In this document: piece after piece, positions 1-64,000 of the stretch | How positions within the stretch are numbered: position 1 is the stretch's first letter | Layout of the letters: each line of letters opens with the position of its first letter | Assembly: GCA_002355935.1 (NCBI GenBank) | Contig: AP017895.1 | Coordinates: forward strand, 930,001-994,000 | Reading direction: 5' to 3' | Length of the DNA: 64,000 nt | Source: Rothia aeria | GTDB lineage: Bacteria; Actinomycetota; Actinomycetes; Actinomycetales; Micrococcaceae | Position numbers and translations under genes: made by a program | Notes under the pieces: generated by a model | What the model was told of the DNA's origin: nothing | Seen by the model: only the letters and a program-made list of their open reading frames with translations | The model's database searches: none

Positions 1-1191
1 GCGGTGGTGCGGGCATCCGCGGTTGCCGTTGTCGCCTTCGTAGCAGGCGGGGCGCTGCTGCTGTTCGCCTCAATTATGGTGAACTGGGCGCGGATTGTGA
101 GCATCTACCAGAGCCTGCACGCCGGGGCGGTGGGGGATTTCGCGGTCACCATGCTGCAGCTGGGGTATATCCCCAATATGGTCATGCACTCCATGGCTTG
201 GTCCACCGGTTCCGGGCTGTCATTCGGGGCGGGAACGAACGTGGGGCTGGCGCATTCAACCGTACAGGCGCTGCCCCTGTTCCCCTCGGTCGGAGCCATA
301 CCCCAGAACCTTGGGCTCATCGGGTACGGGGCGCTTATTGTGCCGGTGGGGGCAGGATTTTTGGCCGGGCTGTGGTTCTTGCGCGAAGGTGAAGACCACT
401 TTGACGAGTGGGTGGCCCTCAAAATCCGGGTGCGCGCTCTTTCCCTGCCAGTATCCGCGATAGGGCTGGGGGTGCTCGTTGGGGTGTTCACCGGCTTCGT
501 ATCGTTCATACTGGGCTGGCTGTCCAGCGGGTCGCTAGGGGCCGGGCCGTTCACCGAGATCGGGCCGCACCCCGCTAAATTCGCAATGTACACCATGATC
601 CTGGTTGGTGCCGGTACCGCAGCGGGGAACATGATATCGCGCCTATTTGTCTCTGACAGCAGCCGGGAGCTCTCACGCTTTGCCGACGAGAAACCAGCGG
701 TAAGCGAGCGCGTCAACGCCTACTTCGGGTTTGGGGCGCATAAAACCCGCGATGTAGCCCGGCAGGATTCCGCAACGGATAGCCACGAGCCGCGCGCCGA
801 CAACCCGCGCCCGAAAACCCGGCGCAGCTGGGCTCTTTTCGGGGACGAATCTGATACCGCTTCCCGCCCCTCTGCCAACGATGAACCTGCTACCGGTGGG
901 CAGCCGGCAGGCAAAGCGGCCAGCACCGATGAAGAGGTCCCCGAGCAGGAGAGTAAGGCCGCTGCGACGGTTGAGGACGCCGTCGCCGAGCCCAGCGCCG
1001 AACCCAAGAAAAAACTGTTTGAGGTTGATTATTCGGCTCATGATGCTGCAGAAACAACCGAGGTCATAGAGCCGGTGCGGGACGAAGAGGCCGGTGAATC
1101 CGGTGACCAAAACCACCCGCATAGTTCACCGATGGCCGCAATGAACCGCATCTTGGGCCGCCATAAAGACAAGGGTCACCACAAGAGCTAG
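1..1191 (+). CDS. DUF6350 (PerM-like) membrane protein, 5' partial
   Basis: The reading frame is open from the window edge, so the true start lies upstream. About 225 residues hold several hydrophobic segments, including the loop LGYIPNMVMHSMAWSTGSG, typical of the DUF6350 family, whose mycobacterial member PerM is a cell-division-associated membrane protein encoded next to purN-purH. The gene here also directly precedes purN/purH, which supports the call. The last ~170 residues are a charged, probably disordered cytoplasmic tail rich in Glu, Asp, Ala and Pro, ending in a His/Lys-rich stretch. A CCGGGG/CCCCGG hairpin follows the stop. Function beyond the family is not visible in the sequence. 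Confidence 0.75.
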   Translation, partial: AVVRASAVAVVAFVAGGALLLFASIMVNWARIVSIYQSLHAGAVGDFAVTMLQLGYIPNMVMHSMAWSTGSGLSFGAGTNVGLAHSTVQALPLFPSVGAIPQNLGLIGYGALIVPVGAGFLAGLWFLREGEDHFDEWVALKIRVRALSLPVSAIGLGVLVGVFTGFVSFILGWLSSGSLGAGPFTEIGPHPAKFAMYTMILVGAGTAAGNMISRLFVSDSSRELSRFADEKPAVSERVNAYFGFGAHKTRDVARQDSATDSHEPRADNPRPKTRRSWALFGDESDTASRPSANDEPATGGQPAGKAASTDEEVPEQESKAAATVEDAVAEPSAEPKKKLFEVDYSAHDAAETTEVIEPVRDEEAGESGDQNHPHSSPMAAMNRILGRHKDKGHHKS

Positions 1192-1220
1192 GCGGGCTCA
1201 TGGTGCCATTGGTTCTCCGC

Positions 1221-1238
1221 TCCGGGGGATACCCCGGA
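1221..1238 (+). terminator. short GC hairpin after the DUF6350 gene
   Basis: TCCGGGG and CCCCGGA pair across a 4-base loop, 30 bases after the stop codon. There is no T-tract, so it may be a weak or bidirectional terminator between convergent genes. Confidence 0.4.
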
Positions 1239-1244
1239 AGGAGG

Positions 1245-1712
1245 CTACGGGGATTGAGTGCCCAGCTGGGTGGCCTGCCGGTAATAGGTGTCCTGGCAGG
1301 TCTGCTGGTCGCTAACGGTCAATGACTGGTGCAGACAGTCCCGGTACTCCCAGTACGCGGGGGAGATCAGCATTACCAGGCACATGATGAGCAGGAAAAA
1401 CTCGGTCAGAATCCCGAAGCTGGCCAGAACATAGAACACAATGGGGGAGCGTGTGAGCGCGGTGCGCACAATCACCACAATATTGAGCGCCAAACCCGCC
1501 AGCAGCACCACGGGCGCCAAAAGGAAAAACGGCATGGGGTAGGTCAGGCACACCAGCCCCAGGAAGGTGGAGACAACGGCTAAACCCTGGGCTCGGGCGA
1601 TGCGCATTACGGTGCGGCGGCGTTCTTCGGGGTCTGGCGGCTGAGGCGCCCCCAGACGGTTCGGGTGTTGAGGGGCCGTGGGCTGCTTAGTTGGCTGGGG
1701 CGGGTTCTGCAT
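1245..1712 (-). CDS. hypothetical membrane protein, 155 aa
   Basis: The N-terminus is Pro/Gln-rich (about residues 1-30), then two or three hydrophobic segments lie between about residues 45 and 125 (GLAVVSTFLGLVCLTY and FFLLIMCLVMLIS are clear). The C-terminal tail carries two Cys residues (DCLHQ, QTCQD) that could form an extracytoplasmic disulfide. I do not recognise a family. The gene is convergent with the DUF6350 gene and divergent from purN. ATG 1712 is preceded at 7 bases by a TACCCT -10 box with no Shine-Dalgarno, so the mRNA is probably leaderless. The -10 box lies inside a perfect 14-base palindrome (see the site at 1712-1725). Confidence 0.65.
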   Translation of the reverse strand: MQNPPQPTKQPTAPQHPNRLGAPQPPDPEERRRTVMRIARAQGLAVVSTFLGLVCLTYPMPFFLLAPVVLLAGLALNIVVIVRTALTRSPIVFYVLASFGILTEFFLLIMCLVMLISPAYWEYRDCLHQSLTVSDQQTCQDTYYRQATQLGTQSP

Positions 1713-1725
1713 ACCCTTAAGGGTA
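1712..1725 (-). promoter_or_regulatory. palindrome spanning -10 box to start codon
   Basis: TACCCTTAAGGGTA is a perfect inverted repeat. It contains the minus-strand -10 hexamer TACCCT (1720-1725), and its last base is the first base of the ATG. A repressor bound here would block initiation. It may also be chance self-complementarity. Confidence 0.4.
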
Positions 1726-1786
1726 CTGCTTCTTCCGGTGGTGTTTTCGCTGGGCGCGTATCCTACATGCCCCTGTGGCGGTGCGC

Positions 1787-1792
1787 TAAACT
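1787..1792 (+). promoter_or_regulatory. -10 box of leaderless purN
   Basis: TAAACT lies 6 bases before GTG 1799. No Shine-Dalgarno is present, which fits transcription starting at the start codon. Confidence 0.5.
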
Positions 1793-1798
1793 ATTGCT

Positions 1799-2377
1799 GT
1801 GCGAATTGTGATAATGGTCTCCGGGTCCGGTACTAACCTGCAAGCTATTCTCGACGCCGTGAAGGCGGGCGAGCTGAATGCAGAGATCGCCGCCGTAGGC
1901 GCTGATAAGCCCTGTACTGGTCTTGATCGAGCCGCCGCAGCCGGGGTTGAAACCTTTCTGATCGAACCGGCAGACTATGCTGACCGTGAGCAATGGAACC
2001 GCGCTCTCGAAGAGAAAATCGCCTCCTACACCCCCGATTACGTTGTATTCGCCGGGTTCATGCGTATTGTGGATGCGCAGCTGGTCGCCCGCTTCGAGAA
2101 CCGGATTATTAACACTCACCCCGCGTTGCTGCCCGCATTCCCCGGGGCGCACGGTGTGCGGGATGCGCTCGCCCACGGCGTTAAAATCACCGGGCTGACG
2201 GTTCATTTCGTGGATTCCGGGGTTGATACCGGCACGATTATCGCCCAGGCTGCGGTGCCCGTCGAGGCTGGTGACACCGAAGAAAGCCTGCATGAGCGCA
2301 TCAAGGTGCAGGAACGCTGGCTCTTGGTGCGGACCCTCGCAGAATTCGCCGCACTTCCTAACCCCCAAAACCCCTAG
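1799..2377 (+). CDS. purN: phosphoribosylglycinamide formyltransferase
   Basis: PurN transfers a formyl group from 10-formyl-THF to GAR, the third step of purine synthesis. The 192-aa length is normal. The N-terminus has the family motif MVSGSGTNLQAI (GAR phosphate binding), and the catalytic region shows the Asn of FENRIINTHPALLPAFPG, with the His-Pro motif, and the downstream Asp of HFVDSGVDTG. The GTG start has a TAAACT -10 box 6 bases upstream and no Shine-Dalgarno. It lies 104 bases before purH, which catalyses the last two steps of the same pathway, and near glyA and folD, which supply the one-carbon donor. Confidence 0.95.
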   Translation: MRIVIMVSGSGTNLQAILDAVKAGELNAEIAAVGADKPCTGLDRAAAAGVETFLIEPADYADREQWNRALEEKIASYTPDYVVFAGFMRIVDAQLVARFENRIINTHPALLPAFPGAHGVRDALAHGVKITGLTVHFVDSGVDTGTIIAQAAVPVEAGDTEESLHERIKVQERWLLVRTLAEFAALPNPQNP

Positions 2378-2481
2378 AACTTCCTGCCCGCACGGCGCCG
2401 CATCCCGGCGTATGCGGGCAGTATTAATACCCCGCCACGGGGTACCACCCATTCACCGAGCAAGAAGCAACGGAGTAATTA

Positions 2482-4092
2482 GTGTCTATGAAGAAGCTCG
2501 ATCGTCTGCCCCTGCGCCGCGCCCTCATTTCCGTGTACGACAAGACTAATCTGGCGGAGTTCGCCCGCGGTCTGCACGAGGCGGGCGTGAAGCTGGTGTC
2601 TACCGGTTCGACCGCATCCACGATCGCCGCCGCCGGTGTGCCCGTCACCGAAGTCACCGAGGTTACCAACTTCCCCGAGTGCCTGGAGGGCCGCGTGAAG
2701 ACCCTGCACCCGCGCATCCACGCCGGTATTTTGGCCGACCGCCGCAAGCAGGAGCATATCGACACCCTTAACGAGCTCGACGTTGAGCCCTTCGACCTGG
2801 TGGTCGTGAACCTGTACCCCTTCGCAGAGACCGTGGCATCCGGCGCCGACCAAGACGCTATTATCGAGAAAATCGATATCGGCGGCCCCTCAATGGTGCG
2901 CGCCGCCGCGAAGAATCACGATGCGGTCGCCATCGTCGTAGACCCCAAAGACTACGAGCGTACCGTAACCGCCGCTCAAAACGGCGGGTTCTCCCTGGAG
3001 GAGCGCCGCCGCCTGGCTGCTGGCGCCTTCGCCCATACTGCCGCCTACGATACCGCCGTCGCTACCTGGACCGCCGCGCAGTTCCAGCAGGATGAAGACG
3101 CTAACTTCTGGCCCCCGTACGCCGGTTTGGGCTTTGAACGCAGCGAGACCCTGCGCTATGGCGAGAATCCGCATCAGCGTGCGGCTCTGTATGTAGACCC
3201 CGCAGCAGCCCCCGGTATCGCCCAGGCTGAGCAGATCCACGGCAAGGCGATGAGCTACAACAACTATGTGGATGCCGACGCAGCCCTGCGCGCAGCCTAC
3301 GATTTTGACGAGCCCGCCGTCGCCATCATCAAGCACAACAACCCCTGCGGTATTGCAGTTGCAAGCCCTGATGCCGCAGACCCGATTGCCGATGCGCACG
3401 CTAAGGCTCACGCCTGCGATCCGCTGTCCGCCTATGGCGGCGTGATTGCCGCGAACCGCCCGGTCACCAAGGATATGGCGCAGGCCGTTAAAGATATTTT
3501 CACCGAGGTTATCGTGGCACCCGGATACGAACCGGAAGCCCTCGAAATCCTGGAAACCAAGAAAAACCTGCGCCTGCTGGTACTTCCCGACGGGTTCGGG
3601 CGTGAGACTATCGAGTACCGCTCGATTTCCGGCGGCGCGCTCTTCCAGGAAGCCGACCGACTTAACGCCGAGGGTGATAACCCGCAGAATTGGCGGCTGG
3701 TCGCCGGTGAACCTGCCGACGAGACCACTCTGCGAGATCTTGAATTCGCGTGGCGCGCCCTGCGTGCCCCCAAATCGAATGCGATTATGCTCGCCCATAA
3801 TGGTGCCGCCGTGGGTATCGGCATGGGGCAGGTTAACCGCGTGGATTCGTGCAAACTCTCGGTTGAGCGCGCCAATACACTCGGCGGAGAAGGCCAGGAG
3901 CGTGCCCGCGGTGCGGTTGCCGCATCCGACGCTTTCTTCCCCTTCGCAGACGGCCTGCAGGTTCTTCTCGACGCCGGTATCCGCGCGGTCGTGCACCCCG
4001 GCGGCTCGATCCGTGATGACGAAGTGATTCAGGCCGCGAAGGATGCGGGCGTCACCATGTACCTGACCGGAACCCGCCACTTCTTCCACTAA
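2482..4092 (+). CDS. purH: bifunctional AICAR formyltransferase / IMP cyclohydrolase
   Basis: PurH formylates AICAR with 10-formyl-THF and closes the ring to IMP, completing purine synthesis in the cytoplasm. The 536-aa length is typical. The N-terminal MGS-like IMP cyclohydrolase domain (about residues 10-150) shows [22 protein letters not shown] and NLYPF. The AICAR transformylase domain follows, with [24 protein letters not shown] and a C-terminal end in [11 protein letters not shown] 2482 is used because GGAG lies about 8 bases upstream; ATG 2488 is a possible alternative. It follows purN in the same direction. Confidence 0.96.
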
Positions 4093-4151
4093 TCTTTGAC
4101 GTTTCCCGCGCCATACTGGGGTAAAAACCGGGTCAAGCCGCAACAATAACG

Positions 4152-4191
4152 AAGCGCACTTTATGTGAGTCATATCATATAAAGTGCGCTT
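4152..4191. promoter_or_regulatory. 13-bp inverted repeat between purH and tetR
   Basis: AAGCGCACTTTAT (4152-4164) is repeated exactly inverted at 4179-4191 across a 14-base AT-rich spacer. It lies 60 bases after purH and 48 bases before the tetR start, so it could be an operator for the regulator or a terminator for purH. The lack of a clear T-tract slightly favours an operator. Confidence 0.5.
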
Positions 4192-4226
4192 TGTGGCGAT
4201 AACCCACAATGCGCCCTCAGATTCGA

Positions 4227-4232
4227 TAGGAT
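4227..4232 (+). promoter_or_regulatory. -10 box of leaderless tetR-family gene
   Basis: TAGGAT lies 6 bases before GTG 4239, with no Shine-Dalgarno in between. Confidence 0.45.
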
Positions 4233-4238
4233 TAAGAC

Positions 4239-4808
4239 GTGCCTAAAGTCAGCGAAGAATACAAAAAGAATCGGCGCTCGCAGATTATTGACGTAGCTCG
4301 CGAGTGTTTCATTAAGCATGGCTACCAGAAAACTTCGATGAACGAGATTATCGCCGCCACGGGGCTCTCGGCGGGCGCAATCTATAACCACTTCGGATCT
4401 AAAAACGACATTATGCTTGAGGCGGCACGCCTGGATTTAGCCCCCTTCACGCGGGTACGCGCCGATAAGCCCTGGGACTATGTGCTGGGGTGTCTGCGGC
4501 TGCTGGATGCCACCAAAACCCGCAGGTTCCTGCTGGCCACCTGGGGTGAGGCTGTCTCATCCCCCGATATTTCCGCCGTCGTCACGGAACAGCTCACCGA
4601 CCTGCGCGATATGGCACTTGACCGCTACCGTGAATGGGGTTCACGCGAACTAGACTTCACCGAAGAAGAACTCGACGGGTGGCTTGATGTTATTGGCGCG
4701 GCGGTGCTGTCCGTACTGACGGGGTATGTGGTGCAAACCCAGCTTCTGGGGAAAGAAAAACGCGACGCATATCTTGAATACGCCTCCGCTATTCTCACCC
4801 AGTCATAA
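4239..4808 (+). CDS. TetR/AcrR-family transcriptional regulator
   Basis: This 189-aa protein has the size and layout of TetR repressors: an N-terminal helix-turn-helix (about residues 10-55, with RECFIKHGYQKTSMNEI followed by TGLSAGAIYNHFGSK), then a helical C-terminal ligand/dimerisation domain that is too variable to name a ligand. The GTG start appears leaderless. The 13-bp inverted repeat 48 bases upstream is a plausible autoregulatory operator. No transporter or divergent enzyme gene sits next to it, so the regulated target cannot be read from the context. Confidence 0.85.
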   Translation: MPKVSEEYKKNRRSQIIDVARECFIKHGYQKTSMNEIIAATGLSAGAIYNHFGSKNDIMLEAARLDLAPFTRVRADKPWDYVLGCLRLLDATKTRRFLLATWGEAVSSPDISAVVTEQLTDLRDMALDRYREWGSRELDFTEEELDGWLDVIGAAVLSVLTGYVVQTQLLGKEKRDAYLEYASAILTQS

Positions 4809-4894
4809 ACATATGTACCCGGTGCAGGCGCGAAACCAATGCCCACACCGTGAATACACCCGCAATATTATCTGCTGATGCGCCCGCTATCCGG

Positions 4895-4900
4895 TACTAT
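4895..4900 (+). promoter_or_regulatory. probable -10 box for glyA
   Basis: TACTAT lies 62 bases upstream of the glyA ATG, implying a leader of about 50-55 bases that contains a GGTGC-ACA-GCACC hairpin before the AGGAG ribosome binding site. No convincing -35 box was found. Confidence 0.35.
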
Positions 4901-4962
4901 GAGAGGCACATCATAAATATCTAGACAGTGGTGCACAGCACCGCACCCCTAGGAGAAAAAGC

Positions 4963-6243
4963 ATGACCGAACGCGCAACCGTGACCCTTGAGGTCCCCCT
5001 CGCCGAGCTTGACCCCGAGGTCGCCGAAGCACTCGATTTGGAGCGTAAGCGCCAGCAGAACACCCTGGAAATGATCGCCTCCGAGAACTTCGTGCCGCGT
5101 GCCGTACTCCAGGGGCAGGGGTCGGTGCTGACCAATAAGTACGCGGAAGGCTACCCGGGCCGCCGCTACTACGGCGGTTGCGAATTCGTCGATATTGTTG
5201 AAGACCTGGCTATTAAGCGGGTCAAGGAACTTTTCGGTGCCGAGCACGCCAACGTGCAGCCCCACTCCGGCGCCCAGGCGAATAACGCCGTCATGCACGC
5301 CCTGCTGAACCCCGGTGAGAAGATTATGGGCCTTTCACTGGCGCACGGCGGGCACCTCTCGCACGGTATGAAACTGAACGTCTCGGGTAAGCTCTATGAA
5401 GTTGTCGCCTATGAGGTGGGCGACGACGGTCGGGTTGATATGGAGCAGGTGCGGCAGCTTGCGCTCGCTGAGCGCCCCAAGGTTATTATTGCCGGGTGGT
5501 CGGCATACCCCCGCCAGCTGGATTTCGCGAAATTCCGTGAGATCGCCGATGAGGTCGGCGCCTACCTGTGGGTTGATATGGCTCATTTCGCCGGTCTGGT
5601 GGCGGCGGGCCTGCACCCCAACCCGGTGCCGCACGCCCACGTGGTTTCCTCGACCGTGCACAAGACCCTAGGCGGCCCCCGCTCCGGGTTTATCCTGTGC
5701 ACCGAAGAGCTTAAGAAAAAGATCGACTCGGCGGTATTCCCCGGGCAGCAGGGCGGCCCGCTCATGCACGTGATTGCCGCGAAAGCGACCGCCTTCAAGA
5801 TCGCCGCAACTGAAGAGTTCAAAGACCGCCAGAAGCGCACAATTGAGGGGGCGCGCATCCTGGCTGAGCGCCTGACCCGCCAGGATATGCGCGATGCGGG
5901 CGTTTCCATCGCCACCGACGGCACCGACGTTCACCTGGTGCTGGTCGATCTGCGCCACCACGAGCTCACCGGTAAAGAGGCGGAAGACCTGCTGCACGAT
6001 GCAGGTATTACCGTTAACCGCAACGCGGTGCCGAACGATCCCCGCCCGCCGCTGGTGACCTCCGGGCTGCGTATCGGCACCTCAGCCCTGGCAACCCGCG
6101 GTTTTGACGCGGCAGGCTTTACCGAGGTCGCCGATATTATTGCCTCAGTGCTGCTGCCGCAGCACGATATTGCGGCCCTGCGTCAGCGCGTGAGCGTACT
6201 GTGCGAAAAGTACCCGCTCTACGTGGGAAGCGAAAACTGGTAG
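4963..6243 (+). CDS. glyA: serine hydroxymethyltransferase
   Basis: GlyA is a PLP enzyme that converts serine and THF to glycine and 5,10-methylene-THF. The 426-aa length is normal. Family signatures are [28 protein letters not shown] and the PLP lysine motif [13 protein letters not shown] (about residue 230). The ATG is preceded by AGGAG at good spacing. A strong hairpin terminator follows. The next gene, folD, oxidises the methylene-THF produced here, and purN/purH upstream consume the resulting formyl-THF, so the neighbourhood forms a one-carbon supply group. Confidence 0.96.
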
Positions 6244-6250
6244 ACCTCTT

Positions 6251-6288
6251 AAAGACCCCGCCACGGCAACTCGCCGGGTGGGGTCTTT
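6251..6288 (+). terminator. glyA terminator
   Basis: AAAGACCCC and GGGGTCTTT pair, with further G-T and CC/GG pairs inside, 8 bases after the glyA stop. The 3' arm ends in TCTTT. Confidence 0.75.
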
Positions 6289-6393
6289 GAGCACGCACAC
6301 ACAACCAGCTCGCCCCGGAGTCACCCGGGACGGAACAAATAACCAAGGCACCGGCCTGCAGGCTGGTGTATAACACCGAGGAAGGAACTCATC

Positions 6394-7272
6394 ATGCCAC
6401 AGATTCTCGACGGCAAAGCCACCGCCGCGGCCATTAAGAATGAGCTGACTGAGCGCGTTGAGGCGCTTAAAGCTCGCGGCATCACCCCCGGTCTGGGAAC
6501 AGTACTCGTGGGGGACGACCCCGCCTCCCACTCCTATGTGGGCGCCAAGCACCGCGACTGCGCCGAGATCGGTATTAACTCGATCCGCGTGGATTTGCCC
6601 GCAGACATCACCCAGGAACAGCTTGAGGCCGAGATTGATAAGCTCAATCACGACCCCGCCTGCACCAGCTACATTGTGCAGCTTCCCCTGCCTAAGCACC
6701 TGGACACTAACCGTATTTTGGAGAAGATCGCGCCCGAGAAAGACGCAGACGGGCTGCACCCCACCAACCTCGGCAAGCTGGTGCTGAACGTCTCAGAGCC
6801 TCTGGACTCGCCCCTGCCGTGCACCCCCAACGGCGTGATTGAGCTGGTGAAGCGCCACGGCATCGACTGGAACGGTAAGAACGTGGTGGTGCTTGGACGC
6901 GGTATTACCGTGGGCCGCCCGCTGGGGCTGCTGCTGACCCGCCGCGAAATCAACGCCACCGCAACCCTGGCGCACACCGGTACCCAGAACCTTGACGAGG
7001 TGCTGCGCCAGGCGGATGTTATTGTCGCCGCCGTGGGTGTGCCGCATGTGCTCAAAGCGGACCAGGTGAAGGACGGTGCAATCCTGCTGGATGTAGGCGT
7101 CTCCCGCGCCGAAGACCCCGAAACCGGTAAGAAGAAACTCTTCGGTGACGTTTCCCCCGAGGCAGCCGCGAAGGCGTCCTGGGTGTCCCCGAACCCCGGT
7201 GGCGTGGGCCCCATGACCCGCGCGGAGCTGCTCGTTAACGTTGTGGAGACCGCAGAACGTCAGGCAGGCTAA
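6394..7272 (+). CDS. folD: methylene-THF dehydrogenase / methenyl-THF cyclohydrolase
   Basis: FolD oxidises 5,10-methylene-THF with NADP and hydrolyses the product to 10-formyl-THF. The 292-aa length fits. The catalytic region shows [13 protein letters not shown] (Tyr and Lys of the family motif) and [10 protein letters not shown], and the NADP-binding part has [17 protein letters not shown] and the C-terminal [24 protein letters not shown] precedes the ATG. It lies downstream of glyA after a terminator, so it likely has its own promoter. Confidence 0.95.
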
Positions 7273-7295
7273 CTGCCTCGCCGCATCACTCAACA

Positions 7296-7365
7296 GTTGT
7301 TCCTGCGTAATACTCCCACGGCCGGGGTACACAGCCCCCGGTAACGGGTGTTACGCAGGAACAAC
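7296..7365. terminator. long two-part hairpin between folD and gntR
   Basis: GTTGTTCCTGCGTAA (7296-7310) pairs with TTACGCAGGAACAAC (7351-7365). A second stem, CCGGGG/CCCCGG, fills the loop. The flanking genes converge on it, so it probably ends transcription from both sides, although T-tracts are weak. Confidence 0.6.
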
Positions 7366-7409
7366 GTGTGTGAGGGCTCTGCCGCCTACAAGCTGCGGCT
7401 GCGAAGAAG

Positions 7410-8279
7410 CTAAAGAATCATCTCGTAAAAATACGCTGCGGACTCATAGAGGGTCACGCTGTACTCTACCGGTTCGCCTTCACCGGTGTAGCCGGTGAGC
7501 GTCACCTGCAGCGCAGCGGCACCCACCGTGGGGAAGCCATTAAAATCTGCGGCATCCTGCTCCGAGAACAGGGACGCCTCAATGCGCATCCGCCCGTGCT
7601 CCACCGTGTACTCCGAGCCTTCCTCCTGCGGGGAACCTCCCGCAAACGCCTGCGACACCGTCGGATCCAGCACCGTGCTGGCGGCATCAGGCACCAGGTA
7701 GACCCGCTCAAAGCCGATCGGGGTGCCATTGGCCAGCCGTAACCGCCGCGCATACAGCACCTGTGAACCGACCGGCACCAGCAGATTAGAAGAAATCCTC
7801 TCATCAGCCTCAACCCAGCGGGTAGCGATCATGCGCGTAGACGACTCCATGCCGCGGCGGCTCATATCTTCAGCGTACGAGCAGATACGCGGGATAAAGC
7901 TGGCCTGTGAATGGTCCGCCACATACGTGCCGGAACCCTGCTGGTTGTAGATCAGGCCCTTATCAAGCAGGTATTTGAGGGCATTACGCACCGTCTGACG
8001 GCTCACCCCAAACTGCAGCTGCAACGCCCGCTCAGTGGGCAGCTTATCGCCGGGGCTGCCGGGGATAATGTAGCGCTGCTCCAGCAGACGAATCACCTGC
8101 TCATACTTCGGCCCGGGCACGGGCGGCAGTGCCTGAGCCAGCAGGCCCGCCTCGTCGGGGTGTACAGGGTGCTCAGCCTCATCCACCGGGTGTGTGGTTT
8201 CGCTGTCGTGGGGGTCTCTGCCTGCGCCGAGGGTTTCGTTGGCGTCAAAGCTGCTGCCGGAAGGGTTAATCGGGATCAT
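7410..8279 (-). CDS. GntR-family (HutC-type, UTRA) regulator
   Basis: This 289-aa protein starts with a non-conserved, acidic and Pro-rich extension of about 55 residues. A GntR winged helix follows (about 57-125; GDKLPTERALQLQFGVSRQT and a wing with GSGTYVAD), then a UTRA effector domain (about 145-285; ATRWVEADERI and a C-terminal half with GEPVEYSVTLYE). UTRA regulators of this type sense small ligands such as sugars, amino acids or their phosphates; the ligand is not readable here. The start ATG has TAGACT 7 bases upstream and no Shine-Dalgarno, so it is probably leaderless. No regulated operon is adjacent. Confidence 0.88.
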   Translation of the reverse strand: MIPINPSGSSFDANETLGAGRDPHDSETTHPVDEAEHPVHPDEAGLLAQALPPVPGPKYEQVIRLLEQRYIIPGSPGDKLPTERALQLQFGVSRQTVRNALKYLLDKGLIYNQQGSGTYVADHSQASFIPRICSYAEDMSRRGMESSTRMIATRWVEADERISSNLLVPVGSQVLYARRLRLANGTPIGFERVYLVPDAASTVLDPTVSQAFAGGSPQEEGSEYTVEHGRMRIEASLFSEQDAADFNGFPTVGAAALQVTLTGYTGEGEPVEYSVTLYESAAYFYEMIL

Positions 8280-8286
8280 AAAACAT

Positions 8287-8292
8287 AGTCTA
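8287..8292 (-). promoter_or_regulatory. -10 box of leaderless gntR
   Basis: On the minus strand, TAGACT stands 7 bases before the ATG. Confidence 0.5.
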
Positions 8293-8384
8293 CCCTCCCG
8301 GGCAAATATTTACCCGTACAGCATCACGACAAAAATTGCTGCCCGAACCGGATGCACCGGTGCATTCCTGGCATAATGAATACT

Positions 8385-8843
8385 ATGCTCACACACGACG
8401 CTCACCCCGATGCTGCCTCACAGGCATCTGAACGTAAAGCCATGATCGGTGCGGGGGCGGGTATGCTCATCCTTGTGGTGCTGTTGGGTGCCGCCATCGC
8501 AGCCGCCGATTCCGTGCTCGGCTGGGTACTTGCCGGGCTGATTCTTGGGTGGCTGGGGCTGGCATGCTACCTGGTGGTGGGGGTTCTCTCCGCGGTACGG
8601 GCGAATCGTGCCAGCTATAAGGCGCTGGCACACGCTCGCGCTGAGGAGCAGGATGGGATGCTCGCCGATAAACTGTCACATAGTTTTCAGATTGTACTGG
8701 TACAGTCCCGAGAAATCAGCAAATACCTGAACGAAGACGGGGAACAGTCCCGCGCCATGATTGAGCGTGCGCTGGATACTATTAACACCACAGCATCCAA
8801 CGGGATGGGAATGGTCAACGACGAAATGAGGGGTGAAGAATGA
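8385..8843 (+). CDS. small membrane protein upstream of xthA
   Basis: The 152-aa product has two adjacent hydrophobic segments (AGAGMLILVVLLGAAIAAA and WVLAGLILGWLGLACYLVVG, about residues 22-70), followed by a soluble, mixed-charge tail. I do not recognise a family. ATG 8385 is chosen because CATAAT lies 7 bases upstream, matching the leaderless pattern of neighbouring genes; ATG 8376 overlaps that box. The stop codon overlaps the xthA start by 4 bases (ATGA), so the two are translationally coupled in one operon. Confidence 0.65.
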   Translation: MLTHDAHPDAASQASERKAMIGAGAGMLILVVLLGAAIAAADSVLGWVLAGLILGWLGLACYLVVGVLSAVRANRASYKALAHARAEEQDGMLADKLSHSFQIVLVQSREISKYLNEDGEQSRAMIERALDTINTTASNGMGMVNDEMRGEE

Positions 8844-9688
8844 GTCGCGCCGCTAAAACTCTGCGCGTCGCCAGCGTAAACGTCAACGGTATTCGTGCCG
8901 CCTACCGGAAAGATATGGCCACATGGCTCGCTGGCCGCGACGTTGATATTCTCTGCCTGCAGGAGGTTCGTGCCCCCGATACGATCGTGCGCGAACTTCT
9001 CAACGAAGACGACTGGCATATTCTGCACGCCGAAGCCGCCGCCAAAGGACGCGCCGGGGTGCTGGTGGCAACCCGCAAACACCCCAACGCGAACGGTGAG
9101 CTTCTGAAGAACCAGCCTGTCGCCACCCGCTCCACGATCGGCGACGACTATTTCGCGGACGCTGGCCGCTGGGTTGAGGCGGACTACACCCTGCCCACCG
9201 GCGAAACCCTCACCGTCGTAAGCGCCTACGTGCACTCCGGCGAGGTTGGAACACCCCGCCAGGATGACAAATACCGCTTTCTCGACCGTATGCTCGTGCG
9301 CCTGCCCGAACTCGCTCAGCACTCAGATCACGTGCTCATCGTGGGAGACCTCAACGTGGGGCACACCGAGCTCGACATTAAAAACTGGAAAGCAAACCAG
9401 AAACGCGCCGGGTTCCTGCCCGAAGAACGCGCATACTTCGATAAATTCTTCGGCGACATCGGCTATGAGGACGTGGCGCGTAAACTCGCAGGTGAAGTGC
9501 CCGGGCCCTACACCTGGTGGTCCTACCGCGGCAAAGCCTTCGATAATGACGCCGGGTGGCGCATCGACTACCATATGGCTACCCCAGCGCTCGCCGCGAA
9601 AGCCGTGGAAGCGACGGTTGATCGTGCCGCCTCCTACGATGAGCGGTTCAGCGATCACGCGCCGCTGGTGGTAGACTACCAGCTCTAA
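8840..9688 (+). CDS. xthA: exodeoxyribonuclease III
   Basis: This is a Mg-dependent AP endonuclease / 3'-5' exonuclease of the EEP superfamily acting in base-excision repair. At 282 aa it has the usual length. Catalytic motifs are all present: VNVNGIRAA, LQEVRAP (metal-binding Glu), YVHSGE, GDLNVGHTELDIKNWKAN (Asp/Asn), a WWSYR/DNDAGWRIDY segment, and the terminal SDHAPLVVDY (Asp-His pair). It overlaps the upstream membrane-protein gene by 4 bases and likely depends on its promoter. Confidence 0.93.
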   Translation: MSRAAKTLRVASVNVNGIRAAYRKDMATWLAGRDVDILCLQEVRAPDTIVRELLNEDDWHILHAEAAAKGRAGVLVATRKHPNANGELLKNQPVATRSTIGDDYFADAGRWVEADYTLPTGETLTVVSAYVHSGEVGTPRQDDKYRFLDRMLVRLPELAQHSDHVLIVGDLNVGHTELDIKNWKANQKRAGFLPEERAYFDKFFGDIGYEDVARKLAGEVPGPYTWWSYRGKAFDNDAGWRIDYHMATPALAAKAVEATVDRAASYDERFSDHAPLVVDYQL

Positions 9689-9738
9689 CCCTGTACCCGA
9701 ACCCCGCATTTTCACCCCAGAAAGCTACAAGGATGACC

Positions 9739-10811
<1,073 letters not shown>

Positions 10812-10854
10812 CCACGCAACCGGTTAATACGTCAGAAACCGAAGGAGCCCGACC

Positions 10855-11427
10855 GTGACCGCCGAATACACCGCCAGCTTGAGGCGTCCCTCACCGACGC
10901 TGAAAGAGGGGCAGCGCTACCTGAGCCTTATTGCGCATGTGCCCGACCCCTTGGCATCCCGCCTGCTGGGGTGGAAGCGTGAGCAGGACATCGCCGTGGG
11001 GCTCAGCGCACACGTGACCGTGTATGTGGGGCAGCTCAGCGAGCAGGTTGAGGCCGGGTTGCGGTCGGTAAAGTTTGCGCAAGCCCTGGGTGATACCGGC
11101 ACGGTCAGACTGCAGGTGGGTGGGGTGAGTACTTTCCGCCCGGTGACTGAGGTGGATTACCTGTCGATTGACTACGGCGCGGATGCGCTGCACCAGCTTC
11201 ATCAGGTGTGCGTGCGGGAGCTGGGGGAGTGTGCCACGCCGTTCCCGTACGTGCCGCATATTACGCTGGGCCAGAACTTGTGCCCCGGGCAGGTGGCTGA
11301 AGCAAAAACTGTTTTTGATGCGCTTCCTGCTGCTGAGCGTTCTTTCGCGGTGGATGCGTTGCACGCCTACACCTATGACGGGGCGGAGTGGGAACTGCTG
11401 GGAAGTATTGACCTGGCCATAGAATAA
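10855..11427 (+). CDS. 2'-5' RNA ligase-like 2H phosphoesterase
   Basis: The 190-aa protein carries the two HxT motifs that define the 2H superfamily, AHVTVYVG (about residue 58) and PYVPHITLG (about residue 132). Members include RNA ligase/cyclic phosphodiesterases acting on 2',3'-cyclic or 2'-5' RNA bonds; the physiological substrate in bacteria is usually unknown. The GTG start has GAAGGAG about 7 bases upstream. It follows trpS by 43 bases in the same direction, and a very strong terminator ends the unit, so it is probably co-transcribed with trpS. Confidence 0.8.
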   Translation: MTAEYTASLRRPSPTLKEGQRYLSLIAHVPDPLASRLLGWKREQDIAVGLSAHVTVYVGQLSEQVEAGLRSVKFAQALGDTGTVRLQVGGVSTFRPVTEVDYLSIDYGADALHQLHQVCVRELGECATPFPYVPHITLGQNLCPGQVAEAKTVFDALPAAERSFAVDALHAYTYDGAEWELLGSIDLAIE

Positions 11428-11470
11428 CGGCTTCTTAGAACGTGGCGTAAAGAGCGGAAATATATTAGTC

Positions 11471-11500
11471 AGGCACGGGCGCATGCGCCCGTGCCTTTTT
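11471..11500 (+). terminator. trpS-2H phosphoesterase terminator
   Basis: A perfect 26-base palindrome (AGGCACGGGCGCA and its complement) is followed by TTTTT: a textbook Rho-independent terminator. Confidence 0.92.
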
Positions 11501-11554
11501 GGTGCCTTACCCTACAGCCATTTATGAGAGAGGTGGACCACTGTATAACCGTTT

Positions 11555-11572
11555 AGAAGAATGGTTCTCATT
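11555..11572 (+). promoter_or_regulatory. possible Zur-like operator upstream of aztD-like gene
   Basis: AGAATGGTTCT is an inverted repeat (AGAA-TGG-TTCT), followed by CATTT. It lies about 20-35 bases before the start of a His-rich zinc-binding lipoprotein and resembles the GAATGATTTTCAT core of Zur boxes. The match is imperfect, so this is a suggestion only. Confidence 0.3.
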
Positions 11573-11590
11573 TATGTTATGGTGGTTCAC

Positions 11591-12952
11591 ATGCGCAACA
11601 CACGTACAAAATTTTTAACATCCCTTAGTTGTTTCGGGGCGCTGTTTACCCTGGTAGTTAGCGGATGCTCCTCAGGTGCTAGCTCCACTAGTACCAGTGC
11701 CTCCAGCTCGGAAAGCTCATCGGCAAGCGCCAGTGCCTCCGCAGCCCCCATCGTCGAAAGCAAAGGCCCCTCCAGTCGTGTAGCTATCACCTATGACGGC
11801 GGCGTACTCGTATACGACGCTAAAGATATGAAGCTGCTGCAGGACATTAAAAAAGACGGGTTCCTGCGTCTTACCCCGCCGGGGATAACCGTCACCTCGT
11901 GGTTGCTGATGGCAACAGTTACGCGTTCTTAGACACGGGGCATGGTCGGTGCCGCACGGGGACCACTCGCACTACTACACGACTACCCCCACCCTCAGCT
12001 CCCTGTCGTTGGCTGCGGATCATACCGGGCATGTGATCACCGATAATGGTAAGAGCGCCGCTTTTGCCGATGGCACCGGCACCTTCGAGGTGTATAGTCC
12101 CTCCGACTTGACCGTGAATAAACGCACCGCCTCCGAGCTGAAAACCCAGCAGGTGAAACTGCCCGCACCGCATCACGGGTTCGCCATTCCGCTGCCGGAT
12201 GGGCATTACCTAGTGTCGGTAGGGGATGAGAAGACCCGCACCGGTGCGGCTGTGGTAGACGCTCAGGGCAAGACTATTACTGAGAATAAAGAATGCCCGG
12301 GTGTTCATGGCGAGGCTATTGCCAAAGACGGTGTGATTACCGTTGGGTGCACCGATGGGGCGCTTATTTACCGGGATGGCACGTTCACTAAGGTGAACAA
12401 CCCTGAAAACCCGTACTCGCGTTCCGGGAACCAGGCAGGCTCGGCCGACTCGCAGTATGTTTTGGCGGACTATAAGACCGATAAAGAAGCCAAACTGGAA
12501 CGCCCCGAGAAGTTTGCCATTATCGACACTGTGGCGAAAAAACGCACCGTATACTCCCTGCCGCAGGGGGTAAGCTACACGTTCCGGTCATTGGGGCGCG
12601 GGCCTCAGGGGGAGGCGCTGCTGCTAACTACCGACGGTAAACTGCGTATTTTGACCCGGCCACCGGCTCTGAACTCGGGTCGGTACAGCTCATGGATGCC
12701 TGGAGCGAATCTGAAACGTGGCAGGATCCGCGCCCGGCCCTGTGGGTGGATGGTAAGACCGCCTATGTGAGCGACCCGGCAACGAAAAAGCTGCACGCGG
12801 TGAATATTGCAGATGCTAAGGCCCCCAAAACCCTGGTGAGCGTTGAGCTGCCGCAGACTCCAAATGAGCTAAGCGGTACATCATCCTCGAAACCGGCCCC
12901 GACTCAGGACCACGGGCACGGTGAAAGCCATGAGGGCGATCATGGCCATTAG
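11591..12952 (+). CDS. AztD-like zinc metallochaperone lipoprotein (three one-base deletions)
   Basis: The protein begins with a lipoprotein signal (MRNTRTKFLTSL, lipobox VVSGCSS) and a Ser-rich linker. Restoring one C near 11874, one G near 11937 and one T near 12649 gives a single 454-aa product. The body looks like a WD40-type beta-propeller; its motifs AITYDGGVLVYDA, VPHGDHSHYY, PAPHHGFAIPLPDG and CPGVHGEAIAKDG resemble AztD, the periplasmic zinc chaperone that loads the AztABC zinc transporter. The C-terminus is His-rich (QDHGHGESHEGDHGH). No zinc ABC transporter genes are nearby. GGTGG gives a weak ribosome binding site. Confidence 0.72.
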
Positions 12953-12984
12953 CCGCGAAGGCACTGACTGAACACAATAAGCTG

Positions 12985-13025
12985 AAGGCTCCCGCATCGG
13001 TTGATATGACCGATACGGGAGCCTT
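12985..13025 (+). terminator. terminator after aztD-like gene
   Basis: AAGGCTCCCG and CGGGAGCCTT pair, extended by ATCGGT/ACCGAT. The T-tract is short. It also lies downstream of the convergent manC. Confidence 0.7.
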
Positions 13026-13152
13026 ATGCATGTGCCGCTGGCAAAAGCGCGCGGGCACCCCGCACTGCTTTTCGGGGGGGGTACCTGGGCGTGTTTTACT
13101 GAGTACGCTTTAGCCGGGCATACTTTCCCCGCGCACTTTTGCCGGTGAGATT

Positions 13153-14262
13153 TTAGAGCAGCTCGGTGAGTCCGCGCTCCTTGAGCTCGCTCACCGCCTC
13201 CTTGACTTTCTGCGCCTGCGAACGCGGGGCGACCAGCAGTGCGTCATCGGTGTCTACCACCACAATATCGTCCAGCCCAATCACCGAGATTTTACGGTCC
13301 GTTGTTGAGACGACAATACCGCTGCAGCCCTGGTTAAGAACATTCTGGTTATCGCCAAGGATGGTGAGATCCTCACCGGTTTTCTCCTGGTTAAGGCGCG
13401 CCACGGCGTCGAAATCTCCCACATCATCCCAGCTGAATGAGCCGGGTACCATGGCAACATCGCCTGCTGCGGCTGCGGGTTCTGCCACCGCGTAGTCAAT
13501 AGCGGTTTTCGGCAGGGTGCCCCACACTCGTTCCATAATGTCTTCGCGCTCCGGGCTGTCCCAGGCGTTAGCAATCTGCATAATACCCGCATGTAGTTCG
13601 GGCTCGTTGGCTGCAAGGTGTTTGAGCATTAACTCGGCGGGGGCTACGAACATGCCCGCGTTCCAGGCGTATTCGCCGGAGTCCAGGTACTTCTGGGCGG
13701 TTGCCGCATCAGGCTTCTCAACGAAAGAATCCACGGCGAGGGCGTGGGGTGCCTGCTCAATCCCCAACGACTCCCGGGCGTGAATATACCCAAAAGCGCT
13801 TGAGGGGTGGGTGGGGGTGATGCCAATGGTGACAATTTTGCCGGTCGCGGCGGTCTCTACCGCTTCAATGACGACCCGTTGGAACTCGTCGACGGGGCTG
13901 ATCACGTGATCAGCGGCGAAGGAGCCAATGATCGCATCAGGTTCGCGGCGGTGCAGGATAGCGCAGGCTAACCCAATGGCGGCGGCGGAATCGCGCGGGG
14001 AGGGTTCAAGAACCAGATCGGCGGCGCGGAGCTCGGGAATCTGCTGAGTGACAGCGTTTGCGTGGGCGACCCCAGTGACCACCATGAGCGAGCCATTGCT
14101 CAAATCAATGAGTCGGTCATATGTTTCCCTTAAGAGGGAACTACCCGAATCCGTTAAATCGAGCAGAAATTTTGGGGCGTGTGCTCTGGAAAGAGGCCAG
14201 AGACGGGAACCGACGCCCCCGGCTGGAATGAACGGTCGAAAACGCGAAAGTGTAGTATTCAT
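13153..14262 (-). CDS. manC: mannose-1-phosphate guanylyltransferase
   Basis: This enzyme makes GDP-mannose, the mannosyl donor for glycolipids, lipoarabinomannan-type polymers and dolichol/polyprenyl-phosphate mannose used by the protein mannosyltransferase later in this window. The 369-aa protein has the nucleotidyltransferase motif FIPAGGVGSRLWPLSRAHAPKFL, and FAADHVI, GYIHA, FVEKPD and WNAGMFV in order. It lacks the C-terminal isomerase domain of bifunctional ManC, so it is the short form. ATG 14262 has TATTCT 7 bases upstream and no Shine-Dalgarno, so it is probably leaderless. Confidence 0.9.
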   Translation of the reverse strand: MNTTLSRFRPFIPAGGVGSRLWPLSRAHAPKFLLDLTDSGSSLLRETYDRLIDLSNGSLMVVTGVAHANAVTQQIPELRAADLVLEPSPRDSAAAIGLACAILHRREPDAIIGSFAADHVISPVDEFQRVVIEAVETAATGKIVTIGITPTHPSSAFGYIHARESLGIEQAPHALAVDSFVEKPDAATAQKYLDSGEYAWNAGMFVAPAELMLKHLAANEPELHAGIMQIANAWDSPEREDIMERVWGTLPKTAIDYAVAEPAAAAGDVAMVPGSFSWDDVGDFDAVARLNQEKTGEDLTILGDNQNVLNQGCSGIVVSTTDRKISVIGLDDIVVVDTDDALLVAPRSQAQKVKEAVSELKERGLTELL

Positions 14263-14269
14263 CAATTAC

Positions 14270-14275
14270 AGAATA
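14270..14275 (-). promoter_or_regulatory. -10 box of leaderless manC
   Basis: On the minus strand, TATTCT lies 7 bases before the ATG. Confidence 0.5.
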
Positions 14276-14570
14276 TCGCGGGATGCGTCATGTTCTCGTT
14301 TCTTAAACCTTTTTGCCAGCTGCTGATAGTAGATTTTTATCACATAAGGTTAAGGTTAGTTCCGCATGAACTCGCCGCAGAACAGGATATCGCTAAAGAG
14401 ATATGACCTAATTAACCTGTCTAATATAGTCGACATTGTGTCAATAAGCCCTGCGCGAACCTGGTATCTTGTAAGCAACAATATGATTTCACGGTTGTCG
14501 CTGGGAGCGCTTCCCGCTGAGGTTTCACACAGACCCCGATGCTCTCCAGCGGTCTACAGGAGGTTATTCA
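14276..14570 (+). other. intergenic region upstream of the sdh operon
   Basis: This AT-rich gap separates divergent manC and sdhC. It must hold the sdh promoter. I see candidate short repeats (GACATTGTGTC near 14431 and GGGA-N5-TCCC near 14505) but no unambiguous -35/-10 pair. AGGAGG at 14558-14563 is the sdhC ribosome binding site. Confidence 0.4.
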
Positions 14571-15029
14571 GTGCCGAATATGTCTAAGGGCACCCTATAC
14601 CGCGGCCGCTATGGAATGTGGTCGTGGGTGGCCCACCGCGTAACGGGTATCGCCATTTTCTTCTTCCTACTGGTTCATGTGCTCGACACCGCCGTGGTGC
14701 GTATCTCCCCTGAGGCATACAACAGCGTGCTGAGCCTATACAAGAACCCCATCATGGGTTTGGGGGAGATGGCCCTCGTTGCGGCTATTGTCTACCACGC
14801 GTTCAACGGTATCCGCATTATCCTCATTGACTTCTGGGGCCCGGCCACCAACTCGAAGGTTGAGCACATTCAGAAGCCAAACAAGGATGGGATTATTGAG
14901 ACCTCCGAGAAAGCAACCTACAACCACATTAAAATCCTGTGGGTTGTGCTGGTGCTGTGGGTCATTTTTGTTGCCGGTTTTGCAGTACGCCACCTGCCGA
15001 ACGTTTTCGCCCACATTGGAGGTCACTAA
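14571..15029 (+). CDS. sdhC: succinate dehydrogenase cytochrome b556 subunit
   Basis: SdhC is a membrane anchor of complex II, carrying heme and quinone ligands. The 152-aa protein has three membrane segments, with the family signature WSWVAHRVTGIAIFFFLLVH near residue 18 and a probable heme ligand His in YHAFNGIRIILID. The GTG start has AGGAGG exactly 7 bases upstream, the strongest ribosome binding site in the window. It is the first gene of sdhC-sdhD-sdhA-sdhB. Confidence 0.94.
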   Translation: MPNMSKGTLYRGRYGMWSWVAHRVTGIAIFFFLLVHVLDTAVVRISPEAYNSVLSLYKNPIMGLGEMALVAAIVYHAFNGIRIILIDFWGPATNSKVEHIQKPNKDGIIETSEKATYNHIKILWVVLVLWVIFVAGFAVRHLPNVFAHIGGH

Positions 15030-15032
15030 GCC

Positions 15033-15518
15033 ATGGCTACCCCGCTAAAATCCCGCGTTGCCATCCCGCGCATCCGCGATAACAAGATTGATGGCGTCAA
15101 GTACAACCGCTCCTCCTCTAAACGCAATAACTTTGAGATGTTCGCCTGGTTGGGGATGCGCCTCTCAGGTGTTCTGCTGGTGGTGCTGATCTTCGGCCAC
15201 CTGTTTGTAAACCTCATGGTGGGGGAAGGTATCCACGCCATTGATTTCGGGTTCGTGGGCGGTAAATGGGCCAACCCGTTCTGGCAGGTCTGGGACCTGC
15301 TGCTGCTGTGGCTGGCGATGCTGCACGGCGCCAACGGTATCCGCGTGGTGATTGATGATTACGCCGAAAAAGACCGGGTGCGCGTGTGGCTGAAGATTAT
15401 TCTGTTCCTCGCCTCGGCGTTCGTGCTTCTGGTGGGAACCCTCACGATCTTCACCTTCGACCCCTGCCCCTCGGGCGCGGCATCCCACCTGCTGCCCAGC
15501 TTCTGCGCCGCCCGCTAA
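15033..15518 (+). CDS. sdhD: succinate dehydrogenase hydrophobic membrane anchor subunit
   Basis: SdhD pairs with SdhC to anchor the flavoprotein and iron-sulfur subunits to the membrane. The 161-aa protein has three hydrophobic segments ([40 protein letters not shown] and [19 protein letters not shown]), with His residues at the expected heme/quinone positions. It starts 3 bases after the sdhC stop, so the pair is tightly coupled. Confidence 0.93.
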
Positions 15519-15564
15519 CGACGGCCAGCACACGTACAGAGTTTTCGATACAAGAAAGAACATC

Positions 15565-17328
15565 ATGCAGGTACATAAGTACGATGTAGTGATCGTCGGC
15601 GCCGGTGGTGCCGGGATGCGCGCCGCCATCGAAGCGGGCCAGCGAGTTCGCACCGCCGTGCTGACCAAACTATACCCCACCCGCTCCCACACCGGCGCCG
15701 CCCAGGGCGGTATGTGCGCCGCACTGGCTAACGTCGAGGAAGACAACTGGGAGTGGCATACGTTTGACACCGTCAAAGGCGGTGACTACCTCGTCGATCA
15801 GGACGCGGCAGAGATTATGGCGAAAGAAGCTATCGATGCTGTGCTCGACCTTGAAAAAATGGGTCTTCCCTTCAACCGCACCCCCGAGGGGCGTATCGAC
15901 CAGCGCCGGTTCGGCGGTCACACCCGCGACCACGGTAAAGCAGCGGTACGCCGCGCATGCTACGCCGCCGACCGCACCGGCCACATGATCCTGCAGACCC
16001 TCTACCAGAACTGCGTGCGCCACAATGTGGAGTTTTACAACGAGTACTATGTGCTCGATTTGGTGATGGTCAAAGATGAAGAAGGCCGCCCCCGCCCCGC
16101 CGGGGTTGTCTCCTACGACCTGGCAACCGGTGAAGTGCACGTCTTCCAGGCAAAATCTGTGGTGTTCGCCTCCGGCGGCTGCGGCAAGATCTTCAAGACC
16201 ACCTCGAACGCGCACACCCTCACCGGTGACGGTATGGCAATCGCCCTGCGTAGCGGCCTGCCGTTGGAGGACATGGAATTCGTGCAGTTCCACCCCACCG
16301 GGCTGGCCGGGCTGGGTATTCTGGTGACGGAAGGCGCCCGCGGTGAGGGCGGCATCCTGCGTAACTCTGACGGTGAGCGTTTCATGGAACGCTATGCACC
16401 CACCATTAAAGACCTGGCTCCCCGCGATATTGTGGCTCGTGCAATGGCGAATGAGGTGCGTGAAGGCCGCGGCTGTGGACCCAACAAAGACTATGTGCTG
16501 TTGGACCTGACCCACCTGGAACCCTCCCACATTGACGAGAAGCTGCCGGACATCACCGAGTTTGCCCGCACCTACTTGGCGGTTGAGCCGCACCACCAGC
16601 CGATCCCGGTGTTCCCCACCGCGCACTACGCAATGGGCGGTATTCCCACGAATAACGAGACCGAGGTGTACTTCAACAGCGAAGAAACCGTACAGGGTCT
16701 GTACGCTGCCGGTGAGGTGGCCTGCGTGTCGGTGCACGGCGCGAACCGTCTAGGCACCAACTCGCTGCTGGATATTAACGTGTTCGGTAAACGTGCGGGC
16801 CGTAAAGCGGCAGAATACGCCGCATCCGCAGAGTTTTTGCCGGTTCCCGATGATGCTGCTGACCGCGTGCTGGGTCTGCTGGATACCCTGCGTGAAAACA
16901 AAGGTACCGAGAAGGTCGGCGCTATCCGTGCAGACCTGCAGAAGACCATGGACGCCGACATGCAGGTGTTCCGCACCGAAGAGACCATCCGCCGCGCCCT
17001 GAAAGTCATTAGTGAGCTGGAGGAGCGCTACGAGAACATCTCCATCCAGGACAAGGGCAAACGCTTTAACCTTGATCTGCTGGAGGCTGTGGAACTGGGC
17101 TTCCTGCTGCAGCTGGCGAAAGTCATGTCGGTAGGGGCCCTGCACCGCCAGGAATCCCGCGGCGGCCACTACCGCGAGGACTTCCCCAAGCGTGACGACA
17201 TGAATTTCATGAAGCACTCCATGGTCTACCTTGACCCCGAGTCTGAGTTTGAGGGCGTGAAGGGCCTGCGCTTCGACACTAAGCCCGTCATTTACACCCG
17301 CTACGAGCCCAAGGAGCGTAAGTACTAA
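15565..17328 (+). CDS. sdhA: succinate dehydrogenase flavoprotein subunit
   Basis: SdhA oxidises succinate to fumarate with covalently bound FAD. The 587-aa length is normal. FAD-binding motifs are [17 protein letters not shown] and the covalent-FAD region [11 protein letters not shown]; the catalytic region has FVQFHPTGL and [16 protein letters not shown], and [18 protein letters not shown] lies near the second FAD-binding part. It sits 46 bases after sdhD and one base before sdhB. fumC, the next TCA-cycle step, is elsewhere in this window. Confidence 0.97.
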
Positions 17329-17329
17329 A

Positions 17330-18118
17330 ATGGCTGAAAACGAACTTCCTGAACCGGAATCCGTCAAGCTTTTTGAAGGTATGACCGGCGGCGACGGCGG
17401 CGCTATCCCCACCTACGACGTGACTATTCGGGTGCGACGCTACAACCCCGAGGTCTCCGACGAGGCGTACTGGGACGACTTTAGGCTGCAGATGTACCGC
17501 ACCGACCGTGTGCTGGATGCGCTGCACAAAATCAAGTGGGAACTGGACGGATCCGTCTCATTCCGGCGCTCCTGCGCGCACGGCATCTGCGGTTCGGACG
17601 CAATGCGCATTAACGGGCGTAACCGTCTGGCGTGCAAGACCCTGCTGAAAGACCTCGACATGACCAAGCCGATCACGGTCGAGCCGATTAAGGGCCTGCC
17701 CTGCGAGAAGGACCTGATCGTGGACATGGAGCCTTTCTTCCAGGCATACCGCGAGATCATGCCGTTCTTCATTAATGACAGTAACGAGCCGGAACGTGAG
17801 CGTCTGCAGACCATTGAGGATCGCGCACGGTTTGACGACACCACGAAGTGCATCCTGTGCGCCGCGTGTACCTCTTCGTGCCCCGTGTTCTGGACGGATG
17901 GTCAGTACTTCGGTCCTTCCGCGATTGTGAACGCGCACCGGTTCATCTTCGATTCCCGTGATGACGCCGGAGACCTGCGCCTTGAAATCCTCAATGACAA
18001 AGAGGGCGTGTGGCGCTGCCGCACCACCTTCAACTGCACCGAGGCATGCCCGCGCGGTATTCAGATTACTAAGGCCATTGCTGAGGTGAAGCAGGCCATT
18101 CTGGCACGCTCCCTATAG
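17330..18118 (+). CDS. sdhB: succinate dehydrogenase iron-sulfur subunit
   Basis: SdhB carries electrons from FAD to quinone through three Fe-S clusters. The 262-aa protein has the 2Fe-2S motif RRSCAHGICGSDAM with later Cys (RLACKT), the 4Fe-4S motif CILCAACTSSCPVFW and the C-terminal cluster ligands CTEACPRGI. It begins one base after the sdhA stop, so the pair is translationally linked. Confidence 0.97.
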   Translation: MAENELPEPESVKLFEGMTGGDGGAIPTYDVTIRVRRYNPEVSDEAYWDDFRLQMYRTDRVLDALHKIKWELDGSVSFRRSCAHGICGSDAMRINGRNRLACKTLLKDLDMTKPITVEPIKGLPCEKDLIVDMEPFFQAYREIMPFFINDSNEPERERLQTIEDRARFDDTTKCILCAACTSSCPVFWTDGQYFGPSAIVNAHRFIFDSRDDAGDLRLEILNDKEGVWRCRTTFNCTEACPRGIQITKAIAEVKQAILARSL

Positions 18119-18221
18119 GCGCCCTCACCCAGTCCGATGCGCGGCACCGGGTGGGAAGAAACAGCCCCGCTGCGGGGTGAAAGTTCTTCCTACCGGTGCC
18201 GCGAGGTGTTTAATAGTAAGT

Positions 18222-19470
18222 ATGGTTTTCGCTAATTCACGTTACGATCTTTCAACCCCGGTGTTTGACGAGTGGGTTGCGCGCATGATGCCCACCCTGA
18301 CCGAATTCCGTCGGCAGGTGCACCGCAACCCGGAGCTTTCGTTCCGTGAAGTGAAAACAACCGAGCGTATTATGAATCACCTGCGTGGTGCGGGCATGAG
18401 CCCTGTGGCGTGTGAAGGAACCGGCTGCTATGTGGATATTGGCAACGGCCCGTTCGCCTTAGCGCTGCGAGCCGATATTGATGCCCTGCCCATTGAGGAA
18501 CAGACGGGCTTGGAGTATGCCTCAGCCGTGCCGGGAGTGATGCACGCCTGCGGGCACGATATTCACCAAACGATTATGCTCGGGGTGGCGCTTGCTCTGC
18601 ACGAACTGAACGAGCGCACCCCGCTGGGCCGCAGCGTGCGCATCCTATTTCAGCCTGCCGAGGAGCAGCTGCCGGGTGGTGCGGTGCAGATGATCGACCA
18701 GGGCCTGCTGCGGGGTGTGCCGCGTGCTTTTGCACTGCACTGTGATCCGAAAGTTGATTTGGGGCAGATCGGCACACGTATCGGGGCGATCACCAGTGCC
18801 TCGGATACGATCAAAATTCATTTGAGCGGCCACGGCGGGCACACTTCACGGCCGCATCTGACGGAGGATTTGATCTACGCGATGAGTCAGATCGCGGTGC
18901 AGGTGCCCGCAGTGCTGACCCGCCGCACCGATGTGCGTTCGGGGTTCTGGTCGCCTGGGGGCAGGTGAACGCCGGGGTGGCCCCAAACGCCATCCCCGCC
19001 GAAGGGTATTTGGCGGGAACTATGCGCTGCCTAGACGTTGAGGTGTGGCGCCACGCCGGGCAGCTGCTGGATGAGGTGATTGAGCAGGTCGCGGTGCCTT
19101 TCGGGGTGAACGCCCGGGTGGAGCATATTCGCGGGGTGCCGCCGGTGGTGAACACCGACACTGAGACGACCATGATTGAGAACGCCGCCCGGGCTGAGCT
19201 GGGGGAGGACTCAATCGTGCTGGTGGAGCAGTCTATGGGCGGAGAGGACTTCGCCTGGATGCTGCAGGAAGTTCCGGGCTCAATGTTCCGGTTGGGTACC
19301 CGCGCCCCCGAAGACCCGACATATGACCTGCATCAGGGGATTACAACCCCGATGAACGCGCTATCGGCGTGGGCGTGCGGGTGATGGCTGCGACCGCTTT
19401 GCGTGCGGTGCGTTTTGAGCTGGCAAAAGCCGCGAAGGCCGCAAACCCGGTACGGGATGAGGCCCGGTAG
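18222..19470 (+). CDS. M20-family amidohydrolase (two one-base deletions)
   Basis: This is a zinc-dependent aminoacylase/hippurate-hydrolase-type peptidase. The frame breaks at GGGG 18941-18944 and again at GGGG 19336-19339; one G added at each gives a 416-aa protein ending in PVRDEAR. Motifs in order are LTEFRRQVHRNPELSFRE, ALRADIDALPIEE, MHACGHDIHQTIMLG (metal His/Asp), FQPAEEQLPGGA (catalytic Glu), a dimerisation insert with SGHGGHTSRPH, and the late GGEDFAWML. ATG 18222 is preferred over upstream alternatives because the M20 homology begins just after it. Likely substrates are N-acyl amino acids; the exact one is unknown. Confidence 0.88.
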
Positions 19471-19733
19471 AGTATATCCACTTGTCCTAGTGGGCGGGCG
19501 TTTTAACGGTGAGGATGCCCCACTGGATTCTCTCACGGAACCAAGAACATATCAGAAAATAATTGCGGTTAATTATATTTTATGATGAGCTTTACCTTGC
19601 GCCGAAAAATAAATTATTTAAAAATATTTAATGAATTTAATTTTACTCAAGAGATTATTATATATACTCGGGGAGCGGCGGGGAAAACACTCATCTTTAC
19701 TTAAGTCCTGAACACATTAAACTAATTGCTGAC

Positions 19734-19753
19734 ATTGATACATGTTTATCAAT
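19734..19753. repeat. operator-like inverted repeat in AT-rich island
   Basis: ATTGATA and TATCAAT are exact inverted copies across a 6-base spacer (CATGTT). The arrangement suits a dimeric regulator, but no adjacent target gene is obvious. Confidence 0.3.
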
Positions 19754-20142
19754 AATTCATTATAATTAAAACTGGTATTGTAAAATACCCTGGTGCTATG
19801 AAGGTTATCCGTTAGAGGGTAGGCTTCTGCACATGCACCGGTCAGGAACCCACAAGTGACCTGCACAGATATATGTTGAGCTCCGGATAGGGCGGCATGT
19901 TCGTCTTATGGACTCTCATATGAAGGGGTAATGGGTGCAGAGAATATTACTGAATAAGCATGGGATGTGTCAGGGCTACCCGAGTTTTTATTAAGAGGGT
20001 GAATTGACCAGTTAGCTTTTTGCTATTTTCCCGCGTGATAAAGGTGAACTATTTAAGGCTCGTGATAGTGACAGCACGGTAATAGCAGAACGTATCATAA
20101 GTGCCGCAGGTGCTGGGTCTGTAATGTGCGGGAGTACGATGA

Positions 20143-20298
20143 ATGAGCATGGGTGCGGCAGAAGATGCTGGCCTCCATGTAGCAAGAGATTCTCAAAACC
20201 CTGCCAAACGGCACATGCCCCAAGGATATGATGATCTTGAGATCAGACACTCGGCCCGTAAGGAGCTAAAGTGTTTACACGCTCAACTGCTTGAGTAG
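20143..20298 (+). CDS. possible 51-aa small protein in AT-rich island
   Basis: The ORF starts MSMGAAEDAGLHVARDS and ends CLHAQLLE. GGGAG lies 8 bases before the ATG. The composition (charged, no low complexity) looks protein-like. The overlapping frame just upstream (20016-20130) also reads plausibly (DKGELFKARDSDSTVIAERI), so this may be the 3' part of a frameshifted or decaying gene. I do not recognise any family. Confidence 0.25.
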   Translation: MSMGAAEDAGLHVARDSQNPAKRHMPQGYDDLEIRHSARKELKCLHAQLLE

Positions 20299-20580
20299 GC
20301 AAAGCTGCGAAGCGCCCTTTTCTCAGCTCTAGTCTAAAGACAATGAAAACTTACCGGTTTTGAGAATAGCTTCAGGCAGTTGCCCGACCGTCATTATGCT
20401 GAATAACAATCGTGAGGCGGTTTTTGTTCGTTTCATAGTGATGAACGCGCTGTCAAATTTGCTTCGGTGTGCATGGAGGCGGGTACTCCAGGTATGGTTT
20501 AGGTATTCCATTTATTGTATAAAATCCCACCCGGGGCGTGCCTCATAAACGGCATGTGCCGCACCATTGAGCGGTTTTGC

Positions 20581-20616
20581 CCGCAGAAATACGGCGGTTC
20601 ACCCGCATTTCTGCGG
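20581..20616. repeat. 10-bp hairpin upstream of the giant acidic protein gene
   Basis: CCGCAGAAAT (20581-20590) and ATTTCTGCGG (20607-20616) are perfect complements across a 16-base loop. No T-tract follows in either direction, so it could be a regulatory structure rather than a terminator. Confidence 0.35.
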
Positions 20617-20724
20617 CCCTGATATACCGGGTAGGCGATAGAATGGGATGCAGACACACCAGACACACTCAGCTCTCGCCGTGTCCGCCGGGAGCGCCGA
20701 CAAGAACTAGTGGAGGGGACCACA

Positions 20725-23700
20725 GTGGGAATCTTTGGAATCGGCAAGAAAAAATGGGAAGCACAGGTGCGCGCAGCTGAAGAAGCAGCCGCGGCGGAGG
20801 CGGAAGAGCGAAGCCTGAGCGAAAAAGTGATGGAACAGCAGCAGTGGGAGGAATCCCTCCGGAAATTTGTGCGCACCGAAAGCCAGCGGTCCCAGGGTCA
20901 GCGTGTTGTCGAAGAAAACGCACGCCACACCGCTGCATCTGAAGACTTCTTCGAAGAACACGACCAGGACTCCACCGACAGCGCGAACCTGGTGCACCCC
21001 GGCGCTGAGGAACAGGAACTAGAAGCCACAACCAGTGAATCCAGCACCCAAACGCAGGAACCCGAAGACGACTACGACACTGATGACGCGCCCGCCCAGG
21101 ATCCCTACGATGATGAGGGATACGACGCCTCAGCTGAGTACGAAGACGACTATGATGACGAAGACGATGACTACGATGATGAGGACGAAGACGAAGAGAC
21201 CCGTCAGGCGCGCGTAAAAGACTATATGACCCGTCTCGGGCTAACTAACGATGATAACGACCCCGAGCAGAAGATTGAGCTGGTCACCGACGAGACGGTG
21301 CTGCTGCACCTGCCCGACACCCCGGAAGAAGACGCCCACACCACCGTAACGGAACCTGAGACGTACGCGGGGCGCTGCCGGTTATCTCGGCTCAAGATAC
21401 GGGGGCGTCGGTGCAAGAAACAACCGATACCGGGCAGGTTGCTGAGGCGGACGATAGTGAGAACAACCCCGAAGACATCGAGCACTATGTGCCTGCAGGG
21501 CAGGAATCAGTAGCTGGTACAGGCGCAGCACACCAGAGCCCCAGCATCGCCGATGAAGTTGCCTTTAATGCATCGGATAGCCCCGCCGAGGCCCCTGAGG
21601 GAGCCGTGGACAATCATCGTTCGGCGCGCCCGGAGAATGAGGTTGAGCGGTTCGAGGAAGTCCCCATGATCGAGTTTGCCCCGATTCAGAACTCCCTCAA
21701 GAAGCCCAGTGAGAACCCCGTAGCGAGTGCTGAGGAAGAATCGTGGGAACCGCATCATGATGATGCTGAACCTCACGAAGAAGACACCCGAACCCCGGAA
21801 GATTCAGCCGCTGAGGCTGCTGGTGCAGACCCGTTAAGCAGCACCCCCACCCCTGAGCCTGCTGCCGTGGCCGCAACAACGGGCGCGTCTGCGGCTGTAG
21901 CAGACTCTGCGGGTCTTAGCGGCACCAGTGACGACACGCATCACGCACCGGAGCCGATATTTGATGCTCCTGATGCTGAAGTGTTGACTCCTGACAACCC
22001 GCTCTACACGCTTATTGAGACCATGCGCGAGCACGGTCATGGGCAGCTCACCTTTGACCTGCACCAGGTTAATGACGATATGAACTACCGCCTGTACTAC
22101 CAGGGGGATGAGATTGAAAAGGGCGTCGTAGTGCCCGGAACCATCTGGTTCGATTCTGTAGCGGCGCTTTATGTTGCGGCACAGGACTCGGGTACGGTGT
22201 GGACCCGCGCCCTCGTGGCGGCCAGCCCCAGCCTGGGCGGGCGTGTGGCGGTGCAGGCCTCGTACATGAGCGCTGCGGATTCCACGAACTGGGATAAGAA
22301 CTATATTTTCCCGGCAACGGAGCAGGATAACGACGCTGCGGACACTATAGCGGAGGCAGCACCCGCCACGGCCTTTGCGGAGGGCACCGAACCCGGTGCC
22401 GCCCCTGAATCGACGCACGACTACGACGCTGACCCGCTGATGCGCGCCAACGCCGAAAGTGAGCGGGACGAAGCACCCGGCGAGAAGACGCAGGATGGCT
22501 TTGAAACCGCCGATGAGGCAGAGCCTACGCATGATGCGGTGTCGGACGAAACGGCAGACGCTGCGCCTCTGGCGGGCCTTGATGAGACTCAGGCGCCGGA
22601 AGAGCAGGAGACCGCGCTCCGTGAAAACACCCAGGATGAGCCTCTGCCGTTGGGTGGACACCCCCTCAACCTGGTCAAGGCAGATGAGGGCAGCGATGAG
22701 TCTGATGAGGCTATGGAGCTGCTGAGCGAGGCTTCCGAGCGTGATGAAATGCCTCAGCCTGCAGTCGAAGATGCTGTGCTCTCCACCGAAGAGCCTGCGG
22801 ACTCCTTCACCGAGGACCTCTCCGGTGAGGATGTTTCCCGTCAAGACACGCAACAGGACAGCGCCGAGCTGGATGACACCGAGCTGGATGACACCGAGCT
22901 GGATAATGCCAAACTGGACGGCACCGAGGAAGACAGTATTGCAGCCACCACCGATACCGACACGTCTGGGGACCGCAACCAGCCGGGTCAGGCGGGCCAC
23001 GTCAGCCTTACCGCACAGAGTCTAGCTCCGCACACTGACACCACTGCTGAAGCTGAGAACACCTCTGAAGCCGCAGACTCCGGGGCCGAAGAGGAAGACA
23101 TTGATGGGATGGCCGCTGCGCTCGCGGCGATTGTGGCCAGCGCCGAAAGTAAACTTCAGAAGCCGCAAACTCAAGCACCTCTCGCTGAGGATTCTGCGAA
23201 GGACAGCACCCCCGCCCCAACGGTGCACGAGACGGTTGCCGCCCTCAATGAAGGTGCTGCGGCCCCTGACCTGGGCGAGGACGAGCCGGTACAGGCCCCT
23301 GACGACGGTGCGGCAGTTAACGACGATACCGGCCCTCTGCCCGCAGTCTCTTCCGACGCCTCTTGGCAGCAGGACGAGCTTGAGGACACCGCGGCAGGGG
23401 AGAAGGATAAGGAAAACACTGCCGCTGGTTCCAGCAAGATTGTGAACGTCACCTCTGCTGTTGCGGCAAATGATGCTTCAGCTGAGGCCGCCGCCGGGTT
23501 CTTACGCCCCGCCGATGCGCACACGACGAATCTTGTCGATGCTGCCGCTTTCACCCGCGCAGCGGATACCGGTGATGCTGGTACCGAAGCGGACCATACT
23601 GTTGATCCTGAAGCACAGGCCCCCATGACGGGCGCTGCGGACTTGGATACTGTGACTGCCGCAGCCAGCGAGGGCACGGCCCATCGCGGCCCTGAACTTC

Positions 23701-24374
23701 CCGAGCATGTGGATGATGAGGAGCTGGTACCTGCGGTTGAGAAGGAGTCTTTACTGGCTCCCGTGCAGCAGACTGCTGCTGAGACGGAGACAGAGCAAAA
23801 GCCTGAATCCACGTGCTCGGATCCCGATACGCCCACGGTCTGCGCTGATCCGGATACCCCCACCGTACAGCCTGCCGCAGATGTGAGTGTGCTCTCCGAT
23901 ACGAAGCTCGCCGAGGGGAACCTGACTCTCACCGAGGCGCAGGTGGCGCATCGTCTGGCTCCCGTGGTTGAGGCCTTGTTCGGTGAGGGCGGCACGGCTA
24001 CGGATGCCACTACGGTGCTGATTCGTGTGCGTGCCCTTGGCTCGTACTATGACGCCCTGACGCATGTGCGCCGTAACGGGTTCTGGGAGCAGGTGCGCAC
24101 CTTCGACTTGGTGCCTGAGGAGACCCTGGATATTCCGCGGCTGAAGACCGATTCGTATAGTGAGGGTGAGGGGTCGCCACTGGCGATTAGTCTCACGTTC
24201 ACCCCGGGGGTTCCGGTACAGGCGGCGTTCGATTATTCGAGTGAACAGGCGTTTGTGCGGTATCCGCGCCAGCTTGAGGCGGAGCGTTATGTGGAGGAGC
24301 TGCGCATGTTCCCGCGCCTTGGCGCTAGGATTCCTGCGCATATGGCGGCTGCGCTGGCGCACTGGAACCTGTAA
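20725..24374 (+). CDS. giant acidic protein with two globular modules (one-base deletion)
   Basis: Adding one G at GGGG 21369-21372 joins two frames into one 1,216-aa protein. GTG 20725 has GGAGGGG 6 bases upstream. The N-terminus (about 1-60) is a Lys/Ala/Glu helix-forming stretch. Residues ~100-170 are almost all Asp, Glu and Tyr. A first folded module lies at about 425-530 (FDLHQVNDDMNYRLYYQGDE, WDKNYIFP), then ~540 residues of Ala/Glu/Asp/Thr-rich, probably disordered linker with short repeats (ELDDT three times; DPDTPTV twice), then a C-terminal module at about 1,065-1,216 with YVEELRMFPRLGARIP. Both modules vaguely resemble YezG/DUF600-type immunity domains. There is no signal peptide or membrane segment. 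Function unknown. Confidence 0.7.
22867..22925 (+). repeat. short tandem repeat in the acidic linker
   Basis: A near-perfect 15-base unit (GAGCTGGATGACACC) is repeated three times, then degenerates, coding for ELDDT repeats in the giant acidic protein. Such units can expand or contract between strains. Confidence 0.7.
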
Positions 24375-24405
24375 CACCCACTGAAATCTATAGGAGAATC
24401 TGCCT

Positions 24406-25110
24406 GTGAATGAAGATAAAGCGTCCGAGAAGGACGTAGCTGAGGTTGCCGCACGTGCGGGGAGAGCCTTCGAGCGTTTAGTGCACACGATGGCGACCCT
24501 GCGCGCGCCCGGCGGGTGTCCCTGGGATACCGAGCAGACTCATCAGTCCCTCATCCGGTTCCTGATTGAGGAATCCTATGAGGTTGTGGAGGCTGTCGAA
24601 GCACCCGAAGGCACAAACCTGCAGCTTTTACGTGAAGAGCTGGGCGATGTTCTGCTTCAGGTTCTCTTCCACGCCGATATTGCGGCAGCAGAACCGGGCG
24701 GCTTTACGATTGAGCAGGTGATTGAGGGCCTGGACACAAAACTTCACGATCGGCACCCGAATGTTTTCGGTGATTCTTCGGGCGAGTCCCGGATGACCGC
24801 CGCCGAGCAGCAGGTTTTCTGGGATGAGCTTAAGAAGAAGGAGAAATCCGATCGGGGTCCGCTTGACGGCATTCCTCCTCATCTGCCTGCGCTGGCCTTA
24901 GCGGCGAAGGCGATTGCTAAGGCTCGCAAGGCCGATATTGTGTTGCCGCCCGAGCCTACCTCCTTAGACGACGATCTTCCGTTTACCTATAGTGAAGAAG
25001 ATTTTGGTGAGCTGCTTTTCTCCCTGGTGTGCCGCGCACGGCAGAATGGGCTGGATGCGGAACGCGCCCTGCGTACCTACACCCGTAAGTTCATTGAATA
25101 CAATTCGTAG
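24406..25110 (+). CDS. mazG: MazG nucleoside triphosphate pyrophosphohydrolase
   Basis: MazG hydrolyses (d)NTPs, including aberrant ones, to monophosphates and pyrophosphate. The 234-aa protein has the all-alpha NTP-PPase motifs: GGCPWDTEQTHQSLIRFLIE (start of the domain), ESYEVVEAV and EELGDVLLQVLFHADIA (metal-binding ExxE...ExxD helices), then VFGD and VFWDELKKKEK. GTG 24406 follows AGGAG. It is 32 bases after the giant acidic gene, so the two may be co-transcribed. The order mazG-eno-divIC-DUF501-ppx matches mycobacteria. Confidence 0.92.
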   Translation: MNEDKASEKDVAEVAARAGRAFERLVHTMATLRAPGGCPWDTEQTHQSLIRFLIEESYEVVEAVEAPEGTNLQLLREELGDVLLQVLFHADIAAAEPGGFTIEQVIEGLDTKLHDRHPNVFGDSSGESRMTAAEQQVFWDELKKKEKSDRGPLDGIPPHLPALALAAKAIAKARKADIVLPPEPTSLDDDLPFTYSEEDFGELLFSLVCRARQNGLDAERALRTYTRKFIEYNS

Positions 25111-25123
25111 ACTGTGGTAGAGC

Positions 25124-25167
25124 GAACGACCCGTCTGCGCCGCGTAAGCGGCAGCGGCGGGTTGTTC
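25124..25167 (+). terminator. mazG terminator hairpin
   Basis: GAACGACCCG pairs with CGGGTTGTTC (one wobble), with an inner GCCGC/GCGGC stem. It lies 14 bases after the mazG stop. Confidence 0.6.
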
Positions 25168-25250
25168 TGTGCTGCCATGAGCACTTTCTGCAACGTACCC
25201 CCACTAAAGGTGTTGGATACCTTCATGAATCGCAAAAATTCCTGTTGTAA

Positions 25251-26660
<1,410 letters not shown>

Positions 26661-26691
26661 GTGCTCGGTAGCTTATAGGCTCATGTAGTAA

Positions 26692-26728
26692 GAGGGTGGC
26701 TATTCCCCGTGCGGGGGTGGCCACCCTC
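26692..26728 (+). terminator. eno terminator
   Basis: GAGGGTGGC and GCCACCCTC pair, with an inner CCCCGTGCGGGG stem. It follows the stop by about 30 bases; the T-tract is missing. Confidence 0.6.
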
Positions 26729-26830
26729 CGCCGTTGCCTGCACGGTTACTGCACGTAGCGGCGGGTACAGGATGCGGTGCCCGCCGGTAGAATAGAATGG
26801 TTACGGTCAGCGCGGTGAAGGGAGAGAGCA

Positions 26831-27598
26831 ATGTCAGAACGGGACCGACAGAAGGATTCAGCTGCCTCGGCTTCTCGGGGCACACGACGCCCCGCTGGGG
26901 CACGTCAACACGCGGCGAAAAACCGGCCGTCCCGTTCCGCCCATACACCCGGCACCCCAAAAAACCGTGGACTGCGTAAACGCACCAAGTCGTCTCAGGC
27001 GAAGGGAGCAGGAACCTCCCGGAATAAGCAGGAGCAGCAGGACACGCAGCGGTCTCCCAGCACGGTAGGCACCCTCACCAGCGCCGTCATTGGGGCGGGC
27101 CGTTCTCCTCGGCGCGGTAAGGAAAGCCCGCAGTTAGCGCGCCAGAGGCGTATGATTCGTGAAGGCAGCAGTGATCAAGACCCGGATGAGCTGACGCCGA
27201 TTGCTGCGCGCGGTTTTTCGGGTCAGTTCCTGGTGGGGGCGATTATTGTGGTTGCCCTGCTGGTGGGAACCTACCCGACGCTTAATAACTATTTCACGCA
27301 GCTGCGGGAGATCGAATCAACCCGTGAACACATCTCGCAGCTGCAGCGGGAGAACGCCCAGCTGAAGGTTGAGAAAACCTGGTGGGATGACGAGAACTAT
27401 GTGCGTCAGCAGGCCCGCAGCAGGCTGTTCTACGTGAATGAGGGAGACACCCCATATGCGGTGACCGGCATTGACTCGAATAACACGCAGGTGGACGACA
27501 CCTCTGCCTCGGCGAAAAACGCCCCCGATGATTCGTGGACAAATAAGATGTGGAACTCGGTGGAGAACCCGCAGGGTGCACAGAAGAAGCGGCAGTAG
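26831..27598 (+). CDS. FtsB/DivIC-family septum formation protein
   Basis: The 255-aa protein has a basic, disordered cytoplasmic N-terminus (about 1-130), a single membrane helix (FLVGAIIVVALLVGTYPTLN, about 136-155), then a coiled coil (IESTREHISQLQRENAQLKVE) and a conserved end (WWDDENYVRQQARSRLFYV) typical of FtsB/DivIC. These proteins join FtsL and FtsQ in the divisome. The long N-terminal extension and the position between eno and DUF501 are usual for actinobacteria. A short acidic C-terminal tail follows the domain. Confidence 0.87.
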   Translation: MSERDRQKDSAASASRGTRRPAGARQHAAKNRPSRSAHTPGTPKNRGLRKRTKSSQAKGAGTSRNKQEQQDTQRSPSTVGTLTSAVIGAGRSPRRGKESPQLARQRRMIREGSSDQDPDELTPIAARGFSGQFLVGAIIVVALLVGTYPTLNNYFTQLREIESTREHISQLQRENAQLKVEKTWWDDENYVRQQARSRLFYVNEGDTPYAVTGIDSNNTQVDDTSASAKNAPDDSWTNKMWNSVENPQGAQKKRQ

Positions 27599-27618
27599 AT
27601 TTTTAGTATTGAGGATAA

Positions 27619-28209
27619 ATGAGCACTAAAGAAGACCTGATGAACCGTGTCCCTGAAGGGGTTGGGGTGACGGTTCAGACCCTCGTCCCCACTGAGCAGG
27701 ATGTGCGGGTGCTATCGGCCCAGCTGGGCCGTAAAGTGCGGGATGTGGTTGAGGTTCCGGCACGGTGCGTGTGCGGTAACCCGCTGGTGGCAGCCACCGC
27801 CCCGCGATTAGCAAACGGCACCCCATTCCCGACCGTGTTCTACCTGGCCCACCCGGTCATTACTGCGGCGGCCTCTCGGCTGGAGGCTGGCGGTCTCATG
27901 TACGAGATGACCGATGAATTGGCGCAGAACCCGCAGCTGGCGCAGCAGTACCGTGCCGCGCATGAGAATTATCTGGCCGAGCGTGAGCGTATCCGCATTA
28001 TTAGCGGCACTGACGAGGTTCCGGAGATTGATGGGATTTCGGCGGGGGGTATGCCTACCCGCGTCAAGTGTCTGCACGCCGTCATCGGCCACACTCTTTC
28101 GGTGGGGCGCGGGGTGAACCCGATGGGGGATAGGGCTTTGGATGCGATCTCCCCGTGGTGGACCCCCGATACGTGTGCCTGCGACCCCGCGTGGCGGCAC
28201 GCTGATTAG
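27619..28209 (+). CDS. DUF501 domain protein
   Basis: The 196-aa protein has the DUF501 features: VPARCVCGNPLVAATAPRL near residue 50, a middle GTPFPTVFYLAHP and the Cys/His-rich end with TRVKCLHAVIGHTLSVGRGVNP and CACD. The conserved Cys and His residues could bind a metal. Function is unknown, but it lies between divIC and ppx in most actinobacteria. GAGGA precedes the ATG; it starts 20 bases after the divIC-like gene, so they likely form one operon. Confidence 0.87.
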   Translation: MSTKEDLMNRVPEGVGVTVQTLVPTEQDVRVLSAQLGRKVRDVVEVPARCVCGNPLVAATAPRLANGTPFPTVFYLAHPVITAAASRLEAGGLMYEMTDELAQNPQLAQQYRAAHENYLAERERIRIISGTDEVPEIDGISAGGMPTRVKCLHAVIGHTLSVGRGVNPMGDRALDAISPWWTPDTCACDPAWRHAD

Positions 28210-28274
28210 CCGCCAGCTGCTGTGCATACCACCTGCAACGCTCAAACCCGGCAAAACCTAGATTGGAGCCTGAG

Positions 28275-29241
28275 ATGCGCATTGGCGCTATAGACTGTGG
28301 CACGAACTCGATCCGCCTGCTGATCGCGGACGCAGCCGTCGAAACTGATGAAAACGGCAAGGAAACCACCCGCCTGAAGGATGTGGTGCGGCAGATGCGC
28401 ATCGTGCGGCTGGGCCAAGGGTGGACGCCACCGGCTGGTTGGCGCAGGAGGCGCTGGACCGCACTTTTGAGGCTGCCAGAGAGTACGCTCAGTTGCTTAA
28501 GGAGCACGGTGCAGACCGGGTGCGGTTCGTGGCGACCAGTGCCACCCGTGATGCCGGTAACCGTAAGGTTTTATGGAGGGTATTCAGCAGATCTTGGGTA
28601 TTGAGCCCGAGGTGATTAGCGGCACTGAGGAGGCCTCACTCTCATTCGCGGGTGCGATGCGTGCCGTTGGTGCGGGGGATAAGAACACGCTGGTGTTTGA
28701 CCTAGGCGGTGGCTCTACCGAATTCGTGCTTGGCGGCGGCAGGGGAGCTGAGGCTAAGGTGATTTCCTCCCGAAGCGTGAACGTGGGGTGTGTGCGCCTG
28801 ACCGAGCGGCATATGGTGTCCGCGCCAGTCACCGATGAGCAGGTGCGGCGGGTTGAGGCCGATACGGACGCCGCCATCGAAACCGTTGTAAGCTCTGTGC
28901 CGTTGAGCACCGCCACCCGCGCTGTGGCGGTGGCCGGTACCGCGACCACTCTCGCGGCTGCGGCATTGGGCTTAGAGACCTACGATTCCGAGGCGATTAA
29001 CGGCACCTCATTGTCTCTTGAGACTGTTCAGTGTACCGCCCAGATGCTCCGTAGCATGACCCGCCAGGAGCGCGCCGAGCTGGGGTATATGCACCCCGGG
29101 CGGGTGGATGTGATCGGCGCTGGGGTGACTATTTATGCGAGGATCCTCACGCGTCTGAATGAGATTACTGACGGTGTGATTAATTCCGTAACAGTAAGTG
29201 AACATGACATCCTTGACGGCATTGCGCTTTCACAGTTATAG
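28275..29241 (+). CDS. ppx: exopolyphosphatase / pppGpp phosphohydrolase (two one-base deletions)
   Basis: Restoring one G near 28419 (VRLGQGVDATGWL) and one T near 28569 (NRKVFMEGIQQILGIEPEVI) gives one 322-aa protein. This matches actinobacterial Ppx1-type enzymes, which lack the C-terminal domains of E. coli Ppx. ASKHA-fold motifs are AIDCGTNSIRLLI (phosphate 1), FVATSATRDAGN, ISGTEEASLSF, VFDLGGGSTEFVLG (phosphate 2) and VAGTATTLAAA. GGAG lies 6 bases before ATG 28275. It is the last gene of the conserved mazG-to-ppx cluster. Confidence 0.9.
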
Positions 29242-29287
29242 AGTGCAGAATACTTTACAAGGAGATCTAATTATTTAGGGAGGGACA

Positions 29288-30787
29288 ATGGCGACTCACT
29301 GGAATAAGCGGCACGATGCGCAGCGGCTGGGCGCGGCACAACACGCCGAGACTCCCGCCTCAAAGGCACCGCTCCGGTTAGCGCACAGAGCTTTCGCCGT
29401 TGTCGCCTCCCTCACCCTAAGCGTTGGGGTGGCTGCCTCCGGCGGGTTTAACCCGGCTTTGGCGGCCCCCACACCGGGTTCCTCTGCAACCGCGTCCCCA
29501 ACCCCTTCGAAATCGGCCCCAACCGCGCCTGAGGCCTCCGCACCGGCGGCCATAAACAGCACCAGCGCGGGGGATGATGTGCGCCAGCGCGAGTACTGGA
29601 TTAACGATTACAAGTTCCCTGAGCTCTGGAATCAAAGCACCGGGCGCGGAGTGACTGTGGCAGTGATCGACACCGGCGTGGACGGCACACACCCTGACCT
29701 GGAAGGGAACGTCCTGAAAGGCCATGACGCCTCCGGCGTTGGCAGTTCAGACGGCTGGACAGGTTTGGGAACCGAGCCGATGCACGGTACCGAGGTTGCC
29801 TCCCTGATTGCCGGGCACGGGCACAACACCACAGGTGTGGCCCCTATCGCCGGGCAGCCGGGTAAACCCGCCGGCATCATTGGTGTGGCCCCGGAGGCAA
29901 AAATCCTGCCAGTATCCCTGAGCATGGGCACCGGCGGCGGTAAAAGCATTGATGAGCAGCTGCCGGAGGCGGTACGCTACGCCGTGGATAACGGGGCGCA
30001 GATCATTAACCTGTCGATCGGCTCTAATAAGGCGAGCTGGCCACGCAGCTGGGATGACGCGTTCAAGTACGCTGAGGAGAAAGGCGTGCTGGTGGTGGCT
30101 TCTGCCGGTAACCGCGGCAGCGGCATCACCCAGGTGGGGGCGCCAGCTACTATTCCGGGTGTGCTCACTGTTGGTAGTGTTGATAGCTCCCGGCGGGAAT
30201 CATGGTCTTCTTCCTCTCAGGGGATTTCAATCGCTGTTGCCGCGCCCGGGGTGAATATGATCGCTGCCGCCCCGAACAATAAGTACATGCTGTGGTCGGG
30301 GTCGTCGGCTTCTGCGCCGCTGGTGTCGGGTTTGGCTGCGCTCATTAAAGCGAAATACCCTGAGCTGTCGGCCGCCCAGATTATTCAGCGTATTATTACC
30401 AGCGCCGATGATGCCGGGCCTGCTGGCCGTGACCCGTTGTACGGGTTCGGCATTATTAACCCTACGGCGGCGCTCGCAGAGGGTACGTCGTCGAATGCTG
30501 CGGAGAACCCCCTGGGGTCGATTAGTAACTGGATTGCGATCCACCGCAAGCAGGAGGTGAGCGCTCCGGAGCCGACGAGCTCCGAACCGGTGCACGAGGA
30601 TGGGGAGAATATTCCCCAGGCTAAGGTGCCTGAACCGAGTGTTCCTCCTGAAGATTCGGGTGTTGTTCCGCCGCTGATTGTGGGTGGGCTGGCGCTGTGG
30701 TTATTGGCGATTACCAGCTTCACGGTGCACCGTCTGCATAAGATGCACCGGCATGTGCGTCGGCCGCATGTGCGGGATGAGAACTAA
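29288..30787 (+). CDS. membrane-anchored S8 (subtilisin/mycosin-like) serine peptidase
   Basis: The 499-aa protein has an N-terminal signal (LTLSVGVAASGGFNPALAAP region), a Pro/Ser/Ala-rich linker, then the full catalytic triad: VAVIDTGVDGTHPD (Asp), MHGTEVASLIAGHG (His) and WSGSSASAPLVSG (Ser), with the oxyanion Asn in ASAGNRGSG. After a Pro/Glu-rich spacer comes a C-terminal membrane helix (PPLIVGGLALWLLAITSFTV) and a basic cytoplasmic tail. This layout is that of mycosins, proteases linked to type VII secretion, but no ESX genes are in the window, so it may act elsewhere. GGGAGGG precedes the ATG. Confidence 0.88.
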   Translation: MATHWNKRHDAQRLGAAQHAETPASKAPLRLAHRAFAVVASLTLSVGVAASGGFNPALAAPTPGSSATASPTPSKSAPTAPEASAPAAINSTSAGDDVRQREYWINDYKFPELWNQSTGRGVTVAVIDTGVDGTHPDLEGNVLKGHDASGVGSSDGWTGLGTEPMHGTEVASLIAGHGHNTTGVAPIAGQPGKPAGIIGVAPEAKILPVSLSMGTGGGKSIDEQLPEAVRYAVDNGAQIINLSIGSNKASWPRSWDDAFKYAEEKGVLVVASAGNRGSGITQVGAPATIPGVLTVGSVDSSRRESWSSSSQGISIAVAAPGVNMIAAAPNNKYMLWSGSSASAPLVSGLAALIKAKYPELSAAQIIQRIITSADDAGPAGRDPLYGFGIINPTAALAEGTSSNAAENPLGSISNWIAIHRKQEVSAPEPTSSEPVHEDGENIPQAKVPEPSVPPEDSGVVPPLIVGGLALWLLAITSFTVHRLHKMHRHVRRPHVRDEN

Positions 30788-30861
30788 AAGTCGTCATAAT
30801 TTTTTCGATTTGCCGTTTATTACAGGTTCATAAAGTGTGTGTTCACCTTATCAACCGCGTA

Positions 30862-30867
30862 GAATGA
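30862..30867 (+). promoter_or_regulatory. possible -10 box upstream of ndh
   Basis: TAGAAT lies about 180 bases before ndh. A second candidate, TATAAC, sits near 31027. The gap of 262 bases also has a CGCAGG/CCTGCG hairpin and no gene. Confidence 0.25.
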
Positions 30868-31049
30868 TAGGTAAGTACAGAGCGCAAAATACGTACACCC
30901 GCAGGTTCTGTATTGTGATCCTGCGCTGTTAGGTGCATGTGTTTTTGGCTTGTCTCGTGCGATGCGCTATGCGGCGTGGCGTACGGGGTCTTTTCGTAGC
31001 CAGACCGCCTGCGCGCGGCGGCAGAATATAACCTAGGAAGTAGCATAAT

Positions 31050-32435
31050 ATGGCATTCACTAAGTTGGCTCAGGATCGTCCGCGTATCCTCATTGTCGGT
31101 GGCGGCTACGTCGGCTTCACCGTGGCGAAGAAGATTCAGAAAGCGGTCAAAGCCACCGGCGGGGTAGTGACCATCGTTGAGCCTAACCCCTACATGACCT
31201 ACCAGCCGTTCCTGCCCGAGGTCGCTGCAGGTTCAATGGAGGGTCGTAACGCAACTGTTCCCCTGCGTCAGCATCTGCGTGATACTGAGATCATTCCCGG
31301 CCTTGTGGTTTCTGTGAACCATGCGGCGCGAACCGCTGTAGTTGAGCCCATTGATAGTGGTGAACCGTTCGAGCTGCAGTATGACGAGATTATTCTTGGT
31401 GCTGGTTCCGTCACTCGTGCTTTCCCGATTCCCGGCTTGGCTGAGGTCGCTATCGGTATGAAGACCGTTGAAGAGGCCGTTTCGGTGCGTAACTGGGTGC
31501 TGGAGCGTATTGAGGTTGCCTCCGTTCTTGAGGACGCGGATGCCCGCCGCCGCGCCCTGACGTTCGTTATTGTCGGTGGTGGTTTCGCCGGTGTTGAGAC
31601 CATTTCTGAGCTTGAGGATATGGCGCGTGAAGCGGTCAACCGTAATGACCGCCTGACCCCCTCAGACCTGCGCTTTGTGATGATTGAGGCAGCCCCGCGC
31701 ATTATGCCCGAGGTACCTGAAGACCGCGCTGAGAAGGTTGTGGCCGAGCTGAGGGCCCGCGGCATTGAGATTCTGCTCAATACCTCCCTCTCGGATGCTA
31801 CTGGCGGTAACCTGCAGCTGATTAATATGGCTGATAAGTCTCCCGCTGGTGAGATCGATACCGATACTTTGATTTGGACCGCTGGTGTTGCTGCTTCCCC
31901 GATGCTGAAGAACACCGACTTCCCGATTGATGAGCGCGGCCGTGTGCGTGTGAACGCAGACCTGCGTGTTGCCGGGGACGCTGGTGTGGTTGAGGGCGCT
32001 TGGGCTGCTGGCGATAACGCCGCCGTACCTGATCTCTCCGGCGGCGGTGTGGGCGGTTTCTGCGTGCCGAACGCGCAGCATGCCTCCCGCCAGGCGCTGG
32101 TGCTGGCTAAGAACATTCTGGCGGCACGGCGCGGTGAGCCGCTGACTGACTACTACCACGAGACGATCGGTGTGGTGGCTGGTCTGGGCCTGTGGAAGGG
32201 CGTGGCGAACTTTAAGGGTAAGACCTTCGCCGGCCCGTTGGCGTGGATTATGCACCGCGGCTACCACGGCTCTGCGATCCCCACGACTGAGCGTACTGTG
32301 CGTGTTATGACTACTTGGGCACTCAACCAGCTCTTTGGCCGTGATACCACTACGATCCGCCGCCAGCGCACCCCGCGCCTGGCGTTCCAGGAGGCAACCG
32401 GTACCGCCCCGGCAAAGACGAAGGCCCACCTCTAA
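31050..32435 (+). CDS. ndh: type II NADH:quinone oxidoreductase
   Basis: NDH-2 is a single-subunit, non-proton-pumping dehydrogenase at the inner face of the membrane, passing electrons from NADH through FAD to menaquinone. The 461-aa protein has the FAD motif ILIVGGGYVGFTVAKKI, YMTYQPFLPEVAAG, the NAD-binding FVIVGGGFAGVETISEL, WTAGVAASPML and the second FAD part WAAGDNAAVPD. The C-terminal amphipathic region (KTFAGPLAWIMHRGYHGSAIP) anchors such proteins to the membrane. The ATG follows AGGAAG. It feeds the same quinone pool as the sdh operon. Confidence 0.94.
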   Translation: MAFTKLAQDRPRILIVGGGYVGFTVAKKIQKAVKATGGVVTIVEPNPYMTYQPFLPEVAAGSMEGRNATVPLRQHLRDTEIIPGLVVSVNHAARTAVVEPIDSGEPFELQYDEIILGAGSVTRAFPIPGLAEVAIGMKTVEEAVSVRNWVLERIEVASVLEDADARRRALTFVIVGGGFAGVETISELEDMAREAVNRNDRLTPSDLRFVMIEAAPRIMPEVPEDRAEKVVAELRARGIEILLNTSLSDATGGNLQLINMADKSPAGEIDTDTLIWTAGVAASPMLKNTDFPIDERGRVRVNADLRVAGDAGVVEGAWAAGDNAAVPDLSGGGVGGFCVPNAQHASRQALVLAKNILAARRGEPLTDYYHETIGVVAGLGLWKGVANFKGKTFAGPLAWIMHRGYHGSAIPTTERTVRVMTTWALNQLFGRDTTTIRRQRTPRLAFQEATGTAPAKTKAHL

Positions 32436-32463
32436 TACGGTTTTCGGCGCCTAGGATTTGATA

Positions 32464-32499
32464 CTGGCCCTCACTTCGTGCGAAAGTAGTGAGGGCCGG
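32464..32499 (+). terminator. ndh terminator
   Basis: GGCCCTCACT and AGTGAGGGCC form a perfect 10-bp stem 30 bases after the ndh stop; the 3' side is GGTTC rather than a T-tract. Confidence 0.65.
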
Positions 32500-32504
32500 T
32501 TCAG

Positions 32505-32578
32505 GCCCCTATAGCCCAATTGGCAGAGGCAGCAGACTTAAAATCTGCCCAGTGTGGGTTCGAGTCCCACTGGGGGCA
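32505..32578 (+). tRNA. tRNA with UAA anticodon (Leu), short variable loop
   Basis: A full cloverleaf can be drawn. The acceptor stem is GCCCCTA/TGGGGGC with discriminator A. The D arm is GCC/GGC with GG in the loop. The anticodon stem is GCAGA/TCTGC with loop CTTAAAA, giving anticodon TAA. The T arm is GTGGG/CCCAC with loop TTCGAGT. The CCA end is not encoded. The variable loop is only 5 bases (CCAGT), whereas bacterial leucine tRNAs normally have a long variable arm. Decoding of UUA is inferred from the anticodon. Confidence 0.88.
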
Positions 32579-32597
32579 CTGCTACTATGCAGCACAT

Positions 32598-32640
32598 AAG
32601 CCCCACACGTACCGCGGTTTACCGTAACGTGTGGGGCTTT
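32598..32640 (+). terminator. tRNA terminator
   Basis: AAGCCCCACACGT and ACGTGTGGGGCTT form a 13-bp perfect stem followed by T residues, 20 bases after the tRNA. Confidence 0.85.
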
Positions 32641-32702
32641 GCTGTACCCGGTCGGGGCCTGACCTGAGCCGTCTTTATGAATCAGTTTCTGCCCGGTCAA
32701 GA

Positions 32703-32794
32703 TATACTGGGATGCTTGTCGTATCACCAGGCCTCTTGTATACGCTTTGGAGGCATAGCAGCGCCCTGCCAGCGGTGAGCGGCAGGGCGCTTTT
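32703..32794 (+). ncRNA. candidate small RNA with -10 box and terminator
   Basis: TATACT (32703-32708) is a good -10 box. About 80 bases later a perfect GCGCCCTGCC/GGCAGGGCGC stem (32761-32790) is followed by TTTT. No gene lies between, apart from a 33-codon ORF starting at ATG 32678 with no ribosome binding site. The arrangement would give a short stable transcript of about 80 nt. No -35 box is evident. Confidence 0.3.
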
Positions 32795-32857
32795 AGGTAA
32801 TAAAAGTGGTTTGTGAAGGTTGGTGGGTGTGCCTTGGCGCACCCGGCTTAAAGGGGG

Positions 32858-33288
32858 CTAGCTCTTCTTGGTGCCGCGGTGGGGCAGGAGCGCATCAATG
32901 GAGTATTTGCCGCCGCCGACGAGGATAAACATAATGGCCGCCATGCCCAGTACAAAGACGTACTCAAAACCGGCTCCGGTTTTCGGGTCGATGATGAAGG
33001 GGGCATTGACGTGAACAAAGATGTAGGCGCCCGCCATGGCGATGGTGATGGCTGCTGCTGCGATGCGTGTTCCGATACCCAGCAGCAGCATAATACCGCC
33101 GATGAGTTCGGCACCAATAGTGAAGTAGGCCGATAGTTCAGGGCTGGAATACCCATTTTGGCGAAGATTGCTCCTTGCGCGGTGGGCCCATTGAGGAAGG
33201 CTTTTTGGAAGCCGTGCATGATGAATGTGAAGCCTAGTGCTAGGCGGAAAATAAGAAGACCGAGTGATGCAGTGCTGTCTTTAGTCAT
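32858..33288 (-). CDS. DoxX-family membrane protein (one-base deletion)
   Basis: Adding one base near 33152 joins the N-terminal part (LGLLIFRLALGFTFIMHGFQK) to the C-terminal part (GAELIGGIMLLLGIGTRIA), giving a 143-aa protein with four membrane helices, the normal DoxX layout. The signature GFTFIMHGFQKAF is intact. DoxX proteins are small membrane proteins tied in some species to redox stress and thiol export. AAGG precedes the ATG. An 8-8-8 inverted repeat 20-40 bases upstream (33307-33330) looks like an operator. Confidence 0.85.
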
Positions 33289-33306
33289 GAGAGTACCTTG
33301 CCAGAA

Positions 33307-33330
33307 ATTTACTTTCCTTATCAAGTAAAT
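33307..33330 (-). promoter_or_regulatory. inverted repeat in the doxX promoter
   Basis: ATTTACTT and AAGTAAAT are exact inverted copies across an 8-base spacer. The symmetry and position suggest the operator of a dimeric regulator of doxX. Confidence 0.45.
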
Positions 33331-33403
33331 ATGAAAGAAAGGCCTCTGAATACAGATTATTCACAGCTAAATCACAGGTTTAGCGTGATGTGTATCTCAA
33401 AAA

Positions 33404-33474
33404 TGGTGCGTGTATGAAGAAGCATGACATTTCATGAATAGTCACTCATGAGAGGCCGGTTCATACACGCACCA
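33404..33474 (-). terminator. long hairpin terminator of the HNH lipoprotein gene
   Basis: TGGTGCGTGTATGAA (33404-33418) and TTCATACACGCACCA (33460-33474) are perfect 15-bp complements around a 41-base loop that holds two TCATGA palindromes. On the minus strand the stem is followed by TTTTT, just after the HNH gene. Confidence 0.65.
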
Positions 33475-33491
33475 AAGAAGCAGCCGGTACT

Positions 33492-34616
33492 TTAGTGTTT
33501 CGTTGTCACCTCACAGGCCACACCATCACCATCTCGATCCAGCGCCGCCCGGTATCCCGGCTGTCCACGCCGAATAGGAGCTGCCCCGGCAGCCTGCGCC
33601 TCCGCACAGGTCTTGTAATACGTTCCTGCAGAATCGGGTTCCTGTGTAGGCGCTTGCACCCGAGCCTGCGGCGTACCCCGCGTGGGCTCAGTAATAGGGG
33701 AGGCCACGGGAGTGTGCTCAATGGTGCCTGAGTTTTCCGAGCTCACACAGTCATTGAGCATCCGTACCATTGCTTCCTTTTCGGCTGCCTTAACCCACAG
33801 CCCATACTTCGCCTTAATGCGCACCTGCTTCTCCACATAGATGCACCGGTACGCCTTATTAGCTGGCAGCCAGGTAGCCGCGTCCGCATCGCTCTTCTGC
33901 TGGTTGGCCGCCCCATCTACAGCGAGCAGATTATCGGGGTCATTTGCGAGTTCAATGCGCTGCTGCTTCGACAGCTCTTGCGCGCCTGTCTGCCACGCGT
34001 CAGACAGGGCTACTACGTGATCGATCTGCACCGCGCGGGAGGTGTCTTTTCCGCGTCTAAAGTGGATGCTTACCCCCGTATACGGATCCTCCAGGGTGCC
34101 GCTGAGCACTGTGCAGGCGCGTGTGCCTGGTTTAACCGTCACCTCGTACAGATCACGGCGCAGAATATCGTTGCGGGTATCGCATCCGTTACGGTCGGTG
34201 TCTGTCCAGGCATGCCCGAACTGATCCCGCGAATACCCGGTTTTGGGTGCGCGGCCCTTGACCGGTAGGGACTGCAGGGTTGTTAAGGCGCTGGCTGCAT
34301 CTGATACATTCGCAGCTGGCAGTGCGGTTACGGGGTTGGTTTCCTGCTCGGGAGAGATTCCGGTATCGTGCGTCTGTTCTTCGGCGTCCTCTTCCTGGGT
34401 TTCAAAGGCCGCGGCTGGGCTGACATAGGGGGTGCTGCTGGGTGAAGATAACTGGTTGTGGGTACTTGCTGCAGTGGGTGAAGCGCTTGATGCTGTGGGT
34501 CCCTCCACTGTGACAGTTTCGGTGGAACACCCGCTTAGTATCAGTGCACATAGTACAGCGAATGAAGATATGGCTATAGTGGCCGGTTTTTGTGTGCGGC
34601 GAAAGCGCGCAGGCAT
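33492..34616 (-). CDS. HNH nuclease lipoprotein with C-terminal Excalibur domain
   Basis: From ATG 34616 (AAGGA upstream) the 374-aa protein has a lipoprotein signal (SSFAVLCALILSGCSTE), a Ser/Thr/Pro linker, then a DUF1524-type HNH nuclease domain with CDTRNDILRRDL, the catalytic QIDHVVALSDAWQTGA, and NLLAVDGAANQQKSDADA. The C-terminus (about 335-374) is an Excalibur calcium-binding domain: YKTCAEAQAAG ending in LDRDGDGVACE. This combination points to a secreted, surface-tethered nuclease. Possible roles are nucleotide scavenging, DNA uptake or biofilm DNA turnover; none is shown here. Confidence 0.87.
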   Translation of the reverse strand: MPARFRRTQKPATIAISSFAVLCALILSGCSTETVTVEGPTASSASPTAASTHNQLSSPSSTPYVSPAAAFETQEEDAEEQTHDTGISPEQETNPVTALPAANVSDAASALTTLQSLPVKGRAPKTGYSRDQFGHAWTDTDRNGCDTRNDILRRDLYEVTVKPGTRACTVLSGTLEDPYTGVSIHFRRGKDTSRAVQIDHVVALSDAWQTGAQELSKQQRIELANDPDNLLAVDGAANQQKSDADAATWLPANKAYRCIYVEKQVRIKAKYGLWVKAAEKEAMVRMLNDCVSSENSGTIEHTPVASPITEPTRGTPQARVQAPTQEPDSAGTYYKTCAEAQAAGAAPIRRGQPGYRAALDRDGDGVACEVTTKH

Positions 34617-35084
34617 AAGTTTTCCTTGAGTGAGTGAGCTATTGAGTGAGAGTGAGCTGGATGCCGTTCGCACCTGCGTGAGTTATCGGGTGATACAACA
34701 ACGTATCGGTGCTAAAACATCCACATATATTATATAAAACCGACCCCGGCCCCACCGGCGAATTCGGTCACATGCGGAAGCTATTTTGCGTGTATCTGAA
34801 CACGCATGAGTACCGTAGTGGGGAGTGCGTATAAAGCAGCGGTGCACAAATGACGAAACGGGATGTTTTTAGCGGGCTAAAGTTCTGATGGTAGCTTTCT
34901 TCATCGGCGAGAAACGGGTTATATGTATGTTTTACGCGGGGTCCAGGGGCGGGGTGAGACTCCCTGCGGGCACGTAAGAAACAGGGCAAAAGCACCGGGT
35001 TTTGGTATCGCCGCTATTAGCCGTTGGTGGTGGTGATGTGAGAGCCTTAAACTTATCCACCCTTCATGGAACGGAAGAACTAGT
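34617..35084. other. intergenic region between divergent genes
   Basis: No gene or RNA is recognised in about 470 bases. An AT-rich patch (34722-34740, ATATATTATATAAAA) probably holds promoter elements. I see no strong terminator or repeat. Confidence 0.4.
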
Positions 35085-36026
35085 ATGCCCGAAATCTTTG
35101 CTGCCTCCTCGTCCGCGAACCCCAGAGTCACCCCGCGTCTAATTGCTGTTGATATGGACGGCACTTTCCTGACGGACGCTAAAACCTTCGACACCGACCG
35201 GTTTGAACGTATTCTGCCTCGCTTGCAGGCACACGGTATCTATTTTGTGGTGGCCAGCGGTAACACATACACCAAACTCATCGACTATATGAAAGGGTTT
35301 GAGAACCGGGGCATTATCTATATTGCTGAGAATGGCGCCTACCTTGCCGATGATTCGGGAGAGCTGGCCGTTCACCCTTTCAAAGAGGCAGATGTACCGC
35401 ATGTGTATGAGGTGCTGGATACCCTGCCGCAGATTGGTGTGATTCTCTGTACAACTGAGGGTATTTTTATACCGCGCAACCGGCAGGGCGCTGTCACCAG
35501 TATTGTGCAGGACTATTTCGCTGCTCAAGGTCAGCCGGTTCCGCAGGGGCTTGACCCCTATTCTTTTGTTCTCATGTTCTACCCGAGTGCTGAGCGCATC
35601 ACCGACTACTCTCAAGTGCGTGGGGAACTTATTAAAATCTCGGTGCAGACTGTTCGGGCTGATACCTACAGTGTGCTTGAGACTCTTCAGCGTGAGCTGC
35701 CGCCTCAGGTTATCCCTCTGGCCAGTGGCTTTGGCGCTATTGACCTAGTGCGTGAGGGAGTGAATAAGGCCGGTGGTCTGCGTGATCTATGCGAGCGTCT
35801 GAACGTACATCCGCAGGAAGTTCTAGCCTTTGGTGATGGCGATAATGACCGTGAGATGCTGGCTTTTGCCGGCACAGGGGTGGCGATGGGTCACGCGTCG
35901 CAGGCGCTGCGGGCGGTAGCAGATGAGGTTATCGGCTCGCATAATGACGGTGCTGTGCTGACCTACTGCGAAGAGCTGCTCGATGTTTTAGATGTGCAGA
36001 GTCTGCCTCAGGCTCCCAGCTCATGA
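35085..36026 (+). CDS. Cof-type HAD-IIB phosphatase
   Basis: The 313-aa protein belongs to the HAD superfamily: motif I is AVDMDGTFLTD (nucleophile Asp), motif II VVASGN, motif III the Lys of the GVNKAGGLRDLCERL segment, and motif IV FGDGDNDREMLAFAG. The large C2B cap between about residues 85 and 210 places it in the Cof/YbjI group, which dephosphorylates sugar phosphates, FMN or pyridoxal phosphate; the substrate cannot be deduced. It stands alone. Confidence 0.88.
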   Translation: MPEIFAASSSANPRVTPRLIAVDMDGTFLTDAKTFDTDRFERILPRLQAHGIYFVVASGNTYTKLIDYMKGFENRGIIYIAENGAYLADDSGELAVHPFKEADVPHVYEVLDTLPQIGVILCTTEGIFIPRNRQGAVTSIVQDYFAAQGQPVPQGLDPYSFVLMFYPSAERITDYSQVRGELIKISVQTVRADTYSVLETLQRELPPQVIPLASGFGAIDLVREGVNKAGGLRDLCERLNVHPQEVLAFGDGDNDREMLAFAGTGVAMGHASQALRAVADEVIGSHNDGAVLTYCEELLDVLDVQSLPQAPSS

Positions 36027-36146
36027 GCATAATTCTTGGGGGTGATCCCGCCGCCTCTTAGGAGAGGCAAGCTCTTATTACTCTCTTTGAATTCGCCCAG
36101 AACGTACTATCTGGTAACTTCGGGGAAGCTATTGGTAGGTTCTTTA

Positions 36147-36172
36147 GGTAAATAGAAAAATCTATATTTACC
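36147..36172 (+). promoter_or_regulatory. AU-rich hairpin abutting a ribosome binding site
   Basis: GGTAAATA and TATTTACC pair across a 10-base loop, and the 3' arm runs directly into GGAGGG, the ribosome binding site of the next gene. Such a weak AU-rich stem could modulate translation. Confidence 0.35.
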
Positions 36173-36184
36173 GGAGGGAAGAAC

Positions 36185-37125
36185 ATGGCGGGTAACCCGT
36201 TCATTAACTCAATTATTAAGAAAAACCGGCAGGGCGGTGACCCCCGCTTTGGCCGTTTTGGTGCCGGTGGGCAAGCTGCGCAGCAGAACCAGTACCCGCA
36301 GGGCCAGTACCAGCAGAACCCGTACGGGGCGCAGTATTCTAGCGAACCCCAGCAGTACCAGGGTGGCTACCCGCAGGGGTACGGCCAGCCTGAATACCAG
36401 AACCAGCCGGGATACGATCAGCAGTACGCTCAGCAGCCGGGCTACAGCCCGGTTATTGAGGGCGAACGCCTGACCATGAATGATGTCATCATGAAGACCG
36501 GGCTGAGCCTGGCCGTCGTGGTGCTTGGTGCAGCGGTGGGCTGGTATATGCCCATTCTCCTGGTTGTGGGCCTTATCGGTGGTCTGGTTCTTGGGCTGGT
36601 TAACGGTTTCAAGCGTAAGGTGTCGCCGGTTTGGTGCTGGCATACGCTTTAGCTGAGGGTCTGCTCCTTGGCGGTCTTTCCGGCCTGCTCAATGCGCGGT
36701 ACCCGGGTATCGCTCTTCAGGCTGTGATTGCCACCGTCGTGGTGTTTGGCACGCTTCTGGCACTGTTTGCAAACGGCAAGATTCGGGCCACCCCTAAACT
36801 CACCAAGATCTTCTTGGGCGCTTCGCTGGGGTACCTGGCGTTCTTCGTTGTCTCGTGGGGTGTCTCGCTCTTTACACACACCTCCCTCATGAACACCAGC
36901 GTTGCTGGCCTGCCGCTGGGGCTCATCGTGGGCGTGTTTGGCGTGGCTCTGGCATCGTACTCGCTGGTGCTTGATTTCACTAACACCACTGAGGCTGTTG
37001 AGGCGGGCCTGCCCGAGCGTGAGTCGTGGCGTTTGGCTTTCGGCCTGACCGCCTCCCTGGTGTGGCTGTACATTGAGATCCTGCGTATCCTCATGTACCT
37101 GGCAAGCATCTTTAGCGATAACTAA
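36185..37125 (+). CDS. Bax inhibitor-1/YccA-family membrane protein (one-base deletion)
   Basis: Adding one T at TTT 36630-36632 reads through as KVSPVLVLAYALAEGLLLGG and gives a 313-aa protein. The first ~95 residues are a Gln/Tyr/Pro/Gly-rich soluble tail, common in actinobacterial members; seven hydrophobic helices follow. The family includes TMBIM/YccA proteins, proposed to be pH-sensitive calcium leak channels or FtsH modulators. GGAGGG precedes the ATG. A strong terminator follows. Confidence 0.85.
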
Positions 37126-37136
37126 ATAAGATGTTC

Positions 37137-37172
37137 AACCGGCGGTGCTTACCCCAAGCGCCGCCGGTTTTT
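37137..37172 (+). terminator. terminator of the Bax1-I-like gene
   Basis: AACCGGCGGTGCTT and AAGCGCCGCCGGTT pair with one wobble and are followed by TTTTT. Confidence 0.88.
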
Positions 37173-37273
37173 CGTCTAAAGAACCCTGGTGGGGTACGGT
37201 TTATGGGAGGGCACACCGTTCCATGATGTGCCCCGCTTGCGCTTTCGTGTAGCGAAATAATTGAGGAGAGCCG

Positions 37274-38599
37274 ATGGGCCAAACACCCGATACGAACGAT
37301 ACAGCACCTACGAAAAATACTACGGTTCCTTTTGCCCTCGAGACCGCCGCCGCCTGGTCGTGGCGGCTGCTGGTGGTTGCCGGGGCAGGATGGGTTCTCT
37401 GGCAGGGGCTGGCGAAAGTATCCCTGCTCGTTATTTCGCTCATGGTTGCGGCTTTGCTGGCGGCCCTGCTAAGCCCCGCCGTGTACGCCCTGCGTAAACG
37501 CGGCGTACGCGCAGGTGCGGCTACCGCCATCGCCGAAATCGGCATGATTGTGGGTCTGCTGGCGCTGGTGGCGCTTACCGGGCAGCAGCTTGCCCAGGGG
37601 TTCGTCTCGTTATGGAGCAAAGCCCTCGAAGGGTACAACGAGCTGGTGCACTGGCTCGATAATATGGGGTACTCGCTTGGGGCGGAGCAGCTGAACCAGC
37701 TGCTGGAGCAGGGCAGGAAACTAGCCTCTGAGAACCCCAGCTCCATTGTCCGCGGGGTCTCTGAAGTGGGCAGCACCGCCGCCGAAGTGGCGACTGGAAC
37801 TCTTATCACCCTGTTCACCCTCGTGTTTTTCCTCATGGAGGGCGAACGCATCTGGCTGTTTATTGTGGGACTTCTCCCGCGGCGGGCACGCGACGCTGTT
37901 AACGGTGCAGGGCGCGCTGGGTGGAAGTCCCTGGGCGCGTATGTGCGGGTGCAGATTCTTGTGGCCGCTATTGATGCGGTAGGTATCGGCATTGGTGCCG
38001 CAATCTTGGGCGTGCCGCTGGCCATACCATTGGGTGTGCTCGTGTTCCTGGGGTCGTTCATCCCCGTGATTGGTGCTTTACTCTCTGGAGCGGTGGCGGT
38101 TCTTCTGGCGCTGGTGGCCCTGGGACCGGTGCAGGCGCTCATTATGATCGGCATTGTGCTGCTGGTGCAGCAGCTTGAGTCGCACATCCTGCAGCCGCTG
38201 ATTATGGGCAAGGCGGTGTCTTTGCACCCGCTGGCCGTGATCTTCGCGGTGGCCGGTGGGTCCATGATTTTCGGGGCTACGGGTGCGCTGTTCGCGGTTC
38301 CTGTGCTCGCTGTGGTCAATTCCGTGGTGCGGTACTTGGCCTCTCGCGGCTGGGAGAACGATCCGCAGCTACGTACCGAAGAGTTCCTTTTCCCGCACGA
38401 AGTGCGCCGTCGTGAAGCTGCCAAACGCCGCCGCGGTGCGGTTGAGGACGCTGCTGAGCGCGTTCGGGGGCGGGCACGCACAGCTGCTGGCCGTGACGAA
38501 GAACCCGCCGAGGAGCCTGCACTTGCAGAGCCTGCCTCCGCAGAAAATACTGATTCGCCCCAGGGTAAGAAACCCTCCCGGAAGCAGGGCAATAAGTAG
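37274..38599 (+). CDS. AI-2E-family transporter
   Basis: The 441-aa membrane protein has about eight hydrophobic segments. The conserved core of the AI-2E/TqsA/PerM family is visible: an N-terminal helix pair, a long amphipathic middle (about residues 110-170), and the C-terminal segment LVQQLESHILQPLIMGKAVSLHPLAVI, cut here as QQLESHILQPLIMGKAVSLH. The last ~80 residues are a charged, disordered tail. Members export autoinducer-2 or act as Na/H antiporters; the substrate is not determined by sequence. GAGGAG precedes the ATG. Confidence 0.86.
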   Translation: MGQTPDTNDTAPTKNTTVPFALETAAAWSWRLLVVAGAGWVLWQGLAKVSLLVISLMVAALLAALLSPAVYALRKRGVRAGAATAIAEIGMIVGLLALVALTGQQLAQGFVSLWSKALEGYNELVHWLDNMGYSLGAEQLNQLLEQGRKLASENPSSIVRGVSEVGSTAAEVATGTLITLFTLVFFLMEGERIWLFIVGLLPRRARDAVNGAGRAGWKSLGAYVRVQILVAAIDAVGIGIGAAILGVPLAIPLGVLVFLGSFIPVIGALLSGAVAVLLALVALGPVQALIMIGIVLLVQQLESHILQPLIMGKAVSLHPLAVIFAVAGGSMIFGATGALFAVPVLAVVNSVVRYLASRGWENDPQLRTEEFLFPHEVRRREAAKRRRGAVEDAAERVRGRARTAAGRDEEPAEEPALAEPASAENTDSPQGKKPSRKQGNK

Positions 38600-38617
38600 C
38601 CGCTATTGTCGTGGTGT

Positions 38618-38663
38618 GGTGAGGCTTGTTCCAGTACTAAGCTGGGATGGGCCTCACCGTTTT
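38618..38663 (+). terminator. terminator of the AI-2E gene
   Basis: GGTGAGGC and GCCTCACC pair and are followed by GTTTT. Confidence 0.6.
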
Positions 38664-38730
38664 ATGCGGCGCAGGGCACGGTTTTATGTTCTCCGAATAC
38701 GGTATGCATCCACTAAAATAGTCAATAGAT

Positions 38731-40013
38731 GTGCCCACCTGCGAATGGAACGGACTGAACGTGAACGCACCCCTTGATGACCTGCCTGTAACCCTATCTG
38801 AGATTGAGTCAGCAGCTGAACTGCTCACGGGGGTTATTGAGCGCACACCGGTGGCGCATTCGCGGGCTTTAAGCCTCAAACTCGGTTCTGAGGTGTTCTT
38901 CAAATGCGAGAACCTGCAGCGTTCCGGCTCGTTTAAAGCACGCGGCGCGTATGTTCGCATGGCTAAACTTAGCGAGGCTGAGAAAGCACACGGTGTGGTG
39001 GCTGCATCGGCGGGAAATCACGCTCAGGGGTGGCGATGGCGGCCGCTAAACTGGGCATTAAAGCGCGCATTTACATGCCGCTGGGCGCTGCCCTCCCCAA
39101 AATTACTGCCACCCGCGACCACGGCGCGGAGGTTGAGCTGCACGGCACCACCGTGGATGAGGCACTGGCCGAGGCAAAACGCTACGCCGAGGCAACCGGC
39201 GCGGTGTTCGTGCACCCCTTCGATAATGAGGATATTATCGCCGGGCAGGGCACCATTGGGCTTGAGATCCTGGAGCAGGTGCCCGACGTAGACACCATCA
39301 TTGTGGGCGTGGGCGGCGGCGGCCTGCTGGCAGGGCTCTCCACGGCGGTACGCGCTAAAGAAGCCCAACTGGGTAAGAAAATCCGTATTATTGGTGTTCA
39401 GGCTGAGCACGCGGCCGCATACCCGCTATCGCTGGCAGCAGATGCGCTGGTGCCATTGAAGAAGGTCTCTACCATCGCTGACGGTATTGCGGTGGGGCGC
39501 CCCGGCCAGCTGCCGTTCTCCATCATTAAAGAGCTGGTGGATGATGTGGCGACGGTGAGTGAGGACGACATCGCCCGTGCCCTCATCTTCCTCATGGAAC
39601 GCAATAAGCTGGTGGTGGAGCCTGCCGGGTCGGTACCGGTGGCGGCACTGATGAACGGCAAACTCAAGGAAGAATACGGCGAGCTGGGCACTGTAGTGTG
39701 CGTGCTCTCGGGCGGTAATATCGATCCGATGCTCATGCTGAAAGTGATTCAGCGCGGCCTTTCGGCGGCAGGCCGGTACATGACAATTAAGATGATGCTC
39801 TCCGACCGTCCGGGCGAGCTGGCAACAATCTCACGCATTATCTCTGAGAACGATGCGAATGTCACCGGTGTGGACCACACGCGAGTGGGCGGATCCTTAT
39901 CAATGGGTGACGTTTCAATCACGATCGATATGGAAACCAACGGCACTGAGCACTGCAACCGCGTCATTTCGGCCCTTGAGGAGGAGGGCTTCCGCCCGAT
40001 TATCGTCTACTAA
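38731..40013 (+). CDS. ilvA: threonine ammonia-lyase (one-base deletion)
   Basis: This PLP enzyme deaminates threonine to 2-oxobutyrate, the first step of isoleucine synthesis. The frame breaks at GGGG 39027-39030; one G restores ASAGNHAQGVAMAAAKLG and gives a 427-aa protein. Motifs: KCENLQRSGSFKARGA (PLP Lys), SAGNHAQG, VGVGGGGLLAG (phosphate loop) and VEPAGSVPVAAL. A C-terminal ACT-like domain (about 345-427; MLSDRPGELATISRIISEN) is present, so it is probably allosteric. The start is uncertain: GTG 38731 or GTG 38761. Confidence 0.9.
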
Positions 40014-40117
40014 AGACCCGGGCGTGGGCTGCCCCCACACTATACCAACCGGTACCGTTGTGACCCTGTCGGTGCTGCAACGGGGCGGGGCTTGCATCCT
40101 GCCCGGGTGCCGCCGTA

Positions 40118-40453
40118 CTAGAGCAGGTCAAGAACTTTCACACTGTCCGTATCGCGTACAGTGAGGTCCTCCACCGGGACTTCCTTAAGGTAGAGCTTGT
40201 TCCCGCCCCGAATCTCGTACTGATACATTCTGCGGTTGAGCGCATCAAAGACATACCCCAGATAGTGCCCTACCACATGATCCCGGGTGTCTTCGATGAA
40301 GTCTGTAATGAACAGGTGCTGTTTCTCCACCCCGATACGTGCGGCCATTTTAGCGAATTCCGCAGGAAAATCCTCCGGAAACAGCCGGGTGAGGTCCATA
40401 ATATCCTGCAGAAAAATCTCGAGGGGAATATCATCAAAAGCTACAGGTTCCAT
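40118..40453 (-). CDS. hypothetical acidic protein, 111 aa
   Basis: From ATG 40453 (AAGGA upstream) the protein reads MEPVAFDDIPLEIFLQDI to the end KVLDLL. It is soluble and acidic, with no signal or membrane segment. Predicted secondary structure would be helix-rich at the start and strand-rich at the end (YLGYVFDALNRRMYQYEIRG). I do not recognise a family; the small acidic fold recalls immunity-type proteins, but nothing proves that. It sits between the convergent ilvA and the codirectional greA. Confidence 0.6.
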   Translation of the reverse strand: MEPVAFDDIPLEIFLQDIMDLTRLFPEDFPAEFAKMAARIGVEKQHLFITDFIEDTRDHVVGHYLGYVFDALNRRMYQYEIRGGNKLYLKEVPVEDLTVRDTDSVKVLDLL

Positions 40454-40541
40454 AGTTTTCCTTAAGAGGGGATATTGCAAGTGATACGCCCGAAACGGCC
40501 AGGGGAGCGGGCACTTGAAGGTGGGCTATAACGGTTACATA

Positions 40542-40573
40542 AAAACCCGGACTAAACGAGTAGCCCGGGTTTT
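40542..40573 (-). terminator. greA terminator
   Basis: AAAACCCGG and CCGGGTTTT pair; on the minus strand a TTTTT tract follows. It lies just beyond the greA stop. Confidence 0.8.
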
Positions 40574-40600
40574 CGTCTGAAACCTTTTTGCGCCCAGAGC

Positions 40601-41104
40601 TTAGCCCTGGAACGGGGTGACCGAAATAATTTTAGCCACCAGATCGTTGCCGTTGGGTGCCTGGTAGGTGACCTCTTCACCCTGCTTGTGCCCCAGGATA
40701 GCCGCGCCCATGGGGGACTTTTCACTGAACACCTTCAGGTCACTGCCTTCTGGCAGGGTGCTTTCAACCTCGCGGGAGCCTAGCAGGAACTTCATGGGAC
40801 GCCCAGCAATCTCTGCCTCGATCACCATACCGAGCGCAACCACCCCGTCGTCGCTGGGGGCCTCACCCACGTTAGCGTTCTCTAGCAGGTGGGTGAGCTG
40901 CTTAATGCGGGCCTCATTCTTGCCCTGCTCGTCGCGTGCGGCATGGTAGCCGCCATTCTCACGCAAATCTCCTTCGTCGCGTGCGGCGGCGATGCGCTCC
41001 ACGATCTCCTGACGGTAAGGGCCTGAGAGGTGGTCAAGTTCTTCTTTTAGGCGGTCGTAGGCATCCTGCGTCAGCCATGCACCATTGTTCTCGGTTGCTG
41101 CCAT
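40601..41104 (-). CDS. greA: transcription elongation factor GreA
   Basis: GreA rescues backtracked RNA polymerase by stimulating transcript cleavage. The 167-aa protein has the N-terminal coiled coil with its acidic tip (RIAAARDEGDLRENGGYHAA) and the C-terminal FKBP-like domain (SPMGAAILGHKQGEEVTYQAP). AAGGA lies 6 bases before the ATG. The order greA-DUF4307-mca-small membrane protein-uppS is shared with mycobacteria. Confidence 0.96.
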   Translation of the reverse strand: MAATENNGAWLTQDAYDRLKEELDHLSGPYRQEIVERIAAARDEGDLRENGGYHAARDEQGKNEARIKQLTHLLENANVGEAPSDDGVVALGMVIEAEIAGRPMKFLLGSREVESTLPEGSDLKVFSEKSPMGAAILGHKQGEEVTYQAPNGNDLVAKIISVTPFQG

Positions 41105-41291
41105 TGTTTTCCTTCGGTTGTGCGCCGGGCACGCCGGTGCGGGTGTGGGGCATACAGCCCCCTTTCGACTCTAGCCATTCTAAGACAGATGTGAGTCAGA
41201 GCTAAACCGGGGCACTTTCCCCACCCCTAAATCCTGCAAGAAATGATGTGCTGGTTGGGATAGCTAGGGGAGTCAGAAAGTACGCTGGCGG

Positions 41292-41773
41292 CTACTTCTT
41301 ACGGCACGAATCCACGGTCACGGTGGTCGCCTCAGAAAGGATACGTAAACTCACGCTGTGCCGGCTCACCCGCTCATTACCCTGTTCGGCAGTATTCGGC
41401 GGAATCTCAACTTCAGTCCAGCCCACCGGAACACGCGAAGAGTTCAAAGCTTTGACCGAACAGATGGCCGCATCGTGCGGGTTTTTGAGAGTTCAAACTC
41501 GCCGGATGCCTCATCGTGACTCACCAGCGTGAACCCCATGTCGCGGGCGCTGGGGCGTGCGGCGGCATCCGTCTGAACCCAAAACACGAAAGCCCCCGCC
41601 AGCAGGGTCACCACAGCAGCTAGGGCCACCCACAGGCGGGTGGGAACTGTGCGGCGGGGCCTGGGGGAGCGGCCGTAACGGTCAGCCAGGTTTGGTGATG
41701 CCGGTGCGCCCGTAGCGGAAATTTTCGGGGTTTCCTCAACGGCGGGATGATGACGGTGAGCGTCTGCGGTCAT
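41292..41773 (-). CDS. DUF4307 membrane protein (one-base deletion)
   Basis: After a Pro/Arg-rich start there is one membrane helix (LWVALAAVVTLLAGAFVFWV, about residues 48-67). The frame breaks at five T bases (41482-41486, A on the coding strand). One added base restores ELSKNPHDAAICSVKALNSS and continues to a stop at 41292, for 160 aa, the usual DUF4307 size. The outer domain is probably a small beta-sandwich; function is unknown. It lies divergently from mca, as in mycobacteria. Confidence 0.82.
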
Positions 41774-41977
41774 AAATACCTCCCAGCCGGTGCATTAACA
41801 GTCATTGACGGGTTTCCTGTAACAACGGTTACAGCCGTTCATAAAGCGTCACGAGTACTAGGCACACGACGCGAATCTTCGGTACTATGTCACAACGAAG
41901 CGGTTATGTGCCTCTTCCATTTTAGTCCCTGAGCGGATACCACACAGACGGCACTAGATACTTGAAGGAACACACAC

Positions 41978-42945
41978 GTGAGCGACGCTGTAGCAAGACT
42001 AAAAGCCCAGCTCCCCGAGCACCCCTCGGTGGATGAACTGACCCCTCTCGCAGATGATTACACAGGCCTGCGTATCCTCGCAGTTCACGCCCACCCTGAC
42101 GATGAGTCGTCTAAAGGTTCTGCCTCAGCAGCCGCATACACCGATAGGGGCGCCCGCTACATGGTCGCCACCATGACCGGCGGTGAACGTGGAGACATCC
42201 TGAATGAAGAGATTAAACACAGCCCCCGCGACCACCGTGACCTTCCAGGGATGCGCCGCAGCGAAATGGCTGCCGCCGCGAAGGCGATCGGTATTGAGCA
42301 CCGTTGGATGGGGTTTGTGGATTCTGGCCTGCCCGAGGGTGACCCTATGCCTCCGCTACCTTTTGGGTGCTTTGGGGTGCAGCCCCTTGAACGTGCGGCG
42401 GCACCGCTGGTGCGCCTGGTGCGCGAGTACCGCCCGCATGTGATGATCAGTTACGACGAGATCGGCGGGTACCCGCACCCCGACCATATTATGAGCCACA
42501 AAGTCGCTGTTGAGGCATACGAGAAAGCCGGTGACCCCGAAGCATACGTGGGGAGGGGCAGCCGTGGGCGCCCCTGAAACTCTACTACGACCGTGCGTTT
42601 AATCCTGAACGGTTGGTTGCGGGACACGAATTTCTCATGGCTCGTGACGGGCAGAGCGTATTTTCGGGGTGGATAGAAAACCTGGTTGATCAGGTCAGTA
42701 CAGAAGGAATCCGTCACGAAAGCACCACGCGTATCCCCAGCTCCGCCTATTTCGACCGGCGCGACCAAGCGATGCTGGCCCACGCCTCACAAATCGACCC
42801 GAACGGCGCATTTTTTGCGATTCCTACAGAGGACGTGAAGAAGGTATGGCCGTGGGAAGACTACACGCTGATCGCCTCACGGGTGCCGGTGGACCTGCCG
42901 GAGTGCTGCCTCGCCGACGGGCTGGATTATAAGGCGGCTGGCTAA
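41978..42945 (+). CDS. mca: mycothiol S-conjugate amidase (one-base deletion)
   Basis: Mca is a zinc amidase that cleaves mycothiol S-conjugates of toxins, releasing mercapturic acids for export. The zinc motif [23 protein letters not shown] and the metal-binding HPDH ([12 protein letters not shown]) are present. The frame breaks at GGGG 42550-42553; one G restores [19 protein letters not shown] and gives 322 aa. GAAGGA precedes GTG 41978. It marks the organism as a mycothiol producer. Confidence 0.92.
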
Positions 42946-43181
42946 AAGAGCCAGCGGAGGCACCCGCCCCAATCACGCCGCCCAGTACGAGCCACCGGGG
43001 TATTGAACTTCAGGTGATGCGCCGTTCGCCGCGCCGTCTGCCACCGGCTAACCCGAACCCTATTTTGGGGTTATTCCCAGGTGCCATATGTGCAGGATAG
43101 CTTGTGCCGCGCAATTGAGCGCGTAGAATGAAAGCTTAGACTTTATCCGCGCCGCACGGCTGAAGGTAACGCAGGAGAACC

Positions 43182-43493
43182 ATGAGCCTTTTCGTTCTGA
43201 ACGCTCTATTCGACGTCACACATGCCGTTCTGCAAGCTGCCCCCGAGGTAACTCCAGCTTCGAACCCTGACGGCAGTCCCGCCGGTTCCCCCGGTATCGG
43301 CGGATTTTTTGCGACCGCACTTTTGAGCCTGCTCGTGGTTGCCCTCGGCGTTGATATGACCCGCCGCACCCGCCGCCTCAGGTACCGTGCCCAGTACGCC
43401 GCCGCCCGGGAAGCGGAGCTAGCTGCCGCATCAGAACACGAGGGGAAACACCCAACGAACCAGCTAAAGCTGGGGAGGATACCGCAACGGTAA
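43182..43493 (+). CDS. small membrane protein between mca and uppS
   Basis: The 103-aa protein has a Pro/Gly-rich N-terminal part and one membrane helix (FFATALLSLLVVALGVDM), then a basic/charged C-terminal tail rich in Arg and Ala. A small membrane protein in this position follows mca in many actinobacteria. Function is unknown. It is 18 bases before uppS, so the two are likely co-transcribed. Confidence 0.72.
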   Translation: MSLFVLNALFDVTHAVLQAAPEVTPASNPDGSPAGSPGIGGFFATALLSLLVVALGVDMTRRTRRLRYRAQYAAAREAELAAASEHEGKHPTNQLKLGRIPQR

Positions 43494-43511
43494 CCAAGGA
43501 TGAGGTGGCCC

Positions 43512-44329
43512 GTGAGCGCCACTAATACCGCCATGATCCCGGTCATCACCGTACACGGTATAGCCGCCGAACCGGGCGTGACACCCGCCCCGAGCGTTTA
43601 TGAACGTTCCCTCATTGACTCTTTAGCAGCACAGTCGCTGCCCGAGCACATTGGGGTGCTGGTGGACGGCAACCGCCGGTGGGCGGCCCAACGCGGACTG
43701 AGTACCCGTGAAGGACACGCCGCAGGGGCAGAACGCATTATTGATTTTTTGGGGTGGTGCACCGAGCTGAACATCCCGCGAGTAACCCTTTACATGCTCT
43801 CCACCGAGAACCTCAAACGCCCCGCCGGGGAACTGAGCGGCTTAATCAGCGTGATTGACGAGTTCCTTAACCGGCTGGTGGCCAGCCGCGTAGGCCCCGT
43901 GAACGCGGTAGGAAACATCGCCATGCTACCGCAGAGCCTGCGCGCCACCTTAGAACAGGCTATAACAGCCACCTCAACGCTGCCCGGGGTGCAGGTAAAT
44001 ATTGCGGTTGGTTACGGTGGGCGCCAAGAGATCGCCGATGCGGTGCGTGAGCTGCTGCGTGACGCCGCCGCCGCAGGAACCTCCGTGCAGGAGCTGGCCG
44101 CCTCCCTGAACGTCACCGACATTAACCAGCGGCTGTATACGCGCGGAATGCCCGACCCCGACCTGCTGATCCGCACCTCGGGGAGCAGCGCCTCTCGGGG
44201 TTTATGACCTGGCAGAGCGCATACTCAGAACTGTACTTCTGCCGTGCCCTGTGGCCCGATTTCACGCGCGTGGACTTTCTGCGGGCGCTGCGCGACTACG
44301 CGGGCCGTAACCGCCGGTTCGGATCCTAA
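43512..44329 (+). CDS. uppS: cis-isoprenyl diphosphate synthase (one-base deletion)
   Basis: This enzyme extends isoprenyl diphosphates to polyprenyl lipid carriers. [15 protein letters not shown] carries the catalytic Asp; [20 protein letters not shown] and the terminal [21 protein letters not shown] are family signatures. The last motif appears only after adding one G at GGGG 44180-44183; the full protein is then 272 aa and ends at 44329. GTG 43512 has GAGG 6 bases upstream; ATG 43500 is an alternative. Two related homologues exist in mycobacteria (short-chain Z-FPP and decaprenyl synthases); this position matches the short-chain one. Confidence 0.9.
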
Positions 44330-44429
44330 GTCAGCTGCTGCCTGACTCCGTCAGGGGCTGTTCCGTACCGTTGCCAAGCATCAGGTACCGTTAATGGTTA
44401 GTGAGGTCATACCAGGGTAAGGCGGGCGC

Positions 44430-44957
44430 ATGTACCAGGAAATCACCACCCTACTGCACGGCGGCGGCTGGTTAACCGTCTCCGCTGTGCTGCTGATACT
44501 GTACTGCCTGCACACCCTCATACAGGGGATACGGCTGTGGCGCGTGGACGTGCGTGAGCACCGCCTGCCGCGCAGTATCGTGTACTCAATGGTTCTGAGC
44601 ACCTACACCGCCCTTCCCCTCGTGCTCCTCATGAAAGGGGATGCAGGTGCTATCGGCCGGGTATTCCTGGGTGGGGCGGTACTGTGGGTTTTCTACCTGC
44701 TGATGCGCGTCCTCTCGTTTGGGGCTCTCGGGCGCGGAGATGTGCGGCTCGCTCTTGCACTTGGTGGGGCGCTCGCCTATTTTTCGATGGTGAACCTGGT
44801 GTGGGCTTCGCTTGTTACCTTCATTGTGGGTGGGATGTTCTCCTTGGCGCTGGTTCTGTTCGGTATGGCCCGCAGCGGCACGCGTGTAGCGTTCGGGCCG
44901 TTCATGCTTTTAGGGGCGCTCACCGGGTGGGTGTGGCCCGCCTACACCCTGTTCTAG
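44430..44957 (+). CDS. prepilin peptidase (A24 family, short form)
   Basis: The 175-aa membrane protein has five or six hydrophobic helices. The two catalytic Asp motifs of type IV prepilin peptidases are present: WRVDVREHRLP (DxxxxxxP, about residue 40) and GRGDVRLALALGG (GxGD, about residue 107), then FGPFMLLGALTG. It lacks the N-terminal methyltransferase domain, as in TadV/CpaA or actinobacterial forms. No pilin or Tad genes are in the window. It starts 100 bases after uppS. Confidence 0.85.
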   Translation: MYQEITTLLHGGGWLTVSAVLLILYCLHTLIQGIRLWRVDVREHRLPRSIVYSMVLSTYTALPLVLLMKGDAGAIGRVFLGGAVLWVFYLLMRVLSFGALGRGDVRLALALGGALAYFSMVNLVWASLVTFIVGGMFSLALVLFGMARSGTRVAFGPFMLLGALTGWVWPAYTLF

Positions 44958-45005
44958 GCGGCGCAGTAACCGCCGTACTATCGAGTTAAGAAGGAGGGGC
45001 ATTAA

Positions 45006-45508
45006 GTGCCAACCCCGAATACATCCTCACTCTGCGGGAGAAAATCGGTCATGACTACCTGTGGCTTTCGGGCGCTACGGCTGTTATCCGCCGCGACTCT
45101 GACCACCGTGTGCTGCTGGTGCGCCGCAGCGACAACGGCGCGTGGACACCCGTGACGGGTATCGTGGACCCCGGCGAGAACCCCGCACTGACATGCCTTC
45201 GGGAGGCGCATGAAGAGGCGGGGGTGAAGATTGAGGTGCTTGCGCTCGCGCAGCTCAAAGCCGACCCCGCCATGCGGTTCGGTAACGGGGACCGGTGCCA
45301 GTTTCTGGATCACACGTTTTTGTGCCGCTGGGTTGCTGGTGATGCGCGCGTCAATGATGACGAATCCACCCAGGTGCGCTGGGCGGATATGACGGACCCG
45401 ACCGAGCGGGCCATGCTCTCAGAAAGGATGCTTGACCGTATTGATGCAGCCTTAGGCTATGACGGCCACTGCAGGTTTGGGTACGAATCGGTGTCTCCGA
45501 AGGGGTAA
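45006..45508 (+). CDS. NUDIX hydrolase (one-base deletion at start)
   Basis: The NUDIX box is GIVDPGENPALTCLREAHEEAGV (shown here as GENPALTCLREAHEEAGV), with REAHEE binding metal. GTG 45006 has AGGAGG upstream, but the frame then lacks one base near 45011; adding it gives MPNPEYILTLREKIGHDYLW and 167 aa, the usual start of actinobacterial members. NUDIX enzymes hydrolyse NDP-X compounds; the substrate is unknown. It lies 48 bases after the prepilin peptidase gene. Confidence 0.86.
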
Positions 45509-45655
45509 ACGGCACCATCTTAGTGCTACACGGGTGATTCGGTGCGGAACAACACCACTGAAAACTTTCAGGTAATAGTTTCAAAAATCCTTCATTAAAG
45601 ATTTAAAGTTTGGTAGGTTGGGAATGCAAGCACACACCACATCTGAAGGACACTC

Positions 45656-46548
45656 ATGCGCCTCGAATCGTTCAAAAACGCTAAGAGTTCCCTGCCCAGC
45701 CGCCGTTTAGCCTGCGCCTTAGCCCTCACCGGGGTGGCGTCGTTGCCGCTGACCCCAGTGCTGGCCGAACCCGAACCCCTCAACGGCCCTGGGGACGACA
45801 CTCAGAGCTTCTTACCGAAGCTAAACCTTTCCCTGACCGAGAACGTCAACCCGTACATTCCGTGCACCATCTACGTGGAAGGCACCGGGTTTTACGGGGT
45901 GCAGCTTGGTCAGCGGGTGAGCGTCTATGTGGGTCTCACCGAAGACACCAGCAAACCCGAGTATTTTCCCGAAACCATTGATGACACCCACCTAGGTTTT
46001 GTGCACGTACCCGCCGAACGCATAGAGGATGGGGCGTTTAAAACGGAGCTTGTCACCGGGCAGCTCTGGTACGGGCAGTATCGTGCAGGGCTAGAGTACG
46101 CGGTGAAGACCATGATTAGCTACGCCGAAAGCACTGAGGAAGGGCATCGCACCTCCGAAACCACCAAATACGATACGCAGACCCCCATTACCGTGCTGAC
46201 GGAGAGCCCTCGGCTTGACTTCGATAAGAACCCCAGCGCCGCTGGCGGGAGCATCACGGTACACGGTACCGGATTTGAAAGCCGGTACATTCCTGCCGGT
46301 GCGAGGTTGCGGCTATTTATTAACCGCGCTGGGCTGGGTGAGCCCGGGCATTTAGCCCCCGACCCAGTTTCCCTCATTACCGTGGGCCCCGAGAAGATCA
46401 ATAACGGTGCTTTTGAAGTGAACATACCGTATGTTTCCGGCCTGGATACCACCAAAAATACACCCTTGGGGTGCAGATTATGAGCAAAACGGGCACTCTC
46501 GCCAACGACGCACTCACCACGGCTGAAACGTTCATGTTCACTGCATAA
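45656..46548 (+). CDS. secreted protein with two Ig-like repeats (one-base deletion)
   Basis: An N-terminal signal peptide ends near VLAEPEP. Two related beta-rich repeats follow: about residues 60-180 (IYVEGTGFYG, VPAERIEDGAFKTEL) and 195-297 (ITVHGTGFESRY, VGPEKINNGAFEVNI). The last part is out of frame; one A near 46454 restores TTKKYTLGVQIMSKTGTL and a stop at 46546-46548, giving 297 aa. It has no sortase motif or anchor, so it is probably released or surface-associated by other means. I do not recognise a named family. Confidence 0.7.
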
Positions 46549-46708
46549 ATAATGAAAAGCATCTCACGAGATGTAAATTATGATTCGCCGTTTGAGAGGG
46601 GAATAAAACTTCTACTTAAAGTGAGGAGCTGGTTAAGAGGATGAAAAATAGCGGCGGTAGCGCAACTGGTTGTACATCTGTTTCCTCAACGGAAGAAGCG
46701 TAAAACCA

Positions 46709-47356
46709 ATGAACGCCTCCAATAAGCAGATATGGGCCGGGCGTTCTCGCCCGCTCACGCTAAACCTTAACGGCATGCTATACCTGTGTTACCGGGTAGC
46801 CGTGCTATCTCTGCCGATTATCGTGTTTGCCTTTCTCCTAGTTATAGGCGGGCTGCTGGGGGACCAAGGGCAGCACATTTATTTCACCCCGGGCAGGGTA
46901 GAGATGCGTGAGGGTAAATTGGCCGCAGGATTAGTAGTGCTGGGCCTGCTCATCATGTGGTTGGTAGTAACCTGCGCACTAATACCGGCCGTTATCCATG
47001 AGCTGGGGCACGCCCTGGCGTTACGGTACGTCGCAGGTGTGCGCCATATTCGCATCGAATCGACCCCTTTGCGGTTCTCTCTTCTCACACCGCACGAGGA
47101 TCTCACCCCTAAATCCTCTCTGATGGTCGCTGTAGCTGGCCCAGTAGCCGCTTTTATTGGGGGCACGGTGTGGCAGCTGATGGGGCACAGCTTCATAGCG
47201 TTTTGGTGGTATATGCACCTCATAATGCTTCTGCCTTTATTCGGCGATGGTAAAGAACTTGTCAAAGCAATAACCGCTATACGTGCTCCCGGGCATAGCT
47301 GGGTTAGTTGTGCGCACCTGCTTATGTATAAACGTAAATCCCCGCCCAACCCATAA
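46709..47356 (+). CDS. M50-like membrane metalloprotease
   Basis: The 215-aa protein has four to five hydrophobic helices and the zinc motif VIHELGHALALRY at about residue 102. A later GDGKELVKAI provides the third ligand Asp typical of site-2 proteases. There is no PDZ domain. It follows the Ig-like secreted protein by 160 bases in the same direction. Members cut membrane regulators or help sterilise the membrane; the substrate is unknown. Start ATG 46709 has GGAAGAAG about 10 bases upstream. Confidence 0.7.
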   Translation: MNASNKQIWAGRSRPLTLNLNGMLYLCYRVAVLSLPIIVFAFLLVIGGLLGDQGQHIYFTPGRVEMREGKLAAGLVVLGLLIMWLVVTCALIPAVIHELGHALALRYVAGVRHIRIESTPLRFSLLTPHEDLTPKSSLMVAVAGPVAAFIGGTVWQLMGHSFIAFWWYMHLIMLLPLFGDGKELVKAITAIRAPGHSWVSCAHLLMYKRKSPPNP

Positions 47357-47374
47357 TTGGGCAGGCGGGGATTT
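47336..47374. terminator. bidirectional terminator between M50 gene and fumC
   Basis: AAATCCCCGCC and GGCGGGGATTT are perfect 11-bp complements. It overlaps the 3' end of the M50 gene and serves convergent genes. Confidence 0.75.
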
Positions 47375-47433
47375 ACACTGTGTTATCGAACTCCTGCAGT
47401 TACAGGAGAATACTTGGGATACGCTGCTTGAGG

Positions 47434-48840
47434 TTAGAAATCACCCAGCATCTTGGTGACATCCAGAGCTTCGTCGAGCTGAGCCTCGGTTACCTCACCG
47501 CGTTCAACGTAGCCTAAAGCTACCACGGCATCGCGCACGGTGACCTTGTTCGCCACGGAATACTTGGCGATCTTCGCGGCGGCCTCGTACCCAATGAGCT
47601 TATTCAGCGGGGTCACGGTCGAGGGCGATGCTTCCGCTAGGAAGCGGCAACGCTCCACATTGGCGCTCAGGCCGTCGATCATCTTCTCTGCCGCCACGCG
47701 AGAAACGTTTGCGAGCAAACGGATGGACTGGAGCAGGTTAGCTGCCATCACCGGAATACCCACGTTCAGCTCGAAGGCTCCGTTGGTGGAGGACAGCGCG
47801 ATGGTCGCATCATTACCAATCACCTGTGCCGCAACCATAATGGCAGCCTCACAAATCACCGGGTTTACCTTGCCGGGCATGATGGACGAGCCAGGCTGCA
47901 GATCGGGGATGTGCAGCTCGCCTAAACCAGTGTTCGGGCCTGAACCCATCCAACGAATATCGTTGCTGATCTTCATCAGACCGTAGGCGAGGGTACGCAG
48001 CTGACCGGAAACCTCAACCAGACCGTCGCGGTTTGCCTGCGCCTCGAAATGGTTACGCGCCTCAGTCAGGGGCAGACCGGTTTCTTCAGCAAGCAGCTCA
48101 ATCACACGTGCCGAAAAGCCTGCCGGGGTATTGATACCGGTACCCACAGCGGTGCCGCCCAGGGGAACCTCAGCCACGCGGGGCAGGGAAGCGTTCACAC
48201 GTTCGATGCCGTAACGCACGGTAGCGGCGTAGCCAGAGAATTCTTGGCCTAAGGTAATGGGGGTAGCATCCATCAGGTGGGTGCGTCCGGACTTGACAAC
48301 GTCCTTGAACTCGGCGGACTTCTTTTCCAGCGATGCAGCGAGAACCTCAAGGGAAGGGATCAGCTCTTTGACCAGTGCCTCGGTCACGGCAACGTGCACG
48401 GAGGTGGGGAAAACATCGTTGGAAGACTGGGAGGCGTTCACATGGTCATTGGGGTGAACCTCAATACCTTGTGATTCCAGGGAACGGGTTGCCAATGTTG
48501 CCAGAACCTCATTAGTGTTCATATTCGATGAGGTACCCGAACCGGTCTGGAAGACGTCAATGGGGAAATGCTCGTCGTACTCACCGGTTGCTACCAGATC
48601 CGCCGCTTCGCGGATAGCCTGGGCGCGCTCAGCGTCGAGCACCTGAAGTTCCTCATTGGCGGTCGCGGCGGCCTTCTTCACGAGGGCAAGAGCGCGAATA
48701 TGGGCTGATTCGAGGGTCTGCCCCGAAATCGGGAAGTTATCGACCGCGCGCTGGGTCTGTGCACGGTAGAGTGCGTTGGCGGGCACGCGAACTTCGCCCA
48801 TGGTGTCATGTTCAATGCGGTATTCAATATTTTCAGCCAT
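47434..48840 (-). CDS. fumC: class II fumarase
   Basis: FumC hydrates fumarate to malate in the TCA cycle, right after SDH. From ATG 48840 the protein is 468 aa. Motifs: [70 protein letters not shown] and the signature [18 protein letters not shown] lies 6 bases before the ATG with no Shine-Dalgarno, so the mRNA is probably leaderless. The group fumC-DUF4245-glpX is conserved in mycobacteria. Confidence 0.96.
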
Positions 48841-48846
48841 ACCTCT

Positions 48847-48852
48847 AGGATA
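48847..48852 (-). promoter_or_regulatory. -10 box of leaderless fumC
   Basis: TATCCT on the minus strand, 6 bases before the ATG. Confidence 0.5.
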
Positions 48853-49073
48853 GGCGCAAAAATCATGCTGCCACTGCGATTTTGAAGATATTACATCCAG
48901 AAAATAGGGCGAAATTTTCCGCCTCAACCTTCAGAATGTAACGCCCCGCACCCTAAACGTTGGAACGCAATAGGGAGCGGGGCAAAGCCACAGAAAAATA
49001 TGTGCTTATGTGGGGTTGTACACGGATGCTTGGGGTGCGGTACGCACCCGATCGCGGGCACCCGGCAATAGGC

Positions 49074-49829
49074 TCACAACCCCCAGGGGGAAGCCTCGCC
49101 CCACGTTTCAGCGAAGACGATACGCGGCTGCTGTTTAACGCTCACCGGCAGGGAAGCGGTGGTCGGTGACTGCCCCTCGCCGGTGGGGGTATTGGGCAGC
49201 GTCAAGTCCTGGGAACTAAACACCAGTTCCGCTTTACCGTCACGCAGGTGATAGAACACCCCAATTACGGCAACCTCGCCGCTGAGCACCGCATCCGAGA
49301 CAATATGGGACTGCTCAGTAATACGCATGGCTGTTTGCCGGGTGTGCTCACGCACCATATCGTTCACGTGCGCGTGCGGCGGCAGGGAGGGGGCAATCAC
49401 CGACGGCAGAATACGCTCCACCAGGTTGCGAATAAACCCCGGCGGCATATCACCTGTCTGGGCTGCGTTGCGGGCTGCCGTGACCGCACCGCACGAATCA
49501 TGGCCCAGCACCATAATGATGGGGGTTTTGAACTCCTCCACCGCGTACTCAATGGAACCGAGCACACCGTTCTCGATCACCTGCCCGGCTGTGCGCACCA
49601 CGAAGGCATCCCCCAGGCCCAGGTCGAAAATGATCTCAGCCGCTAGACGAGAATCTCCGCACCCAAAAATGCACGCAAACGGGAACTGCCCGCCTGAGAG
49701 CAGAGTCCGCCTGCTGGAATCCTGGTTAGGGTGCTCACTGATGCCCTCCACGAAGCGCTGGTTACCATCTTTAAGACGTTTCCACGCCTGCGCCGGGCTT
49801 GGCTGAACCTGATCCTTGAGAGAACCCAC
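49074..49829 (-). CDS. beta-carbonic anhydrase
   Basis: This zinc enzyme interconverts CO2 and bicarbonate. The 251-aa protein has the zinc ligands and dyad of the beta class: IFGCGDSRLAAE (Cys, Asp-Arg) and VLGHDSCGAV (His, Cys). GTG 49829 is chosen because GGGGA lies about 9 bases upstream and family sequence begins soon after; a longer upstream reading has no conservation. It is inserted between fumC and the DUF4245 gene, both on the same strand. Confidence 0.93.
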   Translation of the reverse strand: MGSLKDQVQPSPAQAWKRLKDGNQRFVEGISEHPNQDSSRRTLLSGGQFPFACIFGCGDSRLAAEIIFDLGLGDAFVVRTAGQVIENGVLGSIEYAVEEFKTPIIMVLGHDSCGAVTAARNAAQTGDMPPGFIRNLVERILPSVIAPSLPPHAHVNDMVREHTRQTAMRITEQSHIVSDAVLSGEVAVIGVFYHLRDGKAELVFSSQDLTLPNTPTGEGQSPTTASLPVSVKQQPRIVFAETWGEASPWGL

Positions 49830-50037
49830 CTTGCACCGTCCCCTTTCACAGTCATCCGCGGTTATTGCGGGGCCCGAACGGGACCCCGTTGAGAAACTAC
49901 CTCTAGTGTATGCGCTCAGGCATCTTTTCGACGTACCACATGCCCGTGTCATCTCTCTGTTCTGCGAAAGAGGCGCCAGTCATCCGCTTCCTACTACCAC
50001 GCTCTCATACAACAGCGCGCTTGAACACATAGGGTCT

Positions 50038-50814
50038 TTACCGAATGGTGCTACCCGTGCCGCTGGGGTCAGCCGTAGCGGTGGGGTTCTTCAAATAGGC
50101 GCTAGCCGCATCTGCCAGCTGGGAAAACTCCGCGGGGTCGGCGGCTCCGCTGAGGATAATCGTGGTGCTCTGCCCTCCCGCAGAAGGCACGTGAGCCACA
50201 TATGAGTACACACGCTCATTATTTTTCTTTGAGGTAGCCGCCCGTACCTCCCACTCCACCCCGGCTATCTGCTCGGTGCCCTGTTTTGTGGCGTTATCAG
50301 TCTGCTGAGCCACCCACGTGGGGTTTGTATCTTTCGCCTGGGTTAGCTCAATAAAGTGGTTCTTCCCGGTAACCTGGCCGCTTTTAAAAAACCCAATATT
50401 ATCCGGTGTATTACCATTCCACCGGGCATAGTTATAGTGCCAGCCTTCCAGCTGCGGCACAGCCACCGGAAACCCTGCCTGACGGCTCGACTCAAACGCA
50501 ACCTGCGCCACATTTACCTGCGGGCGGTACGGGGTTTTATCCGGGCGTGGCATAAGCCATAGCACCGGAATAAGGATCAGAATCATCGCAACCATCGAAA
50601 TAATCATGTTGCGCGCCGGGGCGTTAATACGCTTCGACTGTTTAACGGTAATCTGCGGTGTCACCGTCTGCTCACCGTCCGGACGCTCGGCTGCAGTAAG
50701 GTCCTGCGGTAGCTCGGCAGCGGAAGAGCTGGAGGATGCATCACCCAGCTTCCTCGTACCGGCGGGTGGGTTCTCGTCCTGGGGGTTGTGTGCGTTATTC
50801 TGAGAATTTTCCAC
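50038..50814 (-). CDS. DUF4245 membrane-anchored protein
   Basis: The 258-aa protein begins at GTG 50814 with an acidic, Asn/Pro-rich tail, then one membrane helix (NMIISMVAMILILIPVLWLM, about residues 70-89) and an outer domain with QAGFPVAVPQLEGWHYN and AGVEWEVRAA, matching DUF4245. Function is unknown. It lies divergently from glpX, as in mycobacteria. Confidence 0.82.
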   Translation of the reverse strand: MENSQNNAHNPQDENPPAGTRKLGDASSSSSAAELPQDLTAAERPDGEQTVTPQITVKQSKRINAPARNMIISMVAMILILIPVLWLMPRPDKTPYRPQVNVAQVAFESSRQAGFPVAVPQLEGWHYNYARWNGNTPDNIGFFKSGQVTGKNHFIELTQAKDTNPTWVAQQTDNATKQGTEQIAGVEWEVRAATSKKNNERVYSYVAHVPSAGGQSTTIILSGAADPAEFSQLADAASAYLKNPTATADPSGTGSTIR

Positions 50815-51071
50815 AGTGTCTATTCTCTCACACCGCTGCTGGAGCACCCGAACCCAAACGGCCACTCTATACCCCCCAACACGCGCCGGACGCACCCCGT
50901 GCCGCACCATTCACGTGAGCTGCGCATCCTTGCAAACCGCTAATAACCCAGCAGAAAAACCGCTCAAAAGAACCACACAGTAAACAGCCCGCGTTATGCT
51001 AGATAACGTAGAGACCGCCAAACTATACGGCCACCCGGCCGGCTGGCCCAATCAACCCTCGAAGGTGAGTA

Positions 51072-52065
51072 ATGACTGAGAACAACAATAACCACGGTAG
51101 CCGTAACCTCGCACTGGAGCTCGTGCGCGCCACCGAAGCCGCCGCCATCGCCGCAGGCCCCTGGGTGGGGCAGGAGATAAGAACGCCGCAGACGGCGCCG
51201 CAGTGGACGCAATGCGCTACCGCCTCTCCTCCGTGAACTTCAACGGCACCGTCGTCATTGGCGAAGGTGAAAAAGACAAGGCCCCCATGCTGTTTAACGG
51301 TGAAGTCGTTGGTGACGGCACCGGCCCCAACCTCGACATTGCGGTAGATCCCATCGACGGCACCCGCCTGACCGCACTCGGCATGAATAACGCCCTCTCC
51401 GTGATTGCGGTGGCCGATGGCGGCTCAATGTTTGACCCCTCCGCCGTGTTCTACATGGAGAAGCTCGTAACCGGCCCCGAGGCCGCAGACTTCGTAGACC
51501 TGCGCCTGCCCGTGAAACAGAACCTGCACCTGGTCGCCAAGGCTAAAGGCAAAAAGATCAACGAACTGACCGTGTGCGTGCTTGACCGCCCCCGCCACGC
51601 CAAGCTGATCGAAGAAATCCGCGCCTGCGGTGCCCGTACCCGCATTATCCTTGACGGTGACGTCGCCGGCGCTATCGCCGCCTGCCGCGAAGGAACCGGT
51701 GTTGATGTGATGCTCGGCACCGGCGGCACCCCGAAGGTATTGTTGCTGCCTGCGCTATTAAAGCCACCGGGGGCGTTATCCAGGGCCGCCTGGCACCCAC
51801 CGATGACGCCGAGCGTGAGAAGGCGCTCGCCGCTGGGCACGACCTTGACCGGATCCTCACCACTGATGATTTGGTCACCAGCGATAACTGTTTCTTCGCC
51901 GCAACCGGTATTACCGACGGCAAGCTGCTGCGCGGTGTACGGTACGGCAAGAACATTGTGACCACCCAGTCGCTGGTCATGCGCTCCTCCTCTGGCACTG
52001 TGCGCACTGTTGAGGCGGAGCACCGTCTGCAGCGTATGCAGGAAATTCTCGCGCACACCCACTAA
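51072..52065 (+). CDS. glpX: class II fructose-1,6-bisphosphatase (two one-base deletions)
   Basis: GlpX dephosphorylates fructose-1,6-bisphosphate in gluconeogenesis. The frame breaks at GG 51173 (restored as [19 protein letters not shown]) and at CCG 51731-51733 (restored as [20 protein letters not shown]). The full protein is 331 aa, a normal size. Other motifs are [18 protein letters not shown] (metal Glu) and [12 protein letters not shown] (metal Asp). GAAGGTGAG precedes ATG 51072. Confidence 0.93.
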
Positions 52066-52094
52066 TAGCTCCCGCCCTGTTTCACAGGGTGTAA

Positions 52095-52140
52095 GACAAT
52101 GCGGGGGAAGGCAGCTTCATCTGCCTTCCCCCGCGTTGTC
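52095..52140 (+). terminator. glpX terminator
   Basis: GACAATGCGGGGGAAGGCAG pairs over 20 bases with CTGCCTTCCCCCGCGTTGTC (one wobble), with a 6-base loop, 30 bases after the stop. Confidence 0.88.
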
Positions 52141-52274
52141 TTGGCCGCAATCGGCTACTTCTGCAAAACCTACGAGACTCTGACAATGAGATGGGAGGGA
52201 GGCAGGATACACAGAACCCGCTCAAGGCGGGGAGCATCCCGCTTAATATCCTGGCCCCGGCACAAACGAATTAT

Positions 52275-52817
52275 TTACGGGCGTGAGATCGGTACGTGCG
52301 TGTCATGACCGTCGAATAGTTTCACCACACTATTCCATAGGCTGCGCCCTTGATACCCCAGTACCAGGTCATCAAGAATCCCGTATATGTTTTCCTGATC
52401 GTTAAGGTAAAAAGTCATGGGGCCTGAGGGCATGATTGCCACAGGAACCAGCCCGCTCACGTGAAGTCGTTCCTCGTACCAGCTGATGTGCGCGCGGGTA
52501 TTTAAAATATTAGTTTTTGCAGACTTACCCAGAACGTCGCGGAGGCAGAAGCTTATTTCATACGGAACATCCCCTCTGGCGGGGATAGACCCGTTCCGGT
52601 ACTCAAGAACCCTATCACCCACAACACCCATGAGCTCAACCACGCGGTCATTAATGGCGATACCAAATTTCTGGTAGAGGGCCTTAATCTCATTAAGCTC
52701 ATAGTCCGAGACGGCGTACCGATGCGAGTACCCGGAGCTGTCCAGCACTTCTCTAACCCTGGCCGGTAAAATATCATAATGTGCCCGTATGTCCTTATTT
52801 CTGTGCGTATACAGCAA
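52275..52817 (-). CDS. SUKH-3-like immunity domain protein (orphan)
   Basis: The 180-aa protein reads LPARVREVLDSSGYSHRYA at the start and has a C-terminal half with GLVPVAIMPSGPMTFYLNDQ and ENIYGILDDLVLGYQGRSLW, a pattern like SUKH-3, a family of immunity proteins to polymorphic toxins. No toxin gene adjoins it. The start is unclear: only TTG 52817 is available upstream of the domain, without a ribosome binding site, so a 5' error or truncation is possible. It is convergent with glpX. Confidence 0.55.
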   Translation of the reverse strand: MLYTHRNKDIRAHYDILPARVREVLDSSGYSHRYAVSDYELNEIKALYQKFGIAINDRVVELMGVVGDRVLEYRNGSIPARGDVPYEISFCLRDVLGKSAKTNILNTRAHISWYEERLHVSGLVPVAIMPSGPMTFYLNDQENIYGILDDLVLGYQGRSLWNSVVKLFDGHDTHVPISRP

Positions 52818-52937
52818 TACGGTGGGGTGCTCAGAGTGCTGCAGCTCAACAACCCCGCACCGTGAAGATATTCACGTGGCTAACTCCGCCCGCAAACACC
52901 TATACGACTGAATATAAAAGTGTGTACGGCGCAGTCC

Positions 52938-52987
52938 CGGCTGTTTGGGGCAAGGCCATAGCGGCGCCAAACAGCCGAAACCCAGGT
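52938..52987 (-). terminator. hairpin downstream of femAB
   Basis: CGGCTGTTTGG and CCAAACAGCCG form an 11-bp stem about 35 bases beyond the femAB stop. No T-tract. Confidence 0.5.
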
Positions 52988-53023
52988 GGTACGGTGGGCC
53001 GTTAAAACTTTTACGTAACGGTT

Positions 53024-54046
53024 TTATCGTTTCAAGAGTTTCTTCAAACGTGCGGGGGCGTCCTTCACGAGTTCTTTTGCCTGAGCGAGCGCCTGCTGTG
53101 CCTTCGGCCGCGCCCGGTATGCGGCGTCGTACACCTTGTAGCCCGCAGCGTTCACCGGAACATCCCATGTGCCCGGGTAGGTGACTGACTCACCACCAAA
53201 AGATTTTTTAAACTTCGTAAACCCGGCCCACTCGTGGTTAGGCTCATCCTCCGGGGCAATGCCGAACAAATCCACGTACTTCAGACCTTTAGCCTTCGCG
53301 TCTAAAATCAGGTTCGTCACCACCGGAATGCCTGCTGAAAGCTTACGGTGCTCAAATGAGGCCGCCGCGTGGGCGTAGGTGCGGGTATCGTCTGAGTCGT
53401 AGACGAAAGCTGCGGCAATCGGCTCCACCGTGCCGTCCTCATGCGTGAGACGGGCAATATACAGGGAGGCAGCCTTAGCGGGCATGAGCACCCGTGCCAC
53501 CTGCGACAGGTATTCGTCTCGCTGGCGGTTAAAACCGTTCCGGTCGGCAGTTGCCTCCAAGAACTGATACAGCACCGTCATATCCTCAGGATCCTCAGAC
53601 ACCTCAATGCTCACGCCTTTCTTGTGAATATTGCGGTGCAGGTTGCGGTTATTCGATTTCATCCCCTTGAGGATTTCATCGTCACTTCCCGAAAGGTCAA
53701 TGATCTGCGTGTGTGCGGGCTGAACCTGGCGGGGTGAAAGCACCGCCTGGCGTGAGGTCAAAAATGCCGCCGCATCACGTTCACCCCAGATCGCCGGGTT
53801 GGTGGGCTCGATTCGCACGAACAGGCACTTGTGTGCCTTCGCCTCAGCCTTCAGCGAGGTGAGGGCGGCGTCAAATGTCTGTGCATCTTCGGCCACCGGC
53901 CCGTACGGGCTGTATAGGTACCTGCCGGTTTTACCGCCCTCAACGGTGGCGATATACGACCAACCCTCGCCGCTACGGCGGATGACGGTGTGCCCGTTTG
54001 ACTCTTGAAAACGCGCCCAGATCTCTGACTGAAGAATATTGCTCAT
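53024..54046 (-). CDS. FemAB-family peptidoglycan bridge aminoacyltransferase
   Basis: The 340-aa protein belongs to the FemABX/MurM family, which uses aminoacyl-tRNA to build the cross-bridge on lipid II. Twin GNAT-like folds are indicated by LQSEIWARFQES at the start, LKGMKSNNRNLHRNIHKKG in the middle, and YVDLFGIAPEDEPNHEWAGF plus FKKSFGGESVTYPGTWDVP near the end. ATG 54046 has TAGAAT 7 bases upstream and no Shine-Dalgarno, so it is probably leaderless. The transferred amino acid is not known. Confidence 0.88.
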   Translation of the reverse strand: MSNILQSEIWARFQESNGHTVIRRSGEGWSYIATVEGGKTGRYLYSPYGPVAEDAQTFDAALTSLKAEAKAHKCLFVRIEPTNPAIWGERDAAAFLTSRQAVLSPRQVQPAHTQIIDLSGSDDEILKGMKSNNRNLHRNIHKKGVSIEVSEDPEDMTVLYQFLEATADRNGFNRQRDEYLSQVARVLMPAKAASLYIARLTHEDGTVEPIAAAFVYDSDDTRTYAHAAASFEHRKLSAGIPVVTNLILDAKAKGLKYVDLFGIAPEDEPNHEWAGFTKFKKSFGGESVTYPGTWDVPVNAAGYKVYDAAYRARPKAQQALAQAKELVKDAPARLKKLLKR

Positions 54047-54053
54047 GGGCACC

Positions 54054-54059
54054 ATTCTA
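54054..54059 (-). promoter_or_regulatory. -10 box of leaderless femAB
   Basis: TAGAAT on the minus strand, 7 bases before the ATG. Confidence 0.5.
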
Positions 54060-54146
54060 TAGGGTTCACTCTGCGGCCGATGTGTGCTGGGTCAGTGCTC
54101 AACCCACCGAAACCGCAGGTTTTTACGGGAAAGAGTATAAATAAAC

Positions 54147-54235
54147 ACGCAGTTGCCGTGTACCCCGTGCACTAGGCGTTCATAGGGTGCGCAGCAACTG
54201 CGTAATCATAAACAAAAAACCGAATGGGTTTTCTG
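54147..54235 (-). terminator. tandem hairpins downstream of purE
   Basis: On the minus strand, after purE, a short AAAACC/GGTTTT stem ends in a run of T near 54213-54235, and an ACGCAGTTGC/GCAACTGCGT stem (54147-54203) follows. Confidence 0.55.
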
Positions 54236-54247
54236 CGTACTGTGTTT

Positions 54248-54880
54248 TTACGGGACGTAAGCCTGCGGTTCGCCGGGGGTGGGCTGCTTAGGCTGGGTCG
54301 GCTCCGAGCTGCGGATGGTGGATGCATCATCCTGCTGCTCCGCACGGCGCTCCTCTAGCTTGGCCCGCAACGCAGCGCCCTTATCGACCGCGCTCTGACG
54401 CAGGTTCTTTGAGAAATCCAGCAGATCGGAATGCACCTGCTGTGCGAAATCATCGGTGCCGCACCCTAAAATACGCAGAGCCAAAAGACCTGCATTGCGC
54501 GCCCCATCAATCGAAACGGTTGCCACCGGAACCCCGGCGGGCATCTGCGCAATTGACAGGAGGGAATCCATACCTTCCAGGTTCTTTAACCGCACCGGCA
54601 CACCAATCACCGGCAGAGCGGTCACCGAGGCAAGCATCCCCGGCAAATGTGCTGCACCGCCAGCGCCAGCAATAATCACGCGAATACCGCGGGTGTGCGC
54701 CTGCTGGCCGTAAGCGATCATGTCTTCAGGCATGCGGTGTGCCGAAACCACATCGGCTTCATAGGGGATGCCGAATTCTTCAAGTACCGTCGCGGCTGCT
54801 TCCATAACGGACCAGTCGGAATCGGAGCCCATCACAATACCCACTACGGGGCTGTCAGAATCGTACGGGGAGGTCGTCAT
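54248..54880 (-). CDS. purE: N5-carboxyaminoimidazole ribonucleotide mutase
   Basis: PurE moves the carboxyl group of N5-CAIR to give CAIR in purine synthesis. The 210-aa protein has [39 protein letters not shown] and IGVPVRL. AAGGAG lies 5 bases before ATG 54880. The last ~45 residues form an unusual charged, Pro/Gln-rich tail not needed for the fold. It lies 34 bases after purK, which supplies its substrate. Confidence 0.95.
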
Positions 54881-54914
54881 TCTCTTTCTCCTTCCACAAG
54901 GGACACATCTAAAC

Positions 54915-56104
54915 CTATAGCGGCCTGCCATCACGCAGAATAGAGGCAGCATTCGCGGCAATATGACGCAGCTGCTCAAGTTCATGCGCACCGCCGGTAA
55001 CGTTTACGTGACCAATCTTACGCCCCGGCCGGGGTTCTTTGCCGTAGAAATGTATTTTTGCGCGTGGCTCCGCACTAAAAGCCAGCGGATACACACCGAA
55101 AATGTCATCATGTTCCCCGCCCAGATAATTCTTCATCACACTCACTTCAGCAAGGGCAGATGCATCACCCAGCGGTAGGTCAAGCACCGCACGCAGGTGC
55201 TGCTCAAACTGGCTGGTGACTGCACCGTCTTGGGTCCAATGCCCGTATTGTGGGGGCGCATCGCCAGCTCATTAATATAGAACCCGGATGCAGAGCCGGG
55301 AACTTCGAACAGTTCGACAGCCATTACCCCGGTCACGCCCAGCTCTGTGGCGATGTGCACCGCCGCCTCAGATGCGGCTGCGGCCACCTGCGCTTCAAGG
55401 TTCGGGGCGGGGGAAATCACCTCATCGCACACCGAATGTATTTGGATTGTTTCAGCCACAGGCCAGGGGATAACCTGCCCGCTCTCACGGCGGGCCACCA
55501 GTGCCGACAGCTCGCGGGTAAACGGTACTTTCTCCTCCGCCAGAAGTGAGGAAAAATCGGTGCGTGATTCCAACTGGTCGAACCAGCTGGCGGCGCGTTC
55601 ACGAGCGTCCCCAGCAGATTCGAGCACCAGCACACCTTTGCCGTCATAGCCTCCGCGCGGGGTTTTGAGTACCACCGGCCAGCCGGTCGCATCCCCGAAC
55701 TCAAGTAGTTCGGTGAGTGTACTCACTTTAGCCCATCGGGGGTTCGGCAGCCCCAGCCGTTCGATCGCCGCGCGCATGAGCAGCTTATCTTGGGCGTACT
55801 GCAGGGCTTCCGGGCGTGGCTGCACATTCACGCCCTCTGCAATAAGGGTGTGCAATAGTTCGGTGGGAACGTGCTCATGGTCGAACGTAATCACGTCTTT
55901 ACCGGCCGCGAACTCACGCAGGGTGTCAAGGTTTTTGTAATCGCCTACTACGGCGGTACGCACCGCAGCTACGGCACCCACCTGAGGGGTTTCGGCGAGG
56001 ATATGCAGATTCAATCCGAGATTTGTTGCCGCCGGTGCCATCATGCGGGCTAACTGTCCGCCACCGATCACGCCAACTACTGGTCCAGTTACAGGGTAAG
56101 TCAC
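54915..56104 (-). CDS. purK: 5-(carboxyamino)imidazole ribonucleotide synthase (one-base deletion)
   Basis: PurK carboxylates AIR with ATP and bicarbonate. Motifs: [39 protein letters not shown] and the ATP-grasp end [14 protein letters not shown]. The frame breaks at CCC 55242-55244; one base restores [19 protein letters not shown] and the conserved C-terminus, giving 396 aa. GTG 56104 has TAGACT 8 bases upstream; a leaderless start is possible. The carbonic anhydrase gene nearby could supply bicarbonate, but that link is loose. Confidence 0.94.
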
Positions 56105-56298
56105 ATCACCTAAGTCTAGCGGTTAGCCAATAACAACGGTAGTAAGCTGCACATAGGCTCCCATAAAACTGGGAGTTGACTTGTAAAGGGGCAGCTGAGA
56201 AGGCATATTCGTATGTGGTGTACTACCATTTCAAGGTAGGTAGAAATACATGCGGCCCAGTGAACTATCCTCACCGGGGGCAAAACAAGAAGGTAAAC

Positions 56299-56901
56299 AT
56301 GAGTTCACTTCCCAGCCGAATCAAAGCGATTTGGAACACGTACGGCATTGAGATTGCCAAATTTTGCACTGTTGGCGGCGCCGCATTCGTGGTGAACTCT
56401 GTGGTGGTGTGGACGCTGATGGTGACCATCATGCACGACTCCCACACTAAAGCCAAGGTGATTGCCAGTGTCGTAGCCACTATTTTCTCGTGGTTAATGA
56501 ACCGGCTGTGGACGTTCCGTGAGAACCGCTCCGAGAACTGGAAGCGTGAGGCAATCGAGTTTGCGTTCGTAAATATTCTGGGAATCCTTGTTGAAGCCGG
56601 GTGTGTGGCTTTCAGCACCTACATTTTGGGGTTGCGAACTGCGCAGGCCTCGTTCATTTCGGGCACGATTATTGGCACTATTTTGGGTACTATTCTGAGG
56701 TATTTTCTCTACCGGTTCTGGGTGTACGGCAAACACCGCAAACAGGTTGCTGAGGGTGGGGCTACCGAGCATGAAGAGCTTGGCCATATGCTGGAAGAAG
56801 CAACCGAGATTATGACCCACGACTCTGAAGCAGAAGCTGTTATAGCGCAGGAGTCAGCTGCTGAGGCTGAAGTCTCGAACGGCAATAAAATTAATGTATG
56901 A
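56299..56901 (+). CDS. GtrA-family membrane protein
   Basis: The 200-aa protein has four membrane helices in the GtrA layout: FCTVGGAAFVVNSVVVWTLM, then VVATIFSWLMNRLWTFRENR (conserved NRxWTF), then two more with GTILRYFLYRFWVYG. A charged acidic tail follows. GtrA proteins are thought to flip polyprenyl-linked sugars for surface glycans. AAGAAGG precedes ATG 56299. It is divergent from purK, an arrangement common in actinobacteria. Confidence 0.86.
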   Translation: MSSLPSRIKAIWNTYGIEIAKFCTVGGAAFVVNSVVVWTLMVTIMHDSHTKAKVIASVVATIFSWLMNRLWTFRENRSENWKREAIEFAFVNILGILVEAGCVAFSTYILGLRTAQASFISGTIIGTILGTILRYFLYRFWVYGKHRKQVAEGGATEHEELGHMLEEATEIMTHDSEAEAVIAQESAAEAEVSNGNKINV

Positions 56902-57040
56902 CGGAATATGAAGGTGGCGGTCTATGATGTGTGGGCCGCAATCTTTATTTAACGCTGTACAGTGCAGCTTCGTAGGTGCTACCGCGTGGCTTCGTCAACG
57001 CAGCAGTGTAGCTAATCTACTGCTGCTTAACCTGTAACAG

Positions 57041-57852
57041 TTATTTCCCCTGGCGGCGGGTATCTACAGCCCGTTCACTTGCAAGAATCGGTGCTATCTC
57101 TGCTGGGGTAAAACCTGCTGTGGGGTCGGTGATGAGTACTGCATAGCCAGCTACGAGAGCCCCGAGTACCTCGCAGACAATGGCGAGAGCATTTTCGGGT
57201 GTGCCAAAACTATGCTGAGAGTTAAGCAGGACTGCAAGGGCTGGTTCTCCGCTGTCAAGCCGCACCTGATGGGAGTCAAAGCTGCGGGCCTGCTTGAGTA
57301 TTTCTGCGAGCACATCCGCATTGGTGACTCCGGCGAGCACCTCTGTGGTGGGGTGGGGCGGCATGCCCATGAACTGATCCGCTTCGCTGCGTACCAGGGC
57401 GCAGAAATCCAGGATTTCGCCGTCGTAAACATTAAAGACAGCTTCGGAATCACCCGTATAACGCATGGCCAGCGGCCCCGGTCAATGAGCAGCAGAAAAT
57501 CCGGGGAACGAGTAAAGCGTGCTGCGGTGGCAGCGTCTAACGCTACGCCAACCTGCGGTTCATTACTGTTCAGCAGCGCACCTGCCCTTAATGCCGCCAA
57601 GCAGAGAGCAACACAGCGCCAGTGCACATCGGATTCTATGTGCAGGGTGCTGCCTTCTTCGACCTCGCACTCATTGAGGAGCAGGTTTGCGCTTTTATCA
57701 ACCCAGTTCATGAGCACCCGCCCCGAAAGCTCGATCCGTTCCCCGCTGCGCGAATGCCAGATAATGGCTGGTGTTTGTACTGCAGCGAGAGCATGAAAAA
57801 CCTGGTTGAGAGAGCGTGCGGTTGAAAGTTTGGGGAGTAGATTTTCTGCCAT
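57041..57852 (-). CDS. TIGR03089-like protein (one-base deletion)
   Basis: TIGR03089 proteins are short homologues of the N-terminal part of AMP-forming ligases, with no catalytic motif known. The frame breaks at CCCC 57476-57479; one base restores LLIDRGPLAMRYTGDSEAVF and gives 270 aa. WVDKSANLLLNECEVEEG and the middle CLAALRAGALL resemble the family. ATG 57852 has TATGGT 6 bases upstream and no spaced Shine-Dalgarno, so it is probably leaderless. Confidence 0.75.
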
Positions 57853-58243
57853 TCCTCAACCATACCTTAGGCTCTTATTTGTACCCAGAGTACGAATATT
57901 TATTTGTTTTGTAAACATTTTTCGTATCTTTTGCATGTATTTGTCGGTATAAAAGATTTATTTGCGACTATTCGATATATGTGGAATGAATTTATCAGCT
58001 GTAACCGCTTACTTGAGTTCCATGAGATGTTTACACCTTTTGCAACATTAAGTCCAGTTTGACGAATAGGGCGTGTCGCCCGTCTAATGAATAGGTGGGG
58101 TTACTTCCGCCGATAGCGCAACCCTCCCGCAAAGCGCTATTTCTTCGGCATTCAATCCCACAGACCAAAGGCCAGTCACCCCAGTGTGTTGGAGACTGGC
58201 CCCGCAGACTCATTCACATGATGAGAACACGGAAGGGACGACC
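57853..58243. other. long divergent intergenic region upstream of whiB
   Basis: No gene is recognised. The first ~170 bases are strongly AT-rich (57870-58040). A GGCCAGTC/GACTGGCC hairpin lies at 58170-58201. TATGGT (57859-57864, minus strand) is the -10 box of the TIGR03089-like gene. The whiB promoter must also lie here. Confidence 0.5.
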
Positions 58244-58273
58244 ATGGGTTCATGCATCAGCCCCGAGATGTAA
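58244..58273 (+). CDS. possible upstream ORF in the whiB leader, 9 aa
   Basis: ATG 58244 has GGAAGGG about 6 bases upstream and reads MGSCISPEM then TAA. The codons for SPE form the 5' arm of a hairpin (58259-58285, AGCCCCGAG with CTCGGGCT), so translation of this ORF would melt it. This resembles uORF-controlled attenuation known for whiB7, but is untested here. Confidence 0.35.
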   Translation: MGSCISPEM

Positions 58274-58327
58274 AACACTCGGGCTGGTGCCAGCGGCGAC
58301 TGCCCGGGCTGAACCCAGCTCTACACT

Positions 58328-58747
58328 ATGCAAACAATCCACGCAGTGCAATCACTGGAAGAACAGGCCAATGTGTTCCTTGCTGCCGCCGAGCTGAGCC
58401 TCGGCGCCGATATCGCGCCCGCTGCAGAATGCAGGGCAGCAACAGGGCTGCTGGCTTGCCCCGACGGTGGCACCGTCGACATTTGGGAGGCCGCAGCCGA
58501 TATTTACGGCACCGGCGGCGAAGAAGGTGAACTTGCCTGGCAGGCTGAAGCACTTTGTGCCCAAACGGACCCCGAAGCCTTTTTTCCTGAGAAGGGCGGC
58601 TCCACACGTGACGCTAAACGCGTGTGCGGGGTCTGCCCTGTGCGCGAAGAGTGTCTAAAATATGCTATGGACAATGATGAGCGTTTCGGAATCTGGGGAG
58701 GACTCTCAGAACGCGAACGCCGGAGGCTGCGCAAGCAGGCAAGCTAA
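58328..58747 (+). CDS. whiB: WhiB-family iron-sulfur regulator (WhiB2/WhmD-like)
   Basis: Wbl proteins bind a 4Fe-4S cluster and control transcription with the primary sigma factor. The four Cys are in [21 protein letters not shown] (first) and [11 protein letters not shown] (other three), followed by [19 protein letters not shown]. The cluster region matches WhiB2/WhmD, a septation regulator. The N-terminal ~70 residues are variable. ATG 58328 is the only in-frame start before a stop, but it has no ribosome binding site and TACACT touches it, so a downstream GTG is possible. A DUF3499 gene follows, as in mycobacteria. Confidence 0.9.
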
Positions 58748-58767
58748 GGCTAGGAAGGTTACCCACC

Positions 58768-58992
58768 ATGCAAACCGCACGACTGTGCTCTCGACAAACA
58801 TGCAAAAGAGAAGCAACGGTTACGCTCACCTACTCCTACGCCGATTCAACGGCCGTCATAGGGCCGCTCTCGGAACATCGCGAGCCTCACGCCTATGATT
58901 TGTGTGATCTGCACGCTGAACAGCTGACCGCCCCACAGGGGTGGCAGGTGGTGCGCGTGCCGAGCCGTCCGCGCCCTTATAGCGGCGCATAG
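58768..58992 (+). CDS. DUF3499 protein
   Basis: The 74-aa protein has the DUF3499 pattern: RLCSRQTCKREATVTLTYSY, AVIGPLSEHREPHAYDLC and HAEQLTAPQGWQVVRV. Paired Cys residues (two in the start, one with His in CDLHAEQ) suggest a small zinc ribbon. Function is unknown; linkage to whiB2 is conserved in actinobacteria. It is 20 bases after whiB. Confidence 0.88.
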   Translation: MQTARLCSRQTCKREATVTLTYSYADSTAVIGPLSEHREPHAYDLCDLHAEQLTAPQGWQVVRVPSRPRPYSGA

Positions 58993-59032
58993 GTGCCACG
59001 CTGCGTGGGGGTTATCATACCGCTCATACTAC

Positions 59033-59063
59033 GAACCTTCTGCAGCAGTACAGCAGAAGGTTC
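59033..59063 (+). terminator. whiB-DUF3499 terminator
   Basis: GAACCTTCTGC and GCAGAAGGTTC are perfect 11-bp complements followed by TT, 40 bases after the DUF3499 stop. Confidence 0.7.
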
Positions 59064-59143
59064 TTAGTATGTGAGAAACTGTGACATAGCAAATCTTTAC
59101 AACGCACTCACTCAATTTATTCACCCGGAACGAGAACACCTAC

Positions 59144-60567
59144 ATGTCAGAGGATCGCCAGAACGTCGATACGGCCGCCGAGCCTGATGAGAAAGGCTGG
59201 GAGGCGCTACGCCCCGCCGTTAAATACCCCGTGGCTGAGGGCGCTTTAGACGAGGCTCCTGCCGCAGATTCGCCGCAGGAGGACGTGCAGGACACCCAGC
59301 CTGAGACGCAGACGGGGGCGTTTGCGCGCATCCGGGCCGAGGCTCCAGGTACGGCGGCTGAACCAGATGTGGCCACCGGGGCTGTACCCATTGCTCCCGC
59401 ACGGAGCAAATTGGGGGAGCGGGGCGTAGGGCAGCGTGTGCGCACGTACACGAGTGTCTCGACCGGGTTCATCCCGTTGGTGCGTGAGGTTCATAATGCC
59501 CCAAGAGTCCTACCCTGAGCGCGTTGAGCCGGGATGCGCGCCAAAAAGAGCAGGAGGAAGCGCTGGCGGCCGCCCAGTCGGTTGAAGAAGCTGAGGCTAC
59601 TGAAGCGGCGAAAGAAAAGCCCCGCCAGAAGGAATACCGCACTGAGACGACCACCAGCAATAAGGTGGTGCGCGTCGCTGCGGACCCCGATGAGGTTGAT
59701 ATTCCCAAGGAATATATTGACGTTCCCAAACCGGGTAAAGCCGAAGCAGTCAAGGTTGCCCCTAAGGCTGAGCTGATAGTGCTCGATAAGCCGCCTCTTC
59801 TTCGTCTGCGGTCAACTATTATTACCCTCGCGGTGCCGATTCTGGTGATAATGATCGCGGTCCGTGCGGTGGCTTCTGACGCATTCCTGTGGCTTGAATA
59901 CCACCGCCCCGGGTTCCCGGCAGATGCCTACGGGTTTGATACCGCTGAACGGATGCGGTTGGGCTCTTACGGACTTAACTATGTGACGAACTTCGCACCC
60001 CGCTCATATTTGGAGAGTATCACCACCGGAGCGGAGCATAAATCTGCGTTTTTGCCCGATGAAGTGGGGCATATGCATGATGTAAAACTGGTCATCCTGT
60101 ACTCCACCGCCGCGGCGGTACTGATGCTCATCCTAGCGTTCATCTCAAGCGCAACCCTGCGGGAGCGCGCCCCCGGTGTTATCCGCCGCAGCCTTTTCAC
60201 CGGTGCGTGGCTGACGGTGGGGATTCTGGGCGTACTTGCTGCCGTTGGTATTTTCAGCTGGGATTGGCTGTTTACAACCTTCCACACCACGTTCTTCCCG
60301 CAGGGTAACTGGCAGTTCCATTTGAACGACACACTGATCCGCTTGTACCCGCCGCAGTTCTGGGTAGATGCGGCCATTGCCGTTGCGGCCCTGAGTATGC
60401 TGATTGTGCTCCTGCTGATGGGCTACACCTGGCCCACTCGCTACCGTAAACAGGTGGCCCTGCGCCGCAGTGCCGAACGGTTCGCGGCACTTCAAAAAGC
60501 TGATGCTCAGGTGCAGGAGGCAAAGCAGGTGAGCGCCTCCCAGCAGGCTTCCCGTTCCAACGGATAG
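59144..60567 (+). CDS. DUF1461 (TIGR01906) membrane protein (one-base deletion)
   Basis: Adding one C at CCCC 59499-59502 joins the two halves (REVHNAPKSPTLSALSRDA) into 474 aa. The first ~215 residues are acidic/Ala-rich and probably disordered. Then come four membrane helices with the DUF1461 signature TFHTTFFPQGNWQFHLNDTL and LIRLYPPQFWVDA. Function is unknown. The start ATG 59144 lies in a stretch without a strong ribosome binding site. Confidence 0.82.
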
Positions 60568-60591
60568 GCCCATAATCCTTCGAGGAAGTAT

Positions 60592-60630
60592 GCGGCGCCG
60601 ACCTCAGCTATATGACGGGGTCGGCGCCGC
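60592..60630 (+). terminator. terminator of the DUF1461 gene
   Basis: GCGGCGCCGACC and GGTCGGCGCCGC form a 12-bp stem 25 bases after the stop. Confidence 0.75.
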
Positions 60631-60806
60631 ACTTATATGCTTAACATCCGCAGGAATTACCTAGGGCTAGGAAAGCATGGAAAAGAATCCTAAGGCTGAC
60701 TCCCTAGCTCAGTGCCCCTCCACCGAGGATAGTGCTCCAGTGCGCTCACACGGAAGTTTCTTCTCATAAGCAAGGTAGGTTGCGGCAATACGGCAGGTAC
60801 GAAAAA
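60631..60806. other. intergenic gap between convergent genes
   Basis: I see no gene, repeat or RNA in this part of the 357-base gap between the DUF1461 and pmt genes; the rest is the two terminators. Confidence 0.4.
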
Positions 60807-60844
60807 GCGGGGGTGGAAAACCACTATTGGTTTTCCACCCCCGC
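60807..60844 (-). terminator. pmt terminator
   Basis: GCGGGGGTGGAAAACC and GGTTTTCCACCCCCGC form a perfect 16-bp stem; on the minus strand TTTTT follows. Confidence 0.9.
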
Positions 60845-60924
60845 TTCATATGACGTGCATTAAACGGTATCTCACGCGGTTCGGTGACGAACAGAACAGG
60901 CTTTGACAGCGAACTGCTGGTGCC

Positions 60925-62546
60925 CTAAATCCAGAAAGAGAACCACATATGGTGCAGCCACTCGTTATAAGGGATAGTCTGCCCCGTCCATAGCGGCCAG
61001 AAGTAGGCACTCATCAGCAGTACCGCCACCAGGTACACGCCCGTAAAGTACAGGCCCACCCGTTTGCGTCGCACTGAGCTGCCCGAATGGCCCAGCACCA
61101 GCCCCAGCACACCGGCAAGTATCAGAATCAAAAACGGCTCGAACGAGAGAGCATAGAAGTAGAACATGGTGCGGTTCGGGTAGAGGAACCACGGGAAGTA
61201 ACCCACGGCAAAAACGAAGAGCAAAGATGTAAACCGCCAGTCACGGCGCACAATGGTGACGATCAAGGCCACCAGGATCGCCGCAATAAAAGCCCACCAG
61301 ATCAGCGGGTTGCCGATATTGAGGATCGCCTCAGAGCAGGAAGAGGCGGTGCACCCCTTCGACCCCATCTTTGGCGACTCATAGTAGTACGAGGTAGGCC
61401 GCCCCAGCAGAAGCCACTTCCACGCGGGAGACGCATACGAATGGGGGCTATCTAGCTTGGAATGGAAATTAAACGCCGAAACATGGTACTCCCAGAGCGA
61501 ACGCAGATCGGTCGGCAGCCACTGAACCCCCTGCCCGGGATTATCCTGCGCCCAATGCCGGTAGAAAGCGTTCGATGACTTAAACCAGCCCGCCCACGTG
61601 GACAGGTACACAATAAGCCCCACACCAATCATCTGAACGAACGCGGGCAGGCCCTCACGGAGCACACCCACAACCGCCCAGTTCTTCAACCCCAGAATAC
61701 GGCGTGCGTTCACATCCCAGAACACGGTCAGCAACCCGAAAGCAGCGATAAAGAACAGCGAATTCCATTTCACGCCCACAGCCGCACCGGCGCACACGCC
61801 AGCGGCCAGCCTCCACAGATGCCACCCCGAACCAGGACCAAACACAAGCTGAGGCAGCGTGCCGCCGTTCTGCTGGGCCAGAGCCGCCACTTTACGTGCC
61901 AGCACCCGCCGCGATTGCTGCCGATCTAAGAGCAGGCACACAAAAGTCGCTAAAATCCAGAACATCTGGAAAATATCCAGCAGTGCCAGACGGGACTCCA
62001 CAAACATGAGCCCATCCACGGATGCGAGGATCGCGGCGATAGTAGCCACCGTCATAGAACGGAACAGCAACCAGGCCGCATACGCCACCAAGGCCACCGA
62101 CAACGTACCAATCAGCGCCGCGCTAAAACGCCACCCAAACGGGTTATTATCCCCAAAATCGCCATCCCGGCGGCGATCATCCACTTACCCAGCGGAGGGT
62201 GAACCACATACTCGGGGGAATCCGTCAGAAGACCTGAAGGGCTCCCCGCCACGAAGGTTCCGTTCGCCTCCTTCGTCCAGTTCAGCTCATACCCGTAATG
62301 CAGGTACGAGTAGGCGTCCTTCGCGTAGTACGTCTCATCAAAAACAATCGCGTTCGGGTGTGCCAAATAAACAAAACGCAGTATGCCTGCGAGCACCACC
62401 ATCAGGGCGGGTACAACCCATGCCCAGCGGGGCGCAGACACGCGGGCCACACCCAAGCGGGCGAGCATACTCAACTCATTAAAACGCTCGGACATTGATG
62501 AACGGCCCGAGCCTACGGGGGAAAGAATACCGGTTTGTAACGTCAC
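60925..62546 (-). CDS. pmt: protein O-mannosyltransferase (one-base deletion)
   Basis: Pmt moves mannose from polyprenyl-phosphate-mannose to secreted proteins at the membrane. The 540-aa protein has about ten membrane helices. Motifs: FDETYYAKDAYSYLHYG (catalytic Asp-Glu of the GT-C fold), VVHPPLGKWMIAAGMAI, and VESRLALLDIFQMFW. The frame breaks at AAAA 62155-62158; one base restores AIFGDNNPFGWRFSAALIG. GTG 62546 has TACGAT 6 bases upstream, so it is probably leaderless. Divergent pairing with rsmI is conserved in mycobacteria. Confidence 0.9.
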
Positions 62547-62552
62547 CTAAAC

Positions 62553-62558
62553 ATCGTA
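62553..62558 (-). promoter_or_regulatory. -10 box of leaderless pmt
   Basis: TACGAT on the minus strand, 6 bases before the GTG. Confidence 0.5.
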
Positions 62559-62647
62559 GAGGCTAATCCCCCAGAAAGCCATATTTCGGGCAGGTTAGGG
62601 GATTATTCCGCAAGAAATTTTATTCCGCCCAGCCCCGAACCATGGCC

Positions 62648-62653
62648 TACACT
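62648..62653 (+). promoter_or_regulatory. -10 box of rsmI
   Basis: TACACT lies 6 bases before GTG 62660, matching the leaderless pattern seen at other genes here. Confidence 0.5.
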
Positions 62654-62659
62654 GGGAAG

Positions 62660-63615
62660 GTGAGCCGCATGAAACCACACAATAAAACAACACCCCTATG
62701 CCCGAGGCTGAAACACCAGACCAAGCACCTGCTGAACACACCGGGCCGCACGCAGCAGCACATGGAACTGGCGGCGGTGTCCTCATCCTCGGCGGGACCC
62801 CCATCGGCAACCTCTCAGACGCCAGCGACCGGTTACGGCAGGCACTCGCTACCGCCGACGTAATCGCCGTCGAAGACACTCGAAAGCTCCGCACCCTCGC
62901 CTCCGGGCTGGGGGTGCGCACCACGGGGCGGGTTATTGTGAACCACGACCATAATGAGGAATACCGCAGCACCCAGCTCGTGCAGGCGGTCAGCGACGGG
63001 AACACGGTTCTGCTGCTCTCAGACGCCGGTATGCCAACCATCTCAGACCCCGGCTATGTTGCAGCATGCGCCGTTGCCGACGCAGGCCTGCCGGTGACCG
63101 TGATCCCCGGCCCCTCTGCGGCCTTGACCGCGCTCGCGCTCTCGGGACTGCCCACCGGGCGGTTCACTTTTGAGGGGTTCCTGGCCCGTAAAGGCTCGGA
63201 ACGTACCCGAAGGCTAAACTCCCTGGCGGCGGAAGAGCGCACCATGATTTTCTACGAATCGCCGCATCGTGTAGCCGCCACGCTCACAGATTTTGCCCGG
63301 GTTTTCGGGGGCGAACGGCGTGCCGTCGTATGCCGCGAACTCACCAAACTGCACGAAGAAACCCTGCGCGGCACCCTGAACGAACTCGCTGGCTGGGCGC
63401 GCGCAACCCAGGTGCGCGGAGAGATCGTGATTGTGGTCGCTGGCGCCGAGCCTGCCGAAACTCCACAGGCGCAAGATATCGTGGGCCTCGTCCTGGAACG
63501 GGTGGACGCAGGCGAACGCCTCAAAAACGCGTGCGCCGCTGTCGCCGCTGAAACGGGTGCCTCCAAACAAGAGCTCTACGCAGCTGCCATTGCTGCCCGA
63601 AACGTCAACCCCTAA
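62660..63615 (+). CDS. rsmI: 16S rRNA (cytidine-2'-O-)-methyltransferase
   Basis: RsmI methylates the ribose of C1402 in 16S rRNA. Motifs are ILGGTPIGNLSDASDRL, DVIAVEDTRKLRTLA, LLLSDAGMPTISDPGY, VTVIPGPSAALTALALSGLP and FEGFLARKG. The frame visible as ATG comes at 62698, but there is no ribosome binding site there. GTG 62660 sits 6 bases after a TACACT -10 box; adding one C at CCCC 62693-62696 joins them (318 aa). I therefore prefer GTG 62660 as the start, with less certainty than the rest of the gene. Confidence 0.9.
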
Positions 63616-63650
63616 AACACACTTCAACACAGCCCGCAGGAGAATACCGT

Positions 63651-64000
63651 GTGCCAGAGCCGCCCGAGCAAACCGAACTCACCCAGGAATATCTAGATTC
63701 CCTTGCCACCCTGGCACACTCTACGGTGCCGAACGAACAAGAGCTGAGGGCGAGCGCCCTTCCACACGGTTGGCAGGTTGAAGAAGGGCAGACCCCCGCA
63801 CCCTACCGCGCCGAGCTTTACCGGGACGAGACCGGGGAGGGATAGCGCAGGAACCTTCGGGCGAAGGAACCCGACGCCGTTCCACAAAGGGCGATAACGG
63901 GCGGTCCCGTAACCTTGTGTTCCCACCTGCGCCCGAGCCTCTGCCGTATGCCATCGTCGATAACCACACCCATATGGATCTGCTCGATGGCGAAGTAGAA
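63651..64000 (+). CDS. tatD: TatD-family hydrolase, 3' partial (one-base deletion)
   Basis: GTG 63651 opens a Glu/Pro-rich start (MPEPPEQTELTQEYLDSLAT). It stops early at TAG 63843; one G added at GGG 63839-63841 keeps the frame open into PLPYAIVDNHTHMDLLDGE, which is the start of the TatD metal-dependent hydrolase (HxH motif in DNHTHMD). The gene runs off the window. The long N-terminal part is not conserved. TatD enzymes are 3'-5' DNA/RNA exonucleases; linkage with rsmI is common. Confidence 0.78.

Follow-up and report, generated by a model that had tools for sequence, protein, structure and literature searches.

In a stretch of the Rothia aeria genome, gene after gene appears to be interrupted by a shift of reading frame, which raises the question of whether the bacterium is losing these genes, whether it has a way of reading through them, or whether the interruptions exist only in the sequence record. 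The window analysed here is the whole 64,000-nucleotide stretch at positions 930,001 to 994,000 of the forward strand of AP017895.1 (assembly GCA_002355935.1). The record is that of the type strain JCM 11412, which was issued as complete with 2,799 RAST coding sequences; the genome announcement describes sequencing on the PacBio RS II with P6-C4 chemistry, assembly with HGAP and a coverage of 172–192x, and nowhere mentions short reads (PMC5201055). The initial annotation of the window had proposed about 25 breaks in about 21 genes, each a lost base, and had put them down to sequencing or consensus error and not gene decay.

Frame Changes in the Window

The genes of four Rothia genomes (G005, the closest relative, and G013, G014 and G004) were placed on the window by frame-aware protein-to-DNA alignment, in which changes of −1 and +2 both denote a missing base, being the same change of frame, and +1 and −2 denote the opposite. 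A break was called firm when a missing-base change lay inside a gene and at least two references agreed on it within about 30 bases, with G013 and G014 being mutually close and so not fully independent of each other. Site clustering gave 20 firm breaks, and tatD, which the filter had dropped since the window edge cuts the gene, supplied a 21st. These 21 firm breaks fall in 16 genes, three in the AztD-like gene, two each in the M20 peptidase gene, ppx and glpX, and one in each of the other 12, and every one is a single missing base. Three weaker breaks (doxX, the Ig-like gene and the start of the NUDIX gene) bring the number of affected genes to 19 (Table 1), so that most of the breaks first proposed were recovered; the one at the start of rsmI was not, as the frame there is open from 62698 and aligns unbroken with all four references. 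Genes were named from Pfam or NCBIfam matches of their G005 orthologues, except for the giant acidic gene, whose G005 orthologue matched no Pfam family.

Table 1. Broken genes of the window, with the references that place each break and the families matched by the G005 orthologue or, where stated, by pieces of the window gene.
Gene	Position	Strand	Break	References	Family match
trpS	9781..10808	+	near 9.82 kb	four of four	TIGR00233
AztD-like gene	11591..12919	+	near 11.88, 11.94 and 12.65 kb	four each	NF038015, 357 bits (under the cut-off of 400)
M20 family amidohydrolase	18198..19467	+	near 18.94 and 19.34 kb	four each	PF01546, TIGR01891
giant acidic gene	20677..24371	+	one, about 21.37–21.40 kb	three, 40–42% identity	
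ppx	28263..29238	+	near 28.42 and 28.57 kb	four each	PF02541
doxX	32891..33390	-	possible, near 33.14 kb	G005 only	PF07681
Bax1-I-like gene	36185..37101	+	near 36.63 kb	four	PF12811 (pieces: positions 20–80 and 80–232)
ilvA	38761..40010	+	near 39.03 kb	four	PF00291 (pieces: positions 2–69 and 71–295)
DUF4307 gene	41295..41779	-	near 41.48 kb	G005 and G004	PF14155
mca	41978..42924	+	near 42.55 kb	four	TIGR03446
uppS	43512..44326	+	near 44.18 kb	four	TIGR00055
NUDIX gene	45005..45508	+	possible, a few codons past start	by eye in three frames	PF00293 (piece 45110–45508)
Ig-like gene	45704..46518	+	possible, near 46.46 kb	G005 only, 34% identity	
glpX	51072..52059	+	near 51.17 and 51.73 kb	four each	TIGR00330
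purK	54918..56113	-	near 55.24 kb	four	TIGR01161
TIGR03089 gene	57062..57852	-	near 57.48 kb	four, 36–52% identity	TIGR03089
Lit (DUF1461) gene	59177..60519	+	near 59.50 kb	three	PF07314
pmt	60928..62471	-	near 62.15 kb	four	PF02366, PF16192
tatD (truncated by window edge)	63666..64000	+	near 63.83 kb	G005, G013 and G014	PF01026

The direction of the changes was the same whichever reference was used. G005 gave 22 changes of −1, one of +2 and one of −2 over the 54 genes passing the filter; G013 gave 20 of −1 and one of −2 over 46; G014 gave 20 of −1, one of +2 and one of −2 over 46; and G004 gave 20 of −1, two of +2, four of −2 and one of +1 over 50. No break in the opposite direction inside a window gene was backed by two or more of the four references; opposite changes at 808, 14528, 28259, 42022, 54246 and 54292 each came from a single reference. 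Five window stop codons were met in the alignments, in those of doxX, DUF501 and the 58.3 kb region with G005. As controls, the relatives were aligned on one another in 12 runs of 51–70 putative genes each, which yielded between 2 and 21 frame changes per run, not all in one direction: 1–10 with a missing base and 0–11 opposite, against 20–23 and 1–5 for the window. Some of these controls were noisy, a point that counts against an artefact: G014 genes on G013 gave 21 changes and G013 genes on G014 gave 18, in both cases of both signs.

Several further candidates were set aside. A break in the DUF501 gene seen with G005 was assigned to the G005 gene, because G013, G014 and G004 align unbroken and the window frame spans PF04417 positions 2–138. 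The −1 near 54152 and the −2 near 20724 (both with G013 and G014) and the −2 near 14528 (G005) lie at or upstream of a likely gene start, and single-reference changes at 808, 834, 1795, 28259, 42022, 43453, 51071, 54246, 54292 and 58318 fall in gene extensions. For the Lit (DUF1461) gene, the G004 gene start lies past the break site, and the pieces of the Ig-like gene in the window matched no Pfam family.

The initial annotation had also placed the pattern in essential genes. Here trpS is the sole match in the whole genome, spanning residues 30–363 of 363, and glpX was found as three pieces at this locus with no other copy in the genome; uppS, by comparison, has a full-length paralogue of 35% identity elsewhere.

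Homopolymers and the Rest of the Genome

The same one-sidedness was found well beyond the window. Across eight stretches of the genome, comprising 141 genes and 49,697 aligned codons, there were 84 missing-base changes against 3 opposite ones, with missing bases in all eight stretches and 8 stop codons in the alignments of the 141 genes. The density, counted as 82 missing-base changes over 49,697 codons, is about 0.55 per kb of coding DNA. A looser filter passing 180 genes gave 96 changes of −1, six of +2, ten of +1 and five of −2; the 141-gene set was preferred because the looser one took in false open frames in the rRNA operon as well as gene ends.

The window breaks cluster at homopolymers. 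A G/C run of at least four bases lay within 9 bases of 14 of the 21 firm sites, where 3.2 were expected (maximum 10 in 5000 draws), and a run of at least four of any base was near 17 of the 21 (4.8 expected, maximum 12 in 5000 draws). Raw single-base gaps in a DNA alignment of 46,691 positions (46 in R. aeria, G000 in the alignments, versus 32 in G005, many of them where the sequences had diverged) were too noisy to use alone, and a run-by-run homopolymer test was therefore used. In conserved DNA, G/C runs were one base short in 1 of 856 cases at length three, 2 of 246 at length four and 13 of 61 at length five, against 0 of 48 five-base G/C runs in the closest relative. Five-base A/T runs were short in 1 of 43, equal to the relative. 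The losses had been ascribed for the most part to runs of four G or C and to A/T runs, and it is the G/C part of that claim that holds at length five. Some of the breaks do not sit in such G/C runs, which speaks against an artefact: among 82 events the longest run nearby was an A/T run of 4–5 in 11, a G/C run of just three in 12 and an A/T run of just three in 5, and another 3 had no run of at least three.

The rRNA Operons

The strongest evidence for an artefact is internal to the record, and comes from comparing its three rRNA operons with one another. Over about 4,990 bases they show no substitutions, yet they differ by one base in the length of 14 homopolymer runs, 11 of them in the mature 16S or 23S genes, and which copy is short varies from run to run. 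The copy found where the record begins carries most of the short runs, an excess that would fit a contig-end effect.

Origin of the Missing Bases

Very probably, to judge from the sequence together with the way it was produced, the genes were broken not by mutation but by errors in the consensus of an assembly that used PacBio reads only. This conclusion is drawn because the losses are one-sided, genome-wide, bound to homopolymers, present in the single-copy genes trpS and glpX and distributed copy by copy among the rRNA operons of a PacBio RS II assembly, which also upholds the first attribution of the breaks to error. Single-molecule reads would drop bases within homopolymers, the consensus step would leave roughly one in five of the five-base G/C runs a base too short, and the shortened runs would split genes that are intact in the cell. 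Real decay, perhaps in a mutator lineage with true losses of homopolymer bases and many pseudogenes, could draw on homopolymers being natural indel hot spots as well, and on the intact relatives that most of the genes have within the genus. A decaying genome, however, is expected to carry lesions of several kinds, with stop codons and sizeable losses alongside insertions and deletions, and to spare its single-copy core genes and rRNA, and what was found is 84 changes against 3 with 8 stops, hits in trpS, glpX, 16S and 23S, rRNA operons that vary in run length only, and a closest relative with no short five-base G/C run, so that decay is very unlikely. Recoding, by programmed −1 ribosomal frameshifting or by transcriptional slippage, would restore the frames and would suit the single direction common to all firm breaks. 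It should be confined to translated genes and marked by a shared motif outside the run, but rRNA is not translated and its copies carry the same losses, and therefore recoding cannot explain them. No clear flanking motif was found when 46 sites with four-base G/C runs were compared with 449 intact five-base G/C runs (lowest p 0.036 among 10 positions, uncorrected), and the relatives have the same genes unbroken; the chance that recoding is at work here is negligible.

A further reading overlaps with consensus error, and holds that some modification or structure in the DNA of R. aeria causes bases of G/C runs to be passed over during single-molecule sequencing, so that the very high density of short runs would reflect a chemical or structural property, such as an undescribed modification, beyond consensus weakness alone. 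The excess lies in G/C and not A/T runs of five, and it is dense despite the stated coverage. Yet the flanks of short and intact runs are not clearly separable in the comparison above, excerpts of a report on other RS II assemblies also describe one-base shortening of G/C runs (PMC11649196), and the concentration of short runs in the first rRNA copy would be consistent with a contig-end effect; a special property of the DNA is thus improbable, both as the cause of the skipping and as the source of the density. With ordinary consensus error preferred, the pattern of broken genes is almost certainly an artefact and not a real biological feature, and in the living cell the split genes are probably intact.

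Consequences for Users of the Record

Claims of gene loss, pseudogenes, auxotrophy or gene counts that are made from AP017895 are unreliable and need checking, and extrapolation of the 82 changes in 49,697 codons to the whole genome suggests missing bases of the order of a thousand. Among titles and abstract openings of the R. aeria papers found on frameshifts, pseudogenes or the accession, no report of these errors was seen, and the coordinates have been reused, with primers designed on AP017895.1 in at least one later paper, going by an excerpt of it (PMC13081337). In genomes with several rRNA operons, comparing run lengths across the copies offers a cheap test for such errors that needs no reads.

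Comparison with Other PacBio Assemblies

The read type, the excess of deletions, their dependence on run length and their genome-wide reach, rRNA copies included, all agree with uncorrected PacBio RS II homopolymer-deletion errors. It speaks against this reading that the density in R. aeria is above that of the published parallels despite its stated coverage. In Enterococcus faecium ATCC 700221, sequenced with P6-C4 and assembled with HGAP_3, 561 homopolymer deletions were left after three rounds of Quiver (PMC4888979). The likeness extends from the chemistry and HGAP in SMRT Analysis to the single-base homopolymer deletions and to coverage being no cure (about 300x there), whereas the 561 were spread over about 3.2 Mb and mostly removed with Illumina data (PMC4888979). 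In R. aeria, where no short reads are mentioned, the aligned coding sequence has about 0.55 deletions per kb. For RS II assemblies of Propionibacterium freudenreichii, excerpts of the report describe G/C homopolymers of 4–10 bases that are one base shorter, the same shortening as in R. aeria, and in strain TL19 80 differences outside a misassembly, all of them deletions; errors there were fewer, however, and 3, 5 and 8 differences were left after Illumina polishing that added 10–138 bp (PMC11649196).

Frame breaks in the window

Frame-aware alignment of genes from four Rothia genomes to the window gave missing-base against extra-base changes of 23 to 1 with G005 (54 genes), the closest Rothia genome among those compared and one we take to be R. 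dentocariosa ATCC 17931, 20 to 1 with G013 (46 genes), 21 to 1 with G014 (46 genes) and 22 to 5 with G004 (50 genes). When these were clustered by site, at least two references agreed on 20 intragenic missing-base breaks, and tatD, which is cut by the window edge and hence lost to the filter, supplies the 21st. The initial annotation had counted about 25 breaks in about 21 genes, and that claim stands at the slightly lower figure of 21 in 16 genes. The doxX and Ig-like gene breaks have one reference each, the NUDIX start break is a by-eye reading, and the break proposed at the rsmI start found no support in the alignments. In ilvA the pieces cover adjoining stretches of a single Pfam profile, positions 2-69 and 71-295, as they do in the Bax1-I-like gene (20-80 and 80-232). 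The extra-base changes were each seen with a single reference, save one that both G013 and G014 place near 20.72 kb. This one was rejected, its site lying immediately upstream of a GTG start in the reading frame.

Relatives were run against one another through the identical pipeline (12 runs, 51-70 putative genes each), giving 2 to 21 frame changes per run, with 1-10 missing-base and 0-11 opposite, and in none of the 12 was there a one-sided excess like that of the window. The noisiest were G013 against G014, both ways, which gave 18 and 21 changes with both signs present; false open frames that align well between such close genomes are the probable source.

Two genes of the window deserve separate mention. 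Three of the four aligned relatives carry orthologues of the giant acidic gene, 40-42% identical to it, and that of G005 matched no Pfam family. The DUF501 gene is unbroken in the window as well as in G013, G014 and G004, and its 5' part looks frame-shifted in G005.

Coordinates of the genes and operons discussed (L-numbers are handles of DNA stretches; G000 is the window's own genome)
Feature	Genome	Location
Giant acidic gene	R. aeria	window 20677-24371
DUF501 gene	R. aeria	window 27619-28209
DUF501 gene	G005	L095:10889-11353
TrkH	R. aeria	L173:1480-2798 = G000:C1:886479-887797
Three rRNA operons	R. aeria	L111:3737-8676; L165; L166

Extent across the genome

The R. aeria genome is one contig of 2,588,680 bases, of which the window covers 930,001-994,000. 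Eight stretches of it were set against G005, namely the window, the 40 kb flanking the window on each side, and 20 kb at 100, 400, 1300, 1700 and 2400 kb. Left out were the rRNA area, any gene shorter than 100 residues or less than 60% identical, and events no more than 15 residues from the end of a gene. Across 141 genes (49,697 codons) there were 82 changes of -1, two of +2, two of +1 and one of -2, with four end events and eight stop codons set aside; the 82 amount to about 0.55 missing bases per kb of aligned coding DNA. The 56 genes at 90% identity or more held 31 changes of -1 and no others, two end events being dropped. The number of missing-base breaks appears to differ by region, with raw counts after the strict filter of 23 in 40 kb (994-1034 kb) against 3 in 20 kb (2400-2420 kb).

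About 42 kb before the window, TrkH is read in two overlapping frames, each covering a different part of PF02386, and is likely a further gene broken by an error of this type. One paper places TrkA at 886,348-886,496 of AP017895.1 (PMC13081337), where a TrkA-N domain was found in an open frame of the genome.

Homopolymer runs and the rRNA operons

Homopolymer bases tend to be missed by single-molecule polymerase reads, and because of this a consensus may settle one base short. Run lengths were taken from G005 where the two genomes aligned with at least 76% identity (97,858 positions) and the flanks matched. R. aeria was one base short at 13 of 61 G/C runs of five, 2 of 246 of four and 1 of 856 of three, and at 1 of 43 A/T runs of five (G/C against A/T fives, Fisher's test, p 0.007). 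In the reverse direction G005 was short at 0 of 48 G/C fives and 1 of 43 A/T fives, and G/C fives differ between the two genomes at p 0.0005. The longest run near the 82 events was G/C of length four in 46, five in 5 and three in 12, A/T of four or five in 11 and of three in 5, with no run in 3. The 46 G/C fours (24 G and 22 C on the coding strand) had no flanking position that clearly distinguished them from 449 intact G/C fives.

The three R. aeria rRNA operons share the same run order over about 4,990 bases with no substitutions, and differ by one base in length at 14 homopolymer runs, 10 in 23S and one in 16S (Rfam limits on copy a); further out, the flank holds one substitution between two copies. 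Taking the longer form as right, copy a (403.6 kb) has 2 short runs, copy b (1209 kb) 4 and copy c (record start) 12; copy c would sit at hand-joined contig ends if the record begins there. At four of the 14 runs, one or two copies lack a base that every one of 15 operon sequences, taken from nine relatives, contains. Operon copies do not differ in G013, differ at one run in G014, and in G005 one has a short spacer difference.

Real mutation is not a credible source of these short runs, as it would have to hit conserved rRNA by run length alone and differently in each copy. Nor can recoding explain the losses here, since rRNA lies beyond its reach and yet shows them. The reading of the initial annotation, a sequencing or consensus error, is supported by the one-sided losses in eight stretches, the excess at G/C fives and the copy-specific rRNA differences, and the breaks in the window are no feature of the biology. 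The analysis serves as a warning on the AP017895 record, and comparing run lengths between rRNA operon copies is a useful test.

Comparison with other assemblies

The R. aeria genome was assembled from one PacBio RS II SMRT cell (P6-C4 chemistry) with HGAP in SMRT Analysis 2.3, at reported contig coverages of 191.68x and 171.9x, in a paper that makes no mention of short reads (PMC5201055). At about 300x, a P6-C4, HGAP_3 assembly still contained 561 such deletions once Quiver had been run three times (PMC4888979), and another study describes G/C homopolymers of 4-10 bases one base short in RS II assemblies of a high-G+C actinobacterium (PMC11649196). The density in R. aeria is higher than in these assemblies, and weak polishing, uneven coverage or unusual DNA may be its sources.
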